Positions 1 through 64,000 of a stretch of 64,000 nucleotides of DNA are shown here, one piece after another; position 1 is the stretch's first letter; every line of letters starts with the position of its first letter. The stretch is from assembly GCA_946409635.1 (NCBI GenBank), contig CAMJXD010000001.1:124001-188000 (forward strand). The letters are read 5' to 3'. Position numbers and translations under genes: made by a program. Origin of the DNA: an uncultured Prevotellaceae bacterium (lineage in GTDB: Bacteria > Bacteroidota > Bacteroidia > Bacteroidales > Muribaculaceae). The notes under the pieces were generated by a model. It saw nothing but the letters and a program-made list of their open reading frames with translations, ran no database searches and was not told where the DNA came from.

Positions 1-759
1 ATTGCCCTGACGGGCCATGCGCAGGGTCATGCCGTCGGCAACACCGGCGGGAATGCTGATGCTCACCACGTCCTCCTTGCGCACGAGACCCTTGCCGCCG
101 CAGTGGGGGCACGTCTCCTTGATGCGCTTGCCCGAGCCGCCACAGGTGTGGCACACGCTCTGGGACTGCATGGTGCCAAACATGGTGCGCTGCATGCGCA
201 CCTCCACACCCGAGCCATTGCAGGTGGGACAAGTCTCAAGCGCTGTACCGTCCTTGGCTCCTGTTCCGTGGCAATGGTCACAAGACTTCATGCGGGGAAT
301 GCGCAGCTTCTTCTCGGCTCCCTTGGCGACCTCGCTGAGCGTCATCTTGACGCGGACGCGCAGGTCGGTACCACGCTTCACGCGCTGGGCCTGGCCGCCA
401 CCGCCGCCAAAGAAGTCACCAAAACCACCAAATCCGCCGAACCCGCCGAACAGATCACCGAACTGCCTGAGGATGTCTTCCATCGACATGCCGCCGGCAT
501 ATCCGCCGCCGCCCATCTGTTCGCCTGCAAAGCCGAACTGGTCGTAATGGGCGCGCTTGTCGGGGTCGCTGAGGACATTGTAGGCCTCGGCGGCCTCCTT
601 AAACTTTTCCTCGGCAGCCTTCTTCTCGGCATCGCTCTTGCCCTGCTGCTTGTCAGGATGGTACTGGATGGCCAGCTTGCGATAGGCCTTCTTCAGGTCA
701 TCGGCCGTGGCGTTCTTGTCCACACCCAGCACCTCGTAGTAATCTCTCTTCTGAGCCAT
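1..759 (-). CDS. dnaJ: Chaperone DnaJ (Hsp40), N-terminal 253 residues; runs off the window
   Basis: DnaJ stimulates the ATPase of DnaK and delivers unfolded substrates to it in the cytoplasm. The reading frame is open from an ATG at 759 to base 1, so the C-terminus is missing. Visible parts: J domain at residues 1-75 with the HPD signature at 34-36, a Gly/Phe-rich linker at about 82-122, and four CxxCxGxG zinc-binding repeats starting at residues 160, 177, 203 and 217. These identify a type I DnaJ rather than a J-domain-only protein. The gene lies 52 bp downstream of grpE on the same strand, so the two co-chaperones of DnaK are probably cotranscribed. Confidence 0.97.
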
Positions 760-811
760 ATTATTATATTGTCCCTATGTTATTCTAGTCCTTGGTCTTA
801 TGTTGTTTTGA

Positions 812-1393
812 TCAGTTGCCCACGACCACCTTGGCGTGGCGCAGCACCTTGTCGTTGATCATGTAGCCCTTGATGGTCGTGTCGATGACCTTGCCCTTCA
901 TCGAGGGGTCGGGCGCCGGAAACATGGTCACGGCCTCGTGAACATCGGTGTCAAAGTCCTTGCCTGTCGAGTCGATGGCAGTGACATGCTGGCTCTCGAG
1001 GTATTTCACAAATTTATTGTAGATCAGGTCAACACCCTCCTTGAGGCTGTCGAGGTCGCCGCCCTTGTTGATGGCATCAAGTGCCCTCTCCAGGTCATCG
1101 ACAACGGGGAGCAGGTCGCGCATGGCGTTTTCGGTACCATTCTTGATGAGGTCAACCTTCTCCTTGGCCGTACGGCGGCGAAAGTTCTCAAAATCAGAGT
1201 AAAGGAACATGTACTCCTTCTTCTCATGCTCAAGCGCGGCCTCGAGGTCGGCAATCTTCTTCTCAGGGTCTTCCTGGTTTTCCTGTTCGGTCTGCTTGTC
1301 CTGGGGCTGTTCTACAGCCTTGTCCGGGTTGAGGTTTTCTTCCTGAGCGGCCTTGGGCTCGTCGTTTTGATTCTTTTTGTTCTTCTTAGACAT
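812..1393 (-). CDS. grpE: GrpE nucleotide-exchange factor
   Basis: GrpE releases ADP from DnaK and so resets the DnaK-DnaJ cycle. The 193-residue product has the usual build: a low-complexity charged N-terminus (about residues 1-45, Lys/Glu/Gln/Asn-rich), a long helical dimerisation region (about 45-100, including YSDFENFRRR) and a C-terminal beta domain with the family-typical stretch VTMFPAPDPSMKGKV and the ending GYMINDKVLRHAKVVV. Length is normal. It sits between ispE and dnaJ, all on one strand. No CIRCE-type inverted repeat was seen upstream. Confidence 0.97.
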   Translation of the reverse strand: MSKKNKKNQNDEPKAAQEENLNPDKAVEQPQDKQTEQENQEDPEKKIADLEAALEHEKKEYMFLYSDFENFRRRTAKEKVDLIKNGTENAMRDLLPVVDDLERALDAINKGGDLDSLKEGVDLIYNKFVKYLESQHVTAIDSTGKDFDTDVHEAVTMFPAPDPSMKGKVIDTTIKGYMINDKVLRHAKVVVGN

Positions 1394-1459
1394 ATCGTAG
1401 TTGTGTTAAAATCGTTATACCTTACCAATTACTGCAAAAACCAGTCCAACATGGCCTGC

Positions 1460-2281
1460 TCACAGTTGCAGGACAAAGGTGGCGCAATCGGTAAAAGTGT
1501 CAGCCGCCATTGCTGCCAGTTTGTCATCATTAAAAATGCCAAATACCGTTGAGCCCGACCCCGACATGGCCGCATAGCGGGCACCGGCGTCCATCAGCCG
1601 GGTCTTGATGAGCCACAGCTGTGGCAAGGCTGCAAATACACTGGGCTCAAAATCGTTGGTGAGCACGCCGTCCCACATCTCGACGGGAGCGGCCGTCACC
1701 TCAGTAAGACTGACCGTGGCAGGAGCCGGGACAACACGGCTATAGGCCGTGCGGGTGTCTACCCCGACAGGCGGCTTGACCAGCAGGAGCGACATCCCCT
1801 TGAGGTCAACATCGACAGGCGACAGCACATCGCCGATGCCGGTTGCCATCATGGGACGGTTATAGATGAAGAACGCACAGTCGGCACCCAGCGTAGCAGC
1901 CATCGCCGCCAGGTCGCAGTCGGGCACCTTGAGGTCAAACATCTGGTTGAGCATCACCATCGTGTGGGCGGCATCGCTCGAGCCGCCACCCAGGCCGGCG
2001 CCATCGGGGATGTGCTTGTAGAGGTACATCGTCACCGGGGGCAAGGCATATCGTTGCTGCATGAGCCTGTAAGCCTTCATTACCAGGTTCTTCTCGGCAG
2101 GGCAGTCGACGGCATTGCCGTAACAGTGGAGCTCGGTGTCAGGTCCCTGGGCGATGACTATCTCGAGTGCGTCGGTCAGGGGTATGGGATAGAACACCGT
2201 CTCGATGTTGTGGTAACCGTCGGGGCGGCGTTCCACGATATTCAATCCCAAGTTGATTTTAGCGTTAGGAAAAGTGATCAT
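1460..2281 (-). CDS. ispE: 4-diphosphocytidyl-2-C-methyl-D-erythritol kinase
   Basis: IspE phosphorylates the 2-hydroxyl of CDP-methylerythritol, the fourth step of the non-mevalonate isoprenoid pathway. The 273-residue protein begins with the family's N-terminal motif PNAKINLGL (Lys8) and carries the GHMP-kinase glycine-rich phosphate loop GLGGGSSDAA at residues 96-105. The conserved catalytic aspartate region LGADCAFF follows, and a C-terminal SGSGSTVFGIF stretch closes the GHMP fold. The start lies 13 bp after the cls stop, so the two are probably one transcript. The pairing with cls (lipid synthesis) has no obvious functional logic. Confidence 0.95.
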   Translation of the reverse strand: MITFPNAKINLGLNIVERRPDGYHNIETVFYPIPLTDALEIVIAQGPDTELHCYGNAVDCPAEKNLVMKAYRLMQQRYALPPVTMYLYKHIPDGAGLGGGSSDAAHTMVMLNQMFDLKVPDCDLAAMAATLGADCAFFIYNRPMMATGIGDVLSPVDVDLKGMSLLLVKPPVGVDTRTAYSRVVPAPATVSLTEVTAAPVEMWDGVLTNDFEPSVFAALPQLWLIKTRLMDAGARYAAMSGSGSTVFGIFNDDKLAAMAADTFTDCATFVLQL

Positions 2282-2294
2282 GTCGCGATAGTGA

Positions 2295-3749
2295 TTACAG
2301 AATGGGGCTGATGAGTCGCACCACCGACTCCAGCGCCTTGGTGGCCAGCGGGCGCTGCTTCCACTTGCCCAGGCTCACGCGGGTCGAGTGGTTCAAGTCG
2401 TCCTCAAAGATGTCCTTCATCTTGCGGTTGAATTCCTTGCTGTAGACCAGCGCATTAAACTCAAAGTTATGCTCAAAGCTACGAAAATCAAAGTTGGTTG
2501 ACCCGGTGGTGACAAACTGGTCATCAACGATGAGCACCTTGGCATGCATCATGCGCGGCTCATAGAAATAAATCTTGATACCGGCAAGGAGGCACTCCTT
2601 GATGTAGGAAGCGGTGGCAAGTCGCAAGACCCGGGTGTCGGGGTTGCGTGGAATCATCAGCTTGACGTCGATGCCTGCCAGCGCTGCGCTCTGCAATACC
2701 TTGAGCAGGGGGTCGCTGGGCAGGAAATATGGAGTCTGGATGTATACGCAATGACGGGCCAGCGAAATGGCCTTGAGAAAGACAATCGAGATATTGTTCC
2801 ACCGGCTGGCAGGACCGCTGTCCATCATCTGCACGAGATAGTCGGTGCCGGGCGGCGGTGTCGTGTATCGCATCGTGGGCGACTTGAGCAGTTCACGGGT
2901 GGTGAAGTTCCAGTCGATGGCAAACGAGTATTGCAGTGCCGCTACGGCCTCGCCGTGGATGCGCAGGTGGGTGTCGCGCCAGGCTGGTTCCTTCTTGTCG
3001 CGTGTGACATAGCGGTCGGCAATGTTCATGCCGCCCACATAGCCCACCTTGCCGTCGATGACGACGATCTTGCGGTGGTTGCGCCAGTTGACACGGAAAG
3101 CCACGTTGGCCACGGTCACCTCAAGGAAGGGATGCACCTTGATGCCGGCGGCACGCATCTGCTTGAGGACGCGCGGCCTCATGTAGAACGAGCCCACGTA
3201 GTCATACAGCACCCTGACCTCTACACCCTGGGCAGCCTTGGCCTTGAGCAGGTCGATGAGGTGTGAACCCACCTCGTCGTTCTCGATGATAAAATACTGG
3301 ACGTGGATATAGTGCTGGGCCTGCTCGATGTCACGCAGCAGGGCCTGGAACTTATCGTGGCCTGATGTAAACACCTCGATATCATTACCATAGAACAAGT
3401 GTGGCGTGGTCAGCTTGTTGACTAGAGCCATCAACTGCCGCGAGACGTCTGACAGGCCGGCCTCCAGCTCCCGGTGCTCGTCGAAGTCGTTCATGTGCCG
3501 CAGCTCTCGCAAGTCGGACCGCGAGATGAGCCTCATGCCCTTGAGGCTGCGACCGAACATCAGATAAATCACCAGCCCGACGACAGGCAGCAAGACCAGC
3601 ACGAGCATCCATGCCATCGACTTGACCGGATTGCGGTTCTCGCTCAGCACGACGACAATCACTGCAAGCACAGTGAGAAAGTACAACACCGTCAAGATGT
3701 TGAACAGCACATCGGCATATGGGAACAGTTCAGCGAGAAGCATGATCAT
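2295..3749 (-). CDS. cls: Cardiolipin synthase, phospholipase D superfamily
   Basis: The enzyme condenses two phosphatidylglycerols into cardiolipin plus glycerol at the inner membrane. The 484-residue product has two N-terminal membrane segments (about residues 13-35 and 45-66) separated by a short loop, as in ClsA. It then has two PLD catalytic HxKx4D motifs: His225/Lys227/Asp232 in NHRKIVVID and His402/Lys404/Asp409 in MHAKVLIVDD, the second followed by GSTNFDFRSFEHNFE. Both active-site halves are intact and length is typical. It is the first gene of the 3749-to-1 run. An ATG two codons inside (3743) is an alternative start. Confidence 0.95.
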   Translation of the reverse strand: MIMLLAELFPYADVLFNILTVLYFLTVLAVIVVVLSENRNPVKSMAWMLVLVLLPVVGLVIYLMFGRSLKGMRLISRSDLRELRHMNDFDEHRELEAGLSDVSRQLMALVNKLTTPHLFYGNDIEVFTSGHDKFQALLRDIEQAQHYIHVQYFIIENDEVGSHLIDLLKAKAAQGVEVRVLYDYVGSFYMRPRVLKQMRAAGIKVHPFLEVTVANVAFRVNWRNHRKIVVIDGKVGYVGGMNIADRYVTRDKKEPAWRDTHLRIHGEAVAALQYSFAIDWNFTTRELLKSPTMRYTTPPPGTDYLVQMMDSGPASRWNNISIVFLKAISLARHCVYIQTPYFLPSDPLLKVLQSAALAGIDVKLMIPRNPDTRVLRLATASYIKECLLAGIKIYFYEPRMMHAKVLIVDDQFVTTGSTNFDFRSFEHNFEFNALVYSKEFNRKMKDIFEDDLNHSTRVSLGKWKQRPLATKALESVVRLISPIL

Positions 3750-3836
3750 TCATCAAAAAAATCGGACGCGACATGGTCACGCCCAACAATACTCTCATTC
3801 ATTTCAATTCAGTCACAAGATGCCACGGCAATGCCA

Positions 3837-4148
3837 TCAACGCACCACCACCTTGCGTGACCACTGGTTGCTGCATTTCACGATATAAAACCCCTTGGGG
3901 AAATCTATCGAGACACGCTGGTCGGCGCTCACGCGAACGACCTTGACAAGCTGACCAGTAATGGAGTAGACATTGAAAGTGGCGTCACTACTACCTGCCA
4001 TGAAGACGATGCGTCCCTCAGCCCCTTGAGCCGTCGGGCCTGTTGCCACAGTCTCGATGCGTTGCGGCAAGAAGTTGTCGGGCACCGGTATGGCCTGAAC
4101 CAATTCCACTGCCAACAAGCAGACAACTATGTAGAACACTCGTTTCAT
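3837..4148 (-). CDS. Small secreted protein made mostly of a T9SS-like C-terminal domain
   Basis: A 103-residue protein with a signal peptide (about residues 1-19, ending ...LVQAIP), a short linker, and from about residue 46 a single beta domain: IVFMAG, then FNVYSITGQLVKVV, then FPKGFYIVKC and a basic end SRKVVVR. That order (VYxxTGQ, LxxGxYIVK, KxxVR) is the pattern of type A sorting domains of the type IX secretion system. It looks like a sorting domain with no cargo. It could be a truncated remnant, a small surface protein, or a family that merely resembles the CTD. No other window protein carries this domain. It has its own promoter-like sequence upstream. Confidence 0.7.
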   Translation of the reverse strand: MKRVFYIVVCLLAVELVQAIPVPDNFLPQRIETVATGPTAQGAEGRIVFMAGSSDATFNVYSITGQLVKVVRVSADQRVSIDFPKGFYIVKCSNQWSRKVVVR

Positions 4149-4175
4149 CTTGCGACTTCAATTCATTTCAATCTG

Positions 4176-4206
4176 CAAAATTACAACCTTTGGCCGAAAA
4201 GCCAAA
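4176..4206 (-). promoter_or_regulatory. Bacteroidetes-type promoter of the small CTD-like gene
   Basis: On the minus strand a TTTG (-33 element, 4203-4206) is followed after 19 nt by TAATTTTG (-7 element, 4176-4183), matching TTTG-N19-TAnnTTTG. The start codon at 4148 lies 28 nt downstream. Confidence 0.65.
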
Positions 4207-4238
4207 CATTTTGCTCACTTTTTTTGTAATTAGACACC

Positions 4239-4275
4239 AAATGCAGGCAAAAGTTTCATCACCTTGCCTGCATTT
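4239..4275. terminator. Strong hairpin downstream of the UpxY-led operon
   Basis: A perfect 12-bp inverted repeat (4239-4250 with 4264-4275, 13-nt loop) lies about 80 bp beyond the stop of the last operon gene. Neither side has a long T tract, so it is a plausible but not classic intrinsic terminator. It also lies upstream of the promoter of the small secreted gene at 4148. Confidence 0.45.
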
Positions 4276-4351
4276 TAGCAATATTTACCAGAATTGACAG
4301 CCAGCTTGGGCCCAGCCAAGCAAACTGTAAGAAGCACTATGGCCGCCAGGC

Positions 4352-6094
4352 CTAATGCTTGATAAACTGTCCGATCTTGCTGGTCAGCTTGGAGCCCAAG
4401 ACGTTGCGAGCCAGTTGCTTGAGCGTTCCGCTACCATCGGCCAGTGCAGTGCGCAGCTGATAGATGGCCTGACTCTCGTCGTCGCTGTCGGTAAAGACTT
4501 CAAGCACCATGGGCCGCTCGCAGGGCTTGGGGTCAAAGAAAGTATCGCACACGGCCAGATACTCTTCCTTGCTTGATGCGCTCATGTAGCTGTAGCCCAG
4601 GTCCTGGGCATAGTGCTTCACCAGTTCGGGCGACTTGTTGCCGAAGTGCCCTGCAGCGGCCATGAACTTATCACCGTCCTCGCCAAACTTGGATGCCGGA
4701 TGGTCGGAATTGTGGAACTCGGTGCCACGGCCATTGTTGATGAGCATGATGCGCACGTTTCTCCCCACGTGCCTGTTACCCAGCACATTCAGGTCATAGA
4801 AGAAGGCCAGGTCGCCGACCACGGCAAAGCACAGGCGGTCAGGGTCTACCAGCGATGCCCCGATGAGCGTAGAGACATCGCCATCGATGCCGAAGCCACC
4901 GACGTTGCAAGCCGTGCGCACGCCCTTGGGCAGATTGAAGTAGTTCCAGCACCTCAACGAGTTCAGGATACCCACATGCAGGGTAGAGCCCTCGGGAACC
5001 CTGGCGGCACTGTGTTGGGCAATCCAGACGTTGGAGAAGGGCAGTTCGGGCAGTGCAGCGAGCGCCTGCTCATGGAAGTTGCGGCAAGCCTCGATGAAGC
5101 TCGTGCGGCGCTCTCCACCGGCAGCATAGTGCCTGAAGAAGGTGATTTCCTCCATCTCAAACACGTGAGTAAGCTTCATGAAGCGGTCACGCAGCTCGCC
5201 GTCAGGGTTGACTCGCCACAACTGGTCGGCCACGACCACGTCGACCGAATAGTCGCCGCTCACCTCGCCGATGTGAATCATCAGATTGGGGCGGATGGGA
5301 TCCTTGGCCCAGTTGAACTGCGAGGCGATGAGTGCGGGATGGAACTCATATTCACCATGATAGCCGCTGGTCACGTCACAGAAGACGACTGCATCATGGC
5401 AGGCGCAGAAGTCGTCGACAGCACGGGTCAACTCGGCACTGAAGGGCTGATGAGCCCCCACAAACACGACGATGCGGGCATCGGCAGGAATCTCGGGAAA
5501 CTCATCATGAGGCATGATGCGCCTGATGAGCCGGGCAGGCGGCAACTCGCGCAAGGAGAAGTCCTGGTTGTAGCCCGTTTCCAGGTTGATGTGCACAGGA
5601 CCTCCACCGTGACGGCGCAGGGCGAGCAGGGCCTTGTTGACCTTGATCTCGCAGTCCCACTCCTGGCTCTTGTTGCCTACCATGTTGAGCATGACGCTGT
5701 CGACCGACATGTCGGCCAACTGTTGTGAGCGGTCAATGACCTGTGGCACCAGGTGACCCACCTTGATGGGATTCTGGGTGGATGTGACAGCAAGGACAGG
5801 CAGCTTGCGATAATAGGCCTCGGTCAAGCCCGAGACGTAATTGCGTGATGCAGTAGCGCCCGTGCAACTCAGTACCACAGGTTCACCGCTCTCGCTGGCG
5901 ATACCGCAGGCCAGATAGGCCGCCGACCGCTCGTCGACCGACGAGAACACCTTGAAGAACGGGTCACACTGGACACTGGCCACAAAGTTGATATTAGTTG
6001 TACCCGGAGAGGCAATCACATAGCGGATGCCATGGGCCTTGAGCAGAGCGACCAGAATCTGCACATTTCGCTCAGCAGAATAGAATTTATCCAT
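4352..6094 (-). CDS. MenD-like thiamine diphosphate-dependent enzyme
   Basis: A 580-residue enzyme of the pyruvate oxidase/decarboxylase fold in three domains. The N-terminal PYR domain has ASPGTTNINF (29-38) and VDERSAAY with Glu55, the position of the cofactor-activating glutamate in MenD. A middle domain follows. The C-terminal PP domain carries the ThDP/Mg motif GDLAFFYD (427-434) followed by NN (453-454). The resemblance is to SEPHCHC synthase, but the gene is far from any menaquinone genes and closes the UpxY-led operon. A role in C-C bond formation on an operon-specific substrate (as in branched-sugar or acyloin synthesis) is inference. Unlike the AT-rich genes upstream, it is GC-rich like the chromosome. 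Confidence 0.8.
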   Translation of the reverse strand: MDKFYSAERNVQILVALLKAHGIRYVIASPGTTNINFVASVQCDPFFKVFSSVDERSAAYLACGIASESGEPVVLSCTGATASRNYVSGLTEAYYRKLPVLAVTSTQNPIKVGHLVPQVIDRSQQLADMSVDSVMLNMVGNKSQEWDCEIKVNKALLALRRHGGGPVHINLETGYNQDFSLRELPPARLIRRIMPHDEFPEIPADARIVVFVGAHQPFSAELTRAVDDFCACHDAVVFCDVTSGYHGEYEFHPALIASQFNWAKDPIRPNLMIHIGEVSGDYSVDVVVADQLWRVNPDGELRDRFMKLTHVFEMEEITFFRHYAAGGERRTSFIEACRNFHEQALAALPELPFSNVWIAQHSAARVPEGSTLHVGILNSLRCWNYFNLPKGVRTACNVGGFGIDGDVSTLIGASLVDPDRLCFAVVGDLAFFYDLNVLGNRHVGRNVRIMLINNGRGTEFHNSDHPASKFGEDGDKFMAAAGHFGNKSPELVKHYAQDLGYSYMSASSKEEYLAVCDTFFDPKPCERPMVLEVFTDSDDESQAIYQLRTALADGSGTLKQLARNVLGSKLTSKIGQFIKH

Positions 6095-6152
6095 AATCGG
6101 TTATTAATATTTGCTACTTTAATAGAATGGCATCCATACCAGCCATTAAAAA

Positions 6153-7171
6153 TCAAAAGAATGCGGCTTGAATCTTTAGCCATAACCATTGCCGCACAAG
6201 GTCAACTACAAATGCGACCATAAATAAAGCGATAATTGCCAAAGATATCACGACAGAGTAATACACAATATCATGATTAGCAAACAAATTATTACATATG
6301 GGTACAGTATAAGCTGTAATCAAAGGATCGCCATGAATCAAAAACACAGCAAAACTTGATGCGCCTAACATGTTCACAATCTTAGACTTGAAATCCAATT
6401 TAGTAAAGAATAACGACAAATAAATCGTCGCTGCGAGTACCAACGGAGCATTGTATAAGAACATTCTGCCCCCATGCCGCCAGATAGTTGGAGCGACAAA
6501 AGCCGACAAGAAAACAACAACAGCTGTTCCGATTGATATTAGCAAATAAATTGATAAATCATGTAATTTATCAAACATGAAGTATTTACCACCATAGACC
6601 CTAATGTATCGTGCAATCAAGTAAATAAAACAGAGGTGGAAAAAACTATATCCGCCATCAATCCCAATCAAATCAACGAACCACCCCATCACGATTTCCA
6701 AAAAAGCATAACACAACAAAGTTGTCTTTACTGTCTTTTTGCCAGCACAATCAATGAACACATTTAAAATTGGTGACAACAGAAATAACGGAATATATGC
6801 TCTGACAAACCAGAAATTGGACAACGAATCAGCATGTTTCACAAAGGACTTAATGCTAAAATGCAAACCACCGAAAACAATGAAAGCGCAATAGATTACG
6901 GTGCTATAAAAAAGCAACTGGAAGACGAGATTAGCCATTCCTCTCTTTGTCAATTTAATTGAGAACCAGCCCGAAAAAACACGAAACAATTTACGCATAC
7001 AATAGCCACTGACTCAACCAGATACTGCAAAAATGCTCGTAAAGGATCATTAGAGCACATGTCAAGAGTAGGCTCTCCAACTGCACTATAATTTGTATGG
7101 CACATAACCACCATCACCATGGCAATTATACGTAAGAGTTCCATATTTGCTTGCCTCTGTCTAACTTTCAT
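6153..7171 (-). pseudogene. Acyltransferase-3 family membrane O-acyltransferase, frameshifted at a T6 run
   Basis: Two overlapping frames together make one normal acyltransferase-3 protein of about 340 residues. The upstream piece (7171 to about 6975) has the family start RQANMELLRIIAMVMVVMCH, with the conserved arginine and histidine, and reaches VNCFVFF. The family-typical continuation SGWFSIK is found only in the next frame, which stays open to 6153 with about nine membrane segments. The junction is a run of six T on the coding strand (6974-6979); seven would restore the frame. Such enzymes add acetyl or other acyl groups to surface glycans. The break may be a real mutation, phase-variable slippage or an assembly error. 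Confidence 0.8.
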
Positions 7172-7254
7172 GTTTCAATATATTAAAGATCCGAAATGAA
7201 ACTCATAAAACGACGACTTTTATAAGCCTGCTAGCAAAACAGCAGAATCGATAT

Positions 7255-8067
7255 TCACATCTTCCATCGTGCGTTGACGGTACTGCCGTTATTAGAAGCA
7301 ATAATCTGTCCAGAGATACAGCCGGCTGCATCAGACAACAAGAATGCGGCCAATTCGGCAACCTCTTCAGGCAAATACGCCCGACCGATAACATTTGACC
7401 ACACCGTCAGGTCCCCATTAGACTGATAACCCGTCATTGCTGTAGCTGTAATGCCAGGAGCTATTGCATTAACCCTGATTCCTCTCTTAGCATACGCATA
7501 TGCCAAGCCTTGAACTAAACAGTTCAGCGCAGCTTTGGTCATTGCATAAGGACGAATGTCAGCAGTTTCACCGACCTCAGACGAGATAAACAGGATGTGA
7601 CCTTTAACCTTGTTTTCCAACATATAAACAACAAACTTTTGGGTCAGGAAGAACGGCCCACGCAAGTTAGTTGAAATTTGGGCATCAAAACCTTCGGGCG
7701 TAACGGTTTCAAAATACTCATGCAGGGATATGCCTGCATTATTCACCAAGCAATCAATTCCGCCCAGCATTCTCACTGCATCAGCAAGGAAAGCATCAAA
7801 TGTTTCAACTTGGGTGACATCAAGCCTTAATGCAGCACAATGCAGTTCCTTTGATATCTTATCGAGTTTTTTCTCATCACGAGCCGCTATAAGCACATGA
7901 GCACCCTCAGCGACAAAACGCTTTGCCATCGCCAGGCCAAGCCCTCCGGTTCCCCCTGTGACAACAATTCGTTTGCCCTTCAATTTATCACTAGCATTCA
8001 TATAGGAAATGCTAGCATACACCGGCTTATGCCTCATGAAGTGTTTTATTCTCTTGATTATTGACAT
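7255..8067 (-). CDS. Short-chain dehydrogenase/reductase, first of a pair
   Basis: A 270-residue NAD(P)-dependent oxidoreductase of the classical SDR fold. Visible are the Rossmann motif TGGTGGLGLA, NNAG (substrate-binding stretch), and the catalytic SS...Y-x3-K as SSEVGE...YAMTK. The C-terminal IAPGITATAM loop precedes a typical ending. About 28 residues precede the fold (MSIIKRIKHFMRHK...), an extension shared in kind with the next SDR upstream. The substrate is unknown. In this operon a reductase acting on a product of the ThDP enzyme is plausible. The gene is 58 bp downstream of the other SDR. Confidence 0.85.
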   Translation of the reverse strand: MSIIKRIKHFMRHKPVYASISYMNASDKLKGKRIVVTGGTGGLGLAMAKRFVAEGAHVLIAARDEKKLDKISKELHCAALRLDVTQVETFDAFLADAVRMLGGIDCLVNNAGISLHEYFETVTPEGFDAQISTNLRGPFFLTQKFVVYMLENKVKGHILFISSEVGETADIRPYAMTKAALNCLVQGLAYAYAKRGIRVNAIAPGITATAMTGYQSNGDLTVWSNVIGRAYLPEEVAELAAFLLSDAAGCISGQIIASNNGSTVNARWKM

Positions 8068-8125
8068 TTGGTTTCTGCTTTTTAATTGTGGGAAGACACA
8101 GGACGATTACTTCTAACAGTAAACG

Positions 8126-8965
8126 TTAGAATGTACTAGAGAACATGCCAGAGCCACCCGTAATCATAATCGTATCACCGACGATGCTTGTACCGAGGTT
8201 GCTCACCAAGAAGATGGCCAGATTAGCTATTTCCTCTGGTGTTTCGGCCCGACGCAGAGGATTATAGTAGGCCAGGTTATCGGTATCCATGAATTTAGAA
8301 GCCATCGGCGTCACGGTGATGCCAGGAGCCAAGCCGTTGACGGTGATGCCATCCTTAGCCAGCTTCTCGGCAAAGCCCATTGTCATGCCATTCAGTGCCC
8401 TCTTGGACAACTGATAGGGTCCCCAACCTGGCCTCATGGACGATGACGAACTGACGTTCAGTATATGTCCCTGAATTTGATGCTCAAGCATGTGCTTGGC
8501 TATCGTCTGGGACATGAAATAGGCCGCCTTGAGATTGGTATTTAAAATCAGATCAAAGTTCTCAGGAGTCTTTTCCAGCCAGCCTTCCTTGTCGGTGACA
8601 CCCGCACTATTCACGAGAATGTCTATCCGCTTGTCGGCAATAAAATCGGTAACGGCTGCAATCATCGCGTGGGTGTCGGTCAAGTCAATCAACAAGAAGT
8701 TGCAACCCAGTTCTTTAGCGACCTTCTGGGTTTTCTCGGGATTGCGGCCAACGATTGTTACAGCAGCTCCACATTCAATCATCTTACGCGCAATCGACAT
8801 GCCGATGCCGCTGCTGCCGCCCGTGATAATAGCTTGCTTATCCTTCAAGATATGACCAAAGTCAACATCGTTGATGATGACAGGAGTTTTCTTGTGCAAC
8901 TTGGAATAATAAAAGACCTTGTTGCTTCCCAAGAAATTGGATATCAACTGTTTAATCAATCCCAT
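8126..8965 (-). CDS. Short-chain dehydrogenase/reductase, second of a pair
   Basis: A 279-residue SDR paralogous to its downstream neighbour. It has TGGSSGIGMS (cofactor loop), NSAG, the catalytic SSSSS...YQLSK pair and APGITVTPM. Its N-terminal extension (about 38 residues, with NKVFYYSKLHKK) parallels the extension of the other SDR, which suggests duplication within this locus or a shared partner. Substrate unknown; an oxidised sugar or acyloin intermediate is possible. The gene lies 37 bp downstream of a flippase gene, consistent with one transcript. Confidence 0.85.
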   Translation of the reverse strand: MGLIKQLISNFLGSNKVFYYSKLHKKTPVIINDVDFGHILKDKQAIITGGSSGIGMSIARKMIECGAAVTIVGRNPEKTQKVAKELGCNFLLIDLTDTHAMIAAVTDFIADKRIDILVNSAGVTDKEGWLEKTPENFDLILNTNLKAAYFMSQTIAKHMLEHQIQGHILNVSSSSSMRPGWGPYQLSKRALNGMTMGFAEKLAKDGITVNGLAPGITVTPMASKFMDTDNLAYYNPLRRAETPEEIANLAIFLVSNLGTSIVGDTIMITGGSGMFSSTF

Positions 8966-9002
8966 CGTTATTATTTTTGATTCTTGTGGAAATTATTGGA
9001 CT

Positions 9003-10574
9003 TTATCGTTCAAGTATGCGCTGCTTAACTAATCTCATGATTGCTGAACGCTCACTGGTTTGCATCCCAACGAAATAAATAGTAACAAGACTTGTTATTA
9101 AACTAACAGCACAAACCAATATGAACCTAATTATTGAGTCTGGCAGCGATAGATATATTACTATAGGAAAGATTATTGCTATGACAAAGACAATTCCACT
9201 TTTTAAAATCACTTCTTTGACATATTTTGTCCAAGGCATTTTTATTAAATCCTTAACAAGATAAATCCTCACAAATACCATAAGAAAATAGATGGCGCAG
9301 AATATAAAATAGGCCCATAACGGACTTCCACCCATCTTAAAAGCTAACCAGGTAAGAGGGAATACCCATGCGCCACATATAGTAATTACAATCTGATACT
9401 TTCTAATCTTACCCGTCGCCAACTGAGATGTGACCAAAGTATTACTCAGCACAATGCACATGGATGAGAGAAACGTTAATCTAACGAAACTCACTGAATA
9501 GTCAGGAACGACTTTTAGCCATATTGACAAGATTCTTTCCGTTTCCAGTACACATGGGATTGCAAATAACATCATCAAGAAAAAAGAGTATTTTGCTCCA
9601 CGACAAACAAGTTGGTGCATATTATCAAGATCTCCTGAAGCATAGGATTTAGTTATTTGAGGATTCAAGGCCATCATAAAACTATTTACAAACTGGAGAA
9701 CCAAACTTTCAACTTGATTAGCTACGCCTCGAGCTGCATTAAGAGTTACCCCAAAGAAGACATTGATCAATATTGTAATTCCATGCGTATTGAAAAGCCA
9801 GGCAGCGTTTCCAAAAAAACTCCAACCGGCGAACTGAGTCATTTCCTTTAATAGCGGTTTATTATAAATAAACCTATACTTACATTCATCAAAACACCTC
9901 CTGCAATAAATATTATAGAATAAAAACAGCAATAATCGCACCCCCAGTAACAAGACGGTATAAACCTTCAATCGATCAAAAGGAGCAGCAAACAAAGAGA
10001 ATACAATCAATAGTTTAATTACAGCCTCGCCAATACATAGATACGCGTAAACATCCATCCTCTCATGGGAGATAACCGACGCTTCAAAAGGAATGTTTAT
10101 AAGACTGATGGCCGAAATCAAGATAGAGCTGAATAACACCCAGTTGGCTGCGCCAATTCGATCTAGCGGGATGTTCATTTTAAAATTCACGAACCACCAG
10201 CCAAGCAAACATCCTACAAATAGAACAACTAAAGCAATCGCAAACTGCACATTGACTGATGTCGAGAAAACGGCTTTGAGCCGATCAATATCTTTACGTC
10301 CTAACTCAAAAGTCAGGTATCGGCTAGTCGCTGTTGACAGAGAAGCAGAGACAATAGAAAACATTGCTACCAATCCACCAACAGCATTATAAATGCCGAA
10401 ATCACTAACGCCCAATGCTTGCAGTATAATCCGGCTTGCATAAAGGCCTATCAGGGTGGTAACAGCCATACGCAGATACAGAACCAACGTATTCCTTGCC
10501 AACCGATGATTACTAGAAGATTGATGACAATCCGGAGACTGGGCCTTTATTTGTTCTTGGGAGGGCGAATTCAT
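9003..10574 (-). CDS. MOP-superfamily flippase (Wzx-like polysaccharide exporter), copy 1
   Basis: A 523-residue polytopic protein with about 12-14 hydrophobic segments and the N-terminal signature of Wzx-type oligosaccharide flippases in Bacteroidetes: NTLVLYLRMAVTTLIGLYAS, then ILQALGVSDFGIYNAVGG. The conserved mid-protein QITKSYASGD is also present. Such proteins flip lipid-linked glycans across the inner membrane. The sequence is AT-rich compared with flanking housekeeping genes. A second, diverged flippase lies two genes upstream in the same operon, which is unusual because one is normally enough for one polymer. Confidence 0.88.
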   Translation of the reverse strand: MNSPSQEQIKAQSPDCHQSSSNHRLARNTLVLYLRMAVTTLIGLYASRIILQALGVSDFGIYNAVGGLVAMFSIVSASLSTATSRYLTFELGRKDIDRLKAVFSTSVNVQFAIALVVLFVGCLLGWWFVNFKMNIPLDRIGAANWVLFSSILISAISLINIPFEASVISHERMDVYAYLCIGEAVIKLLIVFSLFAAPFDRLKVYTVLLLGVRLLLFLFYNIYCRRCFDECKYRFIYNKPLLKEMTQFAGWSFFGNAAWLFNTHGITILINVFFGVTLNAARGVANQVESLVLQFVNSFMMALNPQITKSYASGDLDNMHQLVCRGAKYSFFLMMLFAIPCVLETERILSIWLKVVPDYSVSFVRLTFLSSMCIVLSNTLVTSQLATGKIRKYQIVITICGAWVFPLTWLAFKMGGSPLWAYFIFCAIYFLMVFVRIYLVKDLIKMPWTKYVKEVILKSGIVFVIAIIFPIVIYLSLPDSIIRFILVCAVSLITSLVTIYFVGMQTSERSAIMRLVKQRILER

Positions 10575-10594
10575 TTTTATCGCATCTACTTTGA

Positions 10595-11821
10595 CTACAC
10601 GGGGTAATGACGATCATTCATCTGATTAGCATTACGGCGTAAAATAAATTTTGCCATCTTAATCAATGCGCCTTTTATAATTGTCGGTGATAAATAGAGC
10701 CAAGCAAGAATATACGGCGGCATAGGATAATTCATCTTCTTTGCCAATTGACAGTTATCATGAGCATAAATGTCGCTCTTCTTATGCAGAACCGTATAGC
10801 ACTTATAGCCAAACCTCAACTTTTTGAATATTGCAATATCAAAGACTTGCTGAGCATCATCCAGCCGGTTCAGAATGTCTAATGTCAATAAAGTACGTTT
10901 ACATTTATGACAGTAGTTACAGTTCTTGGCACTAGCTGCATTACCAACACATACATTCAGGTATTTCAAAAAAGGAGAATACTCTAATAGCTTTATTGTC
11001 TTGTCGCTACGACGATATTGAGTACCATCCACTATAATATCAAGTGTCTCCGTGCCAAGCAGATAATTATTGCATATATCAGTTATTGATGCATAATCGG
11101 CAGCGGTCATATGAACAATTTCCCAAAATGAATAATCATATGCTATATAGTACTTATCAAGGACCTTTTGAAATACCAAAATTCCAATACCACGACATAA
11201 GACGCCTGCATCATACTCCCACTCAGTTTTATAGAAATCAAACAAGTTGGAATCCATCGGGACAAACGGCAGAGCGAGCTCTTCAGTAAATGGCAACAAA
11301 TAATTATATCGATTCCAGAACTTTTCTCGAGCTTTATCTCCACCGCCACCATGTGACCCGACATTAAAGAAGAATAATGCTGAAATCCTATAACTATCCT
11401 TCTGTTCTAGCACATACCTGTCATATAAAGTTGCAAAAGCATCTATTCCCGCTGAAAAGCCAGTACCCACCATATGGTCCAGTTTCTCAGTGTTCGAAAA
11501 GCCATCGACTATGACATTGATTTTGTTCAAATATGGCAAATATGCATTCTCGCAATGTTGCACATAATGAGTTACGTTATCATACAGTTTTTCTGAGACA
11601 TGGCCAATGATGCGTAAATCCTGATTATAATACATAGCAGGAAAGAGCATAGCAATCATAAAAGCATCGTACACGTCGTCGGTTAGCCAATTGCCAAACT
11701 TTTCAGGAACAGAGAACCATAGCTGGTTAACACGAGCAAACGGAGTATCAATTTCACATACGATGCGCCACTCACTTGCCTGAGCATTGTATTGTTTAGT
11801 TAGATTAGAAACAGTTATCAT
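10595..11821 (-). CDS. Uncharacterised protein with a PP-loop-like motif and a CxxCxxC cluster
   Basis: A 408-residue soluble protein not confidently recognised. Residues 119-132 read GTGFSAGIDAFATL, a degenerate match to the SGGxDS phosphate loop of ATP pyrophosphatases (QueC, asparagine synthetase, N-type PPases). Residues 301-307 are CNYCHKC followed by KRT, resembling the zinc site of QueC-type enzymes (Cys301, Cys304, Cys307). A glycine-rich SHGGGGDKAREKF (156-168) lies between. An ATP-dependent amidation or ligation reaction would fit but is inference. The start overlaps the upstream flippase stop by 4 bp (ATGA at 11818-11821), so the two are translationally coupled. Confidence 0.6.
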   Translation of the reverse strand: MITVSNLTKQYNAQASEWRIVCEIDTPFARVNQLWFSVPEKFGNWLTDDVYDAFMIAMLFPAMYYNQDLRIIGHVSEKLYDNVTHYVQHCENAYLPYLNKINVIVDGFSNTEKLDHMVGTGFSAGIDAFATLYDRYVLEQKDSYRISALFFFNVGSHGGGGDKAREKFWNRYNYLLPFTEELALPFVPMDSNLFDFYKTEWEYDAGVLCRGIGILVFQKVLDKYYIAYDYSFWEIVHMTAADYASITDICNNYLLGTETLDIIVDGTQYRRSDKTIKLLEYSPFLKYLNVCVGNAASAKNCNYCHKCKRTLLTLDILNRLDDAQQVFDIAIFKKLRFGYKCYTVLHKKSDIYAHDNCQLAKKMNYPMPPYILAWLYLSPTIIKGALIKMAKFILRRNANQMNDRHYPV

Positions 11822-13443
11822 TGTTTTGATATAGATAATCGATTCTTGATGGACTCCATGACGAACTTACGTTCATTTTGATTAAAGCCATAAAACCAGA
11901 TAAACGGTAGCATTAAAGCCTCAAAAACGACAGTAAAACCAATCAGTTTCAAGAATGAATCATTATTAATAAAGGACTGATAGCAGAATGAAAGTAAACA
12001 GCCATAGACCAATGTTGGCAACACTACTACCACAAATAATCGTCCATAGCCATGGATATCAAAATGGAACAGGTTATAGCATTGGTGTATCAGCAACACA
12101 AAGACTCCGAACTTGAAGATTACCGCCAGAACAAACACCATTTCAGGCACGACTCCAAGTTTAAGTGCTACATATACACAAATAATATTTGTAAAATAGA
12201 GCACGGTTAGCCAAATCTCATAGGCCCGGATCTTACTTGTAGCCAATACGGCTGTGTACAATGGAGTAGTAAAGCAATCAATGAAGGTATAAACTAAAAT
12301 AATATTAGCGAAATTAACGGCATGATCGGGCACCTCGACTAACCATGCATCAAGAAGAATCCTTGTATTATTGATGATGGGAAATATCAGTACCACCATC
12401 AAGAAAAAAGAAAACTTTGTTCCCTTCACCAATAGTCCATTGAGTCTGAAAATATCCCCTGAAGCATAAGATTTTGTAATTTGTGGCTGAACAGCCGACA
12501 TAAAGCCACCTATGAAACGGGCAACGACGCCATTTATCTGCAAACTCACACCATGAGCGGCATTTACAATCGGACCAAAAAACATATTCAGCAATATAAC
12601 AACACCTTGATCCTTTAGCATAACTGCCGCATTACCCCAAAATGTCCAACCCACAAAAGATGAAATATGCTTCACGATACTGCGGTCGAAAACAGGCGCT
12701 GATTTACACTCGGGAAATTTAATAAAACAATAACCAACAGATATAATCTGGTAGATTATACCCGTCGCCAATCCTAAAATAGCATAAAAAATAAGACGAT
12801 CAATAGGAGATATGTACAGTAAAAAAACTATCAATAATTTTATGACCACATCAAAAATGCTCATATAGGCAAATGCCGACATTTTCTCGTGTGAAACAAT
12901 GGAAGCGCCATATGGTACATTTAATAATGAAATTGAGAATGATACGATAGAACAATGCAGAGCGCATTTTGCTGCGAATAATCTATTTGAAGGAATGGTC
13001 AGTTTTGCTTCAAGAAACCACACAGCCAATAATTCACAGATAACAAACATAGCAATTGCCAATGCTATGTGAATAGCACTTACTGTTGCAAAAGTCCTCT
13101 TAAGCTGTCCAGGATCACCTGTCCCTAATGCAAATGTCAAGAAACGACTCGTAGAAACTGATAGTGATCCAGAGAGAATTGTAAACATTCCGACAAGACC
13201 TCCAACGACTTGATAAATACCAAAATCTTCGACGCCAAGAGCTGCCAGAATCAGGCGGCTAGTATATAACGATATCAGCATGACTAAAATCATGCGGAGA
13301 TATAGAACCAACGTATTCTTAGCAATGCGACTGTTATTAGCTTGATAACTATCAGTTGCATGCTCGGGTCGATTCAAAGGCTCACCTTCAGGACTACTTT
13401 GATGCAGTTCGTTGATATGATCTTCTATCGAATTATCAGACAT
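11818..13443 (-). CDS. MOP-superfamily flippase (Wzx-like), copy 2
   Basis: A 541-residue membrane protein clearly homologous to the flippase at 9003-10574. It has the same opening NTLVLYLRMILVMLISLYTS, then ILAALGVEDFGIYQVVGG, and the same QITKSYASGD block, so the pair comes from a duplication or from two acquisitions. About 35 polar residues precede the first membrane segment. It is the second gene of the UpxY-led operon, about 50 bp after upxY, and overlaps the PP-loop-like gene by 4 bp. The two copies may export two different lipid-linked products. Confidence 0.88.
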   Translation of the reverse strand: MSDNSIEDHINELHQSSPEGEPLNRPEHATDSYQANNSRIAKNTLVLYLRMILVMLISLYTSRLILAALGVEDFGIYQVVGGLVGMFTILSGSLSVSTSRFLTFALGTGDPGQLKRTFATVSAIHIALAIAMFVICELLAVWFLEAKLTIPSNRLFAAKCALHCSIVSFSISLLNVPYGASIVSHEKMSAFAYMSIFDVVIKLLIVFLLYISPIDRLIFYAILGLATGIIYQIISVGYCFIKFPECKSAPVFDRSIVKHISSFVGWTFWGNAAVMLKDQGVVILLNMFFGPIVNAAHGVSLQINGVVARFIGGFMSAVQPQITKSYASGDIFRLNGLLVKGTKFSFFLMVVLIFPIINNTRILLDAWLVEVPDHAVNFANIILVYTFIDCFTTPLYTAVLATSKIRAYEIWLTVLYFTNIICVYVALKLGVVPEMVFVLAVIFKFGVFVLLIHQCYNLFHFDIHGYGRLFVVVVLPTLVYGCLLSFCYQSFINNDSFLKLIGFTVVFEALMLPFIWFYGFNQNERKFVMESIKNRLSISKQ

Positions 13444-13492
13444 ATATTATATGATTTCAACTTATATATTGTAATAAGGTCCACTGTCGCAC

Positions 13493-14533
13493 CTAACCAG
13501 AATGCTGAGTGAAGGTGTGGAGGGTGGTGGCGATGAGGGAGCGCTTGCGGTCGTTGGGGGCGATGGACCACGTGTTGATGATTGCGGCGGCGCGGCTGCG
13601 CAGGGTGTCGTCACCGGTGGCCACGTACATGAAGACCAGCTGCCATGCCTGCTGGGTCTGGCTCTTGACGCTGGGCAAGAGGGCGCGGCAACGTAGGAGC
13701 CAACGATCGGCGTGCTCATGGTCCTGCAGGGCAGCATAGCTCATGAGCATCAGTGTGGCATGCTGGCTGGCAATATTGACCGTAGCTGGCTGCAACTGGG
13801 CAAATCGTCCTACAAAGACCGTCATCGCGGCGACATCGCTTGTGGTCAATCCAGCCGACTTGTCGGCACCAAGGCAGTGGCCATGCAAGTGGGACAAGGC
13901 CTGAAGCACTCGGGGCAGATGGGCCTCGAACTTGCGATAAGGATGGCGATTGCCCTTACCGAACTGCAGGATGCGTATGTACTGTGGACTGATGGAAGGC
14001 GTTGCGACCAGGAAGAGGTTGCCCACCGACATGAGCACGCGGCCGCCGTTGCGGCCCTGGCTGCACTGCAGCGTGCCGCACATGCCGTCGAAGTCGCCAC
14101 CGACAATTTCCACCTTGTCGCCCTCATCAAGGTCAACCGCACCGATGGGGTAACAGGGCAACTCGTTGGCATGAGCGCGGGCAATGGTCTTGAAGACGTC
14201 CATCTCACGGTCGGTAATGGTCATGAAGCGGCGGACGTCCTGGTCACGATCGGGATGCGGCAGGAGCCACAACGAGGGTATGGCCGACTTGATCTCGAGC
14301 ACACGGGCATAGGTGTCACGGACAAAGACGTAGTTGCCCAGCAACTTCTTGCGCCTCATGGCGGGCTGGCCAAAGACCGACGTCTGCTCAACGCACGTGG
14401 GCAGGAAATAATCAATCGGTTCCTCACCATGCGCCTGCCACAGGCTGGACAAGGCGCAGAAACGATTCTCCAGTTCCTTGATGCCGGCCGTAGCGCTAAG
14501 TATGTACCACTTCCTGATTTCTAAATCGTCCAT
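13493..14533 (-). CDS. UpxY-type NusG paralogue heading the operon
   Basis: UpxY proteins are specialised NusG/RfaH-like factors that prevent premature termination in their own capsule operon. The NGN domain begins at RKWYILSATAGIKELENRF, and a KOW motif follows as DEGDKVEIVGGDFDGMCGTL. A C-terminal extension of about 130 residues of helical character has no obvious match. An upstream in-frame TTG (14563) would add ten residues; the ATG at 14533 is preferred because homologues start just before the WYI strand. It is the first gene behind the promoter at 14692-14722, as expected. The leader contains a hairpin (GGCCA/TGGCC at about 14598-14613). Confidence 0.85.
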   Translation of the reverse strand: MDDLEIRKWYILSATAGIKELENRFCALSSLWQAHGEEPIDYFLPTCVEQTSVFGQPAMRRKKLLGNYVFVRDTYARVLEIKSAIPSLWLLPHPDRDQDVRRFMTITDREMDVFKTIARAHANELPCYPIGAVDLDEGDKVEIVGGDFDGMCGTLQCSQGRNGGRVLMSVGNLFLVATPSISPQYIRILQFGKGNRHPYRKFEAHLPRVLQALSHLHGHCLGADKSAGLTTSDVAAMTVFVGRFAQLQPATVNIASQHATLMLMSYAALQDHEHADRWLLRCRALLPSVKSQTQQAWQLVFMYVATGDDTLRSRAAAIINTWSIAPNDRKRSLIATTLHTFTQHSG

Positions 14534-14614
14534 CAATCCAGACAGAACAACAAGTCGTGACAAGGAATCAGTATCTCCCTATCACACAATAAATTAAGGC
14601 CACCGTGATGGCCA

Positions 14615-14748
14615 ACTTGGGAAAAATCAATCCCATATTCTTCTATTTACTGTCCGGCCACGTGTCAGAACGCTCGCAGGACTAATCGCAACAAAGGTAA
14701 CCACAGTCGATGATATATCAAAATATTTTAGCAAAATTTTTCCCAAGT
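14615..14748. repeat. Perfect 13-bp inverted repeats flanking the upxY promoter: possible invertible segment
   Basis: The 13-mer ACTTGGGAAAAAT at 14615-14627 recurs as its exact reverse complement at 14736-14748. The 108-bp segment between them contains a complete Bacteroidetes promoter (14692-14722) pointing at upxY. Capsule loci of intestinal Bacteroidales are often switched by inversion of such a promoter between inverted repeats. Inversion is inferred only from architecture; no recombinase gene is in the window. Confidence 0.55.
14692..14722 (-). promoter_or_regulatory. Promoter of the UpxY-led operon
   Basis: Minus-strand TTTG (14719-14722), 19-nt spacer, TACCTTTG (14692-14699): a full match to the Bacteroidetes sigma-70 consensus. 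Transcription would start about 150 nt before the upxY ATG, leaving a long leader with a hairpin, as expected for an operon controlled by processive antitermination. Confidence 0.75.
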
Positions 14749-14863
14749 ACACCCATTTCGGGTAACAACAGAGCCGTCGAGCCGTGGTATAAAGGTCAGC
14801 CGAGCGATAGCCAGGTAAGCTCGTCGACGTGGCCGCCCCCATGCCGCATCTCGTGGCGGAATC

Positions 14864-14909
14864 AAAAAAAAACCAGTCGCGCCACAGTGGTTGTGTGACG
14901 CGACTGGTT
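14864..14909 (-). terminator. Intrinsic terminator of C10 protease gene 1
   Basis: Minus strand: 11-bp perfect stem (14899-14909 with 14871-14881) followed directly by a run of T (complement of the A tract just below 14871). It lies about 45 bp after the stop at 14956. Confidence 0.85.
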
Positions 14910-14955
14910 ACAAACACAGCGTTACTTAGCCGCTGTCATGCGGCTTGAATAGGGT

Positions 14956-17367
14956 TTATGGCCACATGCTTGTCAACACATAGTTGAGCAGGGTCGAAAT
15001 ATCCTGAATGTCGACCTTACCGTCATAGTTGCAGTCGGCAGCCTGCATATCAACGCCCTCGGTAATATTGTTCAACAGCATATTGATCAGCTTTGTGACG
15101 TCACCAACGTTGACCGAGCCGTCTCCATCGACGTCACCGCGCAGTGATGACGATTCCAGCAACTGGACTTCCTTGATGTTGCTCCAGCTACTCTCGGTAC
15201 CGTTGACATAATAGGCCTTTACCCTGTAGAGGTACTTAGCACCGGGGGTGAGACCTGTGACGTTGTAGAACTTGTCAGGGGTGATGTTCTCAAAGAGGTA
15301 GTTCTCCTCGCCGTCGCGCGCAGCCGTCAGTGAGAAGGGCTCAGGATCCTCGATCTGGCCACCGTAGATCTTGATGGACTGGATCTCGGGATAGTTACCG
15401 CAATTGAATTCCACCTTAGTGCTAGCGGTGTTATCCAGCACGACGAGGTAGGTCTTGACTTCCTTGGCCAGGATCAGGGTGCGGGTTGCGTCCTCGGTAG
15501 AAACGGTGAGGCGCGTGTTGGCACCGCTGGTGTAGGCCTTGGCCTTGATAATGATGCTTATCTTGTCGAAGGCATCCATATCGCAATTGGCCGTGAATAC
15601 AGAGTTCTGCGAAGCCGATACAAATCCGCCGTCGAGGAACAATCTCGAACCCGTGAAGGTCCATCCCTCAGGCATGTAGTTGCTGGCATCCGTAGCGTGG
15701 TTGGTGCTCTCCTGGGGCACACCGCTCCAGTCGGCCTCGGTGAGCAGGGTCACATCGGGCTTGGTCTTCACCTCAAGTGAGTAGCTGGTGACATTCTCGG
15801 CGGGAGTAGCATCGGTCCAGTCGGCACGGAACGAGGTAGCGGTCACTGTCGACTCGTCGATGGGTTGCATCACGGGACGATACAGTTCATAAACCGATGT
15901 GCCGGTCAATGCAATCACGTAATCCTCGGCACCGGGGGTGCTGATCGTGACCGTGGCGGTATACTCACCCTCGGCCTTGGGCGAATAGGTGACAACAACC
16001 GACTCGCTCACCTTGTTGTCCGCATCGGGAGTAAGGGCAGCCTTGTCGATACTGAACACGCCGCTGGGGTCGTTGAGCGTAACCGTCACGCCTCCCTCCA
16101 GGTTACGGCCAGTGACATTGAAGTTGGCAGTAGCCGTCTGGTTCTTGAAGCAAGCCATCGACAGCGTGCTGGCATCGGCCTTGATTCTGGGCGTCTTGAT
16201 GGGCGGCTGGATACCGATAACCATCTGCTGGTACTGGTTGAAGCCGTTAAATGAATTCAGGGCATAATAGTTATTGTCATCGCCACTCCAGCCGAAATTG
16301 ATGTGATACCTGTCGGTTGAAGCATTATAACCATCCACGTTGAAGGCATGGCCGCCATCGCCAACAGCGCAGAAGACGATGGGACGTCCCTCGATAAGCT
16401 CATCCTGGATCAAGGCAGCCCACTCGGCATCGCTGTAGAGGGTCTGTCCACCGCTGTAGGAGCTGGTCTTCTTTACCACGCGCACCGTCTCCTCGTCATA
16501 GCCGAAGAACTTAAACGCATCGGCAATGAGGCTCACACTGTCAACGCTGATACCACTGCCACCGGCAGCCGATGTGCCATACTCCATGCGCTCGGCCTGA
16601 CCGACGTAGCGCATGAGGGTAGCGACAGCACTGGCCTCGGCAGCAGTATAGGAGTTGGAGTTGGTGCCATAGGTGTCACGCATGTTGTCCCAGTCAAAGG
16701 TAACAGGGGGCAAGGCAGCGACATCGACCTCGGTATAATTATCACCCCACCATGACCAAGTAGTCGTCAATCGGCACTTATAGGCAGGCACTTCGGGCGT
16801 CTCAAAATCAGGATATTTCCAGTAGTGGAACACCATGGCTGCCGAGGTTGCAGGGCAGCCGGTCAAGCACTGGTAGCCATTAATTTTACACTGGTTCCAG
16901 TAGGGAGCTTCCTGATCCCAGAGCGCGGTCAACAGGGGCTCTACACTGGGGATATAGGCAGCCTTGACCGAGGGCGTTTCGACCACCAAGCTCTCATGAG
17001 CCTGCAGGTATTCGATCTGCTCCTTGAGCATCATCAGCAGCGCCTTCATGTTGCAGGGGATCTTGTCATAGTCCAGGGGATAGTCGCCATAGCCCAGGAT
17101 CTGCTCGCTACGGTCATCGCCCGAGACCACAATATAGCCATTGGGGGTGTTGAAGATGTAGAAAGCGGCAAGGTCGCTCCTCTTGGAGTTCTTCTCGACG
17201 TGGACCAGATTCAAATCGCCCTTGATGGGAGCCCGAAGCCGGCCCAGGTTGGTGTTCTGATGAATAAACTTCTGGGCTGTAGCCTTGGCCGACGACAGGT
17301 CAACCGGAGCAGCCGATAACTGCAGGGCCGCAAGAACCACTGCGGCAAACAATAAAAATTTCCTCAT
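14956..17367 (-). CDS. Secreted C10-family cysteine protease with C-terminal dockerin-like repeats (copy 1)
   Basis: An 803-residue streptopain/interpain-type protease. Order: signal peptide (1-20); Spi-type inhibitory propeptide (about 21-135) with YIVVSGDDRSEQILGYG; C10 catalytic domain (about 140-390) with the nucleophile Cys171 in TGCPATSAAMVFHYW and His340 in GHAFNVDGY; an Ig-like domain; an FnIII-like domain; a jelly-roll-like insert; and two dockerin type I-like repeats (from GDVDGDGSVNVGDV). Active-site residues are intact. Exported proteins of this kind digest host or dietary protein. Monocistronic by position: promoter-like sequence upstream and a strong terminator downstream. Most diverged dockerin of the four tandem copies. 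Confidence 0.92.
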   Translation of the reverse strand: MRKFLLFAAVVLAALQLSAAPVDLSSAKATAQKFIHQNTNLGRLRAPIKGDLNLVHVEKNSKRSDLAAFYIFNTPNGYIVVSGDDRSEQILGYGDYPLDYDKIPCNMKALLMMLKEQIEYLQAHESLVVETPSVKAAYIPSVEPLLTALWDQEAPYWNQCKINGYQCLTGCPATSAAMVFHYWKYPDFETPEVPAYKCRLTTTWSWWGDNYTEVDVAALPPVTFDWDNMRDTYGTNSNSYTAAEASAVATLMRYVGQAERMEYGTSAAGGSGISVDSVSLIADAFKFFGYDEETVRVVKKTSSYSGGQTLYSDAEWAALIQDELIEGRPIVFCAVGDGGHAFNVDGYNASTDRYHINFGWSGDDNNYYALNSFNGFNQYQQMVIGIQPPIKTPRIKADASTLSMACFKNQTATANFNVTGRNLEGGVTVTLNDPSGVFSIDKAALTPDADNKVSESVVVTYSPKAEGEYTATVTISTPGAEDYVIALTGTSVYELYRPVMQPIDESTVTATSFRADWTDATPAENVTSYSLEVKTKPDVTLLTEADWSGVPQESTNHATDASNYMPEGWTFTGSRLFLDGGFVSASQNSVFTANCDMDAFDKISIIIKAKAYTSGANTRLTVSTEDATRTLILAKEVKTYLVVLDNTASTKVEFNCGNYPEIQSIKIYGGQIEDPEPFSLTAARDGEENYLFENITPDKFYNVTGLTPGAKYLYRVKAYYVNGTESSWSNIKEVQLLESSSLRGDVDGDGSVNVGDVTKLINMLLNNITEGVDMQAADCNYDGKVDIQDISTLLNYVLTSMWP

Positions 17368-17462
17368 AAATATATGTTTATTAAGTGATTAAAAATTGTC
17401 TTTTGAGGGCGTTGATGCATTCAACAGCTTCAGCGGGCAAGCCAAACACTAAAATTTAAGCG

Positions 17463-17494
17463 CAAAAGTATATCAAAAATAACAAAATTGCAAC
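17463..17494 (-). promoter_or_regulatory. Probable promoter of C10 protease gene 1
   Basis: Minus-strand TACTTTTG (17463-17470) matches the -7 element. About 20 nt upstream there is only a partial -33 element (GTTG, 17491-17494). The start codon at 17367 is about 95 nt downstream, in an AT-rich stretch. Confidence 0.45.
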
Positions 17495-17585
17495 ATTTTG
17501 CTTCAAAAAAAGATACAAATACAAACCATATGTCAAAACAGTATGGGCACCACACAAGACTTGAACCGATAAGGTTGACCTAATC

Positions 17586-17652
17586 GACAGATTGTCTTGC
17601 CCTGAAAGACGTTGTTTACTATTCAACATTTTTCAGGGCAAGACAATCTGTC
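17586..17652. repeat. Perfect 22-bp inverted repeat between C10 genes 1 and 2
   Basis: Bases 17586-17607 are the exact reverse complement of 17631-17652, with a 23-nt loop. The hairpin lies just after the stop of C10 gene 2 (17683) and would fold strongly in its RNA, but no T tract follows on either strand. It may be a non-canonical terminator, an mRNA 3' stabiliser, or a small mobile inverted-repeat element. Confidence 0.7.
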
Positions 17653-17682
17653 AACTCTAAGACAGGAAGACCTGCCAGGGCC

Positions 17683-20055
17683 TCAGTTGTTATTCAGCAG
17701 GATGGTGATGAGACGGGTGACATCGGTGATGTTGATTTTGTCATCGCCATTGAGGTCGGCACAAAGGTCGCAGATTTCCCCCTGGCCGCTGGTCAGATAA
17801 CTGATCAAGACGACAACGTCGGTGACGTTGACATGGCCATCGTGGTTCACATCGCCCGGCTGGCTGCCATGTGCTGCCTCATGCAGGGTGACCATCTCGA
17901 CGTTGCTCCATGCACTCTCGGCACCGTTGACATAGACGGCCTTGACCCGATAGAGGAAGCTACCGCCAGCCGTGAGGTCACTGACGGTATAGGACTTGCC
18001 CGATGTGATATTCTCAATCAGGCGGTAGTCCGTTCCATCGGCCTCGGTTGTCGAGCCCTGTGTGGCATCGCCAGCATAGATCTTGATGTCGCGTATCATG
18101 GGATAGTAACCAGCCTTGAAGATGACCTGCTCGGCCTCGGCACAGTCGACGACAAGGGTCTGAGTCTCATAGGCATACATAAACACAAGTTCCTGGGTGC
18201 CCTGACTCGTGGTGACTTCGAGCTCTGAACCGGTACCGTAGTAGCCATAGGCTCGCGCCGTGATTTCGATGGTCATCTTGTCATATCCCTTGAGGTCGAG
18301 CACGCTGGTGGTGATTGTGCCCCTGTTACGGATGCTCACACAGCCGCCCTCGAGGTTAAACTCGCTGCCGTTGAAGGTCCATCCCTCGGGCAGATAGTCG
18401 CTGGCATGCGATGCCTGGTTGGTGGGAGCCATCTGGGGCAAGTTGCTGAAGTCGGCTTCAACGAGCAGGCTATAGGCAGGCTTAGGCTTCACCTCGAGGG
18501 TGTAGCTGGCGACATTGCCATCGGGGGTCGGATCGGTCCAGCCGGCCCTGAACGAAGTGAGCGTCACGCGCGCATCGTCGGCTGGCAGCATCACTGGATC
18601 GTAGACCTCGAGCGGTGCATTGCCCTGTAGCGTAACCGTCACAGGGTCGGTACCCGGGCTGGTGCAGACAAGGGTAGCACTATTGGAGCCCACTGCTGTG
18701 GGAGAGTAAGTCACGGTAATGTCGGTTCCCTGCTCGGCGATGTCACGCGGCACGGTCACGGCATCGATGGCAAACACTCCGTCGGCATCATTCAACGCCA
18801 GTGTAACGTCACCCGTCAGGTTGGTTCCCTTGAGCGCGACGACAGCCGTGGCCGACTGGTGGATGTAGCACTGCAGCTCAACCTGGTTGGGATAAGCCTG
18901 AAGCCTGGGGGTCTGGTAATCGGCAGGCGGCTGGATGCCGACTACCATCTGCTGTGATGTCCCGAAGGTGTAGTCGCCATAGGAGAAGGCGTTCAAGGCA
19001 AAGAAGCCGTTGCCGCGTCCTCCCCACCCCCAATTCACATGGTAGGTGTCGTCGGTCGCGTCATAGCCGTCGACGTTGAATGCATGTCCACCACCATCGT
19101 AGTTGTCATAGGCGCAATAGACGATGGGGCGTCCCTGGGCGAGTTCATTCTGGATCATGGCGGTCCACTGAGCGTCGGAATAGTTGGGCAGACCCAACGC
19201 ATCGGTCATGTAATAAACCTGGGCATTCTCATCATATTCAAAGAGCAAGACGGCCCGCATGATGTCGTCGATGAGGGCACCGCTGCCCGAGATGGTATAG
19301 TCCATCATCTCGGCCTGGCCAATGTAGCGCATCAGGTGGGCCACCGCAGCGGCCTGGTCAGGGGTATAGTTGCCCCCGACATAGCGGTCAAGCATATTGT
19401 TCCAGTCAAAGACCGTGGGGGGCAGCTCGGCGAGTTCAGCTCCATACTGGTCAGTCGTGTAAGCAGGCACGGCAGGCGTCTGCTGCTTGGGATACTTCCA
19501 GTAGTGGAACACCATGGCCAGCGCCGTGGCAGCGCAACCCGTGTAGCAGGTGTCGGTGCCATAGACGGGACACTCATTCCAGTAAGGGGCATTCTGGCTC
19601 CACTGGGCAGTGACCAACGGATTGACCGACGCTGCCCTTGACGGAGACCGACGCGATATCGAAGCAGCGTCGAGGTCGGGATGTTCCTGCAGGTATTGCA
19701 GCTGCCGCTGGTAAAAGGAGAGCCAAAACCTCATATTGGCTGGCAGGCGCTGGAGGTCGGTCACCTCACCGTCGCCACAGGCCAGCACAGGGCGTGCCCG
19801 GTCGTCGCCCGACACGATGACAAACGAGCCCTGGGCGTTGAACACATAAAAAGTCGGCGTAGCGGCCTGCTTGGAACCGGGCATAGCAAATCCCAACTCA
19901 ACCTTGTGTACGGCCCGGGCCGAAAGGCGACCCTGGTCAACCTGGCTCAAGAGAAAACGTTGGGCTGTTGTCTTGGCCGATGCTTCATCGACGGGGGCGG
20001 CCCATGCCTGCATCACCGTGATGAGCAGTGCAGCAAGAAACAAAATCTTTTTCAT
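17683..20055 (-). CDS. Secreted C10-family cysteine protease with dockerin-like repeats (copy 2)
   Basis: A 790-residue paralogue of its neighbours. Signal peptide 1-19, propeptide to about 140 (FVIVSGDDRARPVLACG), catalytic domain with Cys174 in YTGCAATALAMVFHYW and His324 in GGGHAFNVDGY, then VNWGWGGRGNGFFALNAF. Ig-like and FnIII-like domains follow, then a jelly-roll-like region, then the dockerin pair GDVNHDGHVNVTDV and ADLNGDDKINITDV. The linker between the repeats contains CDLC. It has its own full-consensus promoter 90 bp upstream, so it is transcribed separately from copies 3 and 4. The catalytic pair is intact; substrate specificity cannot be read. Confidence 0.92.
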   Translation of the reverse strand: MKKILFLAALLITVMQAWAAPVDEASAKTTAQRFLLSQVDQGRLSARAVHKVELGFAMPGSKQAATPTFYVFNAQGSFVIVSGDDRARPVLACGDGEVTDLQRLPANMRFWLSFYQRQLQYLQEHPDLDAASISRRSPSRAASVNPLVTAQWSQNAPYWNECPVYGTDTCYTGCAATALAMVFHYWKYPKQQTPAVPAYTTDQYGAELAELPPTVFDWNNMLDRYVGGNYTPDQAAAVAHLMRYIGQAEMMDYTISGSGALIDDIMRAVLLFEYDENAQVYYMTDALGLPNYSDAQWTAMIQNELAQGRPIVYCAYDNYDGGGHAFNVDGYDATDDTYHVNWGWGGRGNGFFALNAFSYGDYTFGTSQQMVVGIQPPADYQTPRLQAYPNQVELQCYIHQSATAVVALKGTNLTGDVTLALNDADGVFAIDAVTVPRDIAEQGTDITVTYSPTAVGSNSATLVCTSPGTDPVTVTLQGNAPLEVYDPVMLPADDARVTLTSFRAGWTDPTPDGNVASYTLEVKPKPAYSLLVEADFSNLPQMAPTNQASHASDYLPEGWTFNGSEFNLEGGCVSIRNRGTITTSVLDLKGYDKMTIEITARAYGYYGTGSELEVTTSQGTQELVFMYAYETQTLVVDCAEAEQVIFKAGYYPMIRDIKIYAGDATQGSTTEADGTDYRLIENITSGKSYTVSDLTAGGSFLYRVKAVYVNGAESAWSNVEMVTLHEAAHGSQPGDVNHDGHVNVTDVVVLISYLTSGQGEICDLCADLNGDDKINITDVTRLITILLNNN

Positions 20056-20144
20056 GTAATCGTAGTTTATTTAATGGTCATTAAAAGCAGATTAAGGGGT
20101 GTGAACCCGCCACAAGTCAGGCCAGTGACGGCAGCAGTTCACTG

Positions 20145-20176
20145 CAAAGGTAATACAATCCCCATGAACGGGCAAA
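20145..20176 (-). promoter_or_regulatory. Promoter of C10 protease gene 2
   Basis: Minus-strand TTTG (20173-20176), 20-nt spacer, TACCTTTG (20145-20152): full consensus. The start codon is at 20055. Confidence 0.75.
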
Positions 20177-20203
20177 GTGCCATGCGCCAAAATCACTCAG
20201 GAA

Positions 20204-20246
20204 ACAAAATCGGGACCCGCAGCACTTGAAGTGCGGCTGGGTCCCG
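20204..20246 (-). terminator. Intrinsic terminator of the C10 gene 4-gene 3 operon
   Basis: Minus strand: GC-rich stem (about 20231-20246 with 20211-20225, minor bulges) followed by ATTTTGTTT, about 55 bp after the stop of C10 gene 3. Confidence 0.8.
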
Positions 20247-20300
20247 AGGGTTAGTCTACATGACAGGACCATCGGCTGGTCCACATGCCAGTAATCATCG

Positions 20301-22259
20301 TTATTGTTGCGCAATCTTGTTGATGAGCATCGTGATATCGGTGATGTTAACGTTGCCATCGCCATTGAGGTCTCCGCAGATTTCGCACACCTGGGCCTCT
20401 ACCGACACGTGGTTGATCATCTGCATCACATCGGTGATATTGACCTTGCCGTCGTGGTTCACATCGCCCATCTCATAGCCGTGTACATCGCCACCGCCGG
20501 CCAGGGTCACCTCCTGGGTGTTGCTCCAGGCGCTCTCGGTGCCGTCGGTATAGATGGCCTTAACCCTGTACTGATAGGTACCGGCTGCCAGATTCTCGAC
20601 GTTGTAGGACTTGTCAGTGATGTCGCTGATTGTGGTAACAGCGCCACCAGGAGCAGTCACCTCGAGGGTGTAGCTCTTCACGTTATTGACAGCTGTCTTG
20701 TGGTGCCAGTTGGCACGGAACGAGGTAGCTGTGACTGCGGTCTCGCTTGCGGGAAGCATGACGGGAGTCACCTGCTGGGTCGTGCCGTTGGCCGTGCTGT
20801 AGAAGTAGATGTACAGGGGCTCAGCACCGGGGCTGCTCAGGGTGATGTAGGCATAGTGCATGCCAGCATCGTCGGTGGGGTTATAGGTCACGGTGATGAC
20901 CTTGTGGTTGGCAGCGTCGAGGTCGCTCAGGGCGATGGCATCAACGTCGGTTGAGATGAAGCCGTTCTCGTCATTGACGGTAACCGTGATGCCGTCGGTC
21001 AGGTCAAGACCGATTACATCGACCTTGGTGGTCACGCTCGAGCCGACATTGGTCTCGGGCTGGTTGACAATCGTGTGGGCCACGATGCGCGGGGGAACGG
21101 CTACACCCTCGGGGGTGGGCTTCACGCCGACAAACATCAGCTGGAAGTACTTATAGATAGTGATACCGTAGCCAAAGGCATTGAAGGCATACCAGCCATT
21201 GCGGTCCTCGCTCTGGCCGAAGTTCACATGGTAGGTGTCGTTGGCAGCATCATAGCCATCGACGTTGAAGGCATGACCGTAGAAGCTGTCACCGGCATAG
21301 GTCGACGAGTAAGCGCAGTACATCAGGGGGCGGCCCTCGATGAGCTCGGTCTGCATCATGGTCGTCCACTCATCGTCGTCATAGAGCTGGGTCATCGCCT
21401 GGTCATAATCGTTCTTGAGCACATAGTGGGCACCGGCATCATAGCCAAAGAGCCTGAGAGCCATGAGCATCTGCTCCTCGTCGGCACCGCTCATCTGGGG
21501 ATTATAGTCCATGAACTCGGCCTGGCCGACATAGCGCATCAGGTTGGATATGGCATCGCGCTCGGCCTCGGTCCAGTTCTCATTCTTGTAGGTGTTGCGC
21601 ATGTGAGCCCAGTCGAAGGTGTAAGCAGGCAGGGCAGGCACATAGACGCCTCTCTCGCCAGTATAGGCGGGCAGAGCAGGCGAGGCAACGGGATACTTCC
21701 AGTAGTTCATCACCTGAGACAGTGACACGGCTGCGCAGCCCACCAGACAAGTGCTGCCACCATCCTTGGGGCAAAGCCTGTTGTAAGGCGAGCGGCCATT
21801 GTTGCTGCCCTGCTGCCACAGGGTGGTGAGCAGGGGCTGTACGGTCTGACCCAGGTTGGCGTTGCGGGTCTTGACCACCTGTCCGGGGTGGGCCTGCAGG
21901 TACTCCATCTCGGCCTTGTACATGTCCAGGAAGAACTGCATGCTCTGGGGCAGGTCGTTCATGTTCTCGAGAGCGCCGTCGCCATAGGCGAGCACCTCGC
22001 GTGCGCGGTCGTCACCCGAAACGATGACGTAACCCTTGTCGGTGTTCACGACATAGTAAGCGACCTTGAGGACGTCGCTCGAGTTTTTCACTTCATGAGT
22101 CCACTTGATGGAGGGAGCCGAGGACATGAAGCGGCCCTTGGCTGTCTGAGACATCAAGAAACGCTGTGCCGACTGCTGAGCGGTTGCCAGGCTGACATCG
22201 GCTGCACTAACCTGCATTGCAGCAAGTGCCATGGCAGCAAGAAAAAGAATCTTCTTCAT
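20301..22259 (-). CDS. Secreted C10-family cysteine protease with dockerin-like repeats (copy 3, shorter)
   Basis: At 652 residues this copy lacks the jelly-roll-like insert of copies 1, 2 and 4. Signal peptide 1-19, propeptide to about 135, catalytic domain with Cys175 in CLVGCAAVSLSQVMNYW and His329 in YGHAFNVDGY. An Ig-like domain, one FnIII-like domain (about 510-590) and a dockerin pair follow. The repeats are GDVNHDGKVNITDV and GDLNGDGNVNITDI with CEIC in the linker, nearly identical to copy 4, which points to a recent tandem duplication. It starts 45 bp after the copy 4 stop and shares its transcript and the terminator at 20204-20246. Confidence 0.92.
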   Translation of the reverse strand: MKKILFLAAMALAAMQVSAADVSLATAQQSAQRFLMSQTAKGRFMSSAPSIKWTHEVKNSSDVLKVAYYVVNTDKGYVIVSGDDRAREVLAYGDGALENMNDLPQSMQFFLDMYKAEMEYLQAHPGQVVKTRNANLGQTVQPLLTTLWQQGSNNGRSPYNRLCPKDGGSTCLVGCAAVSLSQVMNYWKYPVASPALPAYTGERGVYVPALPAYTFDWAHMRNTYKNENWTEAERDAISNLMRYVGQAEFMDYNPQMSGADEEQMLMALRLFGYDAGAHYVLKNDYDQAMTQLYDDDEWTTMMQTELIEGRPLMYCAYSSTYAGDSFYGHAFNVDGYDAANDTYHVNFGQSEDRNGWYAFNAFGYGITIYKYFQLMFVGVKPTPEGVAVPPRIVAHTIVNQPETNVGSSVTTKVDVIGLDLTDGITVTVNDENGFISTDVDAIALSDLDAANHKVITVTYNPTDDAGMHYAYITLSSPGAEPLYIYFYSTANGTTQQVTPVMLPASETAVTATSFRANWHHKTAVNNVKSYTLEVTAPGGAVTTISDITDKSYNVENLAAGTYQYRVKAIYTDGTESAWSNTQEVTLAGGGDVHGYEMGDVNHDGKVNITDVMQMINHVSVEAQVCEICGDLNGDGNVNITDITMLINKIAQQ

Positions 22260-22304
22260 AAAATAATAACGGTTAAAAATAAAGAGTTAGATAATTATTG
22301 TTGA

Positions 22305-24683
22305 TCAGTTCTCATTCAATATCTTATTGATCAAGATCGTGACATCGGTGATGTTGACCTGCCGGTCGCCATTGAGGTCACCACAGACGTCACACACGGG
22401 AGCTTCGATCGACACGTGGTTGATCAACTGCATCACGTCGGTGATGTTGACCTTGTGGTCGTGGTTCACGTCGCCCAGGTCATAATTGTGGGCGCCCTCA
22501 ACCAGGGTCACGTCCTGAGCGTTGCTCCAAGCGCTCTCGGTACCATCGATGTACAAGGCCTTGACCTTATAGCGGAACTTGCCGCCGGCAGTGAGGCCCG
22601 TCACCGTGTAGAACTTGTCGGTGATGCCGGTGATGGTGCGCTGGGTTTCATCGCCGCTCTCGCTGGCACGCAAGGTGGACTCACCCGGCTGGCCGGCATA
22701 GACCTGCATATTCAACAGGTAGGGATTTCCGCTCTTGTTGGTAATCGTCACATGGTCGGCATCGGCACAATCCAGGACGGCAACATACTGGGTAAATGTC
22801 CTGTCGGCAACACTGATCACGGTCTCAGCAACACTGGTCGAGACCGTGAGGCTTGATGCCGAGTAACCTGACTTGGCCGTAATGACCACAGTCATCTTGC
22901 CTTCGTCGGCCAAGCTGTAGGTGGGTGTCGTAAAGCCAAAGTTACCCGAGATTGAAATACAGCCATCCTCGGCCCACAGGCCAGCACCGGCAAAGGTCCA
23001 ACCAGCGGGGAAATAATTGGCTGCATTCTGGGTCTGATCGGAGAATCCTGCCTCGGCCACGCTGCTCCAGTCAGCTTCTTCAAGGAGGTAGTAAGTGGGC
23101 TTGGTTTCCACTTCTAGGGTGTAGCTTGTGACATTCTGGGGGATGGTCGCATCGGTCCAGTCGGCACGGAACGAGGTCAAGTTGACAGCGCTCTCGTCGG
23201 CAGGCAGCATCACGGGGTCAAAGACGGAGATATCGGCCTTACCGTTCAGGGAAACCACCTTGTCCTGGGCCCCGGGACTGCTAAGCGTCACCGTCGCAGG
23301 ATGCTCGCCTGCCGCATCAGGATTGTAGGTCACCGTGATCAACTTGACATCCTGGCTCTCGTCGAGCGTTACAGTGGTTGCGTCGAGGGCATAGACGCCG
23401 TTGGCGTCGTTCAGCGTCAGGGTAATGTCACCCGTGAGCAGTTTTCCCCATACCGTGAAGGTAGCGGTAGAGGGCTCACCCAGGCGGGCATGCATGTTCA
23501 ATTGATCCTGATATACCTTGATTGTAGGCTCCTCAGCAATCGACGGATAGATGTTCTTCACGATGCGTTGTCCCAAGTGATAGTTTGCACCCTGGTTGGA
23601 AAACGCGTTCATGGCAAAGTAGCCATTACCGGTGCCGCTCCAGCCCCAGTTGATGTGGAACATGCCGTCGGTGGCCCGGTAGCCGTCGACATTGAAGGCA
23701 TGGCCCGAATAGCTGTTGTGGCCGCTGTTATAGTCAAATGCGCAGAAGACCATCGGCCTGCCGGCCTGGAGCTCTTCCTGCATCAGAGTGCACCACTCAT
23801 CATCGTCGATATAGGTGGTTTCCTCGCCTGTTTCAAAGTTCATCGTGCCCTTGTAGACAGCCACAGCATCCTCGTAGCCCAGGAGATGGCAGGCCCTGAC
23901 AACGTCGTCCTCCCAGGCATCGCTGCCATCACGGGCATAATTCATCTGCTCGGCCTGGCCAATGTAACGCATCAGTTGGGCCACTGCTGTGGCATTGAAC
24001 GATTCATACTGGCCAAACCAGTAACGAGGGAGCATGTGCTCCCAGTCAAACGTCACCGAGGGCAGTGCCGAGAGCGTGAACTTCCCGTTGCGGGTAGTAT
24101 AGCCCGGAATGACCTGCGTGGGCACGTCGGGGAATTTCCAATGATAGAACACCTGTGCCAACGAAGTCGTTGCACAGCCTGTCATCGAGTTGACATCGCC
24201 GTCCTTGGGGCACATGTTGTAATACGGAGAACCCTGGTCCCACGTGGCCTCGATCATCGGCTCAACGTTGACGCCGCCCCTCATAACGGGCACGCTGACC
24301 TTGAGGTCGGGATTCTGGTACAGGTATTCCATCTGACGCTTGTAGTAGGAGAGCCAGAACTTCATGTTCTCGGGCATGGCATTCATGTCGAGAGTGCCCT
24401 CGCCATAGGCCAGAATCTCGCGTGCACGGTCATCACCGGCGACGATGACAAAGGCATCGCTGGCATTGAAGATGTAATAGGCCGACTGTGACAGGTGGCT
24501 CGTGGCTACGGTCTCGGCATGCAACAGCTTGAGGTCACCAATCGGTCTATCACCCAATCGGTTAGAAGCATTATTCTGCATAAAATGAAGGGCTCTGGCT
24601 TGAGCCTGGGACACAGTGACGGGTCCGGCCGAAGCTTGCATCGCCGTCAGCACGAGTGCGGCAAGGAACAGGATTTTTTTCAT
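22305..24683 (-). CDS. Secreted C10-family cysteine protease with dockerin-like repeats (copy 4)
   Basis: A 792-residue member of the tandem array. Signal peptide 1-19, propeptide (FVIVAGDDRAREILAYG at about 78-94), catalytic domain with Cys170 in MTGCATTSLAQVFYHW and His328 in SGHAFNVDGY, then INWGWSGTGNGYFAMNAF. Ig-like, FnIII-like and jelly-roll-like regions follow. The dockerin pair is GDVNHDHKVNITDV and GDLNGDRQVNITDV with CDVC between them. It is the promoter-proximal gene of a two-gene operon with copy 3. Signal peptides of copies 2, 3 and 4 all start MKKILFLAA, supporting recent duplication. Confidence 0.92.
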   Translation of the reverse strand: MKKILFLAALVLTAMQASAGPVTVSQAQARALHFMQNNASNRLGDRPIGDLKLLHAETVATSHLSQSAYYIFNASDAFVIVAGDDRAREILAYGEGTLDMNAMPENMKFWLSYYKRQMEYLYQNPDLKVSVPVMRGGVNVEPMIEATWDQGSPYYNMCPKDGDVNSMTGCATTSLAQVFYHWKFPDVPTQVIPGYTTRNGKFTLSALPSVTFDWEHMLPRYWFGQYESFNATAVAQLMRYIGQAEQMNYARDGSDAWEDDVVRACHLLGYEDAVAVYKGTMNFETGEETTYIDDDEWCTLMQEELQAGRPMVFCAFDYNSGHNSYSGHAFNVDGYRATDGMFHINWGWSGTGNGYFAMNAFSNQGANYHLGQRIVKNIYPSIAEEPTIKVYQDQLNMHARLGEPSTATFTVWGKLLTGDITLTLNDANGVYALDATTVTLDESQDVKLITVTYNPDAAGEHPATVTLSSPGAQDKVVSLNGKADISVFDPVMLPADESAVNLTSFRADWTDATIPQNVTSYTLEVETKPTYYLLEEADWSSVAEAGFSDQTQNAANYFPAGWTFAGAGLWAEDGCISISGNFGFTTPTYSLADEGKMTVVITAKSGYSASSLTVSTSVAETVISVADRTFTQYVAVLDCADADHVTITNKSGNPYLLNMQVYAGQPGESTLRASESGDETQRTITGITDKFYTVTGLTAGGKFRYKVKALYIDGTESAWSNAQDVTLVEGAHNYDLGDVNHDHKVNITDVMQLINHVSIEAPVCDVCGDLNGDRQVNITDVTILINKILNEN

Positions 24684-24776
24684 AACACTCTTGTTTACTG
24701 TTTGTTAATGGTAATTATTGGAGTAAAATCATTAGTCTTGATAGTACTTGAGCAGTTGGTAACCCAAGTATGGACG

Positions 24777-24784
24777 CAAAATTA
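24777..24784 (-). promoter_or_regulatory. -7 element upstream of the C10 gene 4-gene 3 operon
   Basis: Minus-strand TAATTTTG matches the -7 consensus; the -33 region is T-rich but lacks a clear TTTG. The start codon is 93 nt downstream. The rest of the 24684-24977 spacer holds no gene, only the terminator at 24910-24938. Confidence 0.4.
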
Positions 24785-24909
24785 AAGAAAAAAAAGAAAT
24801 AAAATGCACTTTAGTACATAAAAATATTGTACCAGTACCATAATCAGCACAATAGGGGACAACGAGCACCCGATTACGAGGCATGGCGAGCCCCTGACAA
24901 GTACCATCA

Positions 24910-24938
24910 ATAAAGGGCCTTCTTGCCGAAAGCCCTTC
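24910..24938 (-). terminator. Terminator of the TonB-domain gene
   Basis: Minus-strand stem AAGGGCTTT / AAGGCCCTT (one G-U pair, 7-nt loop) followed by a short T-rich end, about 40 bp after the stop at 24978. Confidence 0.55.
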
Positions 24939-24977
24939 ATGTAGTTTATCGCGTTATGGTTTGTCTTGCAATGTCGG

Positions 24978-25436
24978 TTACAGCCTGAAGTTGATGGGCA
25001 GCACCACCCGCACGGGCACCGCGTGGTCACCCACCTTGCCCACGCTCCACCGTGGCATCTTGCCGATGACGCGTATCGCCTCGCGATTGAGGCTCTCGTC
25101 GCCCGCACCCCTGATGACACGCACGTCGGTCACTTTGCCATTGACATCAACGATGAAGCTGCACAGCACGCGTCCCTGAATCTTCTTCTTGTAGGCATGA
25201 TAGGGATACTCACGCGTCTTGTTGATGAAGTTGATCAGGCCACGCTCGCCACCAGGGAACTGGGGCTGGATGTCGACGTAGTCAAACTCGTAGACCTCCA
25301 TATAAGACTGCTTGGTCACGGGATTGACCGTAGTGACATGACGCACCTGTGCTGCCAGGGGCAACATAGCCATCATCGTCATTATTGTCAATAAACCGAA
25401 GCGTAATTGTCTAAGCATAGGCGATTTATTCATCAT
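24978..25436 (-). CDS. Exported TonB C-terminal-domain protein without anchor or proline spacer
   Basis: A 152-residue protein with a cleavable-looking signal peptide (about 1-30, ...MLPLAAQ) and a TonB C-terminal fold. The region FPGGERGLINFINK is followed by the classic IQGRVLCSFIVDVNGKVTDV and GAGDESLNREAIRVIGKMPRW, then VPVRVVLPINFRL. Classical TonB proteins have an N-terminal inner-membrane helix and a proline-rich spacer; here neither is present, so it cannot transmit energy in the usual way. A periplasmic accessory or regulatory role is possible. Two adjacent ATGs (25436, 25433) are both possible starts. It has its own consensus promoter. Confidence 0.82.
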   Translation of the reverse strand: MMNKSPMLRQLRFGLLTIMTMMAMLPLAAQVRHVTTVNPVTKQSYMEVYEFDYVDIQPQFPGGERGLINFINKTREYPYHAYKKKIQGRVLCSFIVDVNGKVTDVRVIRGAGDESLNREAIRVIGKMPRWSVGKVGDHAVPVRVVLPINFRL

Positions 25437-25478
25437 TGTCAGTCACGGCAGGCGCGAGTTTCACACCTTTGGTTGGCG

Positions 25479-25509
25479 CAAATATAGAATTACGATTGCA
25501 AACCGCAAA
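25479..25509 (-). promoter_or_regulatory. Promoter of the TonB-domain gene
   Basis: Minus-strand TTTG (25506-25509), 19-nt spacer, TATATTTG (25479-25486): full consensus, 43 nt before the start codon. Confidence 0.75.
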
Positions 25510-25609
25510 ACGATTTAATTCAATTTTGCAAACAATTAGCATTGTTTCAGTCTTTTTGGCTAAAACACGCAGAATTCAAAAAAAATGTAAACTTTTTCAA
25601 TTTAGGCCT

Positions 25610-27235
25610 CTAGAACGGGAGCTTGCAGTCAATCGTCATGCGCTCTCCGGTGGATGGATGGACGAAGCTGATCGAGCGGGCATGCAACATCAGGCGCGCC
25701 GCAGCTGTGCCATAGAGCCTGTCGCCCACGATGGGGCAGTTCAGGCCCAATGGATGTGAACAATGGACGCGCAGCTGGTGAGTGCGACCGGTGAGCGGCT
25801 CGAGAGCCAGGCGCGTCATGCCGTCCTTGCGCTCGAGCACATGATAGCGGGTGACGGCCGGCTTGCCATGCTCGTGGTCGACACGCTGGCGAGGGCGGTC
25901 ATCAACGTCAGGGCGAATGGGCAGATCGATCACGCCCTGGTCGCTGGAAACGATGCCGTCCAGCAGGGCGACGTATTGCTTCTTGACGGCATGTTGCTCA
26001 AATTGCTGCTGCAGGGCCTTGTGGGTTGCCTTGTCCTTGGCCATCACGACCAGCCCCGAAGTTTCCTGGTCCAGCCGATGCACCACAATGGGGCCGGCAG
26101 CCTCAGGATGGGCGGCACGGTAGCGGGTGAACAACGAGTCGTCAAGTGCCTTGCCCGGCACACTGAGCATCCCCGACGGCTTGTTGAGCAAAGTGATCCA
26201 CGGGTCGTCATACACCTCTTCCAAATTGCCGCCATCGGTGGGCTGTTCAAGCGGATTATCCTCGACATCAAGGCCTTGAAGCATAAACTCCAGAATGGGC
26301 TTGCACTTGCTGCGGCAGGCCGGATAGCAGTGGCCGTGATGACGCACCTCGCCCACGGGCGACGCGCCCCACCAGAACTCGGCCATGCACACGGGCCTCA
26401 AGCCGTGGTTGAACGCATAGTTCAACAATCGCGGCGCACAACACTCCCCTGCCCCGGCCGGCGGCAAGGTACCCATCGGCCTGAACACCTCAACCAGGTC
26501 GCGGCGCTCGCCACGGGCGTTACTGACGACAAAAAGCCTGAAGATGCGCTCCTGCAAAGCCTCGCTCATCGCCTTGCGGCGCGCCTTGAGGGCCGCGACG
26601 GTGCTGCGATAGGCGTCTATTTCATCAGCGATGACCTGGATAGCGGCCTCATGACGATGGCGGATGCGCTTGAGTTCGGCTTTCTCGTAGCGGCTCTCAT
26701 TCAAGAGCGACTCCTCGTCGGCAGGGCTGAGTGGTCCCGCATTGCGGCGCTCGTCGCGCTGTCGCTTGTGACTGGCCATGAGCGACTTGTAGGCAGCGAT
26801 CTCCTCGGCCATGAGCCGACGGGCCACAGCTTCGTGCTGCAGCATCGCTGTCAGTTCAGCAGCATGTTCCAGGCGTTCCACCTCATGATTGATGGCAGTG
26901 ATGCGGGCCTCGCCCTGCTTGAACTCGCCCATGGGGTCTAGCAGGTCATAGACCGGAGGCACAAAGAAGTCGTGCCTCACACTGCCCGCCAGGTTGCCCG
27001 AGAAAGCCGCCAGATAGCCCAGCCTCCCGCAAGCATCCACAGCGACCAGCACGCCCAGCATCTTGCCAGCGGCCATCTCGTCGGCCCGGTCGGTCCTGGA
27101 GGCCACATAGCCCTGCACCTGCTCAATGGCCATTAGCGCCAGCGGGTGAGGCTCATAGCAGAACGGGCACGTGAAGCGCCGCGGCAGCTCCACAGCCACG
27201 GCATCGGCCTGCAACAGATGGAATTTGTCAATCAT
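25610..27235 (-). CDS. RluA-family RNA pseudouridine synthase with long N-terminal domain
   Basis: A 541-residue enzyme that isomerises uridine in structured RNA. The catalytic domain (about 335-541) contains [16 protein letters not shown] with the family's catalytic aspartate in RLD, and GRTHQLRVH near the end. The N-terminal half has CPFC near residue 22, a coiled-coil-like charged region (about 110-235) and a Cys-rich stretch around [19 protein letters not shown]. This arrangement is known in long RluA-like proteins and is not an odd fusion. The -7-like TAATTTTG ends only 5 nt before the ATG, so the message may be nearly leaderless. Divergent from xthA. Confidence 0.9.
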
Positions 27236-27258
27236 TGCTGCAAAATTACAGCATTCAT

Positions 27259-27289
27259 TTTGTTTTTCGTCGTGATTGCACTAAATTTG
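27259..27289 (+). promoter_or_regulatory. Promoter of xthA
   Basis: TTTG (27259-27262), 19-nt spacer, TAAATTTG (27282-27289): full consensus, 40 nt before the ATG at 27329. Confidence 0.75.
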
Positions 27290-27328
27290 CAGTTTAAATC
27301 TCTGATCATAACAATACAAAACCAGACT

Positions 27329-28084
27329 ATGAAATTCATCTCATGGAACGTGAACGGCCTCAGGGCTGTGGCAGGCAAGGGCTTTGGCGACGTGTTCAAG
27401 GCACTGGATGCCGACTTCTTCTGCCTGCAGGAGACCAAGATGCAGGCGGGCCAGCTCGACCTGGAGTTTGAGGGCTACCGATCCTACTGGAACTATGCCG
27501 ACAAGAAAGGCTACTCGGGAACGGCCATCTACAGCCGCCACGAGCCGCTGAGCGTGAGCTACGGCCTGGGCATCGACGAGCATGACCATGAGGGACGCGT
27601 CATCACGCTGGAGATGCCTGGCTTCTACCTCGTGACCTGCTACACCCCCAACAGCCAGGACGGCCTGCGCCGCCTGGACTACCGCATGACGTGGGAGGAT
27701 GCCTTCAGGGCCTATCTGCTCGAGTTGGACAAGACGAAGCCCGTGGTCGTGTGCGGCGACCTGAACGTGGCCCACCAGGAGATTGACCTGAAGAATCCCA
27801 AGACCAACCGCCGCAATGCCGGCTTCACCGACGAGGAGCGCGAGAAGATGACCACACTGCTCGACGCAGGCTTCACCGACACGTGGCGCTTCTTCAACCC
27901 TGACGTTACCGACGTGTACTCGTGGTGGAGCTACCGCTTCAAGGCCCGTGAGAAGAACGCCGGCTGGCGCATTGACTACTTCCTGGTGAGCAACCGCCTG
28001 CAGGCTCAGCTGACCGATGCACGGATACATACCGACGTCTACGGCAGCGACCACTGCCCTGTGGAAGTGGACATTGATTTATAA
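27329..28084 (+). CDS. xthA: Exodeoxyribonuclease III (AP endonuclease)
   Basis: A 251-residue member of the exonuclease III / endonuclease-exonuclease-phosphatase fold, acting on abasic sites and 3' blocked ends in base-excision repair. Conserved blocks: [12 protein letters not shown] at the N-terminus, CLQETKMQ with the metal-binding glutamate, [23 protein letters not shown], and the C-terminal [12 protein letters not shown] with the catalytic His. The start is set by the family opening [11 protein letters not shown]; a longer open frame exists upstream but is not part of the family. Length is normal. The next gene begins 38 bp later. Confidence 0.96.
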
Positions 28085-28122
28085 ATAACAGATAAATAGA
28101 CACCATACAGTTCATCCAAGAT

Positions 28123-29313
28123 ATGGCACAGATTGAGCAGAAGAAATATGACTTTGACCGCGTGGTGAGGATGGTGTTGACCCTCATCAGCGTAGCCATA
28201 GGCGTGTGGCTCATCAATTACCTGAGCCCCGTGTTGATGCCCTTTGTCGTGGGTTTCATCCTGGCCTATATCATCGAGCCGCTCGTCGAGTGGCTGCAAC
28301 GCAAGGCCCGCATCAAGGCCCGCGGCATCGCCGTGGTGCTGGCACTGATTATCGTCATCGCGGCGATTACCGGCCTGTGCTGGCTGGTCATCCCCTACCT
28401 GATCGACGAGTTTGGCGCGATGTCCAAGCAGCTGGCTGCCTATGCACGCTCGTCGTTCAACGTCCCCTACATTCCCGCCGAGGTCAATGACTTCATCCAG
28501 CGCTACATCGACGTGGAGAAGCTCAACGAGATTTTCTCCAAGCAGCAATGGATGGAAATCATGAACAAGGCCGTGTCGGGGGCCTGGTCGGTAGTGGGCG
28601 GCACGATGAGCGTCATCTTCAACATCGTGTCGTGGTTCATTGTGCTGCTTTACATGTTCTTCATCCTGCTGGACTTCAACAAGCTGTCACGCGCCTTCAA
28701 GGCTGCCATTCCCGCCAAGTACCGCCGCATGGCGCTGCGCATCACCGGCGACGTGGCCGACACCATGAGCCGCTACTTTCGCGGCCAGGCCGCCGTGTCG
28801 TTCTTTGTCGGTGTGATCTTTGCCATCGAGTTCTACATCATCGGGTTGCCCATGGCCATCGCCTTCGGCATGTTCGTCGGCCTGCTGAACATGGTGCCCT
28901 ATCTGCAGCTCATCTCTATCCCCATTGCCGCCTTCCTGTGCCTGGTTGCCACAGTAGCCACTGGCGGCAGCTTCTGGGTGATGTTCGGCTGGGTGATCCT
29001 GGCCTATATCATCTGCCAGGTGATCCAGGATATGGTGCTCATCCCCACCATCATGAAGAGCCAGATGGGCCTGAATCCCGCCATCATCTTCCTGTCGCTG
29101 TCGCTGTGGGTCTATGTGATGGGCTTCATCGGCCTGATCATCGGCCTGCCGTTGACCACGCTCATCATCTCCTACTATTGCGAGTTTGTGCTACATCAAC
29201 CCAACCCGCTGCACAAGTCGTCCAAGAAAAAGAAGAACGACGACAAGAAGACACCGCTGGCCCTGACATCATCGTTCCTGAGCCAGTACAGCAATTCCAA
29301 GAACGAGAACTAG
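28123..29313 (+). CDS. AI-2E family permease
   Basis: A 396-residue polytopic inner-membrane protein of the AI-2E / YdiK / PerM family. It has two N-terminal membrane hairpins (about 20-80), a large soluble amphipathic central region (about 85-160), and a block of C-terminal membrane segments with the family-typical GLLNMVPYLQLI and a later IGLPLTTLIISYY. A highly basic tail (SSKKKKNDDKK) follows. Members transport varied small molecules or ions; the autoinducer name should not be taken as function. It sits between xthA and miaA with short spacers, so the three may be cotranscribed. Confidence 0.88.
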   Translation: MAQIEQKKYDFDRVVRMVLTLISVAIGVWLINYLSPVLMPFVVGFILAYIIEPLVEWLQRKARIKARGIAVVLALIIVIAAITGLCWLVIPYLIDEFGAMSKQLAAYARSSFNVPYIPAEVNDFIQRYIDVEKLNEIFSKQQWMEIMNKAVSGAWSVVGGTMSVIFNIVSWFIVLLYMFFILLDFNKLSRAFKAAIPAKYRRMALRITGDVADTMSRYFRGQAAVSFFVGVIFAIEFYIIGLPMAIAFGMFVGLLNMVPYLQLISIPIAAFLCLVATVATGGSFWVMFGWVILAYIICQVIQDMVLIPTIMKSQMGLNPAIIFLSLSLWVYVMGFIGLIIGLPLTTLIISYYCEFVLHQPNPLHKSSKKKKNDDKKTPLALTSSFLSQYSNSKNEN

Positions 29314-29344
29314 GCAGGCAACCACCATTCAACCGGCAACTGAA

Positions 29345-30232
29345 TTGAAAACGCTGATTGTCATTACGGGGCCCACAGGCGTGGGCAAGACTGCTACAGC
29401 CATCGAGCTGGCGCAGCGGCTCCACTGTGACATCATCAATGCCGACTCCCGGCAGATTTATCGTGGCATCCCCATTTGTACCGCCGCTCCCACCCCCGAA
29501 GAGCTGGCTGCCGCTCACCACCACTTTGTAGCCGTCAAGGACCTTGACGAGAGTTACAGCGCGGCCCAGTTTGAGAGCGACGTGATGCAGCTGCTGCCCG
29601 TCTTGTGGCAGCGGGGTGACTGTGCCGTGATGTGCGGCGGCTCGATGCTGTATGTCGACGCCGTGTGCCGCGGTATCGACCAGTTGCCCGACATCAGCCC
29701 CGAGGTGCGTACTGCCGTCAAGCACAAGTTGCAGCTCGAGGGGCTCGACAGCCTGGTCGCCGAGCTGCAAGAGCTCGACCCGCAATATGCCGCCACCGTC
29801 GACCGCAAGAACACCAGCCGCGTGTGCCACGCTGTGGAAATCTGCCGCCAGGCAGGAGTCCCCTACTCCACCCTGCGCACAGGGCAGGCCAAACAGCGCG
29901 ACTTCAACATCATCAAGCTGGCCCTCAATATCGAGCGGGAACAGCTGTTTGACCGCATCAACCGGCGTGTCGACCGCATGGTCGAAGCTGGCCTGGAAGA
30001 GGAAGCCCGCTCAGTGTATCACCTGCGCCACCTCAACTCGCTCAACACCGTGGGCATGAAGGAAATGTTTGCCATGATTGACGGCACAATGGACCGGAAC
30101 ACCGCCATTGAGCGCATCAAGAAGAACACCCGCGTCTATGCCAAGAAGCAGCTCACATGGTACCGTCGCGACCCGTCCATCACCTGGGTCACCCCCGACG
30201 AGGCCGTCACCACCGCCATCAACAGCATTTGA
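29345..30232 (+). CDS. miaA: tRNA dimethylallyltransferase (TTG start)
   Basis: MiaA transfers a dimethylallyl group to N6 of A37 in tRNAs reading UNN codons. The 295-residue product has the P-loop GPTGVGKTATAIELA at residues 9-23, the substrate stretch INADSRQIYRGIPICTA, and RRVDRMVEAGLEEEA, all typical. No in-frame ATG precedes the P-loop, so translation most likely begins at the TTG at 29345. The stop codon lies inside the stem of a terminator-like hairpin. The dimethylallyl donor comes from the pathway that includes IspE. Confidence 0.94.
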   Translation: MKTLIVITGPTGVGKTATAIELAQRLHCDIINADSRQIYRGIPICTAAPTPEELAAAHHHFVAVKDLDESYSAAQFESDVMQLLPVLWQRGDCAVMCGGSMLYVDAVCRGIDQLPDISPEVRTAVKHKLQLEGLDSLVAELQELDPQYAATVDRKNTSRVCHAVEICRQAGVPYSTLRTGQAKQRDFNIIKLALNIEREQLFDRINRRVDRMVEAGLEEEARSVYHLRHLNSLNTVGMKEMFAMIDGTMDRNTAIERIKKNTRVYAKKQLTWYRRDPSITWVTPDEAVTTAINSI

Positions 30233-30263
30233 CCCAAGAAGAACACTGCCTCCCCTTGGGTCA
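30230..30263. terminator. Hairpin between convergent miaA and C10 protease gene 5
   Basis: A perfect 9-bp stem (30230-30238 with 30255-30263, 16-nt loop). The left arm begins with the miaA TGA stop codon; a short T-rich stretch follows on the plus strand. It could serve both convergent genes. Confidence 0.6.
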
Positions 30264-30293
30264 AATGACGTTTTACCTAGTTTCGATTCTGGC

Positions 30294-32864
30294 TTAGTGA
30301 ACCATTATCATGTCGATGAGAGTGTTCACGTCGGCAATGTTCACCTCGCCGTCGACATTGACGTCGGCCATGGGCATTGTTGCGCCCGTCAAGATGGCAT
30401 CGATGATCATGTTGACATCGGCAAGGTTGACCTCGCCATCGACATTGACGTCGCCCATCGCATCCCTGTAATAGAGAACTATGTCGTCGAGATAGGTTGC
30501 TGCCGAGCCGCCGGCAGTCATGGCCAGGCGGAAGTAGGCCGACCGTGAGGGATTCAGATTCAGCATCCAGAAAGCAAGCGTCTGGCTCTGGCCAGGGATT
30601 TCGGCCGCAGCGAGGCCTTCGATGGTGCTGGCTTTGTGCCACGTTGTGCCGTCATGAGAATACTCCAGCGTGTACTTGGCCGCCGTCGTCGACTGGTTGA
30701 AGACAGTAGCCTGGGCCAGGAAGAAGCCATGGGCAAGCGGTTGAGCTGTGTAGACACTGCTGCCCTTCTTCATCATCACCGAGTTGGTGCCGTTGCAGCG
30801 GCCCTCGCCCGGTGCACGCACTCCCCCCTTGGTGAAGTTCCATGTGGTAAAACGGCCCTGGACACCAGCATCGCTGGTCTTGGTGCTCACGGGCATCGAC
30901 TCAAAGTCCTCGACCAGTTCATTGCCTCTGGGAACAATCATGATGGGCATGATGCCAGCATCATCCTCGGGGCCAAGCCAGTCGGACGCCGGTTGAAACA
31001 GCCTGCCGCAGTCATCCACCACCATCAACTCGTAGCGTCCCCACTGAGCGGGTGCCGTGAGCTGCATCGAGAAGGAGGCCTGGGAATCATAGGGGACTGA
31101 CACCGACAACGGCTCGCTGGCAGCCACTTCGACTCCGCCTTGCTGCAACGACAAGCGGATGTCGCCTATCGGGCTCAAATCGGGCGCGCCGCCCCATCGA
31201 CGGGGATAGGCCAGCGTGACATCGATGTCAAGCGTGTCGCCCACATGGATGCGCTCGCCCACATTCAATGCTTCCAACTGATAGGTGCCCGAGAGGAAAC
31301 AATCGGTCATGTAGACCATCCCGTCGCTCAAGCGCATCTTGCAGTACACATCGTTGCCGTACTCATCTTTTACCCAAGAGTCGTAATGGTCGTCCTTGAG
31401 GGGCGAATAAGCGATTTTGACGGTATACACGCCGTCGGCAAGCGAGGCACTGGGCGTGAACTCAATCATCGGGGATTCAGGTCCCCAGCCATCAATATAG
31501 ACCTTGTGGGTAAACTGGCAAGATTGCAGTTCTTGTCCATCCTGGTCAAGGACACGCAGTTCCATGGGAATCATGTCATAGACCGACTGCCAGTGTCCCA
31601 TGCCATCCACCCCGACAGAATCCATCAGGTTGCCCTCGGCATAGATGTCGGAAAACTTCAGGCTCACCTGCTCGCCACGCGGCAGGCTGTAGGTGTCGGG
31701 AGTGAGCAGTCCGCGCACGTAGAGCACCCCAGCCACCTGGTCGGCATCATGGGCGGGAACAACGCCAAAAATCGCGTCCTGGCCATACTTGAAATTGTTA
31801 CCCGAACCAGGAGCCAGCAACGAAACCATGAAGTAGCCGTCGCCCGTGCCGCCCCAGCCCCAATTCACGTGGAACAGACCATCCTGGTCAACGCCGTCAA
31901 ACACAAAGGCGTGTCCGCCCAGTGATCCTTGAGAATAGGTATAGCCGCAATACAGGATGGGGCGCCCGGCAGCGAGTTCGTCGGTGAGCAACTGATCCCA
32001 CTCGCTGGCACCGTACAGGTCTCGCTGCAGCAGGTAATGCCTGTCGCTGTAGCCGAAGTAACGCTTCAGAGCATAGACTACCGACGTCTCCTGGGCGCCA
32101 CTCGAGCTGCCATAACCCATATCTACCGAGATGCCCGCATCGCTCATCAGCTTGGCGACGGCATTGCACGACTCCTCGCTGCTGTTGCCGTCATAGGCAT
32201 CCAGCATCAGGTCCCAGGCGTAGACCGACTGGCTGAAATCGGCACTCAGGGTCTTGGGATCGGTATCATTCACATTGCATTGATAGGTGTGGCTGCCCGT
32301 GCCACGCAGCGGCCACTGGTGATAATTCATGATCTGGGCCATCGCAGTAGCGATGCAGCCTGTCACCGCACGCTCTTCGCCCTTACTGCTGATGTAGGTG
32401 GGGCACATGTTGTTATAGGGCCAACCCTGGTCCCACAGCGTCGTCATCAAGGGGCCAATCGCGGTAGCCCGCTTGATGGGTTGGTGCACTGGCACTCCAC
32501 TATGGGCCTGGAGATAAGCGATTTCGCGGTTCATCTCGGCCATCCAGTCCTGCATGCCTGGGGGAATATTGCCCGACGAGAAAGTAGCATGGTCGCTGTA
32601 GCCGATTACCTGCGGCAGCCGGTCGTCGCCCGACACCACTACAAAGCCGCCTCTTGACGAGCGGTCAAAAACATAAAAACGTCCCTGTTCGGCCGTGTAG
32701 GCAAGCCGCAGGGCTGATTGTGCAGCCGGAGCTGTGAACCGGTGTTCCCTCGCCGAAAAAAAGCTACCGGCCACTTGACGGGCCTGAGCCGCACTGACGG
32801 GAGAGGCATCCAGGTTGTAAACCGTTGCCATCATGATGGCAAGGACTAAAAGTATTCGCTTCAT
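30294..32864 (-). CDS. Secreted C10-family cysteine protease with dockerin-like repeats (copy 5, separate from the array)
   Basis: An 856-residue C10 protease. Signal peptide 1-20, propeptide (FVVVSGDDRLPQVIGYS at about 74-90), catalytic domain with Cys170 in VTGCIATAMAQIMNYHQW and His318 in GGHAFVFDGVD, then VNWGWGGTGDGYFMVS. A long beta-rich region (about 370-790) is unlike that of copies 1-4 and ends in a jelly-roll-like segment (EYSHDGTTWHKAS). The dockerin pair is GDVNVDGEVNLADV and ADVNVDGEVNIADV, of the NIADVN subtype shared with the neighbouring non-protease genes, not the NITDV subtype of the tandem array. It lies 51 bp after cutC and is probably cotranscribed with it. Confidence 0.92.
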   Translation of the reverse strand: MKRILLVLAIMMATVYNLDASPVSAAQARQVAGSFFSAREHRFTAPAAQSALRLAYTAEQGRFYVFDRSSRGGFVVVSGDDRLPQVIGYSDHATFSSGNIPPGMQDWMAEMNREIAYLQAHSGVPVHQPIKRATAIGPLMTTLWDQGWPYNNMCPTYISSKGEERAVTGCIATAMAQIMNYHQWPLRGTGSHTYQCNVNDTDPKTLSADFSQSVYAWDLMLDAYDGNSSEESCNAVAKLMSDAGISVDMGYGSSSGAQETSVVYALKRYFGYSDRHYLLQRDLYGASEWDQLLTDELAAGRPILYCGYTYSQGSLGGHAFVFDGVDQDGLFHVNWGWGGTGDGYFMVSLLAPGSGNNFKYGQDAIFGVVPAHDADQVAGVLYVRGLLTPDTYSLPRGEQVSLKFSDIYAEGNLMDSVGVDGMGHWQSVYDMIPMELRVLDQDGQELQSCQFTHKVYIDGWGPESPMIEFTPSASLADGVYTVKIAYSPLKDDHYDSWVKDEYGNDVYCKMRLSDGMVYMTDCFLSGTYQLEALNVGERIHVGDTLDIDVTLAYPRRWGGAPDLSPIGDIRLSLQQGGVEVAASEPLSVSVPYDSQASFSMQLTAPAQWGRYELMVVDDCGRLFQPASDWLGPEDDAGIMPIMIVPRGNELVEDFESMPVSTKTSDAGVQGRFTTWNFTKGGVRAPGEGRCNGTNSVMMKKGSSVYTAQPLAHGFFLAQATVFNQSTTAAKYTLEYSHDGTTWHKASTIEGLAAAEIPGQSQTLAFWMLNLNPSRSAYFRLAMTAGGSAATYLDDIVLYYRDAMGDVNVDGEVNLADVNMIIDAILTGATMPMADVNVDGEVNIADVNTLIDMIMVH

Positions 32865-32915
32865 AATTACTGATTAATAAATATAGTCTAAGATGATTCC
32901 CTCATCGGTTCCACT

Positions 32916-33668
32916 TTAATCGAGCAGCTGGGCAATGGTGGCTTCCACGCGCCGTGAGGTGGTGTAGTCGAGGGTGGCCTCGGCCATGCCGGGGCGGCCC
33001 ATGTAGAGGTCGGGGTTGATGTATCGCATCGCGCTAGGACGCGGCTCACGCGCCGAGAAGTGGAACTCGTGCAGTGCGGTAGTCTGGTGGAGTTCTCGGA
33101 TGTTTTGCTCGGTGACGCCGCTGCCGGCCATGAGGATGATGCGGCCTGATGCCTGCTGGTTCAGTCGCGCCAGCAAGGCAGCGCCCTGGATGGCCTTGGG
33201 CTGCTGACCCGAAGTGAGGATGCGGTCAAAGCCCAGTTCGATGGCATCCTCGAGGGCCTGTTCGGGATGAATCGCGCGGTCAAAGGCCCGGTGCATCGTC
33301 ACGCTCATGCCACGCGAGCAGTCCAGCAGGTAGCGGCACTGCTCCTTGTCAATCGAGCCGTCGGCCTTGAGACAGCCGAACACCACGCCGTCGACGCCCA
33401 AGTCACGACACACGGCGATATCGGCCGCCATGCGCTCAATCTCCAGGTCGGTATACAGGAAATCGCCTCCACGGGGGCGGATGATAACGTGCAGTCTCGT
33501 GGTGGTCAACAGGCGCCGTGCCACCTTGATTTCGCCATAGCTGGGCGTAGTGCCCCCCTCAGGGATGCCGGCACACAGCTCCACGCGGTCGGCTCCGCCC
33601 TGCTGGGCTGCCAGACAGGACTCCACGCCATTGGCACACACTTCAACCTTGAATTCTTCTCGTTTCAT
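32916..33668 (-). CDS. cutC: CutC-family protein
   Basis: A 250-residue TIM-barrel protein of the CutC family. It has EVCANGVESCLAAQQGGADR at the N-terminus, ELCAGIPEGGTTPSYGEIK, VIIRPRGGDFLYTD, TMHRAFDR and ILTSGQQPKAIQG. The family was first linked to copper tolerance, but its reaction is unclear and some members look like enzymes. It has no signal peptide and no dockerin, so it is the only evidently cytoplasmic protein inside a run of exported dockerin proteins. Short spacers (28 bp upstream, 51 bp downstream) suggest cotranscription with them. Confidence 0.92.
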   Translation of the reverse strand: MKREEFKVEVCANGVESCLAAQQGGADRVELCAGIPEGGTTPSYGEIKVARRLLTTTRLHVIIRPRGGDFLYTDLEIERMAADIAVCRDLGVDGVVFGCLKADGSIDKEQCRYLLDCSRGMSVTMHRAFDRAIHPEQALEDAIELGFDRILTSGQQPKAIQGAALLARLNQQASGRIILMAGSGVTEQNIRELHQTTALHEFHFSAREPRPSAMRYINPDLYMGRPGMAEATLDYTTSRRVEATIAQLLD

Positions 33669-33696
33669 GCTCTAGTTTTTCAGTTTTTTTTGTTCC

Positions 33697-36063
33697 TCAC
33701 TCCTTGCTCAGGATAAGGGCTATCAGGGTATTGACGTCGGCAATGTTCACCTCGCCGTCGCCGTTGACATCGGCCGCGGGCAGGTAGGTTCTCGACAAGA
33801 TGGCGTCGATGGCCATATTGACGTCGGCGATGTTGACCTCGCCGTCCAGGTTCACGTCGCCGGCTACAGGATGTTCTTCAGGCGGCATGGCGGCATACAC
33901 GAGCTCCATGCCGGGAATCTTGAGGCTGTAGGCCTCTCCAGTGGTGACAGGATTATAGGTAATGTAATAGTAAACCAGGTGAAGAGGGAAATTGCCCATG
34001 TCGCCCGCATCGCACAAGGCCGAGACGGGCACGTCGACCGTGACGGGACCAGCCGACGGTATCGTGTACTCAACAGGGACGCGCTCGCCATGGGCCGTCT
34101 CGACGAGTATCTTGACCGACTTGAGCTGGACGTTGCCGGGGTCCAGGCGCAGGCGCAGCGAGTCGGGTATGCCCCACATCGTCACGTCCTTGGAAATCTT
34201 GAGGTAAGGATTGCGAGACGAGGCTCCCGTGAAGTCAATCTGCATGCCGCGGTCGAGGGCTGTGACCACACGGTCCTTGCCTCCGCTCTGGGCAATGGTC
34301 CAGGTGGCGGGGTCGACGGGTGCATTCTCGATGGTGGTCACCCGAGACTTGGGGTTCTCTACCCGCACGAGCAACGAGTCGGCCAACAACGGATGTGACG
34401 AGCCCACAAAAGTCATGCCGTCGGCAACGGCAGTGATGACACCGCAGTCATCAACGGCGCAGACGCCCACGTCGGCCGACGTCCACGCCACCACCGAAGG
34501 GTCCACCTTGTCCAGGCCGTAACCGCTGATGCCGTTGATGTTGATGGCATAATCGTGAAACCTGTCGATGACCACACTGTCGCTCACCAGCTGCCACTGG
34601 GCCTCCATAATCGTGACAGGCTGGGTGGCAGTGACGCCGTCATAGGTCACATACAGGTTGCCCGTGGCCGGCGTCGAGACGGCATGGAAATAGCCCTCGT
34701 CGTCGAAGTGGCCAACCGACGGGTCGCACGTGAAGGTGCAGCCCTGCAGGTCACGCGTCTTGAGCACGCCGTAGCGATTATAGCCCCACACGTCAAACCG
34801 CGTGGTCGCCGAGATCGACAGATTGTAGCATCGAGGCTCGAAACTGATGATGCCGATGTCATCGTCCTGAGGGGCAGTCGAGACCAGGAGACATCCGTTG
34901 CCCACGGCACGCACGCTGCCGTCGCTGGGATGATTGAGCACCTCGTCATTGACTACCATGCACGACGAGCCGCCGCCGTCCAGGTTGACGGCAGTGACCG
35001 CCCCCAGAGCGTCGAAGATGCCCTTCATCTCCAGTAGGGTCACACCCACCGATGTCATATGGCGGCCGTCGACAACAACCAGATAGAGGCGGGTGCTGTC
35101 GGCATTGAAGCCGATGGCCGTGCGCGGGTGACGCTCGGCCCAGTCTTCCATGAACTGGCCGTTCTGCATGATGATGTGGTTGCTGCCGCCCACGAGCTGA
35201 CTGATGTCGATGTCTTGAGGCCCGTTATTGAGCTTGAGCGAGAAATTGATGTCCAGCGCGTCGCCCACGTTCATCCACTCCGCCTGGTTGGCATAGGTGC
35301 CCTTGAGCCACAGGATGGCCTTGCCGTCGGGGATGGGTGTGGAACCTGCCGCGTCGACGATCGACTCGATGACGCAATGCTCGGTACCGTTGGCCAGCCA
35401 TTGGAAGTCGCCCTGGGCAGGCCTCACGAGCACCATCTTGCCCGAAGACGATGCATCGTAGGTCACGGGGCCGTAGCTACGGGTAAACAGGATTGACTGG
35501 TTGGCGGCGATGTTATCATAGGCATAGCGCATGCGGTTCACCAGATTGAGTGCAAACGAATGTCCATTGCCGCTCACGCGCCCCGTGAAGGTCAAGCGGT
35601 CGACATACGGCCGGTTGTCGGCATCCAGCACCAGGCAAGCCCGATTGTGACTACTGAGCACCAACTCGCCGTTGCGCACCTGTCCGCTCACGGGCAGGCC
35701 CACCTCGTTGGTGGGCGAGGTCATGAAGAAGTCGCCGTTGATGGCCGCTACCACCTCGTGGCCGGGACGCGTGTTGCGCGTCGCCATGGCGACAGGCGTC
35801 TCACTGCCCACCGATTTATCGCTGCCCAGGCAGGTCTCCATCACGATATAGGGATTGGTGAGGTCCATCTCGGTCACGCTCACCTTGAGCGGCAAGGCCG
35901 GGATGTCATACTTGGCCGCTGTCACGCCCGGCCCCACCCGATGGGGAAACACGAGCGTGTCCACGTCGTAGGCCGTGCCACCGATGACCCACTGGTCGCG
36001 GGCCTGTCCTGATGCCAATCCCAGCAGGGCAAACAGGGCAGTAACTATCAGTGTCTTTCTCAT
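33697..36063 (-). CDS. Secreted phosphodiester-glycosidase (NAGPA-type) protein with dockerin-like repeats
   Basis: A 788-residue exported protein. Signal peptide 1-21; a NAGPA-type domain at about 80-400 with AAINGDFFM, HPRTAIGFNADSTRLYLVVV, GVTLLEMKGIF and AVNLDGGGSSCMVV, the core signature of the enzyme family that uncovers mannose 6-phosphate by removing GlcNAc. Bacterial members act on glycan phosphodiesters or related bonds. Beta-rich domains follow (an Ig-like stretch at about 510-570), then the dockerin pair GDVNLDGEVNIADV and ADVNGDGEVNIADV. Its ATG overlaps the stop of the upstream gene by 4 bp (ATGA at 36060-36063), implying coupled translation. Confidence 0.85.
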   Translation of the reverse strand: MRKTLIVTALFALLGLASGQARDQWVIGGTAYDVDTLVFPHRVGPGVTAAKYDIPALPLKVSVTEMDLTNPYIVMETCLGSDKSVGSETPVAMATRNTRPGHEVVAAINGDFFMTSPTNEVGLPVSGQVRNGELVLSSHNRACLVLDADNRPYVDRLTFTGRVSGNGHSFALNLVNRMRYAYDNIAANQSILFTRSYGPVTYDASSSGKMVLVRPAQGDFQWLANGTEHCVIESIVDAAGSTPIPDGKAILWLKGTYANQAEWMNVGDALDINFSLKLNNGPQDIDISQLVGGSNHIIMQNGQFMEDWAERHPRTAIGFNADSTRLYLVVVDGRHMTSVGVTLLEMKGIFDALGAVTAVNLDGGGSSCMVVNDEVLNHPSDGSVRAVGNGCLLVSTAPQDDDIGIISFEPRCYNLSISATTRFDVWGYNRYGVLKTRDLQGCTFTCDPSVGHFDDEGYFHAVSTPATGNLYVTYDGVTATQPVTIMEAQWQLVSDSVVIDRFHDYAININGISGYGLDKVDPSVVAWTSADVGVCAVDDCGVITAVADGMTFVGSSHPLLADSLLVRVENPKSRVTTIENAPVDPATWTIAQSGGKDRVVTALDRGMQIDFTGASSRNPYLKISKDVTMWGIPDSLRLRLDPGNVQLKSVKILVETAHGERVPVEYTIPSAGPVTVDVPVSALCDAGDMGNFPLHLVYYYITYNPVTTGEAYSLKIPGMELVYAAMPPEEHPVAGDVNLDGEVNIADVNMAIDAILSRTYLPAADVNGDGEVNIADVNTLIALILSKE

Positions 36064-37454
36064 GACCGCAGTATCTTATCAATCAATGCATTGACGTCAG
36101 CAATATTAATCTCTCCGTCGCCATTGACGTCGCCCGTAGCAGCGGTGTTGCCCGACAGGATCATGTCGATGACGGCATTGACGTCGGCAATGTTGACCTC
36201 GCCGTCCAGGTTCACGTCGCCCAGATTAACGGGGCCGGGACCCGGCACGCCGCTGTCCACGTTACGGCCAATCTTGTAGACGGCCATGCCGTTATAGGCC
36301 TTGAACGTGAGCAGCGTCACCTCCTCAAAGCCCTCGTCGTCAACGCCATACTCCACAGCAAAGCAATGCACACGCAGGCCGCTGTCGTTGACCTTGCCGA
36401 TGCTGTCGGCGGGAATCTGCCAGTACTTGGTCATGCCGATGAGCGACGGCCCCTCGCCCAGCTCACAGATGTTGGCCTGACAACCGTGGCCGTTGCCGTT
36501 CATGTCGGCATTGACATAGACAAAGAAGTTGCGGTCCTCGAGCTGGAACTCGATGCAGCCGTTGGGCGTCGCCTGGGGCCACAACGTGGGATCCACCTCC
36601 TCAAACGACTCGATGACCGACCCCGACAGGTCATAAATCACCGGTGCCGTGTCAAAGCAGTCGATGTAAAACATGTCGCCGCTATAGCGTGACTCCTCGT
36701 CGGTGCCCTCGATCATCTTGATGACCGGAGCCAGCGAGAAGCCGGTCTTGGTCTCGGGGTAGAAGTTGATGACATCCATATAGGGGTCGCCGTCAAAGCC
36801 GCCTTCCCACTCGCCGCCCTGATCGGCATGCATGCGATACAGGGTGGGGAAACCCGGGTCGGCCGTGGCGCCCGACACCGTCATGATGTTGCACTCGGCC
36901 TGCTCGAGCGTCAGGTCGCCCAGCACGTCCAGATAGTCGGTGCGCTGCGGAGCATCGCCCTTGTCCATCTCGACGACCAGCGTGAGTTCACCCGTCAGCG
37001 TATCCACCAGATAGACGGGCACATACTGCTGCGCCGTGCTGGTCATGGGAGCTACCCAGATGTGATGGAAACTGTCCTTACCGATGCTGGCCACACCCAG
37101 GAAGCGGCCGTAGGGGGCCCCGTCGAGTGTCAGGGGCAAGTCCTCGAGCTCACTGCCGTCGGCTGCCGAGAACCGATGGATGACCGACTGCGAAATCGTG
37201 TCACCATCGACGATGACGGCACGCTCCTCGCTGCGGGCCACATAGATGATACCCTGATCCATGGTCGCCGTGCGTGCCCGCTGGTTGCAGATGGCGTTGT
37301 CGGTATAAGCTTTTCCGGCATGCACACGGTCCAGGATCCACTGGTTCACGATCTTGATGCCGCCCTGCTCGGGATAGGTCTGACCGTCGGTCACGGCCAT
37401 CGCACTGAATGCAGCCGCCAACAGGGTGATGAGTAGAAGTAGCGATTTTTTCAT
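36060..37454 (-). CDS. Secreted propeller-like protein with dockerin-like repeats, paralogue A
   Basis: A 464-residue exported protein of no family I recognise. The start at 37454 (MKKSLLLLITLLAAAFSAMA) gives a clean signal peptide; an open frame extends 30 codons further upstream but reads as noise. The body has repeating short beta segments (IIYVARSEERAV, VPVYLVDTLTGELTLV, YSGDMFYIDCF, NFFVYVNADMNG), suggesting a beta-propeller. It ends with dockerin repeats GDVNLDGEVNIADV and GDVNGDGEINIADV. It is clearly paralogous to the next upstream gene, sharing EWEGGFDGDPY and FKAYNGMAVYKIG-type blocks. Translationally coupled to the phosphodiester-glycosidase gene. Confidence 0.8.
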   Translation of the reverse strand: MKKSLLLLITLLAAAFSAMAVTDGQTYPEQGGIKIVNQWILDRVHAGKAYTDNAICNQRARTATMDQGIIYVARSEERAVIVDGDTISQSVIHRFSAADGSELEDLPLTLDGAPYGRFLGVASIGKDSFHHIWVAPMTSTAQQYVPVYLVDTLTGELTLVVEMDKGDAPQRTDYLDVLGDLTLEQAECNIMTVSGATADPGFPTLYRMHADQGGEWEGGFDGDPYMDVINFYPETKTGFSLAPVIKMIEGTDEESRYSGDMFYIDCFDTAPVIYDLSGSVIESFEEVDPTLWPQATPNGCIEFQLEDRNFFVYVNADMNGNGHGCQANICELGEGPSLIGMTKYWQIPADSIGKVNDSGLRVHCFAVEYGVDDEGFEEVTLLTFKAYNGMAVYKIGRNVDSGVPGPGPVNLGDVNLDGEVNIADVNAVIDMILSGNTAATGDVNGDGEINIADVNALIDKILRS

Positions 37455-37614
37455 TGTCAAGAAGGATGTAGAGTTGGTTATGAATTCAGGAAAACCGTTG
37501 CGGACTGACGCGGACGTGGACATAGCACTCCGTTCAATCCGCAACGCTTAGTCACTTATGTTTCGCAAGCAGATCACTTGCTTACTGTCGGTAATGGATC
37601 CGCTGCAGGCAGGA

Positions 37615-39003
37615 TTAATGAGCCAGAATCAAGGCAATCAGCGCGTTGACGTCGGCAATGTTGACCTCGTCGTCGCCATTGACGTCGCCGGCAGGAGTCG
37701 TCTTGCCCGACAGGATCATGTCGATGACGGCATTGACGTCGGCAATGTTGACCTCGCCGTCGCCATTGACGTCGCCGGGAGTTCCGGGACCGGGCTCATC
37801 GCCGGTGATGCCCTTGCCGATCTTGTAGACCGCCATGCCGTTGTAGCACTTGAAGATAAACAGGGTTATCTCCTCGTTGCCCTGGGCATCGGTGCCATAC
37901 TCCACGTTCATGCTCTGCACGCGGGTTCCGCCGTCGCTCACGGCGCCCAGCTCATCGGGAACCATCCAGTAGCGCTGCATGCCGCCCAGCGACATGCCCT
38001 CGCCCAGCTCACAGATGTAGACCTGGCAGGCCTTGTTGACCATCGTCGCCTCGTCGACACCGGTATACTGGGCAGCGACATAGACGATGAAGTTGCGCCC
38101 GTCGAGCGTAAACTCACACACGCCGTTGGCACCCACGTCCATGGGCCAGAAGGCGGGATCCACGTTCTCAAAGTTGTCCACCATCGTGCCCGTCTCGTCA
38201 TAGAGGATGGGCGATGTGGTGAAACCATCGATGTAGAACAGCGTGCCGCTGTAGTCGTCCTCGCCGTTGAGCACCATCTTGGCTACGGGAGCATAGCCCC
38301 ACTGGGTCACGGTCTCGGGATAGAAGTCCAGGATGGCGAGATAGGGGTCGCCGTCAAAGCCGCCTTCCCACTCGTCGCCCTGCTCGGCATGCCAGCGGTA
38401 GATGTACTCTGAGCTGGCACCCACGCTCATGATGTTGCACTCAGCCTCCTCGCGCGTGATGTCGCCCATCACGTCGATGTAGTCGCAACGCTGCAGCGCG
38501 TCGCCCTTGTCGAGCTCGCCCATCAGCGTGAGTTCGCCGGTCTCCTTGTCAACCAGATAGACGGACTGTGTAGTAGCCAGGTTGCTGGAGAACGGTGCCA
38601 TGTACAGGTGGCCAAAGTTGTCCATGCCCACCGTGTTGCTGCTCAGCGTGGCACCGCCATAGATGTTGCCGTCGAGCGTCAAGGGCAGTTCCTTCACCAG
38701 CTCACCGTTGGTAGCATCCACCTTGTAGATGACACTCTGGGACAGGGTGTCGGTGCCCTGAATCACCGTGTTGGCGTTAGAGCGGGCAATGTAGATGTAG
38801 CCATCCCTCAACACCGCAGTGCGGGCACTGGTATTGCAGTAGGGCTGGTTGGACCACTGCTCAGGGGTGTGGGCACGGTCCTGGATCCACACGTTCTTGA
38901 TGCCGATGCCGTTCACCGGTTCATACTTCACCCCATCGGTGATGGCCCATGCGCTCACACTAGCCGTCACCATCAATAAAGCCGAAAGTAATAATTTTCT
39001 CAT
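37615..39003 (-). CDS. Secreted propeller-like protein with dockerin-like repeats, paralogue B
   Basis: A 462-residue exported protein, about the same length as its downstream paralogue and sharing TARTAxxxxGxIYIARS, LPLTLDG, YLVDxxTGELTL, EWEGGFDGDPY and YNGMAVYKIG. Signal peptide 1-19. No enzymatic motif is evident; a beta-propeller binding or structural role is a guess. Dockerin repeats are GDVNGDGEVNIADV and GDVNGDDEVNIADV. It is first in the 39003-to-30294 run; the 160-bp gap to paralogue A holds a GTTGCGGA/TCCGCAAC hairpin (about 37493-37550). Promoter-like sequence at 39062-39092. Confidence 0.8.
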   Translation of the reverse strand: MRKLLLSALLMVTASVSAWAITDGVKYEPVNGIGIKNVWIQDRAHTPEQWSNQPYCNTSARTAVLRDGYIYIARSNANTVIQGTDTLSQSVIYKVDATNGELVKELPLTLDGNIYGGATLSSNTVGMDNFGHLYMAPFSSNLATTQSVYLVDKETGELTLMGELDKGDALQRCDYIDVMGDITREEAECNIMSVGASSEYIYRWHAEQGDEWEGGFDGDPYLAILDFYPETVTQWGYAPVAKMVLNGEDDYSGTLFYIDGFTTSPILYDETGTMVDNFENVDPAFWPMDVGANGVCEFTLDGRNFIVYVAAQYTGVDEATMVNKACQVYICELGEGMSLGGMQRYWMVPDELGAVSDGGTRVQSMNVEYGTDAQGNEEITLFIFKCYNGMAVYKIGKGITGDEPGPGTPGDVNGDGEVNIADVNAVIDMILSGKTTPAGDVNGDDEVNIADVNALIALILAH

Positions 39004-39061
39004 AAATTACTGTTTTTAAAGTTATTATATCATTAATTCATGTTCACTGAAACTATCCTCG

Positions 39062-39092
39062 CAAAATAACAAAAAAAACTCCAATCATCAAA
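39062..39092 (-). promoter_or_regulatory. Probable promoter of the 39003-to-30294 dockerin operon
   Basis: Minus-strand TTTG (39089-39092), 19-nt spacer, TTATTTTG (39062-39069), one mismatch to the -7 consensus. It is 58 nt before the start codon. Confidence 0.55.
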
Positions 39093-39195
39093 GCATGACC
39101 GAATAATTCTTTAGAAAAAAAACGCGCCCCTACCACGGGCTAGGCTCGATGAATGCTACCACCCCGCGGGCACAGCGGACTTTTCCCATGCTGCA

Positions 39196-39209
39196 CCCAC
39201 GCGCGTGGG
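39196..39209. other. GC palindrome downstream of the CotH-like gene
   Basis: A perfect 14-bp palindrome CCCACGCGCGTGGG lies about 45 bp beyond the CotH-like stop, next to a short TGGGAAAAA direct repeat (39206-39226). It may be part of a terminator; no clear T tract follows on the minus strand. Nothing else is seen in the 39093-39251 spacer. Confidence 0.4.
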
Positions 39210-39251
39210 AAAAATGGGAAAAATGGGTCGTTTGCTCCCGCAAGCCCTGTT

Positions 39252-40847
39252 TTACCCATTCAGGATGAGGTCGATGAGGCTGTTGACGTCGGCAATACCC
39301 GTCTCGCCGTCGCCGTTGACGTCGGCGGCTACACTGGATTGGCCTGCGAGAATCATGGCAATCAAGGCGTTGACGTCGGCGATGTTGACCTCGCCGTCGC
39401 CGTTGACGTCGCCCTTGATATCAACCGGGTCGGGAGTGTATCCCAGCTGCTGGTCCATCCAGGCGATGCGGTCCCTGATCCAGCTCTTCATAAAGGCGAT
39501 CTCGTCGGCAAAGTCGGTCGAGACATAGTAGTTGGGCCAGACATACTCGCCCCACTTGGGATAGGCCAGACTGTTGCGCTGCTCGGCACCGCCCGAGGTG
39601 AGCAGTGTAGCGATGGAGTCGATGGTGGCCTCCCAGTTGCTGTCGCTCAGGTTAGAGCGGCGGTACTGGGCCCATCGCGCCCTGAGCTTGGAGGTGTAGT
39701 CGGGGTCGCTGTTGAGGCGCTGCCACCAGAAGGGTACCAGGTTCATGATGGCCATGGGCCTGAGCAGATCGTTGTACTCATAGACCCACCCCGTGGTCTC
39801 ATAGCCGTTGTAGTAGTTGCTGTTGCCGTAGCACAGGTTCATGTCCCAGAGCACCATCTTGAAGCGCGGGTCCACGCTGTCGCGGTTCTTGTAGAACTTG
39901 CCGCTCAGGCGGTAGCCGTCGACGTTGTGTCCCAGTTCCTGGGCCAGCTGGTAGTCGATAAACGACATGGGGTCCATATACTTGCTATAGCCATTGACGG
40001 GGTCGCAGTAATCATCGCTGTCCAGCACGTCCTCCCAGCGGTCGATGGCGCTGTGGATGGCGTCCAGCTGGTCGGGCGTCAAGTCCTCGTAGTCGGGGAA
40101 CTTGTACTGGTAGTTGATCACGCGGGAAGTGATGAGCCGGCCATCACTGAATCGGGGAAAGTGCTTTGACCTGTAGGTGGGTTCATCGGTGCGGTCCACT
40201 TCCATCAGGTAGCCGCCGGTGAGCGCGTCGCCCTCGCTGCCGGGGTCGGGCAGGTTGAGGCGGCTTTTACCCTGGGACACCTGCTCGGTGAGAATGAACA
40301 CGCCATAGTACAGTCCGTCGACCAGCACCTCGCAGTAGCGGCCGTCGGGTGTGTATTCCATCCAGGGTCGCGCCATCTCAAAGGCAAACATGTCTCTCAT
40401 CATGCTCTTGTCGTTGTAGGGCGCCAGCAGGATCCACTTGCTGTCCTTGCCCATGCCCAGCAGGGAGACCTTCTTCCAGTCGCCACCCTGCTCCAGGGGT
40501 CTGTCGATGGGCCTGAAGGAATAAGGTTTCTTGGCGCTATAGGAGAATGATGTGTTGCCACGGTAACGGATGCCCACATAACCCCTGTAGTCGATGTGCT
40601 GGCCCGGATGGGCCACGGTGTCGGCATAGTTCATCTGGCCGTCGCCGTTGTGCAGCACCGTCATGCGCGCCGTCACGCGGGTGTCACGGTTGACGGTGGC
40701 CCCGTCGAGGTTGATCCACACGATGGGCAGATTGGTCGAGTCAAGGTGAACCCACTTGTAGATTGGCGCCTGCTGCGGCTCGGACTGGGCCCTGACGGCG
40801 CTTGCCAGTAATAAGGTGTATGTCAAGAAAAGCAGTATCCGTCTCAT
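39252..40847 (-). CDS. Secreted CotH-kinase-family protein with dockerin-like repeats
   Basis: A 531-residue exported protein. The start at 40847 (MRRILLFLTYTLLLASAVRA) gives a signal peptide; an ATG seven codons upstream overlaps the promoter and is less likely. The CotH domain (about 75-430) shows IRYRGNTSFSYSAKKPYSF, KWILLAPYNDKSMMRD, YYGVFILTEQV and FKMVLWDMNLCYGN. CotH proteins are atypical protein kinases known from spore coats and also common, with unclear targets, in Bacteroidetes surface proteins. Dockerin repeats are GDVNGDGEVNIADV and ADVNGDGETGIADV; the second has a Thr-Gly substitution. Monocistronic. Confidence 0.87.
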   Translation of the reverse strand: MRRILLFLTYTLLLASAVRAQSEPQQAPIYKWVHLDSTNLPIVWINLDGATVNRDTRVTARMTVLHNGDGQMNYADTVAHPGQHIDYRGYVGIRYRGNTSFSYSAKKPYSFRPIDRPLEQGGDWKKVSLLGMGKDSKWILLAPYNDKSMMRDMFAFEMARPWMEYTPDGRYCEVLVDGLYYGVFILTEQVSQGKSRLNLPDPGSEGDALTGGYLMEVDRTDEPTYRSKHFPRFSDGRLITSRVINYQYKFPDYEDLTPDQLDAIHSAIDRWEDVLDSDDYCDPVNGYSKYMDPMSFIDYQLAQELGHNVDGYRLSGKFYKNRDSVDPRFKMVLWDMNLCYGNSNYYNGYETTGWVYEYNDLLRPMAIMNLVPFWWQRLNSDPDYTSKLRARWAQYRRSNLSDSNWEATIDSIATLLTSGGAEQRNSLAYPKWGEYVWPNYYVSTDFADEIAFMKSWIRDRIAWMDQQLGYTPDPVDIKGDVNGDGEVNIADVNALIAMILAGQSSVAADVNGDGETGIADVNSLIDLILNG

Positions 40848-40856
40848 TTCAGCCGC

Positions 40857-40908
40857 AAAAGTAGTCATTTTGCGCCATTTTCAACCAATATTTTGTTAAA
40901 AATGGCGC
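40857..40908 (-). promoter_or_regulatory. CotH-like gene promoter with overlapping 10-bp inverted repeat
   Basis: TACTTTTG (minus, 40857-40864) matches the -7 element and ends 9 nt before the ATG, implying a very short leader. A perfect inverted repeat (40872-40881 with 40899-40908, GCGCCATTTT and its complement) straddles the expected -33 region, a good place for a repressor or activator site. Confidence 0.5.
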
Positions 40909-40955
40909 CATTACTCCTTTCAGTAGCTATTCACCGAAAATATCTCGCTGTGTTT

Positions 40956-41121
40956 CACGCTAAGCCGCTAAGTCGCTAAGATGTTGATTTTAAGACTCAT
41001 CCATATTTTGCCTTGGTGGCTGCCATAATCTATTATGAATATATTGAGACCTTAAAACAAGAGGTGAATACTCATTATGACTTTGATAATTAATACCTTA
41101 GCGGCTTCGCGACTTGGCGTG
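40956..41121. repeat. Imperfect 25-bp inverted repeats, dispersed CTTAGCG-type element
   Basis: Bases 40956-40980 and the reverse complement of 41097-41121 match at 21 of 25 positions, around an AT-rich 116-bp centre. A shorter pair of the same motif occurs at 58384-58433. Together they look like a dispersed intergenic repeat or small non-autonomous element. No gene is seen in the 40909-41161 spacer. Confidence 0.55.
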
Positions 41122-41161
41122 AGGTTTTGTGTCGTGCCTAGACGCTGAACAATGACTCCTT

Positions 41162-43726
41162 TCAGCCCAGGATATGGTCGATGACGGCATTGACGTCGGC
41201 AATGTTGACCTCGCCGTCGCCGTTGACGTCGGCCCTGCGGTTGCCCGCTCCGCCCAAGATAGCGTCAATCAGTGCATTGACGTCGGCAATATTGACCTCT
41301 CCGTCAGCATTCACGTCACCCCTGACGGCCTCATGGTAGACAAAGCTGCGGACATCGGTATAGTCGGTATACTGCACCGTGGTGCCCGAGGCTAGTGAGC
41401 GATAGGCATAACGGGCGCGCACATAGTAGCGGTTGCCGTCGGTGAGCTTGCCCGCCCCCTTGATAGTCCCCAACTCGGGCGTGCAGAAAACGCCCTCGAG
41501 CGTTCCGTTGTAGGACGTGCGCGTGGGAAAAGACGTCGAACTGCTGATCTGCACCCGCAGCGAGGCTACGCCCTCGACGGGCACAACACTCACCGCATCA
41601 TAGGAGTAAAGCTCCTCGCCTTCCTGGGCGGGGGTGATGAACGACGGCACCGGGGGCACCACTTCAATAGTGGTGAATGCCGAGACCGGGGTGACGACCG
41701 TAGCCGAGCCGTAGGTAGCCGTCACGCGCACATAATAGGACGTGGCGCCGGCAAGACGATAGCGGGGCACGGCCCATTGCGGCTCACCGAGGACGATGAC
41801 TGTGTCGGCATTGCTCATCGTCGCCGTCGTGGAGAGTTCCAGCAGATAGCGGGTGCCGGGAGCACCGGGGGTCCACGTGATGACAGGAGTCAGCGACACC
41901 GATGCAGCCGCAGCGGCTGGCGACGTGACACGCATCGCCCCCAGGGTGAAGCTGCGCAGGTCGCTGGCATTGTCCCACTGATTGAGACCGCGCGCCACAA
42001 TGCGCCACCAGTAGCGGCCCTCGGTAAGTCCAGGGATTCGGGGCAAGGGGCAGTTCATCGAGTCGACCTCGAGCTGAGCCACCAGTGAGTCCATCTGCTC
42101 GTCGGCAAAGACCTGCACGACATAGGTGGCTGCATTGCCGTTCCATTGCAGGAAGGAGAGTTCGGGCACCTCGGCCCCATCGTCGGGGTAAAGCAGTTGA
42201 GGCTTGGTCGCCGCCGACGGAACGGCACCCGGTGTTACCGGGGCATACTCGTTCTCCCAGCGGTCGAGAATCGAGACGGCATATCGGTAGCCCTCACGCT
42301 TTGCGGCGGGAACGCTGTACGACGCCCAGTAGCTCACGCCGTCGATATAGCAGGCTTGGCCATGGAAATCAGCATCTGCAACCCCATCAGGGATGGCATA
42401 CACGACATAGCGCACATTGGGGATGCTGTCCCACGTGAGGGTGCCGTCGTTACAGGCAAGGTTAGTCACCGTTGTATAGGTCTGGCTGGGCCGGATCCAC
42501 GCCGGGGCGGGATTCAGCGCCACTGTGGGGTAGAGGGAGTCCTTGAGCCACGTGCGCAACTGGCGCACCTTGCCGTCGACGACCTCCTTCTTGTTGCGCC
42601 ACGTGCCGTAGCGGAAGTAGACCATGCCGGGGTTGCCGCCGGCTGCCATCGCCTCGCGCATGACCCGCCCCTGCTTGACAAACTCGGCCAACGTCCATCC
42701 TTCCTCGTCAGGAATCCACTGGCTGATGAAGATGTGGCGGTTGAAGCGTGCGGCCATCTTGCCCCACCACGTGGTCACGCCGGTATAGGTGCCTGTTGTC
42801 TTCCAGTAGACTTGTGGCGCCAGGAAGTCGATGGTGCCACGGGTGACCCATGCCATGGGGTCGCTGTAGATCTGGTTATACTGCCAGTCACTGCCCGGGC
42901 TGGGCTCCACGCCATACTGGTCGGCCACGGCCTGGCTGCTGCAAGCCACCCCGGCCGGACCGATGCCAAAGCGCACCCACGGCTTGACCTGCTTGACCAT
43001 GTCGTTCACGTCCTTGACCATCTGGTTGACGTTCTCGCGCCGCCAGTCGCCCTGGCTCATTGTGCCGCCACTGGCCCTGTAAGCGTTATACAGGTCGGCA
43101 TCAAGCGAGAACGACGGGTTGTCCTGGTTGTAGAAGTAGTCATCAAACACGAGACCGTCAACGTCATATTTCACGATGATATCCTTGCACACGTCGACCA
43201 CGCGCTGGCGCACCTCGGGAATGCCAGGATTGAGCACCGTCTCGTAGCTGGTTGTCAACAGCCACTCGGGGTGAGTGTAGATGTAGTCACGCTCGCTCTG
43301 GCCCCACTTGTTGTCGCCGTGGCCATAGCGGTAAGGATTGACCCAGGCATAGACCTCGATGCCGCGCTTGTGGGCCTCCTGGACAAGATACTCCAGCGGG
43401 TCGAATGCCGGAGCTACGCCGCGCGTGCCCGACACGTAGCTCGACCACGGCTCGTAGGCCGAATTGTACATCGCGTCACACATCGCACGCACGTGGTAGT
43501 AGACCACGTTGATGTGATTGACCTGCATGGTGTCGAGCATCTTGCGGCACGCATTCTGCATGATGGGGGTGTTGCTGGCGGTGATGGCGCCGCTGGGCCA
43601 GTCACTCAGGTAAGCCGTCATCCAGATGCCGCGCTGCTCCCGCTTGGGGGCCACATCGGTAGCCGAGATGGCAAAACTGGCGGCCATCGCCGCCAGTAAT
43701 GCTATCAGGATTGATCTTCTTTTCAT
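41162..43726 (-). CDS. Secreted GHL10/DUF187-type glycoside hydrolase with dockerin-like repeats
   Basis: An 854-residue exported enzyme. Signal peptide 1-20; TIM-barrel GHL10 domain (about 30-395) with REQRGIWMTAYLSDW, NVVYYHVRAM, YAWVNPYRYG and VDGLVFDDYFY, whose paired aspartates sit where the family's catalytic acids are. E. coli DigH, a relative, cleaves denuded peptidoglycan strands. FnIII-like domains follow (about 400-820), then dockerin repeats GDVNADGEVNIADV and ADVNGDGEVNIADV. It is the last gene of the SusC/SusD operon and its probable enzyme, suggesting a GlcNAc- or MurNAc-containing target, but that is inference. Confidence 0.87.
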   Translation of the reverse strand: MKRRSILIALLAAMAASFAISATDVAPKREQRGIWMTAYLSDWPSGAITASNTPIMQNACRKMLDTMQVNHINVVYYHVRAMCDAMYNSAYEPWSSYVSGTRGVAPAFDPLEYLVQEAHKRGIEVYAWVNPYRYGHGDNKWGQSERDYIYTHPEWLLTTSYETVLNPGIPEVRQRVVDVCKDIIVKYDVDGLVFDDYFYNQDNPSFSLDADLYNAYRASGGTMSQGDWRRENVNQMVKDVNDMVKQVKPWVRFGIGPAGVACSSQAVADQYGVEPSPGSDWQYNQIYSDPMAWVTRGTIDFLAPQVYWKTTGTYTGVTTWWGKMAARFNRHIFISQWIPDEEGWTLAEFVKQGRVMREAMAAGGNPGMVYFRYGTWRNKKEVVDGKVRQLRTWLKDSLYPTVALNPAPAWIRPSQTYTTVTNLACNDGTLTWDSIPNVRYVVYAIPDGVADADFHGQACYIDGVSYWASYSVPAAKREGYRYAVSILDRWENEYAPVTPGAVPSAATKPQLLYPDDGAEVPELSFLQWNGNAATYVVQVFADEQMDSLVAQLEVDSMNCPLPRIPGLTEGRYWWRIVARGLNQWDNASDLRSFTLGAMRVTSPAAAAASVSLTPVITWTPGAPGTRYLLELSTTATMSNADTVIVLGEPQWAVPRYRLAGATSYYVRVTATYGSATVVTPVSAFTTIEVVPPVPSFITPAQEGEELYSYDAVSVVPVEGVASLRVQISSSTSFPTRTSYNGTLEGVFCTPELGTIKGAGKLTDGNRYYVRARYAYRSLASGTTVQYTDYTDVRSFVYHEAVRGDVNADGEVNIADVNALIDAILGGAGNRRADVNGDGEVNIADVNAVIDHILG

Positions 43727-43762
43727 CAGTTTTCAGTTTTTAGGCCAGAGTCAGCTGACGCC

Positions 43763-43795
43763 AACTATTAACTGTTAACTATTAACTATTAACTC
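43763..43795. repeat. TTAACTA short tandem repeat in operon spacer 1
   Basis: Tandem copies of a 7-8 bp TTAACTA/TTAACTG unit fill the end of the spacer between the PKD lipoprotein and the GHL10 gene. A closely similar array, sharing the flanking GACG(C/T)CAACTATTAACT, occurs at 46641-46683 and a degenerate one at 45551-45586, so three spacers of one operon carry the same repeat. Confidence 0.7.
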
Positions 43796-45525
43796 TAGAA
43801 CAGGTTGGTCTTGCGCGGGTTGATGCACACGCCCAGAATCCTGTCCTTGTTGCCGTTGAAGTTATAGACCTTGCCGTCATCGGGGTTGAAGTAGTACAGG
43901 CCCGTGGTGTAGGTCTTCTCGGTGGTGGCGGCACGGAAGCCGAAGTAGACGTAGTGCGTCTGGCTGTCGACGGCCATCTGGGTGGTGTAGACGCCCTCGG
44001 CATCGGTCGTGTTGATGGGGTCGGCCTCCATGCTGATAAAGTTGATGTACTTATCGTAGGTCACGGTGGCATTTTCGGCCGGGATGGCATACTGGGTGAA
44101 GCCCACGCCAGGCGTGGTGCCCTTGGTCATCCACACGTACAGGTAACCCAGGTCCTCGTCGAGGGTGAAGGCGCGCGGCTGGGTAGTTTCCAGCACGATG
44201 GGATGCGGCACGGGAACGCCCGTACCCGTCTTGCCGATGTCACTTGAGCGGAAACGGTAGATGCCGTTGCCCGAGTAGTTCTTGCCCCACCAGAACATGC
44301 CGGTGCGGTCAAGGTACAAGCCTGTGTGGATGGCACCATAGGCAATACCCTGGCCATAGTAACTCAACTGGTTATTGACCACAAAGTAGCCGGCCGTGCT
44401 GTTGAAGTTGGTCTGCTCGGTCTCGCCTCGCGCGGTGAGCGCAATGCGGCGGATGCCCGTATTGCGGTCGGTATAGTAGAGGTTGGTTCCGTCGGTGCAA
44501 CCCTGGAAGGGGTCGTTAAAGGCTTGACCGCCTACGTTGGTTATCATGACATTGGTCGTCGAGCCGTCGGCGCTCATGACGGTAATCTTGCCATCGCCCA
44601 GGTTGCCAGCCTCATCGTTGATGTAGTAGTACTGCTTGCCACAGTCCAGGATATAGACGTTGTCCTGCTCGATGACATCGCTCTCGGTCACCGTCTTCTC
44701 GGTGGCAAACACAAGCGTGGTGGGCATGTTACCCGAGCTCACGCCCATGTCGAAGGGCAAATTCTTGGTCCCGGCGGGCAACTGCGAGAGGTCTACCAGC
44801 TTCACCGCCATGATGTTGCCACCCTGGACGGCATAGTAGAGCGTTGGAGCAGGAACCGACGAGCCCACCTGCACATTGACGTAGCTGTCCTCGAGACGGC
44901 GATTCTCACCGTTGATGTCAAACCACGTCTGCAACGTGATGCGCTGCGAGCCGATGTTGCTGAAGGTCAACCTGCCCGGGTTGTCGATCGTGCCGTCCTC
45001 GTGGCTGTAGCCCTCAAATGTCGTGATCAGGTTGCCCTGGGCGTCGCGGGTACCCTCGGGGAAGGTCCATACATACTTGCAGGTGAGGTTTTCGGGGTTG
45101 GGCAACTCGATGTCGAGTTTCACATCCACGTCGTTGATAACCACCGGCGTCGCACTCTGCTCGGTAACGCTCAGCACCGGAGCGATATCATAGATGAGCA
45201 GCGGATAGGTGCGGCTGCCCACGCCCTCGACAGTCAAGGTCACTTGGTAGATTCCCGCTTTGTCATACTTGTGAGAGGGATTCATCTCGGTCGACGTCGT
45301 GCCGTCGCCAAAGTCCCAATTCACACTGCCAGCCCGGGACGAGGTATTGGTGAACTCAACGGTCGATACCACGTAGAAGTCCAGGCCGTAGCGGTCATCA
45401 TCCACCCTGTAAGTGAAGTCCACATCCTTGGTGGGGAAGTTGCCATAGTCGGGCGTCTTGTCAACACACGACACGGCCATCAGCGCCACCAGGGTCAGGA
45501 ATGCTAATATATTGAATTGCTTCAT
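43795..45525 (-). CDS. PKD-domain surface lipoprotein of the SusC/SusD operon
   Basis: A 576-residue lipoprotein: signal peptide with lipobox ending at Cys20 (LMAVSC), then a PKD/Ig-like domain at about 35-120 with the family hallmark NWDFGDGTTS (69-78) and YDKAGIYQVTLTV. The remaining 450 residues form short beta repeats such as LYYTDRNTGIRRIAL, YLYVWMTKG and YVYFGFRAA, reminiscent of a six-bladed propeller. It occupies the place of SusE/SusF-type surface glycan-binding proteins, so ligand binding at the outer membrane is likely but unproven. It has no dockerin. Confidence 0.8.
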   Translation of the reverse strand: MKQFNILAFLTLVALMAVSCVDKTPDYGNFPTKDVDFTYRVDDDRYGLDFYVVSTVEFTNTSSRAGSVNWDFGDGTTSTEMNPSHKYDKAGIYQVTLTVEGVGSRTYPLLIYDIAPVLSVTEQSATPVVINDVDVKLDIELPNPENLTCKYVWTFPEGTRDAQGNLITTFEGYSHEDGTIDNPGRLTFSNIGSQRITLQTWFDINGENRRLEDSYVNVQVGSSVPAPTLYYAVQGGNIMAVKLVDLSQLPAGTKNLPFDMGVSSGNMPTTLVFATEKTVTESDVIEQDNVYILDCGKQYYYINDEAGNLGDGKITVMSADGSTTNVMITNVGGQAFNDPFQGCTDGTNLYYTDRNTGIRRIALTARGETEQTNFNSTAGYFVVNNQLSYYGQGIAYGAIHTGLYLDRTGMFWWGKNYSGNGIYRFRSSDIGKTGTGVPVPHPIVLETTQPRAFTLDEDLGYLYVWMTKGTTPGVGFTQYAIPAENATVTYDKYINFISMEADPINTTDAEGVYTTQMAVDSQTHYVYFGFRAATTEKTYTTGLYYFNPDDGKVYNFNGNKDRILGVCINPRKTNLF

Positions 45526-45584
45526 TGTTTTCTCAGTTTTAAGTTGTACCTGTTAATTCTTAACCATTAACTCTTAACTGTAAA

Positions 45585-46631
45585 CTAGTTCAGTGTCACT
45601 TCTTTGTTGTCGGTAGTCACACCCACCTTGCCATCGGTGTCATAGACACGGAACTGGGGCTCCAGGTAGTAGGTACGGGAGAAGTTCACCGTGTAGACCT
45701 TGTCGGCCGTGTTGTAGATCCATGACGTGAAGGGGATGGTCTCAATCATGCTCTTGAAGTAGGGCATGTACTGGCGGCGCACGGTGGTAATCTTGCCACC
45801 CGTGTCATCGCTGTAGCGCGAGAAGAGCCAGTAAGCCGACTTGTAGACCGGCTGCACATTTGCCCCCTGGGGCGCAGCGCTGGGCTGGTCAATCTCGTGA
45901 TAGACGGCGCTACCGTCCTCGGCCACAGTGATGTAGTAGTAGTGATCCACCTCATCGGTGGTATACCACTCGTTGGACTTGTCGGCCGCAGTCGTCACCG
46001 TCGGGAATTCCATGCCGTACTGGCCGTTCAGTTGCTCAAACAGTTCAGCGGGGAAGTCGTAATTGATGTAGACGTTGCGCAGGTCGTTATAGTAGGTGCT
46101 GTCCTTGGTCAAGGCATTGACCATGTAGCCCATGAACTCCTGCTGGAACGTCGAGGGATAATAACTGTCGAACTTCTCCTGGTCCCACTGCTCGGGATTG
46201 ACCCAGGTCACTGGAGCCAGTGTGCGCGAGGTGGGGAAACTGTCAGTCAGCACATACTCGTAGCCGTCCCACACGGCCTTGCTGTGAGGATAGGTGGCGA
46301 CCATCTGGCTGGAGCGCACCGTGTCGGTCAGGGAGTAGTTCTTGGTATAGGCGAGTGAAGTCGTCAGCTTGCTGGTTGCCGTGGCGGTCTGCTCGCGCTT
46401 GATGAGGCACCACACCTCGCTATGGTCAATCGCCTTCTCGCTGGTGGTGTAGTACTTGCCCTTGAAGGTGGCATAGCGGCCGGCCTTGACCACTGTGGAA
46501 CCTTGCTCCCAGTCGACCGTGGGCAACACCTGACCGAGCTCACCGTTGTCGGCAAAGGGGTCATGTATCGCACACGATGAGGTGAGCAATGCTACCAGAG
46601 CCATCAGTCCATATAATTTATATCGTTTCAT
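45585..46631 (-). CDS. SusE-position surface lipoprotein, family unknown
   Basis: A 348-residue lipoprotein, start ATG at 46631 (an in-frame TTG four codons upstream is less likely). The signal peptide ends in the lipobox LLTSSC. The body is beta-rich and Tyr/Thr-rich (YATFKGKYYTTSEKA, EVDHYYYITVAEDGSA, YTVNFSRTYYLEPQFRVYD) with no catalytic motif recognised. Its place directly after susD and before the PKD lipoprotein suggests a surface glycan-binding accessory protein. Spacers on both sides contain the TTAACTA repeat. Confidence 0.75.
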   Translation of the reverse strand: MKRYKLYGLMALVALLTSSCAIHDPFADNGELGQVLPTVDWEQGSTVVKAGRYATFKGKYYTTSEKAIDHSEVWCLIKREQTATATSKLTTSLAYTKNYSLTDTVRSSQMVATYPHSKAVWDGYEYVLTDSFPTSRTLAPVTWVNPEQWDQEKFDSYYPSTFQQEFMGYMVNALTKDSTYYNDLRNVYINYDFPAELFEQLNGQYGMEFPTVTTAADKSNEWYTTDEVDHYYYITVAEDGSAVYHEIDQPSAAPQGANVQPVYKSAYWLFSRYSDDTGGKITTVRRQYMPYFKSMIETIPFTSWIYNTADKVYTVNFSRTYYLEPQFRVYDTDGKVGVTTDNKEVTLN

Positions 46632-46640
46632 AATTGACGT

Positions 46641-46683
46641 CAACTATTAACTGTTATCTATTAACTATTAACTACTAACTACT
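46641..46683. repeat. TTAACTA short tandem repeat in operon spacer 2
   Basis: Tandem TTAACTA-type units run from the spacer into the susD stop codon (TAG at 46679-46681). Nearly identical in order to the array at 43763-43795. Confidence 0.7.
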
Positions 46684-48592
46684 CTTGGGTCAACGAGGTG
46701 ACTTCACCATAGTTGTGGGCCCAGATCATGGGTTCCTGCAGCCACTTGTAGTTCTTGTAGGCTCCCAGTCGCTCGAGTTCCTGGCGGTTGTACTTCTCCT
46801 CGGTCTCGGGGTCGTAGTTGATGCGCTGGATCCAGGTGTTCTCCTTCTGCTCCTCGGTCAAGCCGTCAATCCAGTAGGCTGAATAGAGGTTGTAAGGACG
46901 GCGCAGGGTGGGATAAACGATTTCCTGGTTGTCACCGATGCCGTAGTGGTTGCGGTTGTTACTGTAGTGGTAACGGCGCATGTCGGTCCACTGCTCGGGC
47001 TGCAGGTACATGGCGATGTACTTCTGCTGCATCAAGTCGCTCAGCGAGAACTCGCTGGGGTTGAAGAACCAGTGCTTGTTGCCGCGGTCGGTCACCTTGT
47101 GCACCGAGATGTTCTTGCCCTTGTAGTAGTCCTCGTTGTCGAGGAAGGCTGCAATCTGGCCCTCCCAGTACTCGGCAGCCTGGTATCCGGGCTTACCGCC
47201 GGCCACTGAGTTGCCAGGATACTTGTTATCGGTGTTGGCATTGTAGTTCTCGTTGGGATAGAGCCGCAGGAAGGCGTCGAGATGGCGCTGGATGTTCCAC
47301 TGCGTAGCTTCCTTGGCCAGCGCACAAGCCTCGGTCTTCCGGCCCATCCAGTAGAGGGCTTCGGCCTTGATGAAATAGAGTTCCTCCATCGTGAAGATGG
47401 GGTTATAGGCATCGGCTGCGCCGGCATAGGCTCCCATGTACAGGTTAGGATAGTTGGCAATCTTGTAGGAAGTACCCATGCCGATGTTGTTCTCCAGATA
47501 ACGCATCTTGATGCGCTCGCTGGTCACCGAGGGGCTGGCGGGTCCCGTGCGGGCAATCATCAGCAGGCCACAGCGGGGGTCGTTGGCAAAGCCGTCGTGA
47601 GCACCCTCGGCATTAAACATGCCGCAGGTCATCTCGTTGTCGGGCTTGCTGATGCCCAACAGGTCTACCATGAAGAACTTGCTGGGGATGGCGCTACCCA
47701 AGAGGTTGCCACGCGACTCCCACGAGTTGATCACGGGCTGGGCGACGCTCCACACAGCGTTCTGGGTGCCCGTGCCGCCGTCCCAGTAGTAGCGGGGCTC
47801 GTTGCCAAACCACGGCTCACGACCACCCTGGTAGTCAAACACGTCGCCCTTGCGCCACTGGTTGATGGCGGCATCGGCGGCATCGATAATCTGCTGGCAC
47901 ATGGCTACCGAGCGATCCACATTGGGGATGTTGCGAAGCAGCAGGCGGGCCTTGATGGCCAGCACCAGGCCTTTCCACTTCTCGAGGTCGCCGCCATAGA
48001 CGCGGTCCTCCTTGGCTGTCAGGGGCTGGTTGTCGGGATTGTTGACTATCGCGGGATCCTCATACATTTTGATGAGGTCGTCGCATTCCTGCATCATCCA
48101 GGCGTAGACCGAAGCTTGGGTGTCGTAGGTAGGAGCGATGCTCTTGTAAGCCTCGCTGCGGGGAATGTCGCCAAAGGCGTCGGTCGTCAACTGGGTGGAC
48201 ATCAGCATGATCGTGCGGCCTATCAGCTCATAGTTGGGCGAATTGATGGCCTGGGAGTTCTTCACCAGGTTGTCGGTGTTCTTGCCGATGTCATAGAAGT
48301 GGCGGCGCCACATCGGGTGACGGTTCATCGTCAGCATCTCCCACTCACACTTGTAGCTGTAGGCGCCCACCGAACTCTTGCCGCCGGTGGTGAGCATCTG
48401 TGAGAAGTAGGCATAATACTCACTATGGTCATACACAATCTGCTGGGCATAATAGATGATGACGGGCAGACCGTCCTTGGCATCAATCACATGGGCCCTG
48501 TCGGGATTGACATTGTCATCGAGCACATCGTTACAGCCCACCGACATCAGGAGGGCCAGCATCAATAATGCAATAAATTTGATCTTTTTCAT
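46679..48592 (-). CDS. SusD/RagB-family outer-membrane lipoprotein
   Basis: A 637-residue SusD homologue, the surface lid that captures substrate for the SusC pore. Lipobox ends at Cys20 (SVGCND). Family features: DTQASVYAWMMQECDDLIKMYEDPA (shown in parts: TQASVYAWM and ECDDLI), the TPR-forming LEKWKGLVLAIKARLLLR, NPIFTMEELYFIKAEALYW and a C-terminal YPTLRRPYNLYS region. At 637 residues it is longer than average. The start lies 18 bp after the SusC stop, as usual for this pair. Confidence 0.93.
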   Translation of the reverse strand: MKKIKFIALLMLALLMSVGCNDVLDDNVNPDRAHVIDAKDGLPVIIYYAQQIVYDHSEYYAYFSQMLTTGGKSSVGAYSYKCEWEMLTMNRHPMWRRHFYDIGKNTDNLVKNSQAINSPNYELIGRTIMLMSTQLTTDAFGDIPRSEAYKSIAPTYDTQASVYAWMMQECDDLIKMYEDPAIVNNPDNQPLTAKEDRVYGGDLEKWKGLVLAIKARLLLRNIPNVDRSVAMCQQIIDAADAAINQWRKGDVFDYQGGREPWFGNEPRYYWDGGTGTQNAVWSVAQPVINSWESRGNLLGSAIPSKFFMVDLLGISKPDNEMTCGMFNAEGAHDGFANDPRCGLLMIARTGPASPSVTSERIKMRYLENNIGMGTSYKIANYPNLYMGAYAGAADAYNPIFTMEELYFIKAEALYWMGRKTEACALAKEATQWNIQRHLDAFLRLYPNENYNANTDNKYPGNSVAGGKPGYQAAEYWEGQIAAFLDNEDYYKGKNISVHKVTDRGNKHWFFNPSEFSLSDLMQQKYIAMYLQPEQWTDMRRYHYSNNRNHYGIGDNQEIVYPTLRRPYNLYSAYWIDGLTEEQKENTWIQRINYDPETEEKYNRQELERLGAYKNYKWLQEPMIWAHNYGEVTSLTQE

Positions 48593-48610
48593 AGTCGTTG
48601 GCCTCCTGCT

Positions 48611-51600
48611 CTAGAATGTTGCTTTAAGCGTGAAATTGAAACTGCGCGTGCTGGGCACGTTGTAATTGTCGATGCCAGCGCTACCCGTACCGCCGCCTGT
48701 GCCTGCCAGCACGGCGGGATCATTGCCGCAGTACTTGGTCAGCAGGAACAGGTTGCGTGCCGTTGCCGTCACAGACAAGCCCTTGACAGGCCAGGTGCGC
48801 TTGAAGTGCTTGCCGATGTCGTAACTCAGCGTCACATAACTCAAGCGTATGTAGGAACCGTCCTCAATGAAGTTGGACGAGACAGTCGAGTAATAGGTGT
48901 TGATAAAGTAAGAGTCAAGCACGATGGGCGTCGTGTTCTTGACATAGGTCGTCGTTCCGTCAGGTCCCGGCACGGCCTGCACGCCGTCGATGATGTACTC
49001 GCGGTTGCGGTACTTGTCATAGAGGCTGCTCATGCCGTTGGTGATCTGGCTGCGGCCGGTGACATTGACCACGTCACCGCCCTTGCGGCCATCGAACAGG
49101 AACGACAGCGACGCGTTCTTGTAACGCAGCGTGCTGCCCACACCTAACAGCCAGTCGGGCTCACGGTTGCCAATGTAAAGACCCTTGGCAGCATCGATGA
49201 TGGGATAACCGTTCTCGTCACACACAACGCGGCCCTCGGGGTCACGTACGTAGTCCTTGCCCGAAATACCCGTCGAGGATTCATGCAGGCGGGCAACAGG
49301 GAAGATGTCACCATACTGGGTGCCCTGAATCTCGGTCAACTCGTTGGGCAGGTAAAGCACCTTGCTGCGGTTGAACGAGAAGTTGGCCAGCGCGGTCCAC
49401 GAGAAGTCATTGGCCTTGATAAGATCCTGATTGAGTGAAATTTCCATACCGTGGTTCTTCAGGCTACCCTCGTTGCGGGTCTGGAGAATCACACCCGAGG
49501 CCGGCGACACGCGCACGGTCACAATCTGGTTATCGACCGTGGTCGAGTAGTAAGCGATATCCAGGCGGGTCCAGTTGCGGAAGAAGCGCAGGTCGGCACC
49601 AATCTCCCACGACTTGGTCATCTCGGGCACCAAATCAACGGCACGTGATGTGGTGGGATCAACACCGTAACCGCCGTCGGGGAAAAGGGTCCACTGCTTA
49701 TAGGTGTCGGTAAACAAGAAGGCCTGGCAATCCTTACCCACCTTGGCCCAGTTGCCACGCAACTTGCCATAGCTGAACCAGTCGTTGCTCAGGTTAAACA
49801 ACTCGCTGAAGATGACACCGGCTGTTACCGACGGATAGAAGAAAGTAGTCTGGGTGGACTGCCTCAAGGTCGATGAGCCGTCCATTCGGGCAGTAGCCGA
49901 AATCTGGGCCATCCCCTTATAGTCAAAGCGCAACTCGCCAAAGTGGCCGTAGATGTTCCGCTTGCTGTGATACAGCGTGGGATGGTTGCTGATGAGCAGG
50001 TCTCCGTTTGTAAAATCGGTGTTGTTGAAACTGTAGAATTCACCGCCCAGCTGGAAGTGCTCATTGTAGATCGAGGCTTCCACGCCACGGTTCTCCTTAT
50101 ACTCGAGTCCATACAGGGCACTCACGGTATAGTCCTGGGCAAAGGTGTGCTGATAGGTTGCCAGCAGCTGCATGTTGAGTAGCGAGCCGCGACTGGGCTG
50201 GAAACTGTAGGAACCAAACTTGGACTGCATGTCCGAGAGTTTGGTCTGGACATCCTCGGCTGTGGGATCGACAAGGTCGCCATCATAGATGCGGGGCACG
50301 GTATAGGAGTCATACATCGAGTAGCTCTTGTCATAGCCCATCTTGCCGGTAAACACCAGATTCTTGATGGGCTCATAGCTAACCTGCCCGTTGATGATGA
50401 AACGGTTGCTCTCGGTTTGGCTCCAGTCCATATAGCGTCCAAAGTAGGGCGACACGGCGCCGTTGATGCGCTCGGTATCGAGCAGGTTCTCCCAGTGGTC
50501 ATAGTAGGCCCACCAGTTCACATGGCCCTCCAGTGTGCGGTAATCGCTCATGTCCTTGTTGATGCCCCAGTTATAGATGGTGGACATGGAGTTGCCAAAG
50601 CCGCGTGACTTGCGGTTCATGAAGTTGGCACTCAGCTGGATAGTCACCTTGTCGCTGGGCTTATAGATGCCCTTGAGCAGCACATTCACCTGCTTGCGGT
50701 AATCCTTGGGAACGATACCCTGATTATCGGTGTAGGATGCCGAGGCATAAGAGGAGAATTTCTCCGAGCCTCCGCTCACGCTCACATCATACTTCTGCAG
50801 GATGCCTGTCTGGAGAAACTCTTTCAAGTTGTTGTAGTAACGGTCATTCTCGCCCATATAGGGGCCCCAACCGCCACTGCCCATGTTCTCCTTGTACATG
50901 CCCTTGGCACCGGGGATAAAGGTGCTCTGGATCTTGGGGAGACGATAGGGTGTGTTCAACTCAACGGTTGCCGATGCCGAGACGTTGATCTCGCCACCCT
51001 TGCCACCGCTCTTGGTGGTGACCATGATGACACCGTTGGCGGCTTCCTGGCCATAGAGGGCCGAGGCGGCAGCACCCTTCAACACCGTGATGTTGTCGAT
51101 GTCGTTGGGGTTCATGTCGGCCAGTGTGGAGGCACCACCTCTAATGGCCATGCCATCGATGATAATCAGTGGCTCATTGCCCATCGAGTTGTTCATCGAC
51201 GATATAGCACGAATAATGATCTGTGTCGAGGAGTTGGGAGAACTGCCGCCGGTACTCACCTGCAAGCCGGCGACCTTGCCCTGCAGGGTGTTGGCAAAGT
51301 TGGTGGCACCACCTGCAGTCACCTGTTCCTCGTCAAGGGACTGAACGGCAAAGTTCAGCTTCTTTTTCTCCTGGGTCTGGCCCATGGCGGTCACCACGAC
51401 CTCACCCAGCACTTGGGAATTCTCGTCAAGCGTGATGTTGACCTCGGTCTGTCCCGGGCCTATCTTCACGCTCTTGGGATTCATGCCCACGTAGCTCACG
51501 TCGAGCACGTCGCCGTCGTTAGCCTCAATCGAGAAACGGCCGTCGAAGTCGGTCGCCGTGCCGCGCGTTGTGCCGTGCACCTTGACCGACGCGCCGATAA

Positions 51601-51706
51601 TCGGCTCGCCGTCGCTCGACTGCGTCACCACGCCTGTCACCACACGGGCCAGTCCCGGCAGTGACAAGAGGCTTAGGCACAGTAGCAATAGTAACTGTTT
51701 TCTCAT
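48611..51706 (-). CDS. SusC/RagA-family TonB-dependent outer-membrane transporter
   Basis: A 1031-residue TonB-dependent importer. Signal peptide 1-20, then a carboxypeptidase-regulatory-like domain (about 22-105) with VTQSSDGEPIIGASVKVHGT. The plug domain contains VVVTAMGQTQEKKKL, the SusC-specific NTLQGKVAGLQVSTGG and DGMAIRGGASTLADMNPNDI, then AASALYGQEAANGVIMVTTK. A 22-strand barrel follows, ending in the aromatic F (NFTLKATF). With SusD it imports oligomers released at the surface. There is no adjacent sigma/anti-sigma pair or hybrid two-component regulator in the window. Confidence 0.95.
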   Translation of the reverse strand: MRKQLLLLLCLSLLSLPGLARVVTGVVTQSSDGEPIIGASVKVHGTTRGTATDFDGRFSIEANDGDVLDVSYVGMNPKSVKIGPGQTEVNITLDENSQVLGEVVVTAMGQTQEKKKLNFAVQSLDEEQVTAGGATNFANTLQGKVAGLQVSTGGSSPNSSTQIIIRAISSMNNSMGNEPLIIIDGMAIRGGASTLADMNPNDIDNITVLKGAAASALYGQEAANGVIMVTTKSGGKGGEINVSASATVELNTPYRLPKIQSTFIPGAKGMYKENMGSGGWGPYMGENDRYYNNLKEFLQTGILQKYDVSVSGGSEKFSSYASASYTDNQGIVPKDYRKQVNVLLKGIYKPSDKVTIQLSANFMNRKSRGFGNSMSTIYNWGINKDMSDYRTLEGHVNWWAYYDHWENLLDTERINGAVSPYFGRYMDWSQTESNRFIINGQVSYEPIKNLVFTGKMGYDKSYSMYDSYTVPRIYDGDLVDPTAEDVQTKLSDMQSKFGSYSFQPSRGSLLNMQLLATYQHTFAQDYTVSALYGLEYKENRGVEASIYNEHFQLGGEFYSFNNTDFTNGDLLISNHPTLYHSKRNIYGHFGELRFDYKGMAQISATARMDGSSTLRQSTQTTFFYPSVTAGVIFSELFNLSNDWFSYGKLRGNWAKVGKDCQAFLFTDTYKQWTLFPDGGYGVDPTTSRAVDLVPEMTKSWEIGADLRFFRNWTRLDIAYYSTTVDNQIVTVRVSPASGVILQTRNEGSLKNHGMEISLNQDLIKANDFSWTALANFSFNRSKVLYLPNELTEIQGTQYGDIFPVARLHESSTGISGKDYVRDPEGRVVCDENGYPIIDAAKGLYIGNREPDWLLGVGSTLRYKNASLSFLFDGRKGGDVVNVTGRSQITNGMSSLYDKYRNREYIIDGVQAVPGPDGTTTYVKNTTPIVLDSYFINTYYSTVSSNFIEDGSYIRLSYVTLSYDIGKHFKRTWPVKGLSVTATARNLFLLTKYCGNDPAVLAGTGGGTGSAGIDNYNVPSTRSFNFTLKATF

Positions 51707-51767
51707 TCTTGATAGGTTTTATTGATTAGGTAATATTAAATATCAAAGGTGGTTTCAGAATGAACTA

Positions 51768-51775
51768 CAAACATA
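51768..51775 (-). promoter_or_regulatory. -7 element upstream of the SusC operon
   Basis: Minus-strand TATGTTTG in an AT-rich stretch 62 nt before the SusC start. A TTTG lies only 12 nt further upstream, so the -33 element is not at standard spacing. Confidence 0.4.
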
Positions 51776-51870
51776 CACATTATTTTTCAAACTTTAAAAC
51801 CATTCCCCATTTTTAACACTCAAAATTCAATATATTTTGTATTCAGTAACACTTTTTCAATAATTTTTAC

Positions 51871-52408
51871 AGATTAAACAAGCAGACGAATACGCCAAAA
51901 GAAAACAAAACATCGTATCCACTAAAAAACAGTGATGTTGAGGCAGAAGCAGGCCGAAAGTCTGCACAAGGCCAGAGGCCTTGAATAAGCACAACCCCAG
52001 GGTGCACAGGCCGTAGGTCTGAGTGGCCTGGGAAGAATGCGTAAAAAGGAGCGGACCTCGTAGAGGGCCACTCACTGCCAGCATATATGGTCATCCAGGG
52101 AGCCCGAGGTAGATATAGTCTCCGCCACCAGACCACAAGGAACTGTAGAGACGCAAAATCTTGCGTCTCCAATCGCTAGGCGTTACCATCTACTACCGCT
52201 GAGATTAGACCCATGGCGAGAGTCAAATACAGTGGACTGGCTTGCTTGCACTCTGTTGAAGTAATGTCCATTGCCGCCGAAAGAGCTAGCCAGGAGGTGT
52301 TGATATTACCTCAGCTGCCCACCCCTTCCTTAAACACCTTGCCGCTGTCAGTCTTGAACGCCACCGATGCGTTCAAGACAGGAATTGTTGAGCTAAAGAC
52401 AAGGAAAA
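51871..52408. other. Gene-free 540-bp spacer with hairpins, probably a degenerate dispersed repeat
   Basis: No convincing coding frame. Two perfect hairpins stand out: GAGACGCAA/TTGCGTCTC at 52148-52169 and an 11-bp stem at 52351-52361 with 52369-52379. The stretch 51950-52110 is unlike coding DNA and holds repeated near-palindromic pieces (AGGCC/GGCCT-type). From general acquaintance with Bacteroidales intergenic sequences it resembles a multi-copy non-coding repeat, but no second copy is in this window. Confidence 0.4.
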
Positions 52409-53260
52409 TCAGTCAGGATCGTCTGTTTGATACTCGTCTAATGGCACTTTGTTATCTTGTGGAAAAAGCGTTGAATAAATTCGATCTGACTCCTCTACAG
52501 TTATTTTGCGTTCATTAAAACCCGCTCCGGCATAGCAGCCATCAATGAAATCCGCTTCAACAAAATGAAACAGCAAAGGCTGCATGATAATTGATAAACT
52601 ATTATCGGCTCCCATTTCATAGGCGCTAAGTTCAGATTCTCCCATCGGGGTAGGCGACATGTTTTTCATCATCATTGCGAAACCTGCAGCATAGGACTCA
52701 TAATCGGCAGGTGCTTCATCTTTGCTTTTTTTTGTCATCTCATATATGTATTCCTGTAATCCCGGCTGAAATCCTTTTATGACACCATAACCAGTAAAGA
52801 ACTTGCATTTTTCCTCTTCCGGCAGTTCGAGAGGATCCGTATCATCGGGCAGACTTTTCATGTATTCCATAATACTGATAGTGTCTTGAGGTAGTGTCAA
52901 CTGATGGTTAACGGTTTTCATTAGACCATCATAGATACAGCCGTATGGAATACGCTCTTTTTGTGAATTAGTTCCATCAATGAAAAATACTCCTTCCATC
53001 GCCCCTATGGCAAAAGAAATATTCTTAATGGAATCCTGAGTATACTTCATGAAGGGTAAATTTTCTTCAAATCCTCGAATAAACTCAGCTAACTCGGTCT
53101 CGCTGAACCCATTTTCTGAATAAATAGACTCTGGACTCTCCTTAATAGAACGAATCATAACGTCTCCTAAAGCATAAGAAACCGAGTCAAATTCTGCTAC
53201 TTCAGCATCTGCAATCATGCCGAAGCAAAGAAGAAAAATGATTGAAAAGATGTGTCTCAT
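52409..53260 (-). CDS. Exported protein resembling repeated FKBP N-terminal segments without a PPIase domain
   Basis: A 283-residue protein with a signal peptide (1-19). The body repeats the pattern seen in FKBP_N domains of periplasmic prolyl isomerases: SYALGDVMIRSIKE, FIRGFEENLPFM, SFAIGAMEGVF, YGVIKGFQPGLQEYI, SYAAGFAMMMKNM and YEMGADNSLSI. The FKBP catalytic domain that normally follows is absent. It may be a chaperone-like dimerisation module on its own. Base composition is more AT-rich than neighbours. A -7-like TATCTTTG lies at 53280-53287. Confidence 0.65.
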   Translation of the reverse strand: MRHIFSIIFLLCFGMIADAEVAEFDSVSYALGDVMIRSIKESPESIYSENGFSETELAEFIRGFEENLPFMKYTQDSIKNISFAIGAMEGVFFIDGTNSQKERIPYGCIYDGLMKTVNHQLTLPQDTISIMEYMKSLPDDTDPLELPEEEKCKFFTGYGVIKGFQPGLQEYIYEMTKKSKDEAPADYESYAAGFAMMMKNMSPTPMGESELSAYEMGADNSLSIIMQPLLFHFVEADFIDGCYAGAGFNERKITVEESDRIYSTLFPQDNKVPLDEYQTDDPD

Positions 53261-53287
53261 AATGCTATCCTTTTTGCCGCAAAGATA

Positions 53288-53532
53288 CGACTATCTCCTG
53301 ATAATCGTATTCGGAATGCGACAAAATTTAGAGAAATATAAAAATGCCATTCACCTCGAAGATGCAGCAGATACGAGCTTGGCGTATCTGATACGAGATG
53401 GGCCGTTTGAACTGCCGGGTGCTTCGATAGAAGTCAGTGCACATAGTCACCATGAGCACGTCATGGTTGTGGAACAAGTGTTACCGAGGCTTCATACTAT
53501 GGTTTCCTGTGCAATGCTATCACTAGAACCGC
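53288..53532. other. Spacer with no convincing gene
   Basis: A plus-strand open frame (53217-53606) crosses this region, but it begins inside the signal-peptide region of the neighbouring gene and its product matches nothing I recognise. Short ATACGA/TCGTAT repeats occur at about 53371-53398. Treated as non-coding. Confidence 0.4.
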
Positions 53533-53566
53533 AAGAGAGAGCCTGGATTTCTCCAGGCTCTCTCTT
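53533..53566. terminator. Strong hairpin downstream of the GH20 gene
   Basis: A perfect 15-bp stem (53533-53547 with 53552-53566) with a 4-nt loop, 25 bp after the GH20 stop. On the plus strand the end is T-rich; on the minus strand the right arm ends in CTT only. Confidence 0.65.
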
Positions 53567-53590
53567 TAAGTCTTATTACCTATCTGCCAG

Positions 53591-56068
53591 TTATTTGAAG
53601 AGGTAAGTCGTCACGCTCTGGTGGCCCAGGTAGAAGGCCTTGGCCTTGATCACCTGAGGCTGATTCTTGATGGTGACGGGACCTGTCCAGCGTGGTGAGT
53701 CAAGCGTCGGCTCGCTGCCGTCGAGGGTATAGGTCACCAGTTCGTCGGGGTACTGCGTATTGATCATCAGCTTGCCATCCTCGAGCTTGATGCCCGGAGG
53801 ACCCACGCGGAAGTTGTAGCCCTTACCGTGCAGCAGGGGCAACTCGCGGGTTCCGATCTTGAGGTTAAACTGGTGACGGGCATCGAAATAGGGACCGAGT
53901 TCCATCAAGTCCTTGCTCCACTCAGGGATAGCATTCCATGCACGCTCACTCACGCCCATCATCTTGGGCAACAGCAGGTACTGCACCTCGTCAAACGAGC
54001 GCAGCGTCTCGCCCCACAGCTGTGCCTGCACGCCGATGATGTTCTCGGGTTTCTCGAGCTTGGTTTTGTCTTTGCCTGCCGTGAGGATGTTGATGGGTCT
54101 GCCGTCAACAGTTGTGCGTGCGCTGGCATAGATGTTGGTCGGCAGTGCGCTCCAGGCGTCAAATTCATCGACCTTGCCGCCCCAGTGCAGGCCTTGCTCG
54201 TTCTGGTGCCAGCTGTAGGCCATGTCCATGTAGAAGTTGGTTACATTCGACAGGATGACGGGGTAACCGGCATTGGCCAGACGATAAGGCACGTCGGCCC
54301 GCGAGCCCACAGTGCTCCAGGCGTTCACGCCGGCCACACGCGGGGTCATCAGGGCATCATATTCGGGCGTATTGTCGAGGCCGATTTCCTGCCAGCCCTC
54401 GATGCGTATCTTGCGGGCCTCGAGCAGGGCGCTCACGCGCTTGAGGAAATAGGCATGAACATCATGCTGGGTCTTGAGGCCCTCGCGCTGCATGAGTGCC
54501 TGCACATCGGGGCACTTGTCCCACGCACCGCGGGCCACCTCATCACCTCCAAGATGGACGACCTCCAGTTTGAGGCCGGCCTCTTTATACATCAGCTGCA
54601 ACTCGCCCACCACGCGGTCGATGAAGCGGTACACGTCGTCGCTGGCCACGTTGAGCACATTGTCGTGATAGCTCTGGGCCGAGGTGTAGACGCTCTCGTC
54701 TTTCTCGTCCCACAGGCGGAACTGCTCGGCCGCAGGATTGCTGGCGGCACGGCTCTTCATGGCCACGATGGCGGCACGGGCATGTCCGGGTGTTTCAATC
54801 TCGGGAATGATGCGGATACCCTTGCGCCAGGCATAGCGCAACAGGTCGATAAACTCGGCACGGGTGAGATAGCCGTTGGCACACTGAGTCAGGTCGTCAG
54901 GGTTGCCGTTGCCGTCAAAGATCTGGGCCAGATAGTCCTTCTCGTCGAGCGTGGCACCGCGGCGCGAGGCCACCTGGGTCAGCTCGGGGAATCCGGGAAT
55001 CTCCAGACGCCAGCCCTCGTCGTCGGTGAAGTGGAACTGCAGGGTGTTGATCTTGTAGTAGGCCAGCAGGTCTACCAGGCGCTTGAGTTCGGCGGCATTT
55101 GCCACGTTATTGCGGGCAATGTCGAGCATCAGGCCACGGTAACCAAAGTCGGGCCAGTCGATGACGAAGCAGTTCTGCAGCTTGTGTCCCTTGCTGTGGT
55201 CTAGCGCCGAAATCAGCGTCTTCACGCCGTTCATCAGGGCAGCCTGGGTGACGCCCACAATCGTGATCTTGCCATTGTGAACACGCAGGGTGTAGTACTC
55301 GCGGTTGGTGCTCAGTTTCTTGTCAAGCAGCAGCTTGATGACGGTACCCTGGCCGCTGGTGGCATAGATGCCACGCTTCTGCAGCTCACTGGTCAGCAGT
55401 CCCTTGGCACGACGGTAGCCACCCCACTGGAACAGCTTGCCCGTCTTGATGGTCACCAGGTTGCCCACCTGGGTGAAGCCGTCCTCGATGTCCACCTGCT
55501 TGGGGGCAGGAAAGATGTCATAGTCATTGCCCGTGTAGCCGTCGCCGAAGCCGTTGATCAGCTCGTTGTAGCCATACATGTAGTTGCCGTCGGGATAAGC
55601 CTTGTGGTCACGCCACTGTCCGGGCTTGTCGAGCGGCGAACGATTGATTTCCACGGCCAGCGGGTGGGCCATGTCACCATGCAGCACCACGTGGCCGCCG
55701 GCAGGCATGTAGCACTTGTTGACCATTGTGCCGCCCATCACCACGTCGAGCACCAGCGAGTCGCCGGCTGCCAGAGCCTTGTAATTGGCATTAGGCTTGA
55801 TGCGGTAGTAGGTCGTCGACACTTCCTCGATGTCCACGGGGCATCCGGCAGGCAGCTTCACGCTACGCGAAAACTGGTTGAAGAAGAACTGCCAGTCGGC
55901 ATCCAGCGGCTGGCCAGAAGTGTTCTTGATGACAAACTGCGAGCTGTAATTGTTGGCCGCACTGTTGTTCGTTCCCATGTGCCAGTCCACGGCAATAGGC
56001 GACTGGGCGCTCATCACGATGGCCGTCAAGGCACAGGAAATGAGAGTGAATAACTTGTTCTGTTTCAT
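53591..56068 (-). CDS. Secreted GH20 beta-N-acetylhexosaminidase
   Basis: An 825-residue exozyme releasing terminal GlcNAc or GalNAc from glycans. Signal peptide 1-21; an N-terminal carbohydrate-binding-like domain (about 24-180); a GH20b domain; the GH20 barrel (about 303-680) with YRGLMLDIARN, LQFHFTDDEGWRLEI and HLGGDEV, in which Asp509-Glu510 are the substrate-assisted catalytic pair. A chitobiase-type C-terminal beta domain follows (about 760-825), with YTLDGSEPTLDS. It has no dockerin. Its ATG overlaps the stop of the tyrosine phosphatase gene by 4 bp (56065-56068), so the two are translationally coupled. Confidence 0.93.
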   Translation of the reverse strand: MKQNKLFTLISCALTAIVMSAQSPIAVDWHMGTNNSAANNYSSQFVIKNTSGQPLDADWQFFFNQFSRSVKLPAGCPVDIEEVSTTYYRIKPNANYKALAAGDSLVLDVVMGGTMVNKCYMPAGGHVVLHGDMAHPLAVEINRSPLDKPGQWRDHKAYPDGNYMYGYNELINGFGDGYTGNDYDIFPAPKQVDIEDGFTQVGNLVTIKTGKLFQWGGYRRAKGLLTSELQKRGIYATSGQGTVIKLLLDKKLSTNREYYTLRVHNGKITIVGVTQAALMNGVKTLISALDHSKGHKLQNCFVIDWPDFGYRGLMLDIARNNVANAAELKRLVDLLAYYKINTLQFHFTDDEGWRLEIPGFPELTQVASRRGATLDEKDYLAQIFDGNGNPDDLTQCANGYLTRAEFIDLLRYAWRKGIRIIPEIETPGHARAAIVAMKSRAASNPAAEQFRLWDEKDESVYTSAQSYHDNVLNVASDDVYRFIDRVVGELQLMYKEAGLKLEVVHLGGDEVARGAWDKCPDVQALMQREGLKTQHDVHAYFLKRVSALLEARKIRIEGWQEIGLDNTPEYDALMTPRVAGVNAWSTVGSRADVPYRLANAGYPVILSNVTNFYMDMAYSWHQNEQGLHWGGKVDEFDAWSALPTNIYASARTTVDGRPINILTAGKDKTKLEKPENIIGVQAQLWGETLRSFDEVQYLLLPKMMGVSERAWNAIPEWSKDLMELGPYFDARHQFNLKIGTRELPLLHGKGYNFRVGPPGIKLEDGKLMINTQYPDELVTYTLDGSEPTLDSPRWTGPVTIKNQPQVIKAKAFYLGHQSVTTYLFK

Positions 56069-56565
56069 CTTGATGATATATTGTTTTGTTCTATTATCTG
56101 GTTAAGCAGGTTGTCACAGGCATCCTCGAGCAAGTCGAGCACGAGCTCAAAGCCCTCACTGCCCTCATAGTAGGGGTCGGGCACGTGATCGTAGTGCGGG
56201 AACTGACGGATGTAGTCTCCCATCATCACTACCTTGCGCTCCTGCTCGATGGTTGCCGCCAGATCACGCAACTCATCTACGTTGCTGGCATCCATGCCCA
56301 CAATGAGGTCAAACTCCTCAAAATCACCCGCCTGCACCTTGCGGGCACGGTGGGTCAACTCGTAGCCGCGAGGGCGGGCATGCACGCGCATGCGCTTGTC
56401 GGGCAAGTCGCCTACGTGCCAGCCGCCCATGCCGGCCGAGTCAATGTAGAACCTGCCACTCAAGCCGCGCTCGTCCACCATGCGCTGCATCACGGCCTGG
56501 GCTGCCGGAGAGCGGCAGATATTGCCTAGACACACAAATAGTATGTTGTATTTTTGTGATTCCAT
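56065..56565 (-). CDS. Low-molecular-weight protein-tyrosine phosphatase
   Basis: A 166-residue cytoplasmic phosphatase. The P-loop CX5R signature is CLGNICRS with the nucleophile Cys12 and Arg18, and the general-acid aspartate is in the C-terminal DPYYEG loop. Length is typical. Bacterial members often reverse tyrosine phosphorylation of capsule kinases (Wzb type), but here no tyrosine kinase is near; instead the gene is coupled by a 4-bp overlap to a secreted hexosaminidase. No clear promoter consensus was found in the 266-bp spacer upstream. Confidence 0.93.
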   Translation of the reverse strand: MESQKYNILFVCLGNICRSPAAQAVMQRMVDERGLSGRFYIDSAGMGGWHVGDLPDKRMRVHARPRGYELTHRARKVQAGDFEEFDLIVGMDASNVDELRDLAATIEQERKVVMMGDYIRQFPHYDHVPDPYYEGSEGFELVLDLLEDACDNLLNQIIEQNNISSR

Positions 56566-56759
56566 CGTTTTGAAGGTGCAATATTACAAAAAATCAGCGA
56601 AATGTGATGCTTGTGGCTGAGGTTTTTCATCATTTATGTGTAACTATGCCTTGGGTGAAGAATGGTGCCTTAGTTCAAAGAAATGCCACATGTTGCCCCT
56701 ATCATCTGGACAGGGATGGCGCAAATAAAGAAATCTTTTTGCCCTCGGCTGCCGCAAAA

Positions 56760-56791
56760 TTTGGCATTTTGGCAGACTTGCATTATCTTTG
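56760..56791 (+). promoter_or_regulatory. Promoter of the M15-like lipoprotein gene
   Basis: TTTG (56760-56763), 20-nt spacer, TATCTTTG (56784-56791): full consensus, 40 nt before the ATG. It probably drives the 56832-59492 gene run. Confidence 0.75.
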
Positions 56792-56831
56792 CTAGCTGAA
56801 AACAAGAAACTACCACAGTATATTATTATAG

Positions 56832-57590
56832 ATGAACCGATACATCTTGCACCTGTTGCCGCTGTTGTTGCTCATGGGGCTCGCCCTGGCAAGCGCCACG
56901 TCATGCGGACACGGCAACAAGGGGCCGCAGCAGGACACCACCGCTTGGGATTATAAGGCACCGCCAGCTATGCCCGTCAATCGCGCCATCACAGGCGACA
57001 GCATGGGCCTCATCGACGATGCCGATGTCCACCGCCTGCCCACCTATATCGAACCCCGACCCCTCAAGCAAATCTTCAACGACAGCAATGCCCTGCAACT
57101 TGTCGCCGCCGAGGCCAACGGCTTCCGTCCCGTGACAAGTCTGCACGAAGCCTACAATATCGACAAACCGCTGATCAGGATTTTTTCCTGCGATGCCTAC
57201 ATGCTCGACGACCTCCACGCGTCGGTGCCTTACCTCGTTCCCAAGGCTGCTCAGCTGCTCAAGGAAATAGGCTATGCCTTCCAGGACTCCATCAAGTCAA
57301 GGGGCGGTAAGGCCTATCGCATCAAGGTCACCAGCGTGACTCGCACGGTCTATAGCGTGGGCAAGCTCATGAAACGCAACCGGGCTGCCACCGAGAATTC
57401 ATGCCACCGCTACGGCACGACGTTTGACATCAGCTGGGTAAAGTTTGACTGCCTGGACCCGTCGATGGTCGTCTCGCTTGAAGACCTGAAAAATATTCTG
57501 GCCGAAGTCGTGCAGGACTTCCGCCGGCAAGGCCGTTGCTACGCCATCTTTGAGCGCAAGTCGGGCTGCCTGCACATCACTGTGAGATAA
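56832..57590 (+). CDS. Lipoprotein resembling M15-type peptidases (DUF5715-like)
   Basis: A 252-residue protein with a signal peptide and a possible lipobox (SATSC, Cys25, followed by Gly). The C-terminal half has ENSCHRYGTTFDISW (His192, Asp199) and SGCLHITV (His248), matching in order and spacing the three zinc ligands of M15 D-Ala-D-Ala peptidases (HxxGxAxD ... H). A basic VTSVTRT stretch before it resembles the substrate-side arginine region of that fold. I infer a metal-dependent cell-wall amidase or carboxypeptidase, or a sterile relative. It is first in a run with a HAD phosphatase (34 bp later) and aroB. Confidence 0.75.
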   Translation: MNRYILHLLPLLLLMGLALASATSCGHGNKGPQQDTTAWDYKAPPAMPVNRAITGDSMGLIDDADVHRLPTYIEPRPLKQIFNDSNALQLVAAEANGFRPVTSLHEAYNIDKPLIRIFSCDAYMLDDLHASVPYLVPKAAQLLKEIGYAFQDSIKSRGGKAYRIKVTSVTRTVYSVGKLMKRNRAATENSCHRYGTTFDISWVKFDCLDPSMVVSLEDLKNILAEVVQDFRRQGRCYAIFERKSGCLHITVR

Positions 57591-57624
57591 TAACAATGTT
57601 CATTATACTAAACACCTATCTACA

Positions 57625-58365
57625 ATGACCTTACAACAGACCATAGCCCAGTACCTGGAGTATACGGGACACAAGGGCTTTGACATCCACGCCGCTCTCA
57701 TCGACTGTGACGGCGTCCTCTATGACTCCATGAAGCTTCACACCCAGGCATGGGTGAAACTCATGAAGAAGAACGGCATCAAGTGCACCCGCGACGAGTT
57801 CTATGAACTTGAGGGCATGACCGGCAGCGAGATTATCAAGATGAAGTTCAAGACCGGAGCCGGCAAGAACATCACCGACGACGAGGCCCATGCACTGTAC
57901 GGCGTCAAGAATCGCTACTTCCGTGAGCTGGGCGAAGCGCCCGTGATGCCTGGTGCCAAGCGCGTCCTTGAGGTTCTCAAGGAAGCCGACGTGGACCGCG
58001 TGCTGGTGACCGGCTCACAGCAGGACACCATCCTTGAGAGGATTGAGAAGGACTTTCCCGGCCTGTTCGGCGATGTAAAAGTGACCGGACACGATGTGCG
58101 CAAGGGCAAGCCTAACCCTGAACCCTACCTCAAGGCCATGGCCAAGGCCGAGAGAAAGTCCAACCAGTGCATCGTCATCGAGAATGCACCCCTGGGAGTA
58201 CAGGCAGCCCATGCGGCCGGTTGCTTCACCATCGGCGTGACTACGGGCCCGATTCCCGAAAAGGACCTGCTCAAGGCAGGAGCCGACCTCGTCTACAAGA
58301 ACATGGACGAGCTGGCAGCCGCGCTGCCCTCACTGCTGGTAGCTCTGACCGTTATCAAGGCCTGA
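57625..58365 (+). CDS. HAD-superfamily phosphatase, beta-phosphoglucomutase-like
   Basis: A 246-residue haloacid-dehalogenase-type hydrolase of subfamily IA. Motif I is LIDCDGVLYDS with nucleophile Asp27 and Asp29, followed by a helical cap domain (about 37-105). Motif II is VLVTGSQQ, motif III GKPNPEPYLKAM, and motif IV CIVIENAPLGVQAAHAAG. Such enzymes dephosphorylate or isomerise sugar phosphates; the substrate cannot be told. The first 20 residues precede the fold and are slightly long. Likely cotranscribed with the upstream lipoprotein gene. Confidence 0.9.
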   Translation: MTLQQTIAQYLEYTGHKGFDIHAALIDCDGVLYDSMKLHTQAWVKLMKKNGIKCTRDEFYELEGMTGSEIIKMKFKTGAGKNITDDEAHALYGVKNRYFRELGEAPVMPGAKRVLEVLKEADVDRVLVTGSQQDTILERIEKDFPGLFGDVKVTGHDVRKGKPNPEPYLKAMAKAERKSNQCIVIENAPLGVQAAHAAGCFTIGVTTGPIPEKDLLKAGADLVYKNMDELAAALPSLLVALTVIKA

Positions 58366-58383
58366 GCACACCCACCTGGGCAT

Positions 58384-58433
58384 CACGCTAGGGCGCAAAG
58401 CACCACAAATCTAAAGCTTAGCGCCTTAGCGTG
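58384..58433. repeat. Short inverted repeat of the CTTAGCG-type dispersed element
   Basis: Bases 58384-58396 and the reverse complement of 58421-58433 match at 12 of 13 positions. The motif is shared with 40956-40980 and 41097-41121. Placed between the HAD gene and aroB, it could attenuate transcription into aroB. Confidence 0.55.
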
Positions 58434-58457
58434 TGATTGAAGCAATTAAACAGATCC

Positions 58458-59492
58458 ATGGGACAGAACCTCATTTTCACCAACCACGTCCAGGAGGCCA
58501 TCAACAGGCTAGCCGGCAGCGATGGCCATAACTTGACCGTGTGGATTGCCGATGTCAACACCGCTCGCTATGCCCCTGCCGAGGCACACGTCATCACCAT
58601 TCCCGACGGAGACGAGAACAAGACCTTGTCGACAGCCTGCCACCTGTGGGATGAGATGGAGCGCATGGGAGTGACCCGTCACTCGCTCATCATCAACCTG
58701 GGCGGCGGCATGGTGACCGACCTGGGCGGCTGGGCCGCTGCGACGTTCAAGCGCGGCGTGAGGTTTATCAACGTGCCCACCACCCTGCTTGGCGCCGTCG
58801 ACGCTGCCGTGGGCGGCAAGACGGGATTCAATTACAATGGACTGAAAAACGAAATCGGAGCCTTTGCTCCCGCCAGCGATGTAATCATCTCGACGCGCTA
58901 CTTCGACACGTTGCCCGTCCAGGAGATGAAATCGGGCTTCGCCGAGGTCATTAAGCATGCCATGCTCAGCGACCGTGAGGAGCTGCTACGCCTGCTTGAT
59001 CACGATTTCAACGCACCCATCGACCATGACGACCTGCTGGAAAGGCTTCAACACTCAGTGCAGGTCAAAGCTGATATTGTCGCCCGTGACCCCAACGAGC
59101 AAGGCGAGCGCAAAGCCCTCAATTTGGGGCACACCGTCGGTCATGCCTTTGAGAGCCTGGCGATTCATCGAGGCCACCCCGTTCCGCACGGCTATGCTGT
59201 AGCTTGGGGACTCGTCACCGAGGCTGTTCTCTCACACATGCTCCTGAAGTTCCCCAGCGAGGACGTGCACCGCCTGGGCAACTTCGTCCGTGACAACTAC
59301 CGCTACTTCCCCTTCACCTGCGACGACTACGACGACTTGCTAGCCCTGATGCGCCACGACAAGAAGAGCCGTGACGGCGAAATCACCTGCACCCTGCTCG
59401 CAGCCATCGCCGACTACCGCATCGACCAGACCGTCCTCCCCGACAACGTCACCGCCGCCCTCGACATCCTGCGCGACCACCTCGGCATGTAG
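58458..59492 (+). CDS. aroB: 3-dehydroquinate synthase
   Basis: AroB converts DAHP to 3-dehydroquinate, the second shikimate step. The 344-residue product starts at ATG 58458; an in-frame TTG at 58437 adds seven residues without family support. Motifs: IPDGDENKTLSTACHLWDEM, INLGGGMVTDLGGWAAATFK (NAD-binding glycine-rich loop), TTLLGAVDAAVGGKTGFNY, AEVIKHAM and NLGHTVGHAFE, with the zinc-ligand histidines in the last and in RGHPVPHGYAV. Length is normal. The gene converges on an EamA permease gene with a long hairpin between. Confidence 0.96.
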   Translation: MGQNLIFTNHVQEAINRLAGSDGHNLTVWIADVNTARYAPAEAHVITIPDGDENKTLSTACHLWDEMERMGVTRHSLIINLGGGMVTDLGGWAAATFKRGVRFINVPTTLLGAVDAAVGGKTGFNYNGLKNEIGAFAPASDVIISTRYFDTLPVQEMKSGFAEVIKHAMLSDREELLRLLDHDFNAPIDHDDLLERLQHSVQVKADIVARDPNEQGERKALNLGHTVGHAFESLAIHRGHPVPHGYAVAWGLVTEAVLSHMLLKFPSEDVHRLGNFVRDNYRYFPFTCDDYDDLLALMRHDKKSRDGEITCTLLAAIADYRIDQTVLPDNVTAALDILRDHLGM

Positions 59493-59496
59493 CCAA

Positions 59497-59567
59497 TGGG
59501 ACACAGGGACGGTTCTTTTGTCCCATTTTGGCTCAAAATGGGACAAAAGAACCGTCCCTGTGTCCCA
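59497..59567. repeat. Perfect 34-bp inverted repeat, REP/RAYT-like, between convergent genes
   Basis: Bases 59497-59530 are the exact reverse complement of 59534-59567 with a 3-nt loop. The core GGGACGGTTCTTTTGTCCC resembles short palindromic elements that, in many bacteria, are moved by REP-associated tyrosine transposases. It starts 5 bp after the aroB stop and ends 3 bp before the EamA stop, so it could terminate transcription from both sides. Similarity to RAYT elements is from memory, not a search. Confidence 0.75.
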
Positions 59568-59569
59568 CA

Positions 59570-60499
59570 TCACTTCCAGTGCCAGAGGCGGGAGACTGCA
59601 TGGGTGATGGTGCGCAGGTGCAAGTCCTTGCCCAGCACGACCAGCATCACGGCCACGAGGATGAACAGGATGCCAACGACGAGGCGGGGTGTCAAAGTCT
59701 CACCGAAAACCACTACACCGATTGCTACCGCTGTCAGGGGCTCCAATGCGCCCAGGATGGCTGTGGGTGTCGCTCCCACATGGTTGACGGCAACCGTCAT
59801 AAACACCAGTGACAGAATCGTGGGTACCACACTCAACCAAATGCCAAACATCCATGCACGCGGTGATGGCAAGGTGTGGAGGTACAATTCGGGCGACGTG
59901 AAGGAGTACAGGATCAAAGCAATCTCACACACCAGCATGGCATAGAACGTGATCTTGAACGAGGACATCTTGATGTCGGACTGGTTGACCACGACGATGT
60001 AGACGGCATAGGCCAGCGACGAGAGCACACACAGAACGATGCCCACCACGCTGAGCGAGGCCCCGTTCCCTCCCTTGTAGAGCAGGCCGATGCCCACGAG
60101 CGCCAGCACGATGGCTACAACCGTCATCGCGGTGACGCGCTCCCTGAAGAACAAGGCCATGATTACAGCCACCATCACGGGATAGACAAACAGGATGGTC
60201 GAGGCGATGCCGGCATCCATGAAGTGGAAACTCTGGTAATAAGTGATGCTGGACGCGGCAAACAGGATGCCCAGCGACGCAAGCACCTTGAACTCGTGCC
60301 GCGTGATTCTGAAGCCGATGCCCTTGATGAGCATCACAACCGCCAGCAGAATGACAGCCAGGCCAAATCGGTAGGCCAGCACCGTGGCCGTATTCACCCC
60401 CTCGTCATATAACGGAAGGGCGCCAAACGGATTGGTGCCATAGCACACGGCCGACAGGATGGCACACAGGATACCGACGGATTTTGATTGTTTGTTCAT
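59570..60499 (-). CDS. EamA/DMT-superfamily permease
   Basis: A 309-residue inner-membrane protein with about ten hydrophobic segments in two homologous halves, the EamA pattern. The first half opens SVGILCAILSAVCYGTNPFG and the second has VGIVLCVLSSLAYAVYIVVV. The conserved block GATPTAILGALEPLTAVAIG precedes the last two helices. The substrate (amino acid, nucleotide sugar or other metabolite) cannot be read. It begins 32 bp after the GH53 gene, so the two are probably cotranscribed. Confidence 0.9.
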   Translation of the reverse strand: MNKQSKSVGILCAILSAVCYGTNPFGALPLYDEGVNTATVLAYRFGLAVILLAVVMLIKGIGFRITRHEFKVLASLGILFAASSITYYQSFHFMDAGIASTILFVYPVMVAVIMALFFRERVTAMTVVAIVLALVGIGLLYKGGNGASLSVVGIVLCVLSSLAYAVYIVVVNQSDIKMSSFKITFYAMLVCEIALILYSFTSPELYLHTLPSPRAWMFGIWLSVVPTILSLVFMTVAVNHVGATPTAILGALEPLTAVAIGVVVFGETLTPRLVVGILFILVAVMLVVLGKDLHLRTITHAVSRLWHWK

Positions 60500-60531
60500 A
60501 ATCGTGTGTGTTTTGTTGTTGCAATGACGGT

Positions 60532-61629
60532 TTAGCGGTTGAACTTGCTCATCTCGTACAGTGCTGGCAGGGCCTGACCGTTGGCACTGTTGAACAAGCC
60601 TCGGTTCAGTCCCCAGATGCTGCCTTCATGCCGGGTGCCGTAGCGGTTCTCCTCGGGGTACCACCAGAAGAGGCCCTTCACATTGTCGTGACGAATCAAC
60701 TCGGCAACGAGGTCAACCGTGAACCGGCGCTGGCCTTCGATAGTGCCAGGGGGGCAGTGGGTGAAATCCTCCTCGCCACGGTTCACGCCGTCGTGCAAGT
60801 AGTAATATGCAGCCTCGACAATCATCACGGGCTTGTCGGGGAAACGGGCGGCCAGCGAGTCAAGCGTCCTGCCCAGATTGGGAATCGTGCCATGCCACAT
60901 GGGATAGTAACTCAAGCCGATGATGTCATAGTCCAGTCCGGCCTGCTGCAGCCGGTCATAGTAATTGCGGGTCATGTCCCACTGGCCGGCCTTCTCGGTG
61001 TGGATGATGATGCCTGCCGACGGGCACACCTCGCGGCATGCCTTGCAGCCCGCCTTGAGCAATGCGGTGAACGTGTCCCAGTTGTCGGCACTCATGGGAT
61101 CGACGCGGCCCACAGGCCAGTCCATGCCGAAGGTGATCTCGTTGCCCACCTGGATCATGGCAGGGTCGGCTCCCGCCGCCTTCATGGCCAACAGGCAATG
61201 CCGCGTGTAACGATAAATGCTGTCGGCAAGGGCTTTACCGTTCAGCCCTGCCCATCGCTTGGGAGTAAACTGCTTGGCTGGATCGGCCCACGTGTCGCTG
61301 TAGTGAAAATCAAGCATCACGTCAAAGCCTCTGGCCTTGATCGTCTTGCACAGGTCAATCACATAGTCCAGATCCTGACACACTCCCTCGTCGTGATGGC
61401 GACCGGGTGCATTCTGCGGATCAACAAACAGGCGCACGCGCATCATGTTCCACCCCTGCTGCCTGAACAAGTCGTAAGGGTCAACAGTCATGCCGCACGA
61501 GTCCTTATAAATCACGCCATTGCGGGCATTGGACGTCATCATCGAGATGTCACCGCCCAGCCATAGTTGCGCTGTAGCTGCCAGCGCCACTACTGCAACC
61601 GTCAACATTATCACTAATCGTTTCAACAT
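60532..61629 (-). CDS. Secreted GH53 endo-beta-1,4-galactanase
   Basis: A 365-residue enzyme cleaving beta-1,4-galactan side chains of pectin (arabinogalactan I). Signal peptide 1-20; then one TIM barrel with GGDISMMTSN, MMRVRLFVDP, DVMLDFHYSDTWADP, QVGNEITFG (acid/base Glu164) and MIVEAAYYY (nucleophile Glu272). Family members usually have ETAY at the nucleophile; here it is VEAAY, which keeps the glutamate. It has no dockerin and no adjacent SusC/SusD, so it is not part of a full galactan locus here. It follows the tRNA-Pro gene. Confidence 0.93.
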   Translation of the reverse strand: MLKRLVIMLTVAVVALAATAQLWLGGDISMMTSNARNGVIYKDSCGMTVDPYDLFRQQGWNMMRVRLFVDPQNAPGRHHDEGVCQDLDYVIDLCKTIKARGFDVMLDFHYSDTWADPAKQFTPKRWAGLNGKALADSIYRYTRHCLLAMKAAGADPAMIQVGNEITFGMDWPVGRVDPMSADNWDTFTALLKAGCKACREVCPSAGIIIHTEKAGQWDMTRNYYDRLQQAGLDYDIIGLSYYPMWHGTIPNLGRTLDSLAARFPDKPVMIVEAAYYYLHDGVNRGEEDFTHCPPGTIEGQRRFTVDLVAELIRHDNVKGLFWWYPEENRYGTRHEGSIWGLNRGLFNSANGQALPALYEMSKFNR

Positions 61630-61668
61630 ACAAGAACTTGAATGATTAAATTATCATAACCTAAAAAT

Positions 61669-61704
61669 CAAAAAGTGCCGATGGTCAATTGATCATCAGC
61701 ACTT
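61669..61704 (-). terminator. Terminator after tRNA-Pro
   Basis: A 16-bp stem (61689-61704 with 61673-61688) with one G-U pair and one mismatch, followed on the minus strand by a T run (complement of the A tract at 61670-61674). It is 10 bp beyond the tRNA 3' end. Confidence 0.75.
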
Positions 61705-61713
61705 CTTTGCGAT

Positions 61714-61790
61714 GTCGGGGTGACTAGATTCGAACTAGCGACCCCACGCCCCCCAGACGCGTACTCTAACCGGACTGAGCTACACCCCGA
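61714..61790 (-). tRNA. tRNA-Pro (anticodon GGG)
   Basis: The minus strand folds as a 77-nt cloverleaf. Acceptor arms TCGGGGT (61784-61790) and ACCCCGA (61715-61721) pair fully. The D arm is TAGCTCAGTCCGGTTAGAG. The anticodon loop is CTGGGGG, giving GGG at 34-36, which reads CCC and CCU. The T loop is GTTCGAATC. CCA is not encoded. Confidence 0.95.
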
Positions 61791-61828
61791 TCGCACTTAC
61801 CGAAACGGGATTGTTTCGTAAAGCGGTG

Positions 61829-61860
61829 CAAAGGTAATACCGATTTAGATACTGACCAAA
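61829..61860 (-). promoter_or_regulatory. Promoter of tRNA-Pro
   Basis: Minus-strand TTTG (61857-61860), 20-nt spacer, TACCTTTG (61829-61836): full consensus, 39 nt before the tRNA 5' end. A small GAAAC hairpin (CGAAAC/GTTTCG) lies in the leader. Confidence 0.75.
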
Positions 61861-61980
61861 TTTTTTGGCGACTTTTTTTAATATTTTTTCAAACCAAAAG
61901 CATCTACCGACTGAAATTCAGCAGTTTACGAAAAAGCAAAGAGCAGCTATCAGGAAATGGTTTCAAGACCGGGGAGCATC

Positions 61981-62025
61981 AAAAAGCGAGCAAGGCCGCT
62001 TGTCAAATCGGACAAGTGACCTTGC
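61981..62025 (-). terminator. Terminator of the aldolase gene
   Basis: Minus-strand 15-bp stem (62011-62025 with 61990-62004, one G-U pair and one mismatch, 6-nt loop), followed a few bases later by TTTTT. It is 25 bp after the stop at 62050. Confidence 0.75.
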
Positions 62026-62049
62026 AGGATTCAGTTAACTGTTTGTCGA

Positions 62050-63051
62050 TTACTCGGCCTTGCCGTCGCTTCCCAGCACCTCGATGATCTTGTGCTTGTA
62101 GAGCTTCACCATCTCGTCGCGGGCGGGACCGCAGTACTTGCGGGGATCAAACTCACCGGGCTTCTCGGCCAGGACCTTGCGAACGGCAGCGGTGAATGCC
62201 AGGCGACTGTCGCTGTCGATGTTGATCTTGCAGACGGCGCTCTTGGCAGCCTTGCGCAGCTGGTCCTCGGGGATGCCTACAGCATCGGGCAGGTTGCCAC
62301 CGTGGGAGTTGATGATGTCCACATACTCCTGGGGAACACTCGACGAGCCGTGCAGCACGATGGGGAAGCCGGGGAGCTTCTTCTCCACTTCCTCGAGCAC
62401 GTCAAATGCCAGGGGAGGAGGAACGAGCTTGCCGGTCTTGGGGTCGCGGGTGCACTGCTCGGGTTTGAACTTATAAGCGCCGTGGCTTGTGCCGATGCTG
62501 ATGGCCAGCGAGTCACAACCGGTGCGGGTGGCGAAGTCGATGACCTCTTCGGGCTTGGTGTAGTGTGACTCCTCGGCTACCACGTCATCCTCAACGCCGG
62601 CAAGAACGCCGAGCTCAGCCTCAACAGTCACGTCATACTGGTGGGCATACTCCACGACCTTCTTGGTCAAGGCGATGTTCTCCTCGTAGGGGAGCGATGA
62701 GCCGTCGATCATGACCGACGAGAAACCAAAGTCCACACAGGACTTGCACAGTTCAAAGGTGTCACCATGGTCCAGATGCAGGCAAATCTGGGGATGCTCC
62801 CAGCCCAACTCCTTGGCATACTCAACGGCACCCTCGGCCATGTAACGCAGCAGCGTCTGGTTGGCATACTTGCGAGCGCCACTGGAAACTTGCAGAATGA
62901 CGGGCGACTTCGTCTCGGCGCAAGCCTTGATGATAGCCTGTAACTGCTCCATGTTGTTGAAGTTGAACGCGGGGATGGCATAGCCGCCATCAACTGCCTT
63001 AGCAAACATCTCGCGAGTATTCACGAGACCTAAATCCTTGTAATTTACCAT
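62050..63051 (-). CDS. fba: Class II fructose-bisphosphate aldolase
   Basis: A 333-residue zinc-dependent aldolase interconverting fructose 1,6-bisphosphate and two triose phosphates. Visible: the N-terminal NTREMFAKAVDGGYAIPAFN, the zinc-ligand ICLHLDHGD, MIDGSSLPYEENIALT, EAELGVLAGVEDD, LAISIGTSHGAYKF (second zinc His), FPIVLHGSSSVP (third zinc His) and CKINIDSDSRLAFTAAVR for phosphate binding. The length fits the long class II type common in Bacteroidetes. It is monocistronic, with a consensus promoter and a clear terminator. Confidence 0.96.
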   Translation of the reverse strand: MVNYKDLGLVNTREMFAKAVDGGYAIPAFNFNNMEQLQAIIKACAETKSPVILQVSSGARKYANQTLLRYMAEGAVEYAKELGWEHPQICLHLDHGDTFELCKSCVDFGFSSVMIDGSSLPYEENIALTKKVVEYAHQYDVTVEAELGVLAGVEDDVVAEESHYTKPEEVIDFATRTGCDSLAISIGTSHGAYKFKPEQCTRDPKTGKLVPPPLAFDVLEEVEKKLPGFPIVLHGSSSVPQEYVDIINSHGGNLPDAVGIPEDQLRKAAKSAVCKINIDSDSRLAFTAAVRKVLAEKPGEFDPRKYCGPARDEMVKLYKHKIIEVLGSDGKAE

Positions 63052-63099
63052 AATTTAGAATAACAGTTATTGGAATAAACCATATAAAATTATTTTGCG

Positions 63100-63131
63100 C
63101 AAAGATAAGCGTTTTTTTGCGGGCGGACAAA
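63100..63131 (-). promoter_or_regulatory. Promoter of fba
   Basis: Minus-strand TTTG (63128-63131), 20-nt spacer, TATCTTTG (63100-63107): full consensus, 48 nt before the ATG. Confidence 0.8.
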
Positions 63132-63251
63132 GCCAAAAGGATTATTTTTTAAACAATTGTTCATGCAGGTAGGGCAAATGCTCCGGGCGGCGCCATAGCC
63201 GTTATCAAAACCCATAAAAATGATTGAATAACGCATAAAAGAAATCAAAGA

Positions 63252-63283
63252 TTTGCCTTTTCAGAATATATTATTTATATTTG
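63252..63283 (+). promoter_or_regulatory. Promoter of the secreted protein gene at 63382
   Basis: TTTG (63252-63255), 20-nt spacer, TATATTTG (63276-63283): full consensus. The leader is about 95 nt and ends in an A-rich stretch directly before the ATG. Confidence 0.75.
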
Positions 63284-63381
63284 CGACCTGTAACCAGCCA
63301 CTGGTCCACATCATTGATTAAGGAGAAAAGAAACGGTGCAATAACCCTCTTATTTATATTAACTTAAAAAAAAATTATGTT

Positions 63382-64000
63382 ATGAGAAAATTATTACTGA
63401 TTGCTGCCATGGCAGCACTAGCCCTGGGCGCAAGCGCCGACGGCTACAAGATCGAGAAAGTGTGGGAAAACAACAGTATTCCCGAGATTGTCCCCGGCAA
63501 CTGCCGTCAGGGCCTGGGCATGAACGGCAAGTTCTACATCAACGACAGGACAACGGCAACCATCTCAATCTATGATGAAACCGGAATGATCGGCACCATG
63601 GACGGCAGTCCCAACTGCACCATAGGGCGAGACCAGGCAGGCAACATCGTCATGAGCGGAGTCACCTTCCCCAACAACTGGGGCATTGGGGCAATGATCA
63701 AGGTCGTGAACCCCGAGACGGGCGACTACAAGGAGTATCAGATTCCTGAGGAATGCGGCGACTTGGGCCGTTGCGACGTTTTGGGTCTGGCTAAGGGAGA
63801 CCTCATGGAGGATGGCGAATTATACATCTGCACCAACACCAGCGGCTCGACTATCGCCAAGCTCGTGATTGCTGGTGGCGAGGTCAGCTATGACGACAGC
63901 TACGCCCCCGACTGTGGCAATGTCACCTGCTCGACCACAACGCCCATCTACTATTACACCGACTTGGAGGGCAACGACGTCCTGCTGTACAACACCCGCA
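63382..64000 (+). CDS. Secreted protein distantly related to the propeller-like dockerin proteins; runs off the window
   Basis: The frame is open from ATG 63382 to the window end (206 codons). The signal peptide is MRKLLLIAAMAALALGASA. The body shows the same short beta-segment rhythm and similar phrases to the paralogues at 36060-39003: RQGLGMNGKFYINDR against RTAVLRDGYIYIARS, VNPETGDYKEYQI, and GRCDVLGLAKGDLM against RCDYIDVMGDIT. Whether it ends in a dockerin cannot be seen. No catalytic motif is recognised. Confidence 0.8.
   Translation, partial: MRKLLLIAAMAALALGASADGYKIEKVWENNSIPEIVPGNCRQGLGMNGKFYINDRTTATISIYDETGMIGTMDGSPNCTIGRDQAGNIVMSGVTFPNNWGIGAMIKVVNPETGDYKEYQIPEECGDLGRCDVLGLAKGDLMEDGELYICTNTSGSTIAKLVIAGGEVSYDDSYAPDCGNVTCSTTTPIYYYTDLEGNDVLLYNTR

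Follow-up and report, generated by a model that had tools for sequence, protein, structure and literature searches.

A probable divergent dockerin-cohesin system, apparently not cellulosomal, in a Bacteroidales lineage, with a possible tie to type IX secretion

Paired type I dockerin repeats occur in the cellulosomes of clostridia and of Ruminococcus flavefaciens, and they occur likewise in the Bacteroidales lineage described here, whose members also include genomes with multi-cohesin proteins ending in a dockerin. The lineage differs from those cellulosomes in that no cellulase was found among 34 cargo proteins, and in that no multi-cohesin protein was found in the genome under study. That docking can serve enzymes with targets other than cellulose is exemplified by the NagJ-type cohesin-dockerin pairs (PDB 2ozn and 2jh2), a system that differs from the present one in phylum, secretion route and scale. 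A further likeness exists with the amylosome of Ruminococcus bromii and with R. albus, in which many dockerins are likewise accompanied by few cohesins; in the lineage described here, too, there are alpha-amylases with CBM26 and a dockerin. In contrast to R. bromii and R. albus, however, the present organisms are Gram-negative Bacteroidales, with cohesins that in the genome under study lie below Pfam detection, with C10 proteases as the most frequent enzymes among the cargo sampled and with some putative scaffolds that carry tails similar to those of type IX secretion system (T9SS) substrates. As far as the available text of PMC6118326 goes, Clostridiales are described in which numerous dockerins go with few cohesins, and surface anchoring by a single cohesin has been proposed for R. 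albus.

Dockerins are already known from organisms of this kind, and single reports of cohesins exist. In particular, the accessible portion of PMC7260996 (2020) reports that MAGs of rumen Bacteroidetes encode dockerins and lack any cohesin that could be recognised, and raises the question of whether these organisms can do without cohesins or have ones too distant to be seen; the moose study of Svartstrom 2017 (PMC5648042), to the extent that it is cited there, reports likewise. In the portions available of PMC9863278 (2023), a Muribaculaceae C941, to which the genus studied here may correspond, has dockerins and GH13 'without cohesion' and rumen Prevotella have dockerin and cohesin, and in the same portions of these two papers (PMC7260996 and PMC9863278) proteases make up 4% of rumen dockerin proteins. 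Two other reports, by the sections at hand, place cohesins in Firmicutes: in PMC6785717 (2019) 79 of 80 cohesin proteins, the other one coming from an unknown bacterium, and in PMC9177762 (2022) Firmicutes_A only. Several cohesin loci of the present analysis come from records titled RUG, and these presumably belong to the genome set of PMC6785717. Finally, the available part of PMC6071333 (2018), on the camel rumen, lists two Bacteroidetes bins, of which Bin136 has 1 cohesin gene with tandem domains next to 5 dockerins, and Bin129 has 2 cohesins and zero dockerins; compared with the present lineage, dockerins are few in these bins and that part holds no lineage-level analysis. As distinct from PMC7260996 and PMC9863278, a profile tuned to the lineage here finds cohesins, together with their architectures and gene neighbourhood. 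Within the open-licence literature searched, what is new here is, we would tentatively say, the set of cohesins across the lineage and their architectures.

The window, that is, the whole 64-kb stretch of DNA that was analysed, belongs to a genome of 2.57 Mb in 134 contigs that is 83.6% complete (G000; own genome hereafter), many of whose relatives come from ruminants. The original prediction had placed ten dockerin-bearing proteins between positions 14956 and 43726, and all ten are present there, on the minus strand (Table 1), each with a C-terminal dockerin pair: PF00404 Dockerin_1 is over its curated cut-off in 10/10, with E values from 1.2e-11 to 4.8e-7. The predicted cargo is likewise borne out by Pfam for the five C10 proteases (Peptidase_C10), all of which have in addition a propeptide of the Spi inhibitor (I69) type, and for a single NAGPA, CotH and GHL10 protein each. 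For the two proteins that had been called propeller-like (36060..37544 and 37615..39003), which are 54% identical to each other (alignment A5), Pfam gives the dockerin alone over cut-off, and one of them has a DUF4394 match below threshold (E 0.014). In 36060..37544 the signal peptide starts within the listed ORF, so that translation probably begins further inside the ORF than at its TTG. All five C10 proteins of the window retain the Cys of the GC.A/T motif and the His of GHAF, which we take to be the catalytic residues. The stated lack of T9SS sorting domains in these proteins also holds, as 0/10 are over the TIGR04183 cut-off and the sole trace among them is an internal match below threshold in the protein at 20301-22259 (E 0.13).

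Table 1. Dockerin proteins of the 64-kb window; dockerin positions are approximate
Position	Strand	Protein	C-terminal dockerin	Loop class	Domain source
14956..17367	-	C10 peptidase; Spi/I69 propeptide, fn3	~14974-15138		Pfam
17683..20055	-	C10 peptidase; I69 propeptide	~17695-17859	T	Pfam
20301..22259	-	C10 peptidase; I69 propeptide, fn3	~20313-20468	T	Pfam
22305..24683	-	C10 peptidase; I69 propeptide	~22317-22478	T	Pfam
30294..32864	-	C10 peptidase; I69 propeptide	~30306-30455	A	Pfam
33697..36063	-	NAGPA (phosphodiester glycosidase) protein	~33712-33864	A	Pfam
36060..37544	-	Secreted protein; dockerin the only Pfam domain over cut-off	~36069-36224	A	
37615..39003	-	Paralogue of the 36060..37544 protein	~37627-37779	A	
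39252..40868	-	CotH-family protein	~39264-39416	A	Pfam
41162..43726	-	GHL10 glycosyl-hydrolase-like protein	~41168-41320	A	Pfam

A profile of the ten window dockerins matches PDB entries of solved dockerins (4fl4_A, E 3.1e-12), and by this measure the repeats at the C-termini of the window proteins are true type-I-like dockerins. In clostridial dockerins, loop position 11 helps to set the choice of cohesin. The same position splits the dockerins of the own genome into two classes, with either A or T/S. Specifically, the window holds six A-class dockerins in 30294-43726, and three of the T class in 14956-24683 together with one of neither class (14956..17367), in which position 11 is G and then Q. 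Both repeats are of the same class in 41 of the 43 own-genome dockerins that have A or T/S in both (45 of 57 were parsed), and in 121 of the 133 unique A or T/S dockerins when all loci, the own genome included, are taken together (176 parsed). This agreement between repeats could come from the shared ancestry of two dockerin clades.

In the own genome, with the best 87 of 198 first-look candidates scored, there are at least 89 Dockerin_1 matches. A count of proteins with such a pair, as suggested along with the original prediction, gave 36 dockerin ORFs in 565 kb (contigs C1-C3), and 57 in all the own-genome stretches read, the contigs beyond C1-C3 having been picked for dockerin or cohesin matches. 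The ORF ends at most 15 aa past the dockerin in 30/36 cases on C1-C3 and in 18/21 on the other contigs; among the exceptions are dockerins at the N-terminus, ahead of an FGE-sulfatase domain, and others that precede a C-terminal tail. Each of the 37 genus genomes has at least 29 Dockerin_1 matches. Dockerins occur in 46 of 139 genomes from other genera of the family, mostly one to four per genome with the exceptions of G061 (31) and G101 (9), and in 10 of 24 genomes from other families of the order, where more than two are found solely in G039 (38). From these counts across genus, family and order, the dockerin expansion is essentially genus-specific among the genomes searched.

The original prediction had also seen no cohesin alongside the dockerins, and this stands within the window, whose ORFs of at least 80 aa gave 0 matches to our cohesin profile (A1) over the 64 kb; it falls at genome scale. 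The Pfam cohesin model PF00963 has no match in the own genome at E 0.01. In the 36 congeners it has matches in 23, and in 17 of these they exceed the cut-off. Profile A1 comprises 56 cohesin domains from 20 loci with a PF00963 match, 19 from the genus and one from G039, which were chosen for the Pfam cohesin match alone with dockerins disregarded. The genome-wide profile search for which the original prediction had called gives, with A1, two clear matches in the own genome (C15:8643-8996, E 1.0e-22, and C3:91870-92223, E 6.8e-17) and one partial (a fragment at C19:7700-7801, E 1.1e-4); the C3 protein reaches only E 0.14 with PF00963. Every one of the 37 genus genomes has A1 matches, 2-16 each, a count that is partly by construction because this genus supplied most of the domains in A1. 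Beyond it, matches were obtained in 31/139 genomes from other genera of the family and in 3/24 from other families of the order, namely G039 (24), G057 (3) and G052 (1).

Against the PDB, the matches of A1 include 5n5p_A (4.8e-8, the best), 6kgc_A (1.3e-5) and 5m2o_A (1.9e-5), and the best 17 rows comprise 11 scaffoldin, cohesin or cellulosome-anchoring entries, 4 of NagJ and 2 labelled 'Endoglucanase', both from entries that have a type I dockerin as chain B. The NagJ chains, which presumably represent the NagJ cohesin module, are matched weakly (E 0.004). These own-genome cohesins are likely partners of the dockerins, probably too diverged for the standard Pfam model. Neither the absence of a partner nor, with it, the need for a cohesin-independent signal is supported, given the cohesin domains in the same genome and in all the genus genomes searched.

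The anatomy of the cohesin proteins can be read from the same 20 loci, in which 29 of 34 cohesin ORFs also have a dockerin in the same chain; of the five that lack one, two are large ORFs from G039, one measures 452 aa, and two are small. Among the architectures are six cohesins ahead of a C-terminal dockerin in a protein of 918 aa (L058), three cohesins followed by a dockerin at the end (L041, L045, L047 and L057), the order LRR-cohesin-dockerin-cohesin (L046, L050, L053, L054 and L056), and cohesin-dockerin proteins of 218-224 aa (L049, L053, L054, L056 and L059). In the own genome (83.6% complete) single or partial cohesins were found and no multi-cohesin protein. The ORF at C15:8445-10577 (710 aa) has a signal peptide, a BspA LRR, a dockerin (445-502), a cohesin (528-644) and a C-terminal tail, a tail being defined as at least 20 aa beyond the last domain. 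Loci fetched with this C15 family as query contain 81 ORFs of the order dockerin-cohesin-tail and 10 of the order dockerin-dockerin-cohesin-tail, some of them as tandem pairs.

Two tail families can be told apart by comparison with T9SS tails, the hhalign probability being 90.6 for family A7 and 3.3 for family A8, which is the type on the own C15 protein. An A8-type tail ends six own-genome proteins, two of which were search seeds. The own C3 protein is small, with a signal peptide and a single cohesin; its orthologues in G007, G018, G024 and G025 have an A8-like tail by eye, and the own copy ends at the start of the tail. A pairing of the dockerin class of the scaffolds with the type of tail was considered and rejected, as A and T/S dockerins are found on both tail types.

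The explanation that we favour, with a probability of roughly 0.68, is that the dockerins would plug secreted cargo into divergent Bacteroidales cohesins carried by a small number of secreted scaffolds or adaptors. The sequence evidence covers the dockerins, which are abundant and mostly C-terminal, as well as the presence, identity, architecture and co-occurrence of the cohesins. From it we infer that dockerins of the window type would bind A1 cohesins, that assembly would take place outside the cytoplasm, and that the proteins may sit on an extracellular scaffold.

Co-occurrence is the observation on which this explanation can be set against a structural or adhesive, non-binding role of the A1 domains, with the dockerins as calcium-stabilised C-terminal caps or as devices for cross-species docking. 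In the family outside the genus, dockerins are found in 23 of the 31 genomes with an A1 cohesin versus 23 of the 108 without (Fisher p 1e-7, phylogeny ignored), and in the order G039, the sole genome of 24 with more than two dockerins, has the most cohesins. This association outside the genus, the dockerins in the same chain as most cohesins and the best PDB matches, which are cohesins, all argue against a non-binding role. On the other hand, most of the 31 genomes from other genera with an A1 match have zero to four dockerins, and L099 (G057, of another family of the order) has three A1 domains beside repeats of the Ig-like and InlB types, while its Pfam scan shows no dockerin. The own genome is also poor in cohesins, with a dockerin total of about 160 by extrapolation versus two or three cohesins, which counts against the favoured explanation as well. 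Further points against a strict pairing are eight of the 31 A1-positive genomes, which have zero dockerins, and G061, with its 31 dockerins and no A1 match at 85% completeness. Given these eight genomes and the two large dockerin-free proteins of G039, some A1 domains may be structural; as a general account of the A1 domains and dockerins, we hold a non-binding role to be doubtful.

The explanation by docking on cohesins also has to accommodate the nature of the cargo, which was scanned with Pfam in 34 of the 36 dockerin proteins of C1-C3, the other two ORFs crossing the ends of stretches. The 34 proteins include 7 Peptidase_C10, 5 CotH, 5 BspA-type LRR, 3 endonuclease I, 2 alpha-amylase, 2 CBM26, 2 NAGPA, 1 FGE-sulfatase and 1 GHL10, which makes C10 proteases the most frequent enzymes in this sample. 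The original prediction of a protease-centred complex is nonetheless too narrow, since endonuclease I, alpha-amylase/CBM26, CotH, NAGPA, FGE-sulfatase-like and BspA-LRR proteins are tagged too. No cellulase family appears among 25 of the 30 Pfam families listed for the 34 proteins, with about one third of the genome read, nor in the single-protein tables of 30 of the 34, which were tabulated one by one. A cargo that is largely not cellulolytic is supported by these data. A true cellulosome of fibre-degrading Bacteroidales, for which the dockerins, the multi-cohesin adaptors of congeners and the ruminant relatives could speak, is very improbable in view of this cargo and of an own genome in which no multi-cohesin protein was found. 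What the favoured explanation would entail is rather a display in the style of an amylosome or a cellulosome, with protein, nucleic acid and starch as targets instead of cellulose.

How such a display could be brought to the surface leads to type IX secretion. SprA lies at C4:88150-95364 in the own genome and is found in 34/37 genus genomes, and PorU-like sortases in 37/37, with 2 to 7 matches each and two in the own genome. At E 0.01, TIGR04183 finds 8 T9SS tails in the own genome, 7 of them over cut-off, and 5-18 per genus genome; in the other families of the order, 20/24 genomes have at least 27 tails and 23/24 have at most two dockerins. This opposite distribution, together with dockerins that mostly form the very C-terminal end of otherwise unrelated proteins, would fit a dockerin pair that acts as a cohesin-independent tag for sorting, anchoring or processing, a stand-in for the T9SS C-terminal domain. 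A crude signal-peptide heuristic was positive for 56/57 dockerin ORFs versus 140/268 other long ORFs, and one of the 57 resembles a lipoprotein, so an export route would still be required; no outer-membrane export signal was found on the ten window proteins. A tag of this kind is nevertheless unlikely: cohesins are present, and some dockerins are N-terminal or lie ahead of a T9SS-like tail, which is unexpected for a C-terminal tag. Moreover, the mirror image fails in the family control (in which the top tail count, 36, stands for at least 36), as dockerin-poor sister genera are often equally poor in tails; for the same reason, a replacement of the T9SS tail by the dockerin was rejected.

Under the explanation by docking on cohesins, the cargo would leave via Sec and then be retained through its dockerin on cohesin proteins, part of which could plausibly be put on the cell surface by the T9SS. 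Specifically, some scaffolds may reach and stay on the surface by this route, since one family of LRR-dockerin-cohesin proteins has a T9SS-like tail and both SprA and PorU are present in the genome. Points against are the A8 tail of the own LRR-dockerin-cohesin protein, which cannot be recognised as a T9SS tail, and the ten window proteins, on which no signal for outer-membrane export was found. A cohesin gene lies within 10 kb of PorU in 21 of the 33 PorU loci examined, nine of which were picked because cohesin and PorU matches shared one contig. Among the 24 loci picked otherwise (G012, G019, G034, G035 and 20 more genomes), a cohesin lies within 10 kb in 12; among the later-fetched loci with at least 8 kb of flank on each side, a threshold fixed after the distances were known, it is found in 11/13, the misses being G003 and G015. 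By raw count, 15 of the 33 PorU loci have a small single-cohesin gene 6.6-7.6 kb from the PorU array, and this gene adjoins a DUF3108 gene and a cluster of outer-membrane efflux, HlyD and ABC-2 genes.

A bolder possibility would be that cargo with a Sec signal alone binds, through its dockerin, a cohesin carrier with a T9SS-like tail in the periplasm, and that the complex is exported via SprA. A single sorting signal would then serve scores of cargo proteins, and the small single-cohesin protein near the PorU array would belong to the export chain. We regard this as a long shot; if true, it would represent a new Gram-negative route for placing many proteins on the surface.

Overall, the sequence gives good support to a putative dockerin-cohesin system of Bacteroidales that is divergent, apparently not cellulosomal and possibly coupled to type IX secretion. 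With cohesins that can now be named, the question posed in PMC7260996, whether these modules are unneeded or too diverged, becomes testable. If binding is true, new orthogonal cohesin-dockerin pairs would be at hand, and an uncultured gut lineage would have its own display system for protein, nucleic acid and starch.

PorU-like sortases of the type IX secretion system (T9SS) are arrayed in two to five copies at 32 of the 33 loci examined in genomes of the genus, the exception being genome G027, with one copy, and a gene encoding a Rex-like Pfam domain pair is often found between the arrayed copies. Close to the tandem PorU genes, at 15 of these 33 loci, a small single-cohesin gene, whose product starts with a signal peptide, adjoins an outer-membrane efflux, HlyD and ABC-2 cluster as well as a gene of the DUF3108 family; the DUF3108 and single-cohesin genes are co-oriented in 13 of the 15.

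Representative features in the source genome of the window (G000) and in other genomes of the genus
Feature	Location	Remarks
Single-cohesin gene, small, with signal peptide	G000 C3:91762-92442 (= fetched locus L094:7763-8443)	Orthologues in other genomes of the genus
Endonuclease I protein, internal dockerin then C-terminal tail	G000 C2:12390-14840	Tail by eye
Endonuclease I protein, internal dockerin then C-terminal tail	G000 C2:76421-79114	Tail over T9SS cut-off
Dockerin towards N-terminus, before FGE-sulfatase-type domain	G000 C2:115155-117233	Sulfatase-type domain by Pfam
Dockerin towards N-terminus, before FGE-sulfatase-type domain	G000 C8:17083-18198	By eye
PorU-like array examples	G035 C35; G006 C30; G018 C13	

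In the window, the cluster of ten secreted dockerin-ending proteins has next to it what we take, from the translated sequence, to be a SusD-like and SusC-like pair (46679-51706). Outside the genus, a genome of the same family (G061) gives 31 dockerin matches and, when searched with the A1 profile, built from 56 cohesin domains mostly of the genus, zero cohesin matches; this genome may either hold a further diverged cohesin or truly have none.

Dockerin and C-terminal tail are united in a single chain in the two Endonuclease I proteins tabulated above. In the window itself, a 106 aa open frame carries a T9SS tail at 3843-4010 whose match to TIGR04183 (E 3.6e-6) exceeds the cut-off of that model. 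In addition, six proteins of the source genome, differing in size, encoded on contigs C15, C19, C3, C1 and C2 and including two that served as search seeds, end in a common tail of roughly the pattern N..G.....P..G.NI.V....DG...T.K. This common tail is sorting-signal-like, but comparison with T9SS tails did not recognise it as one of them.
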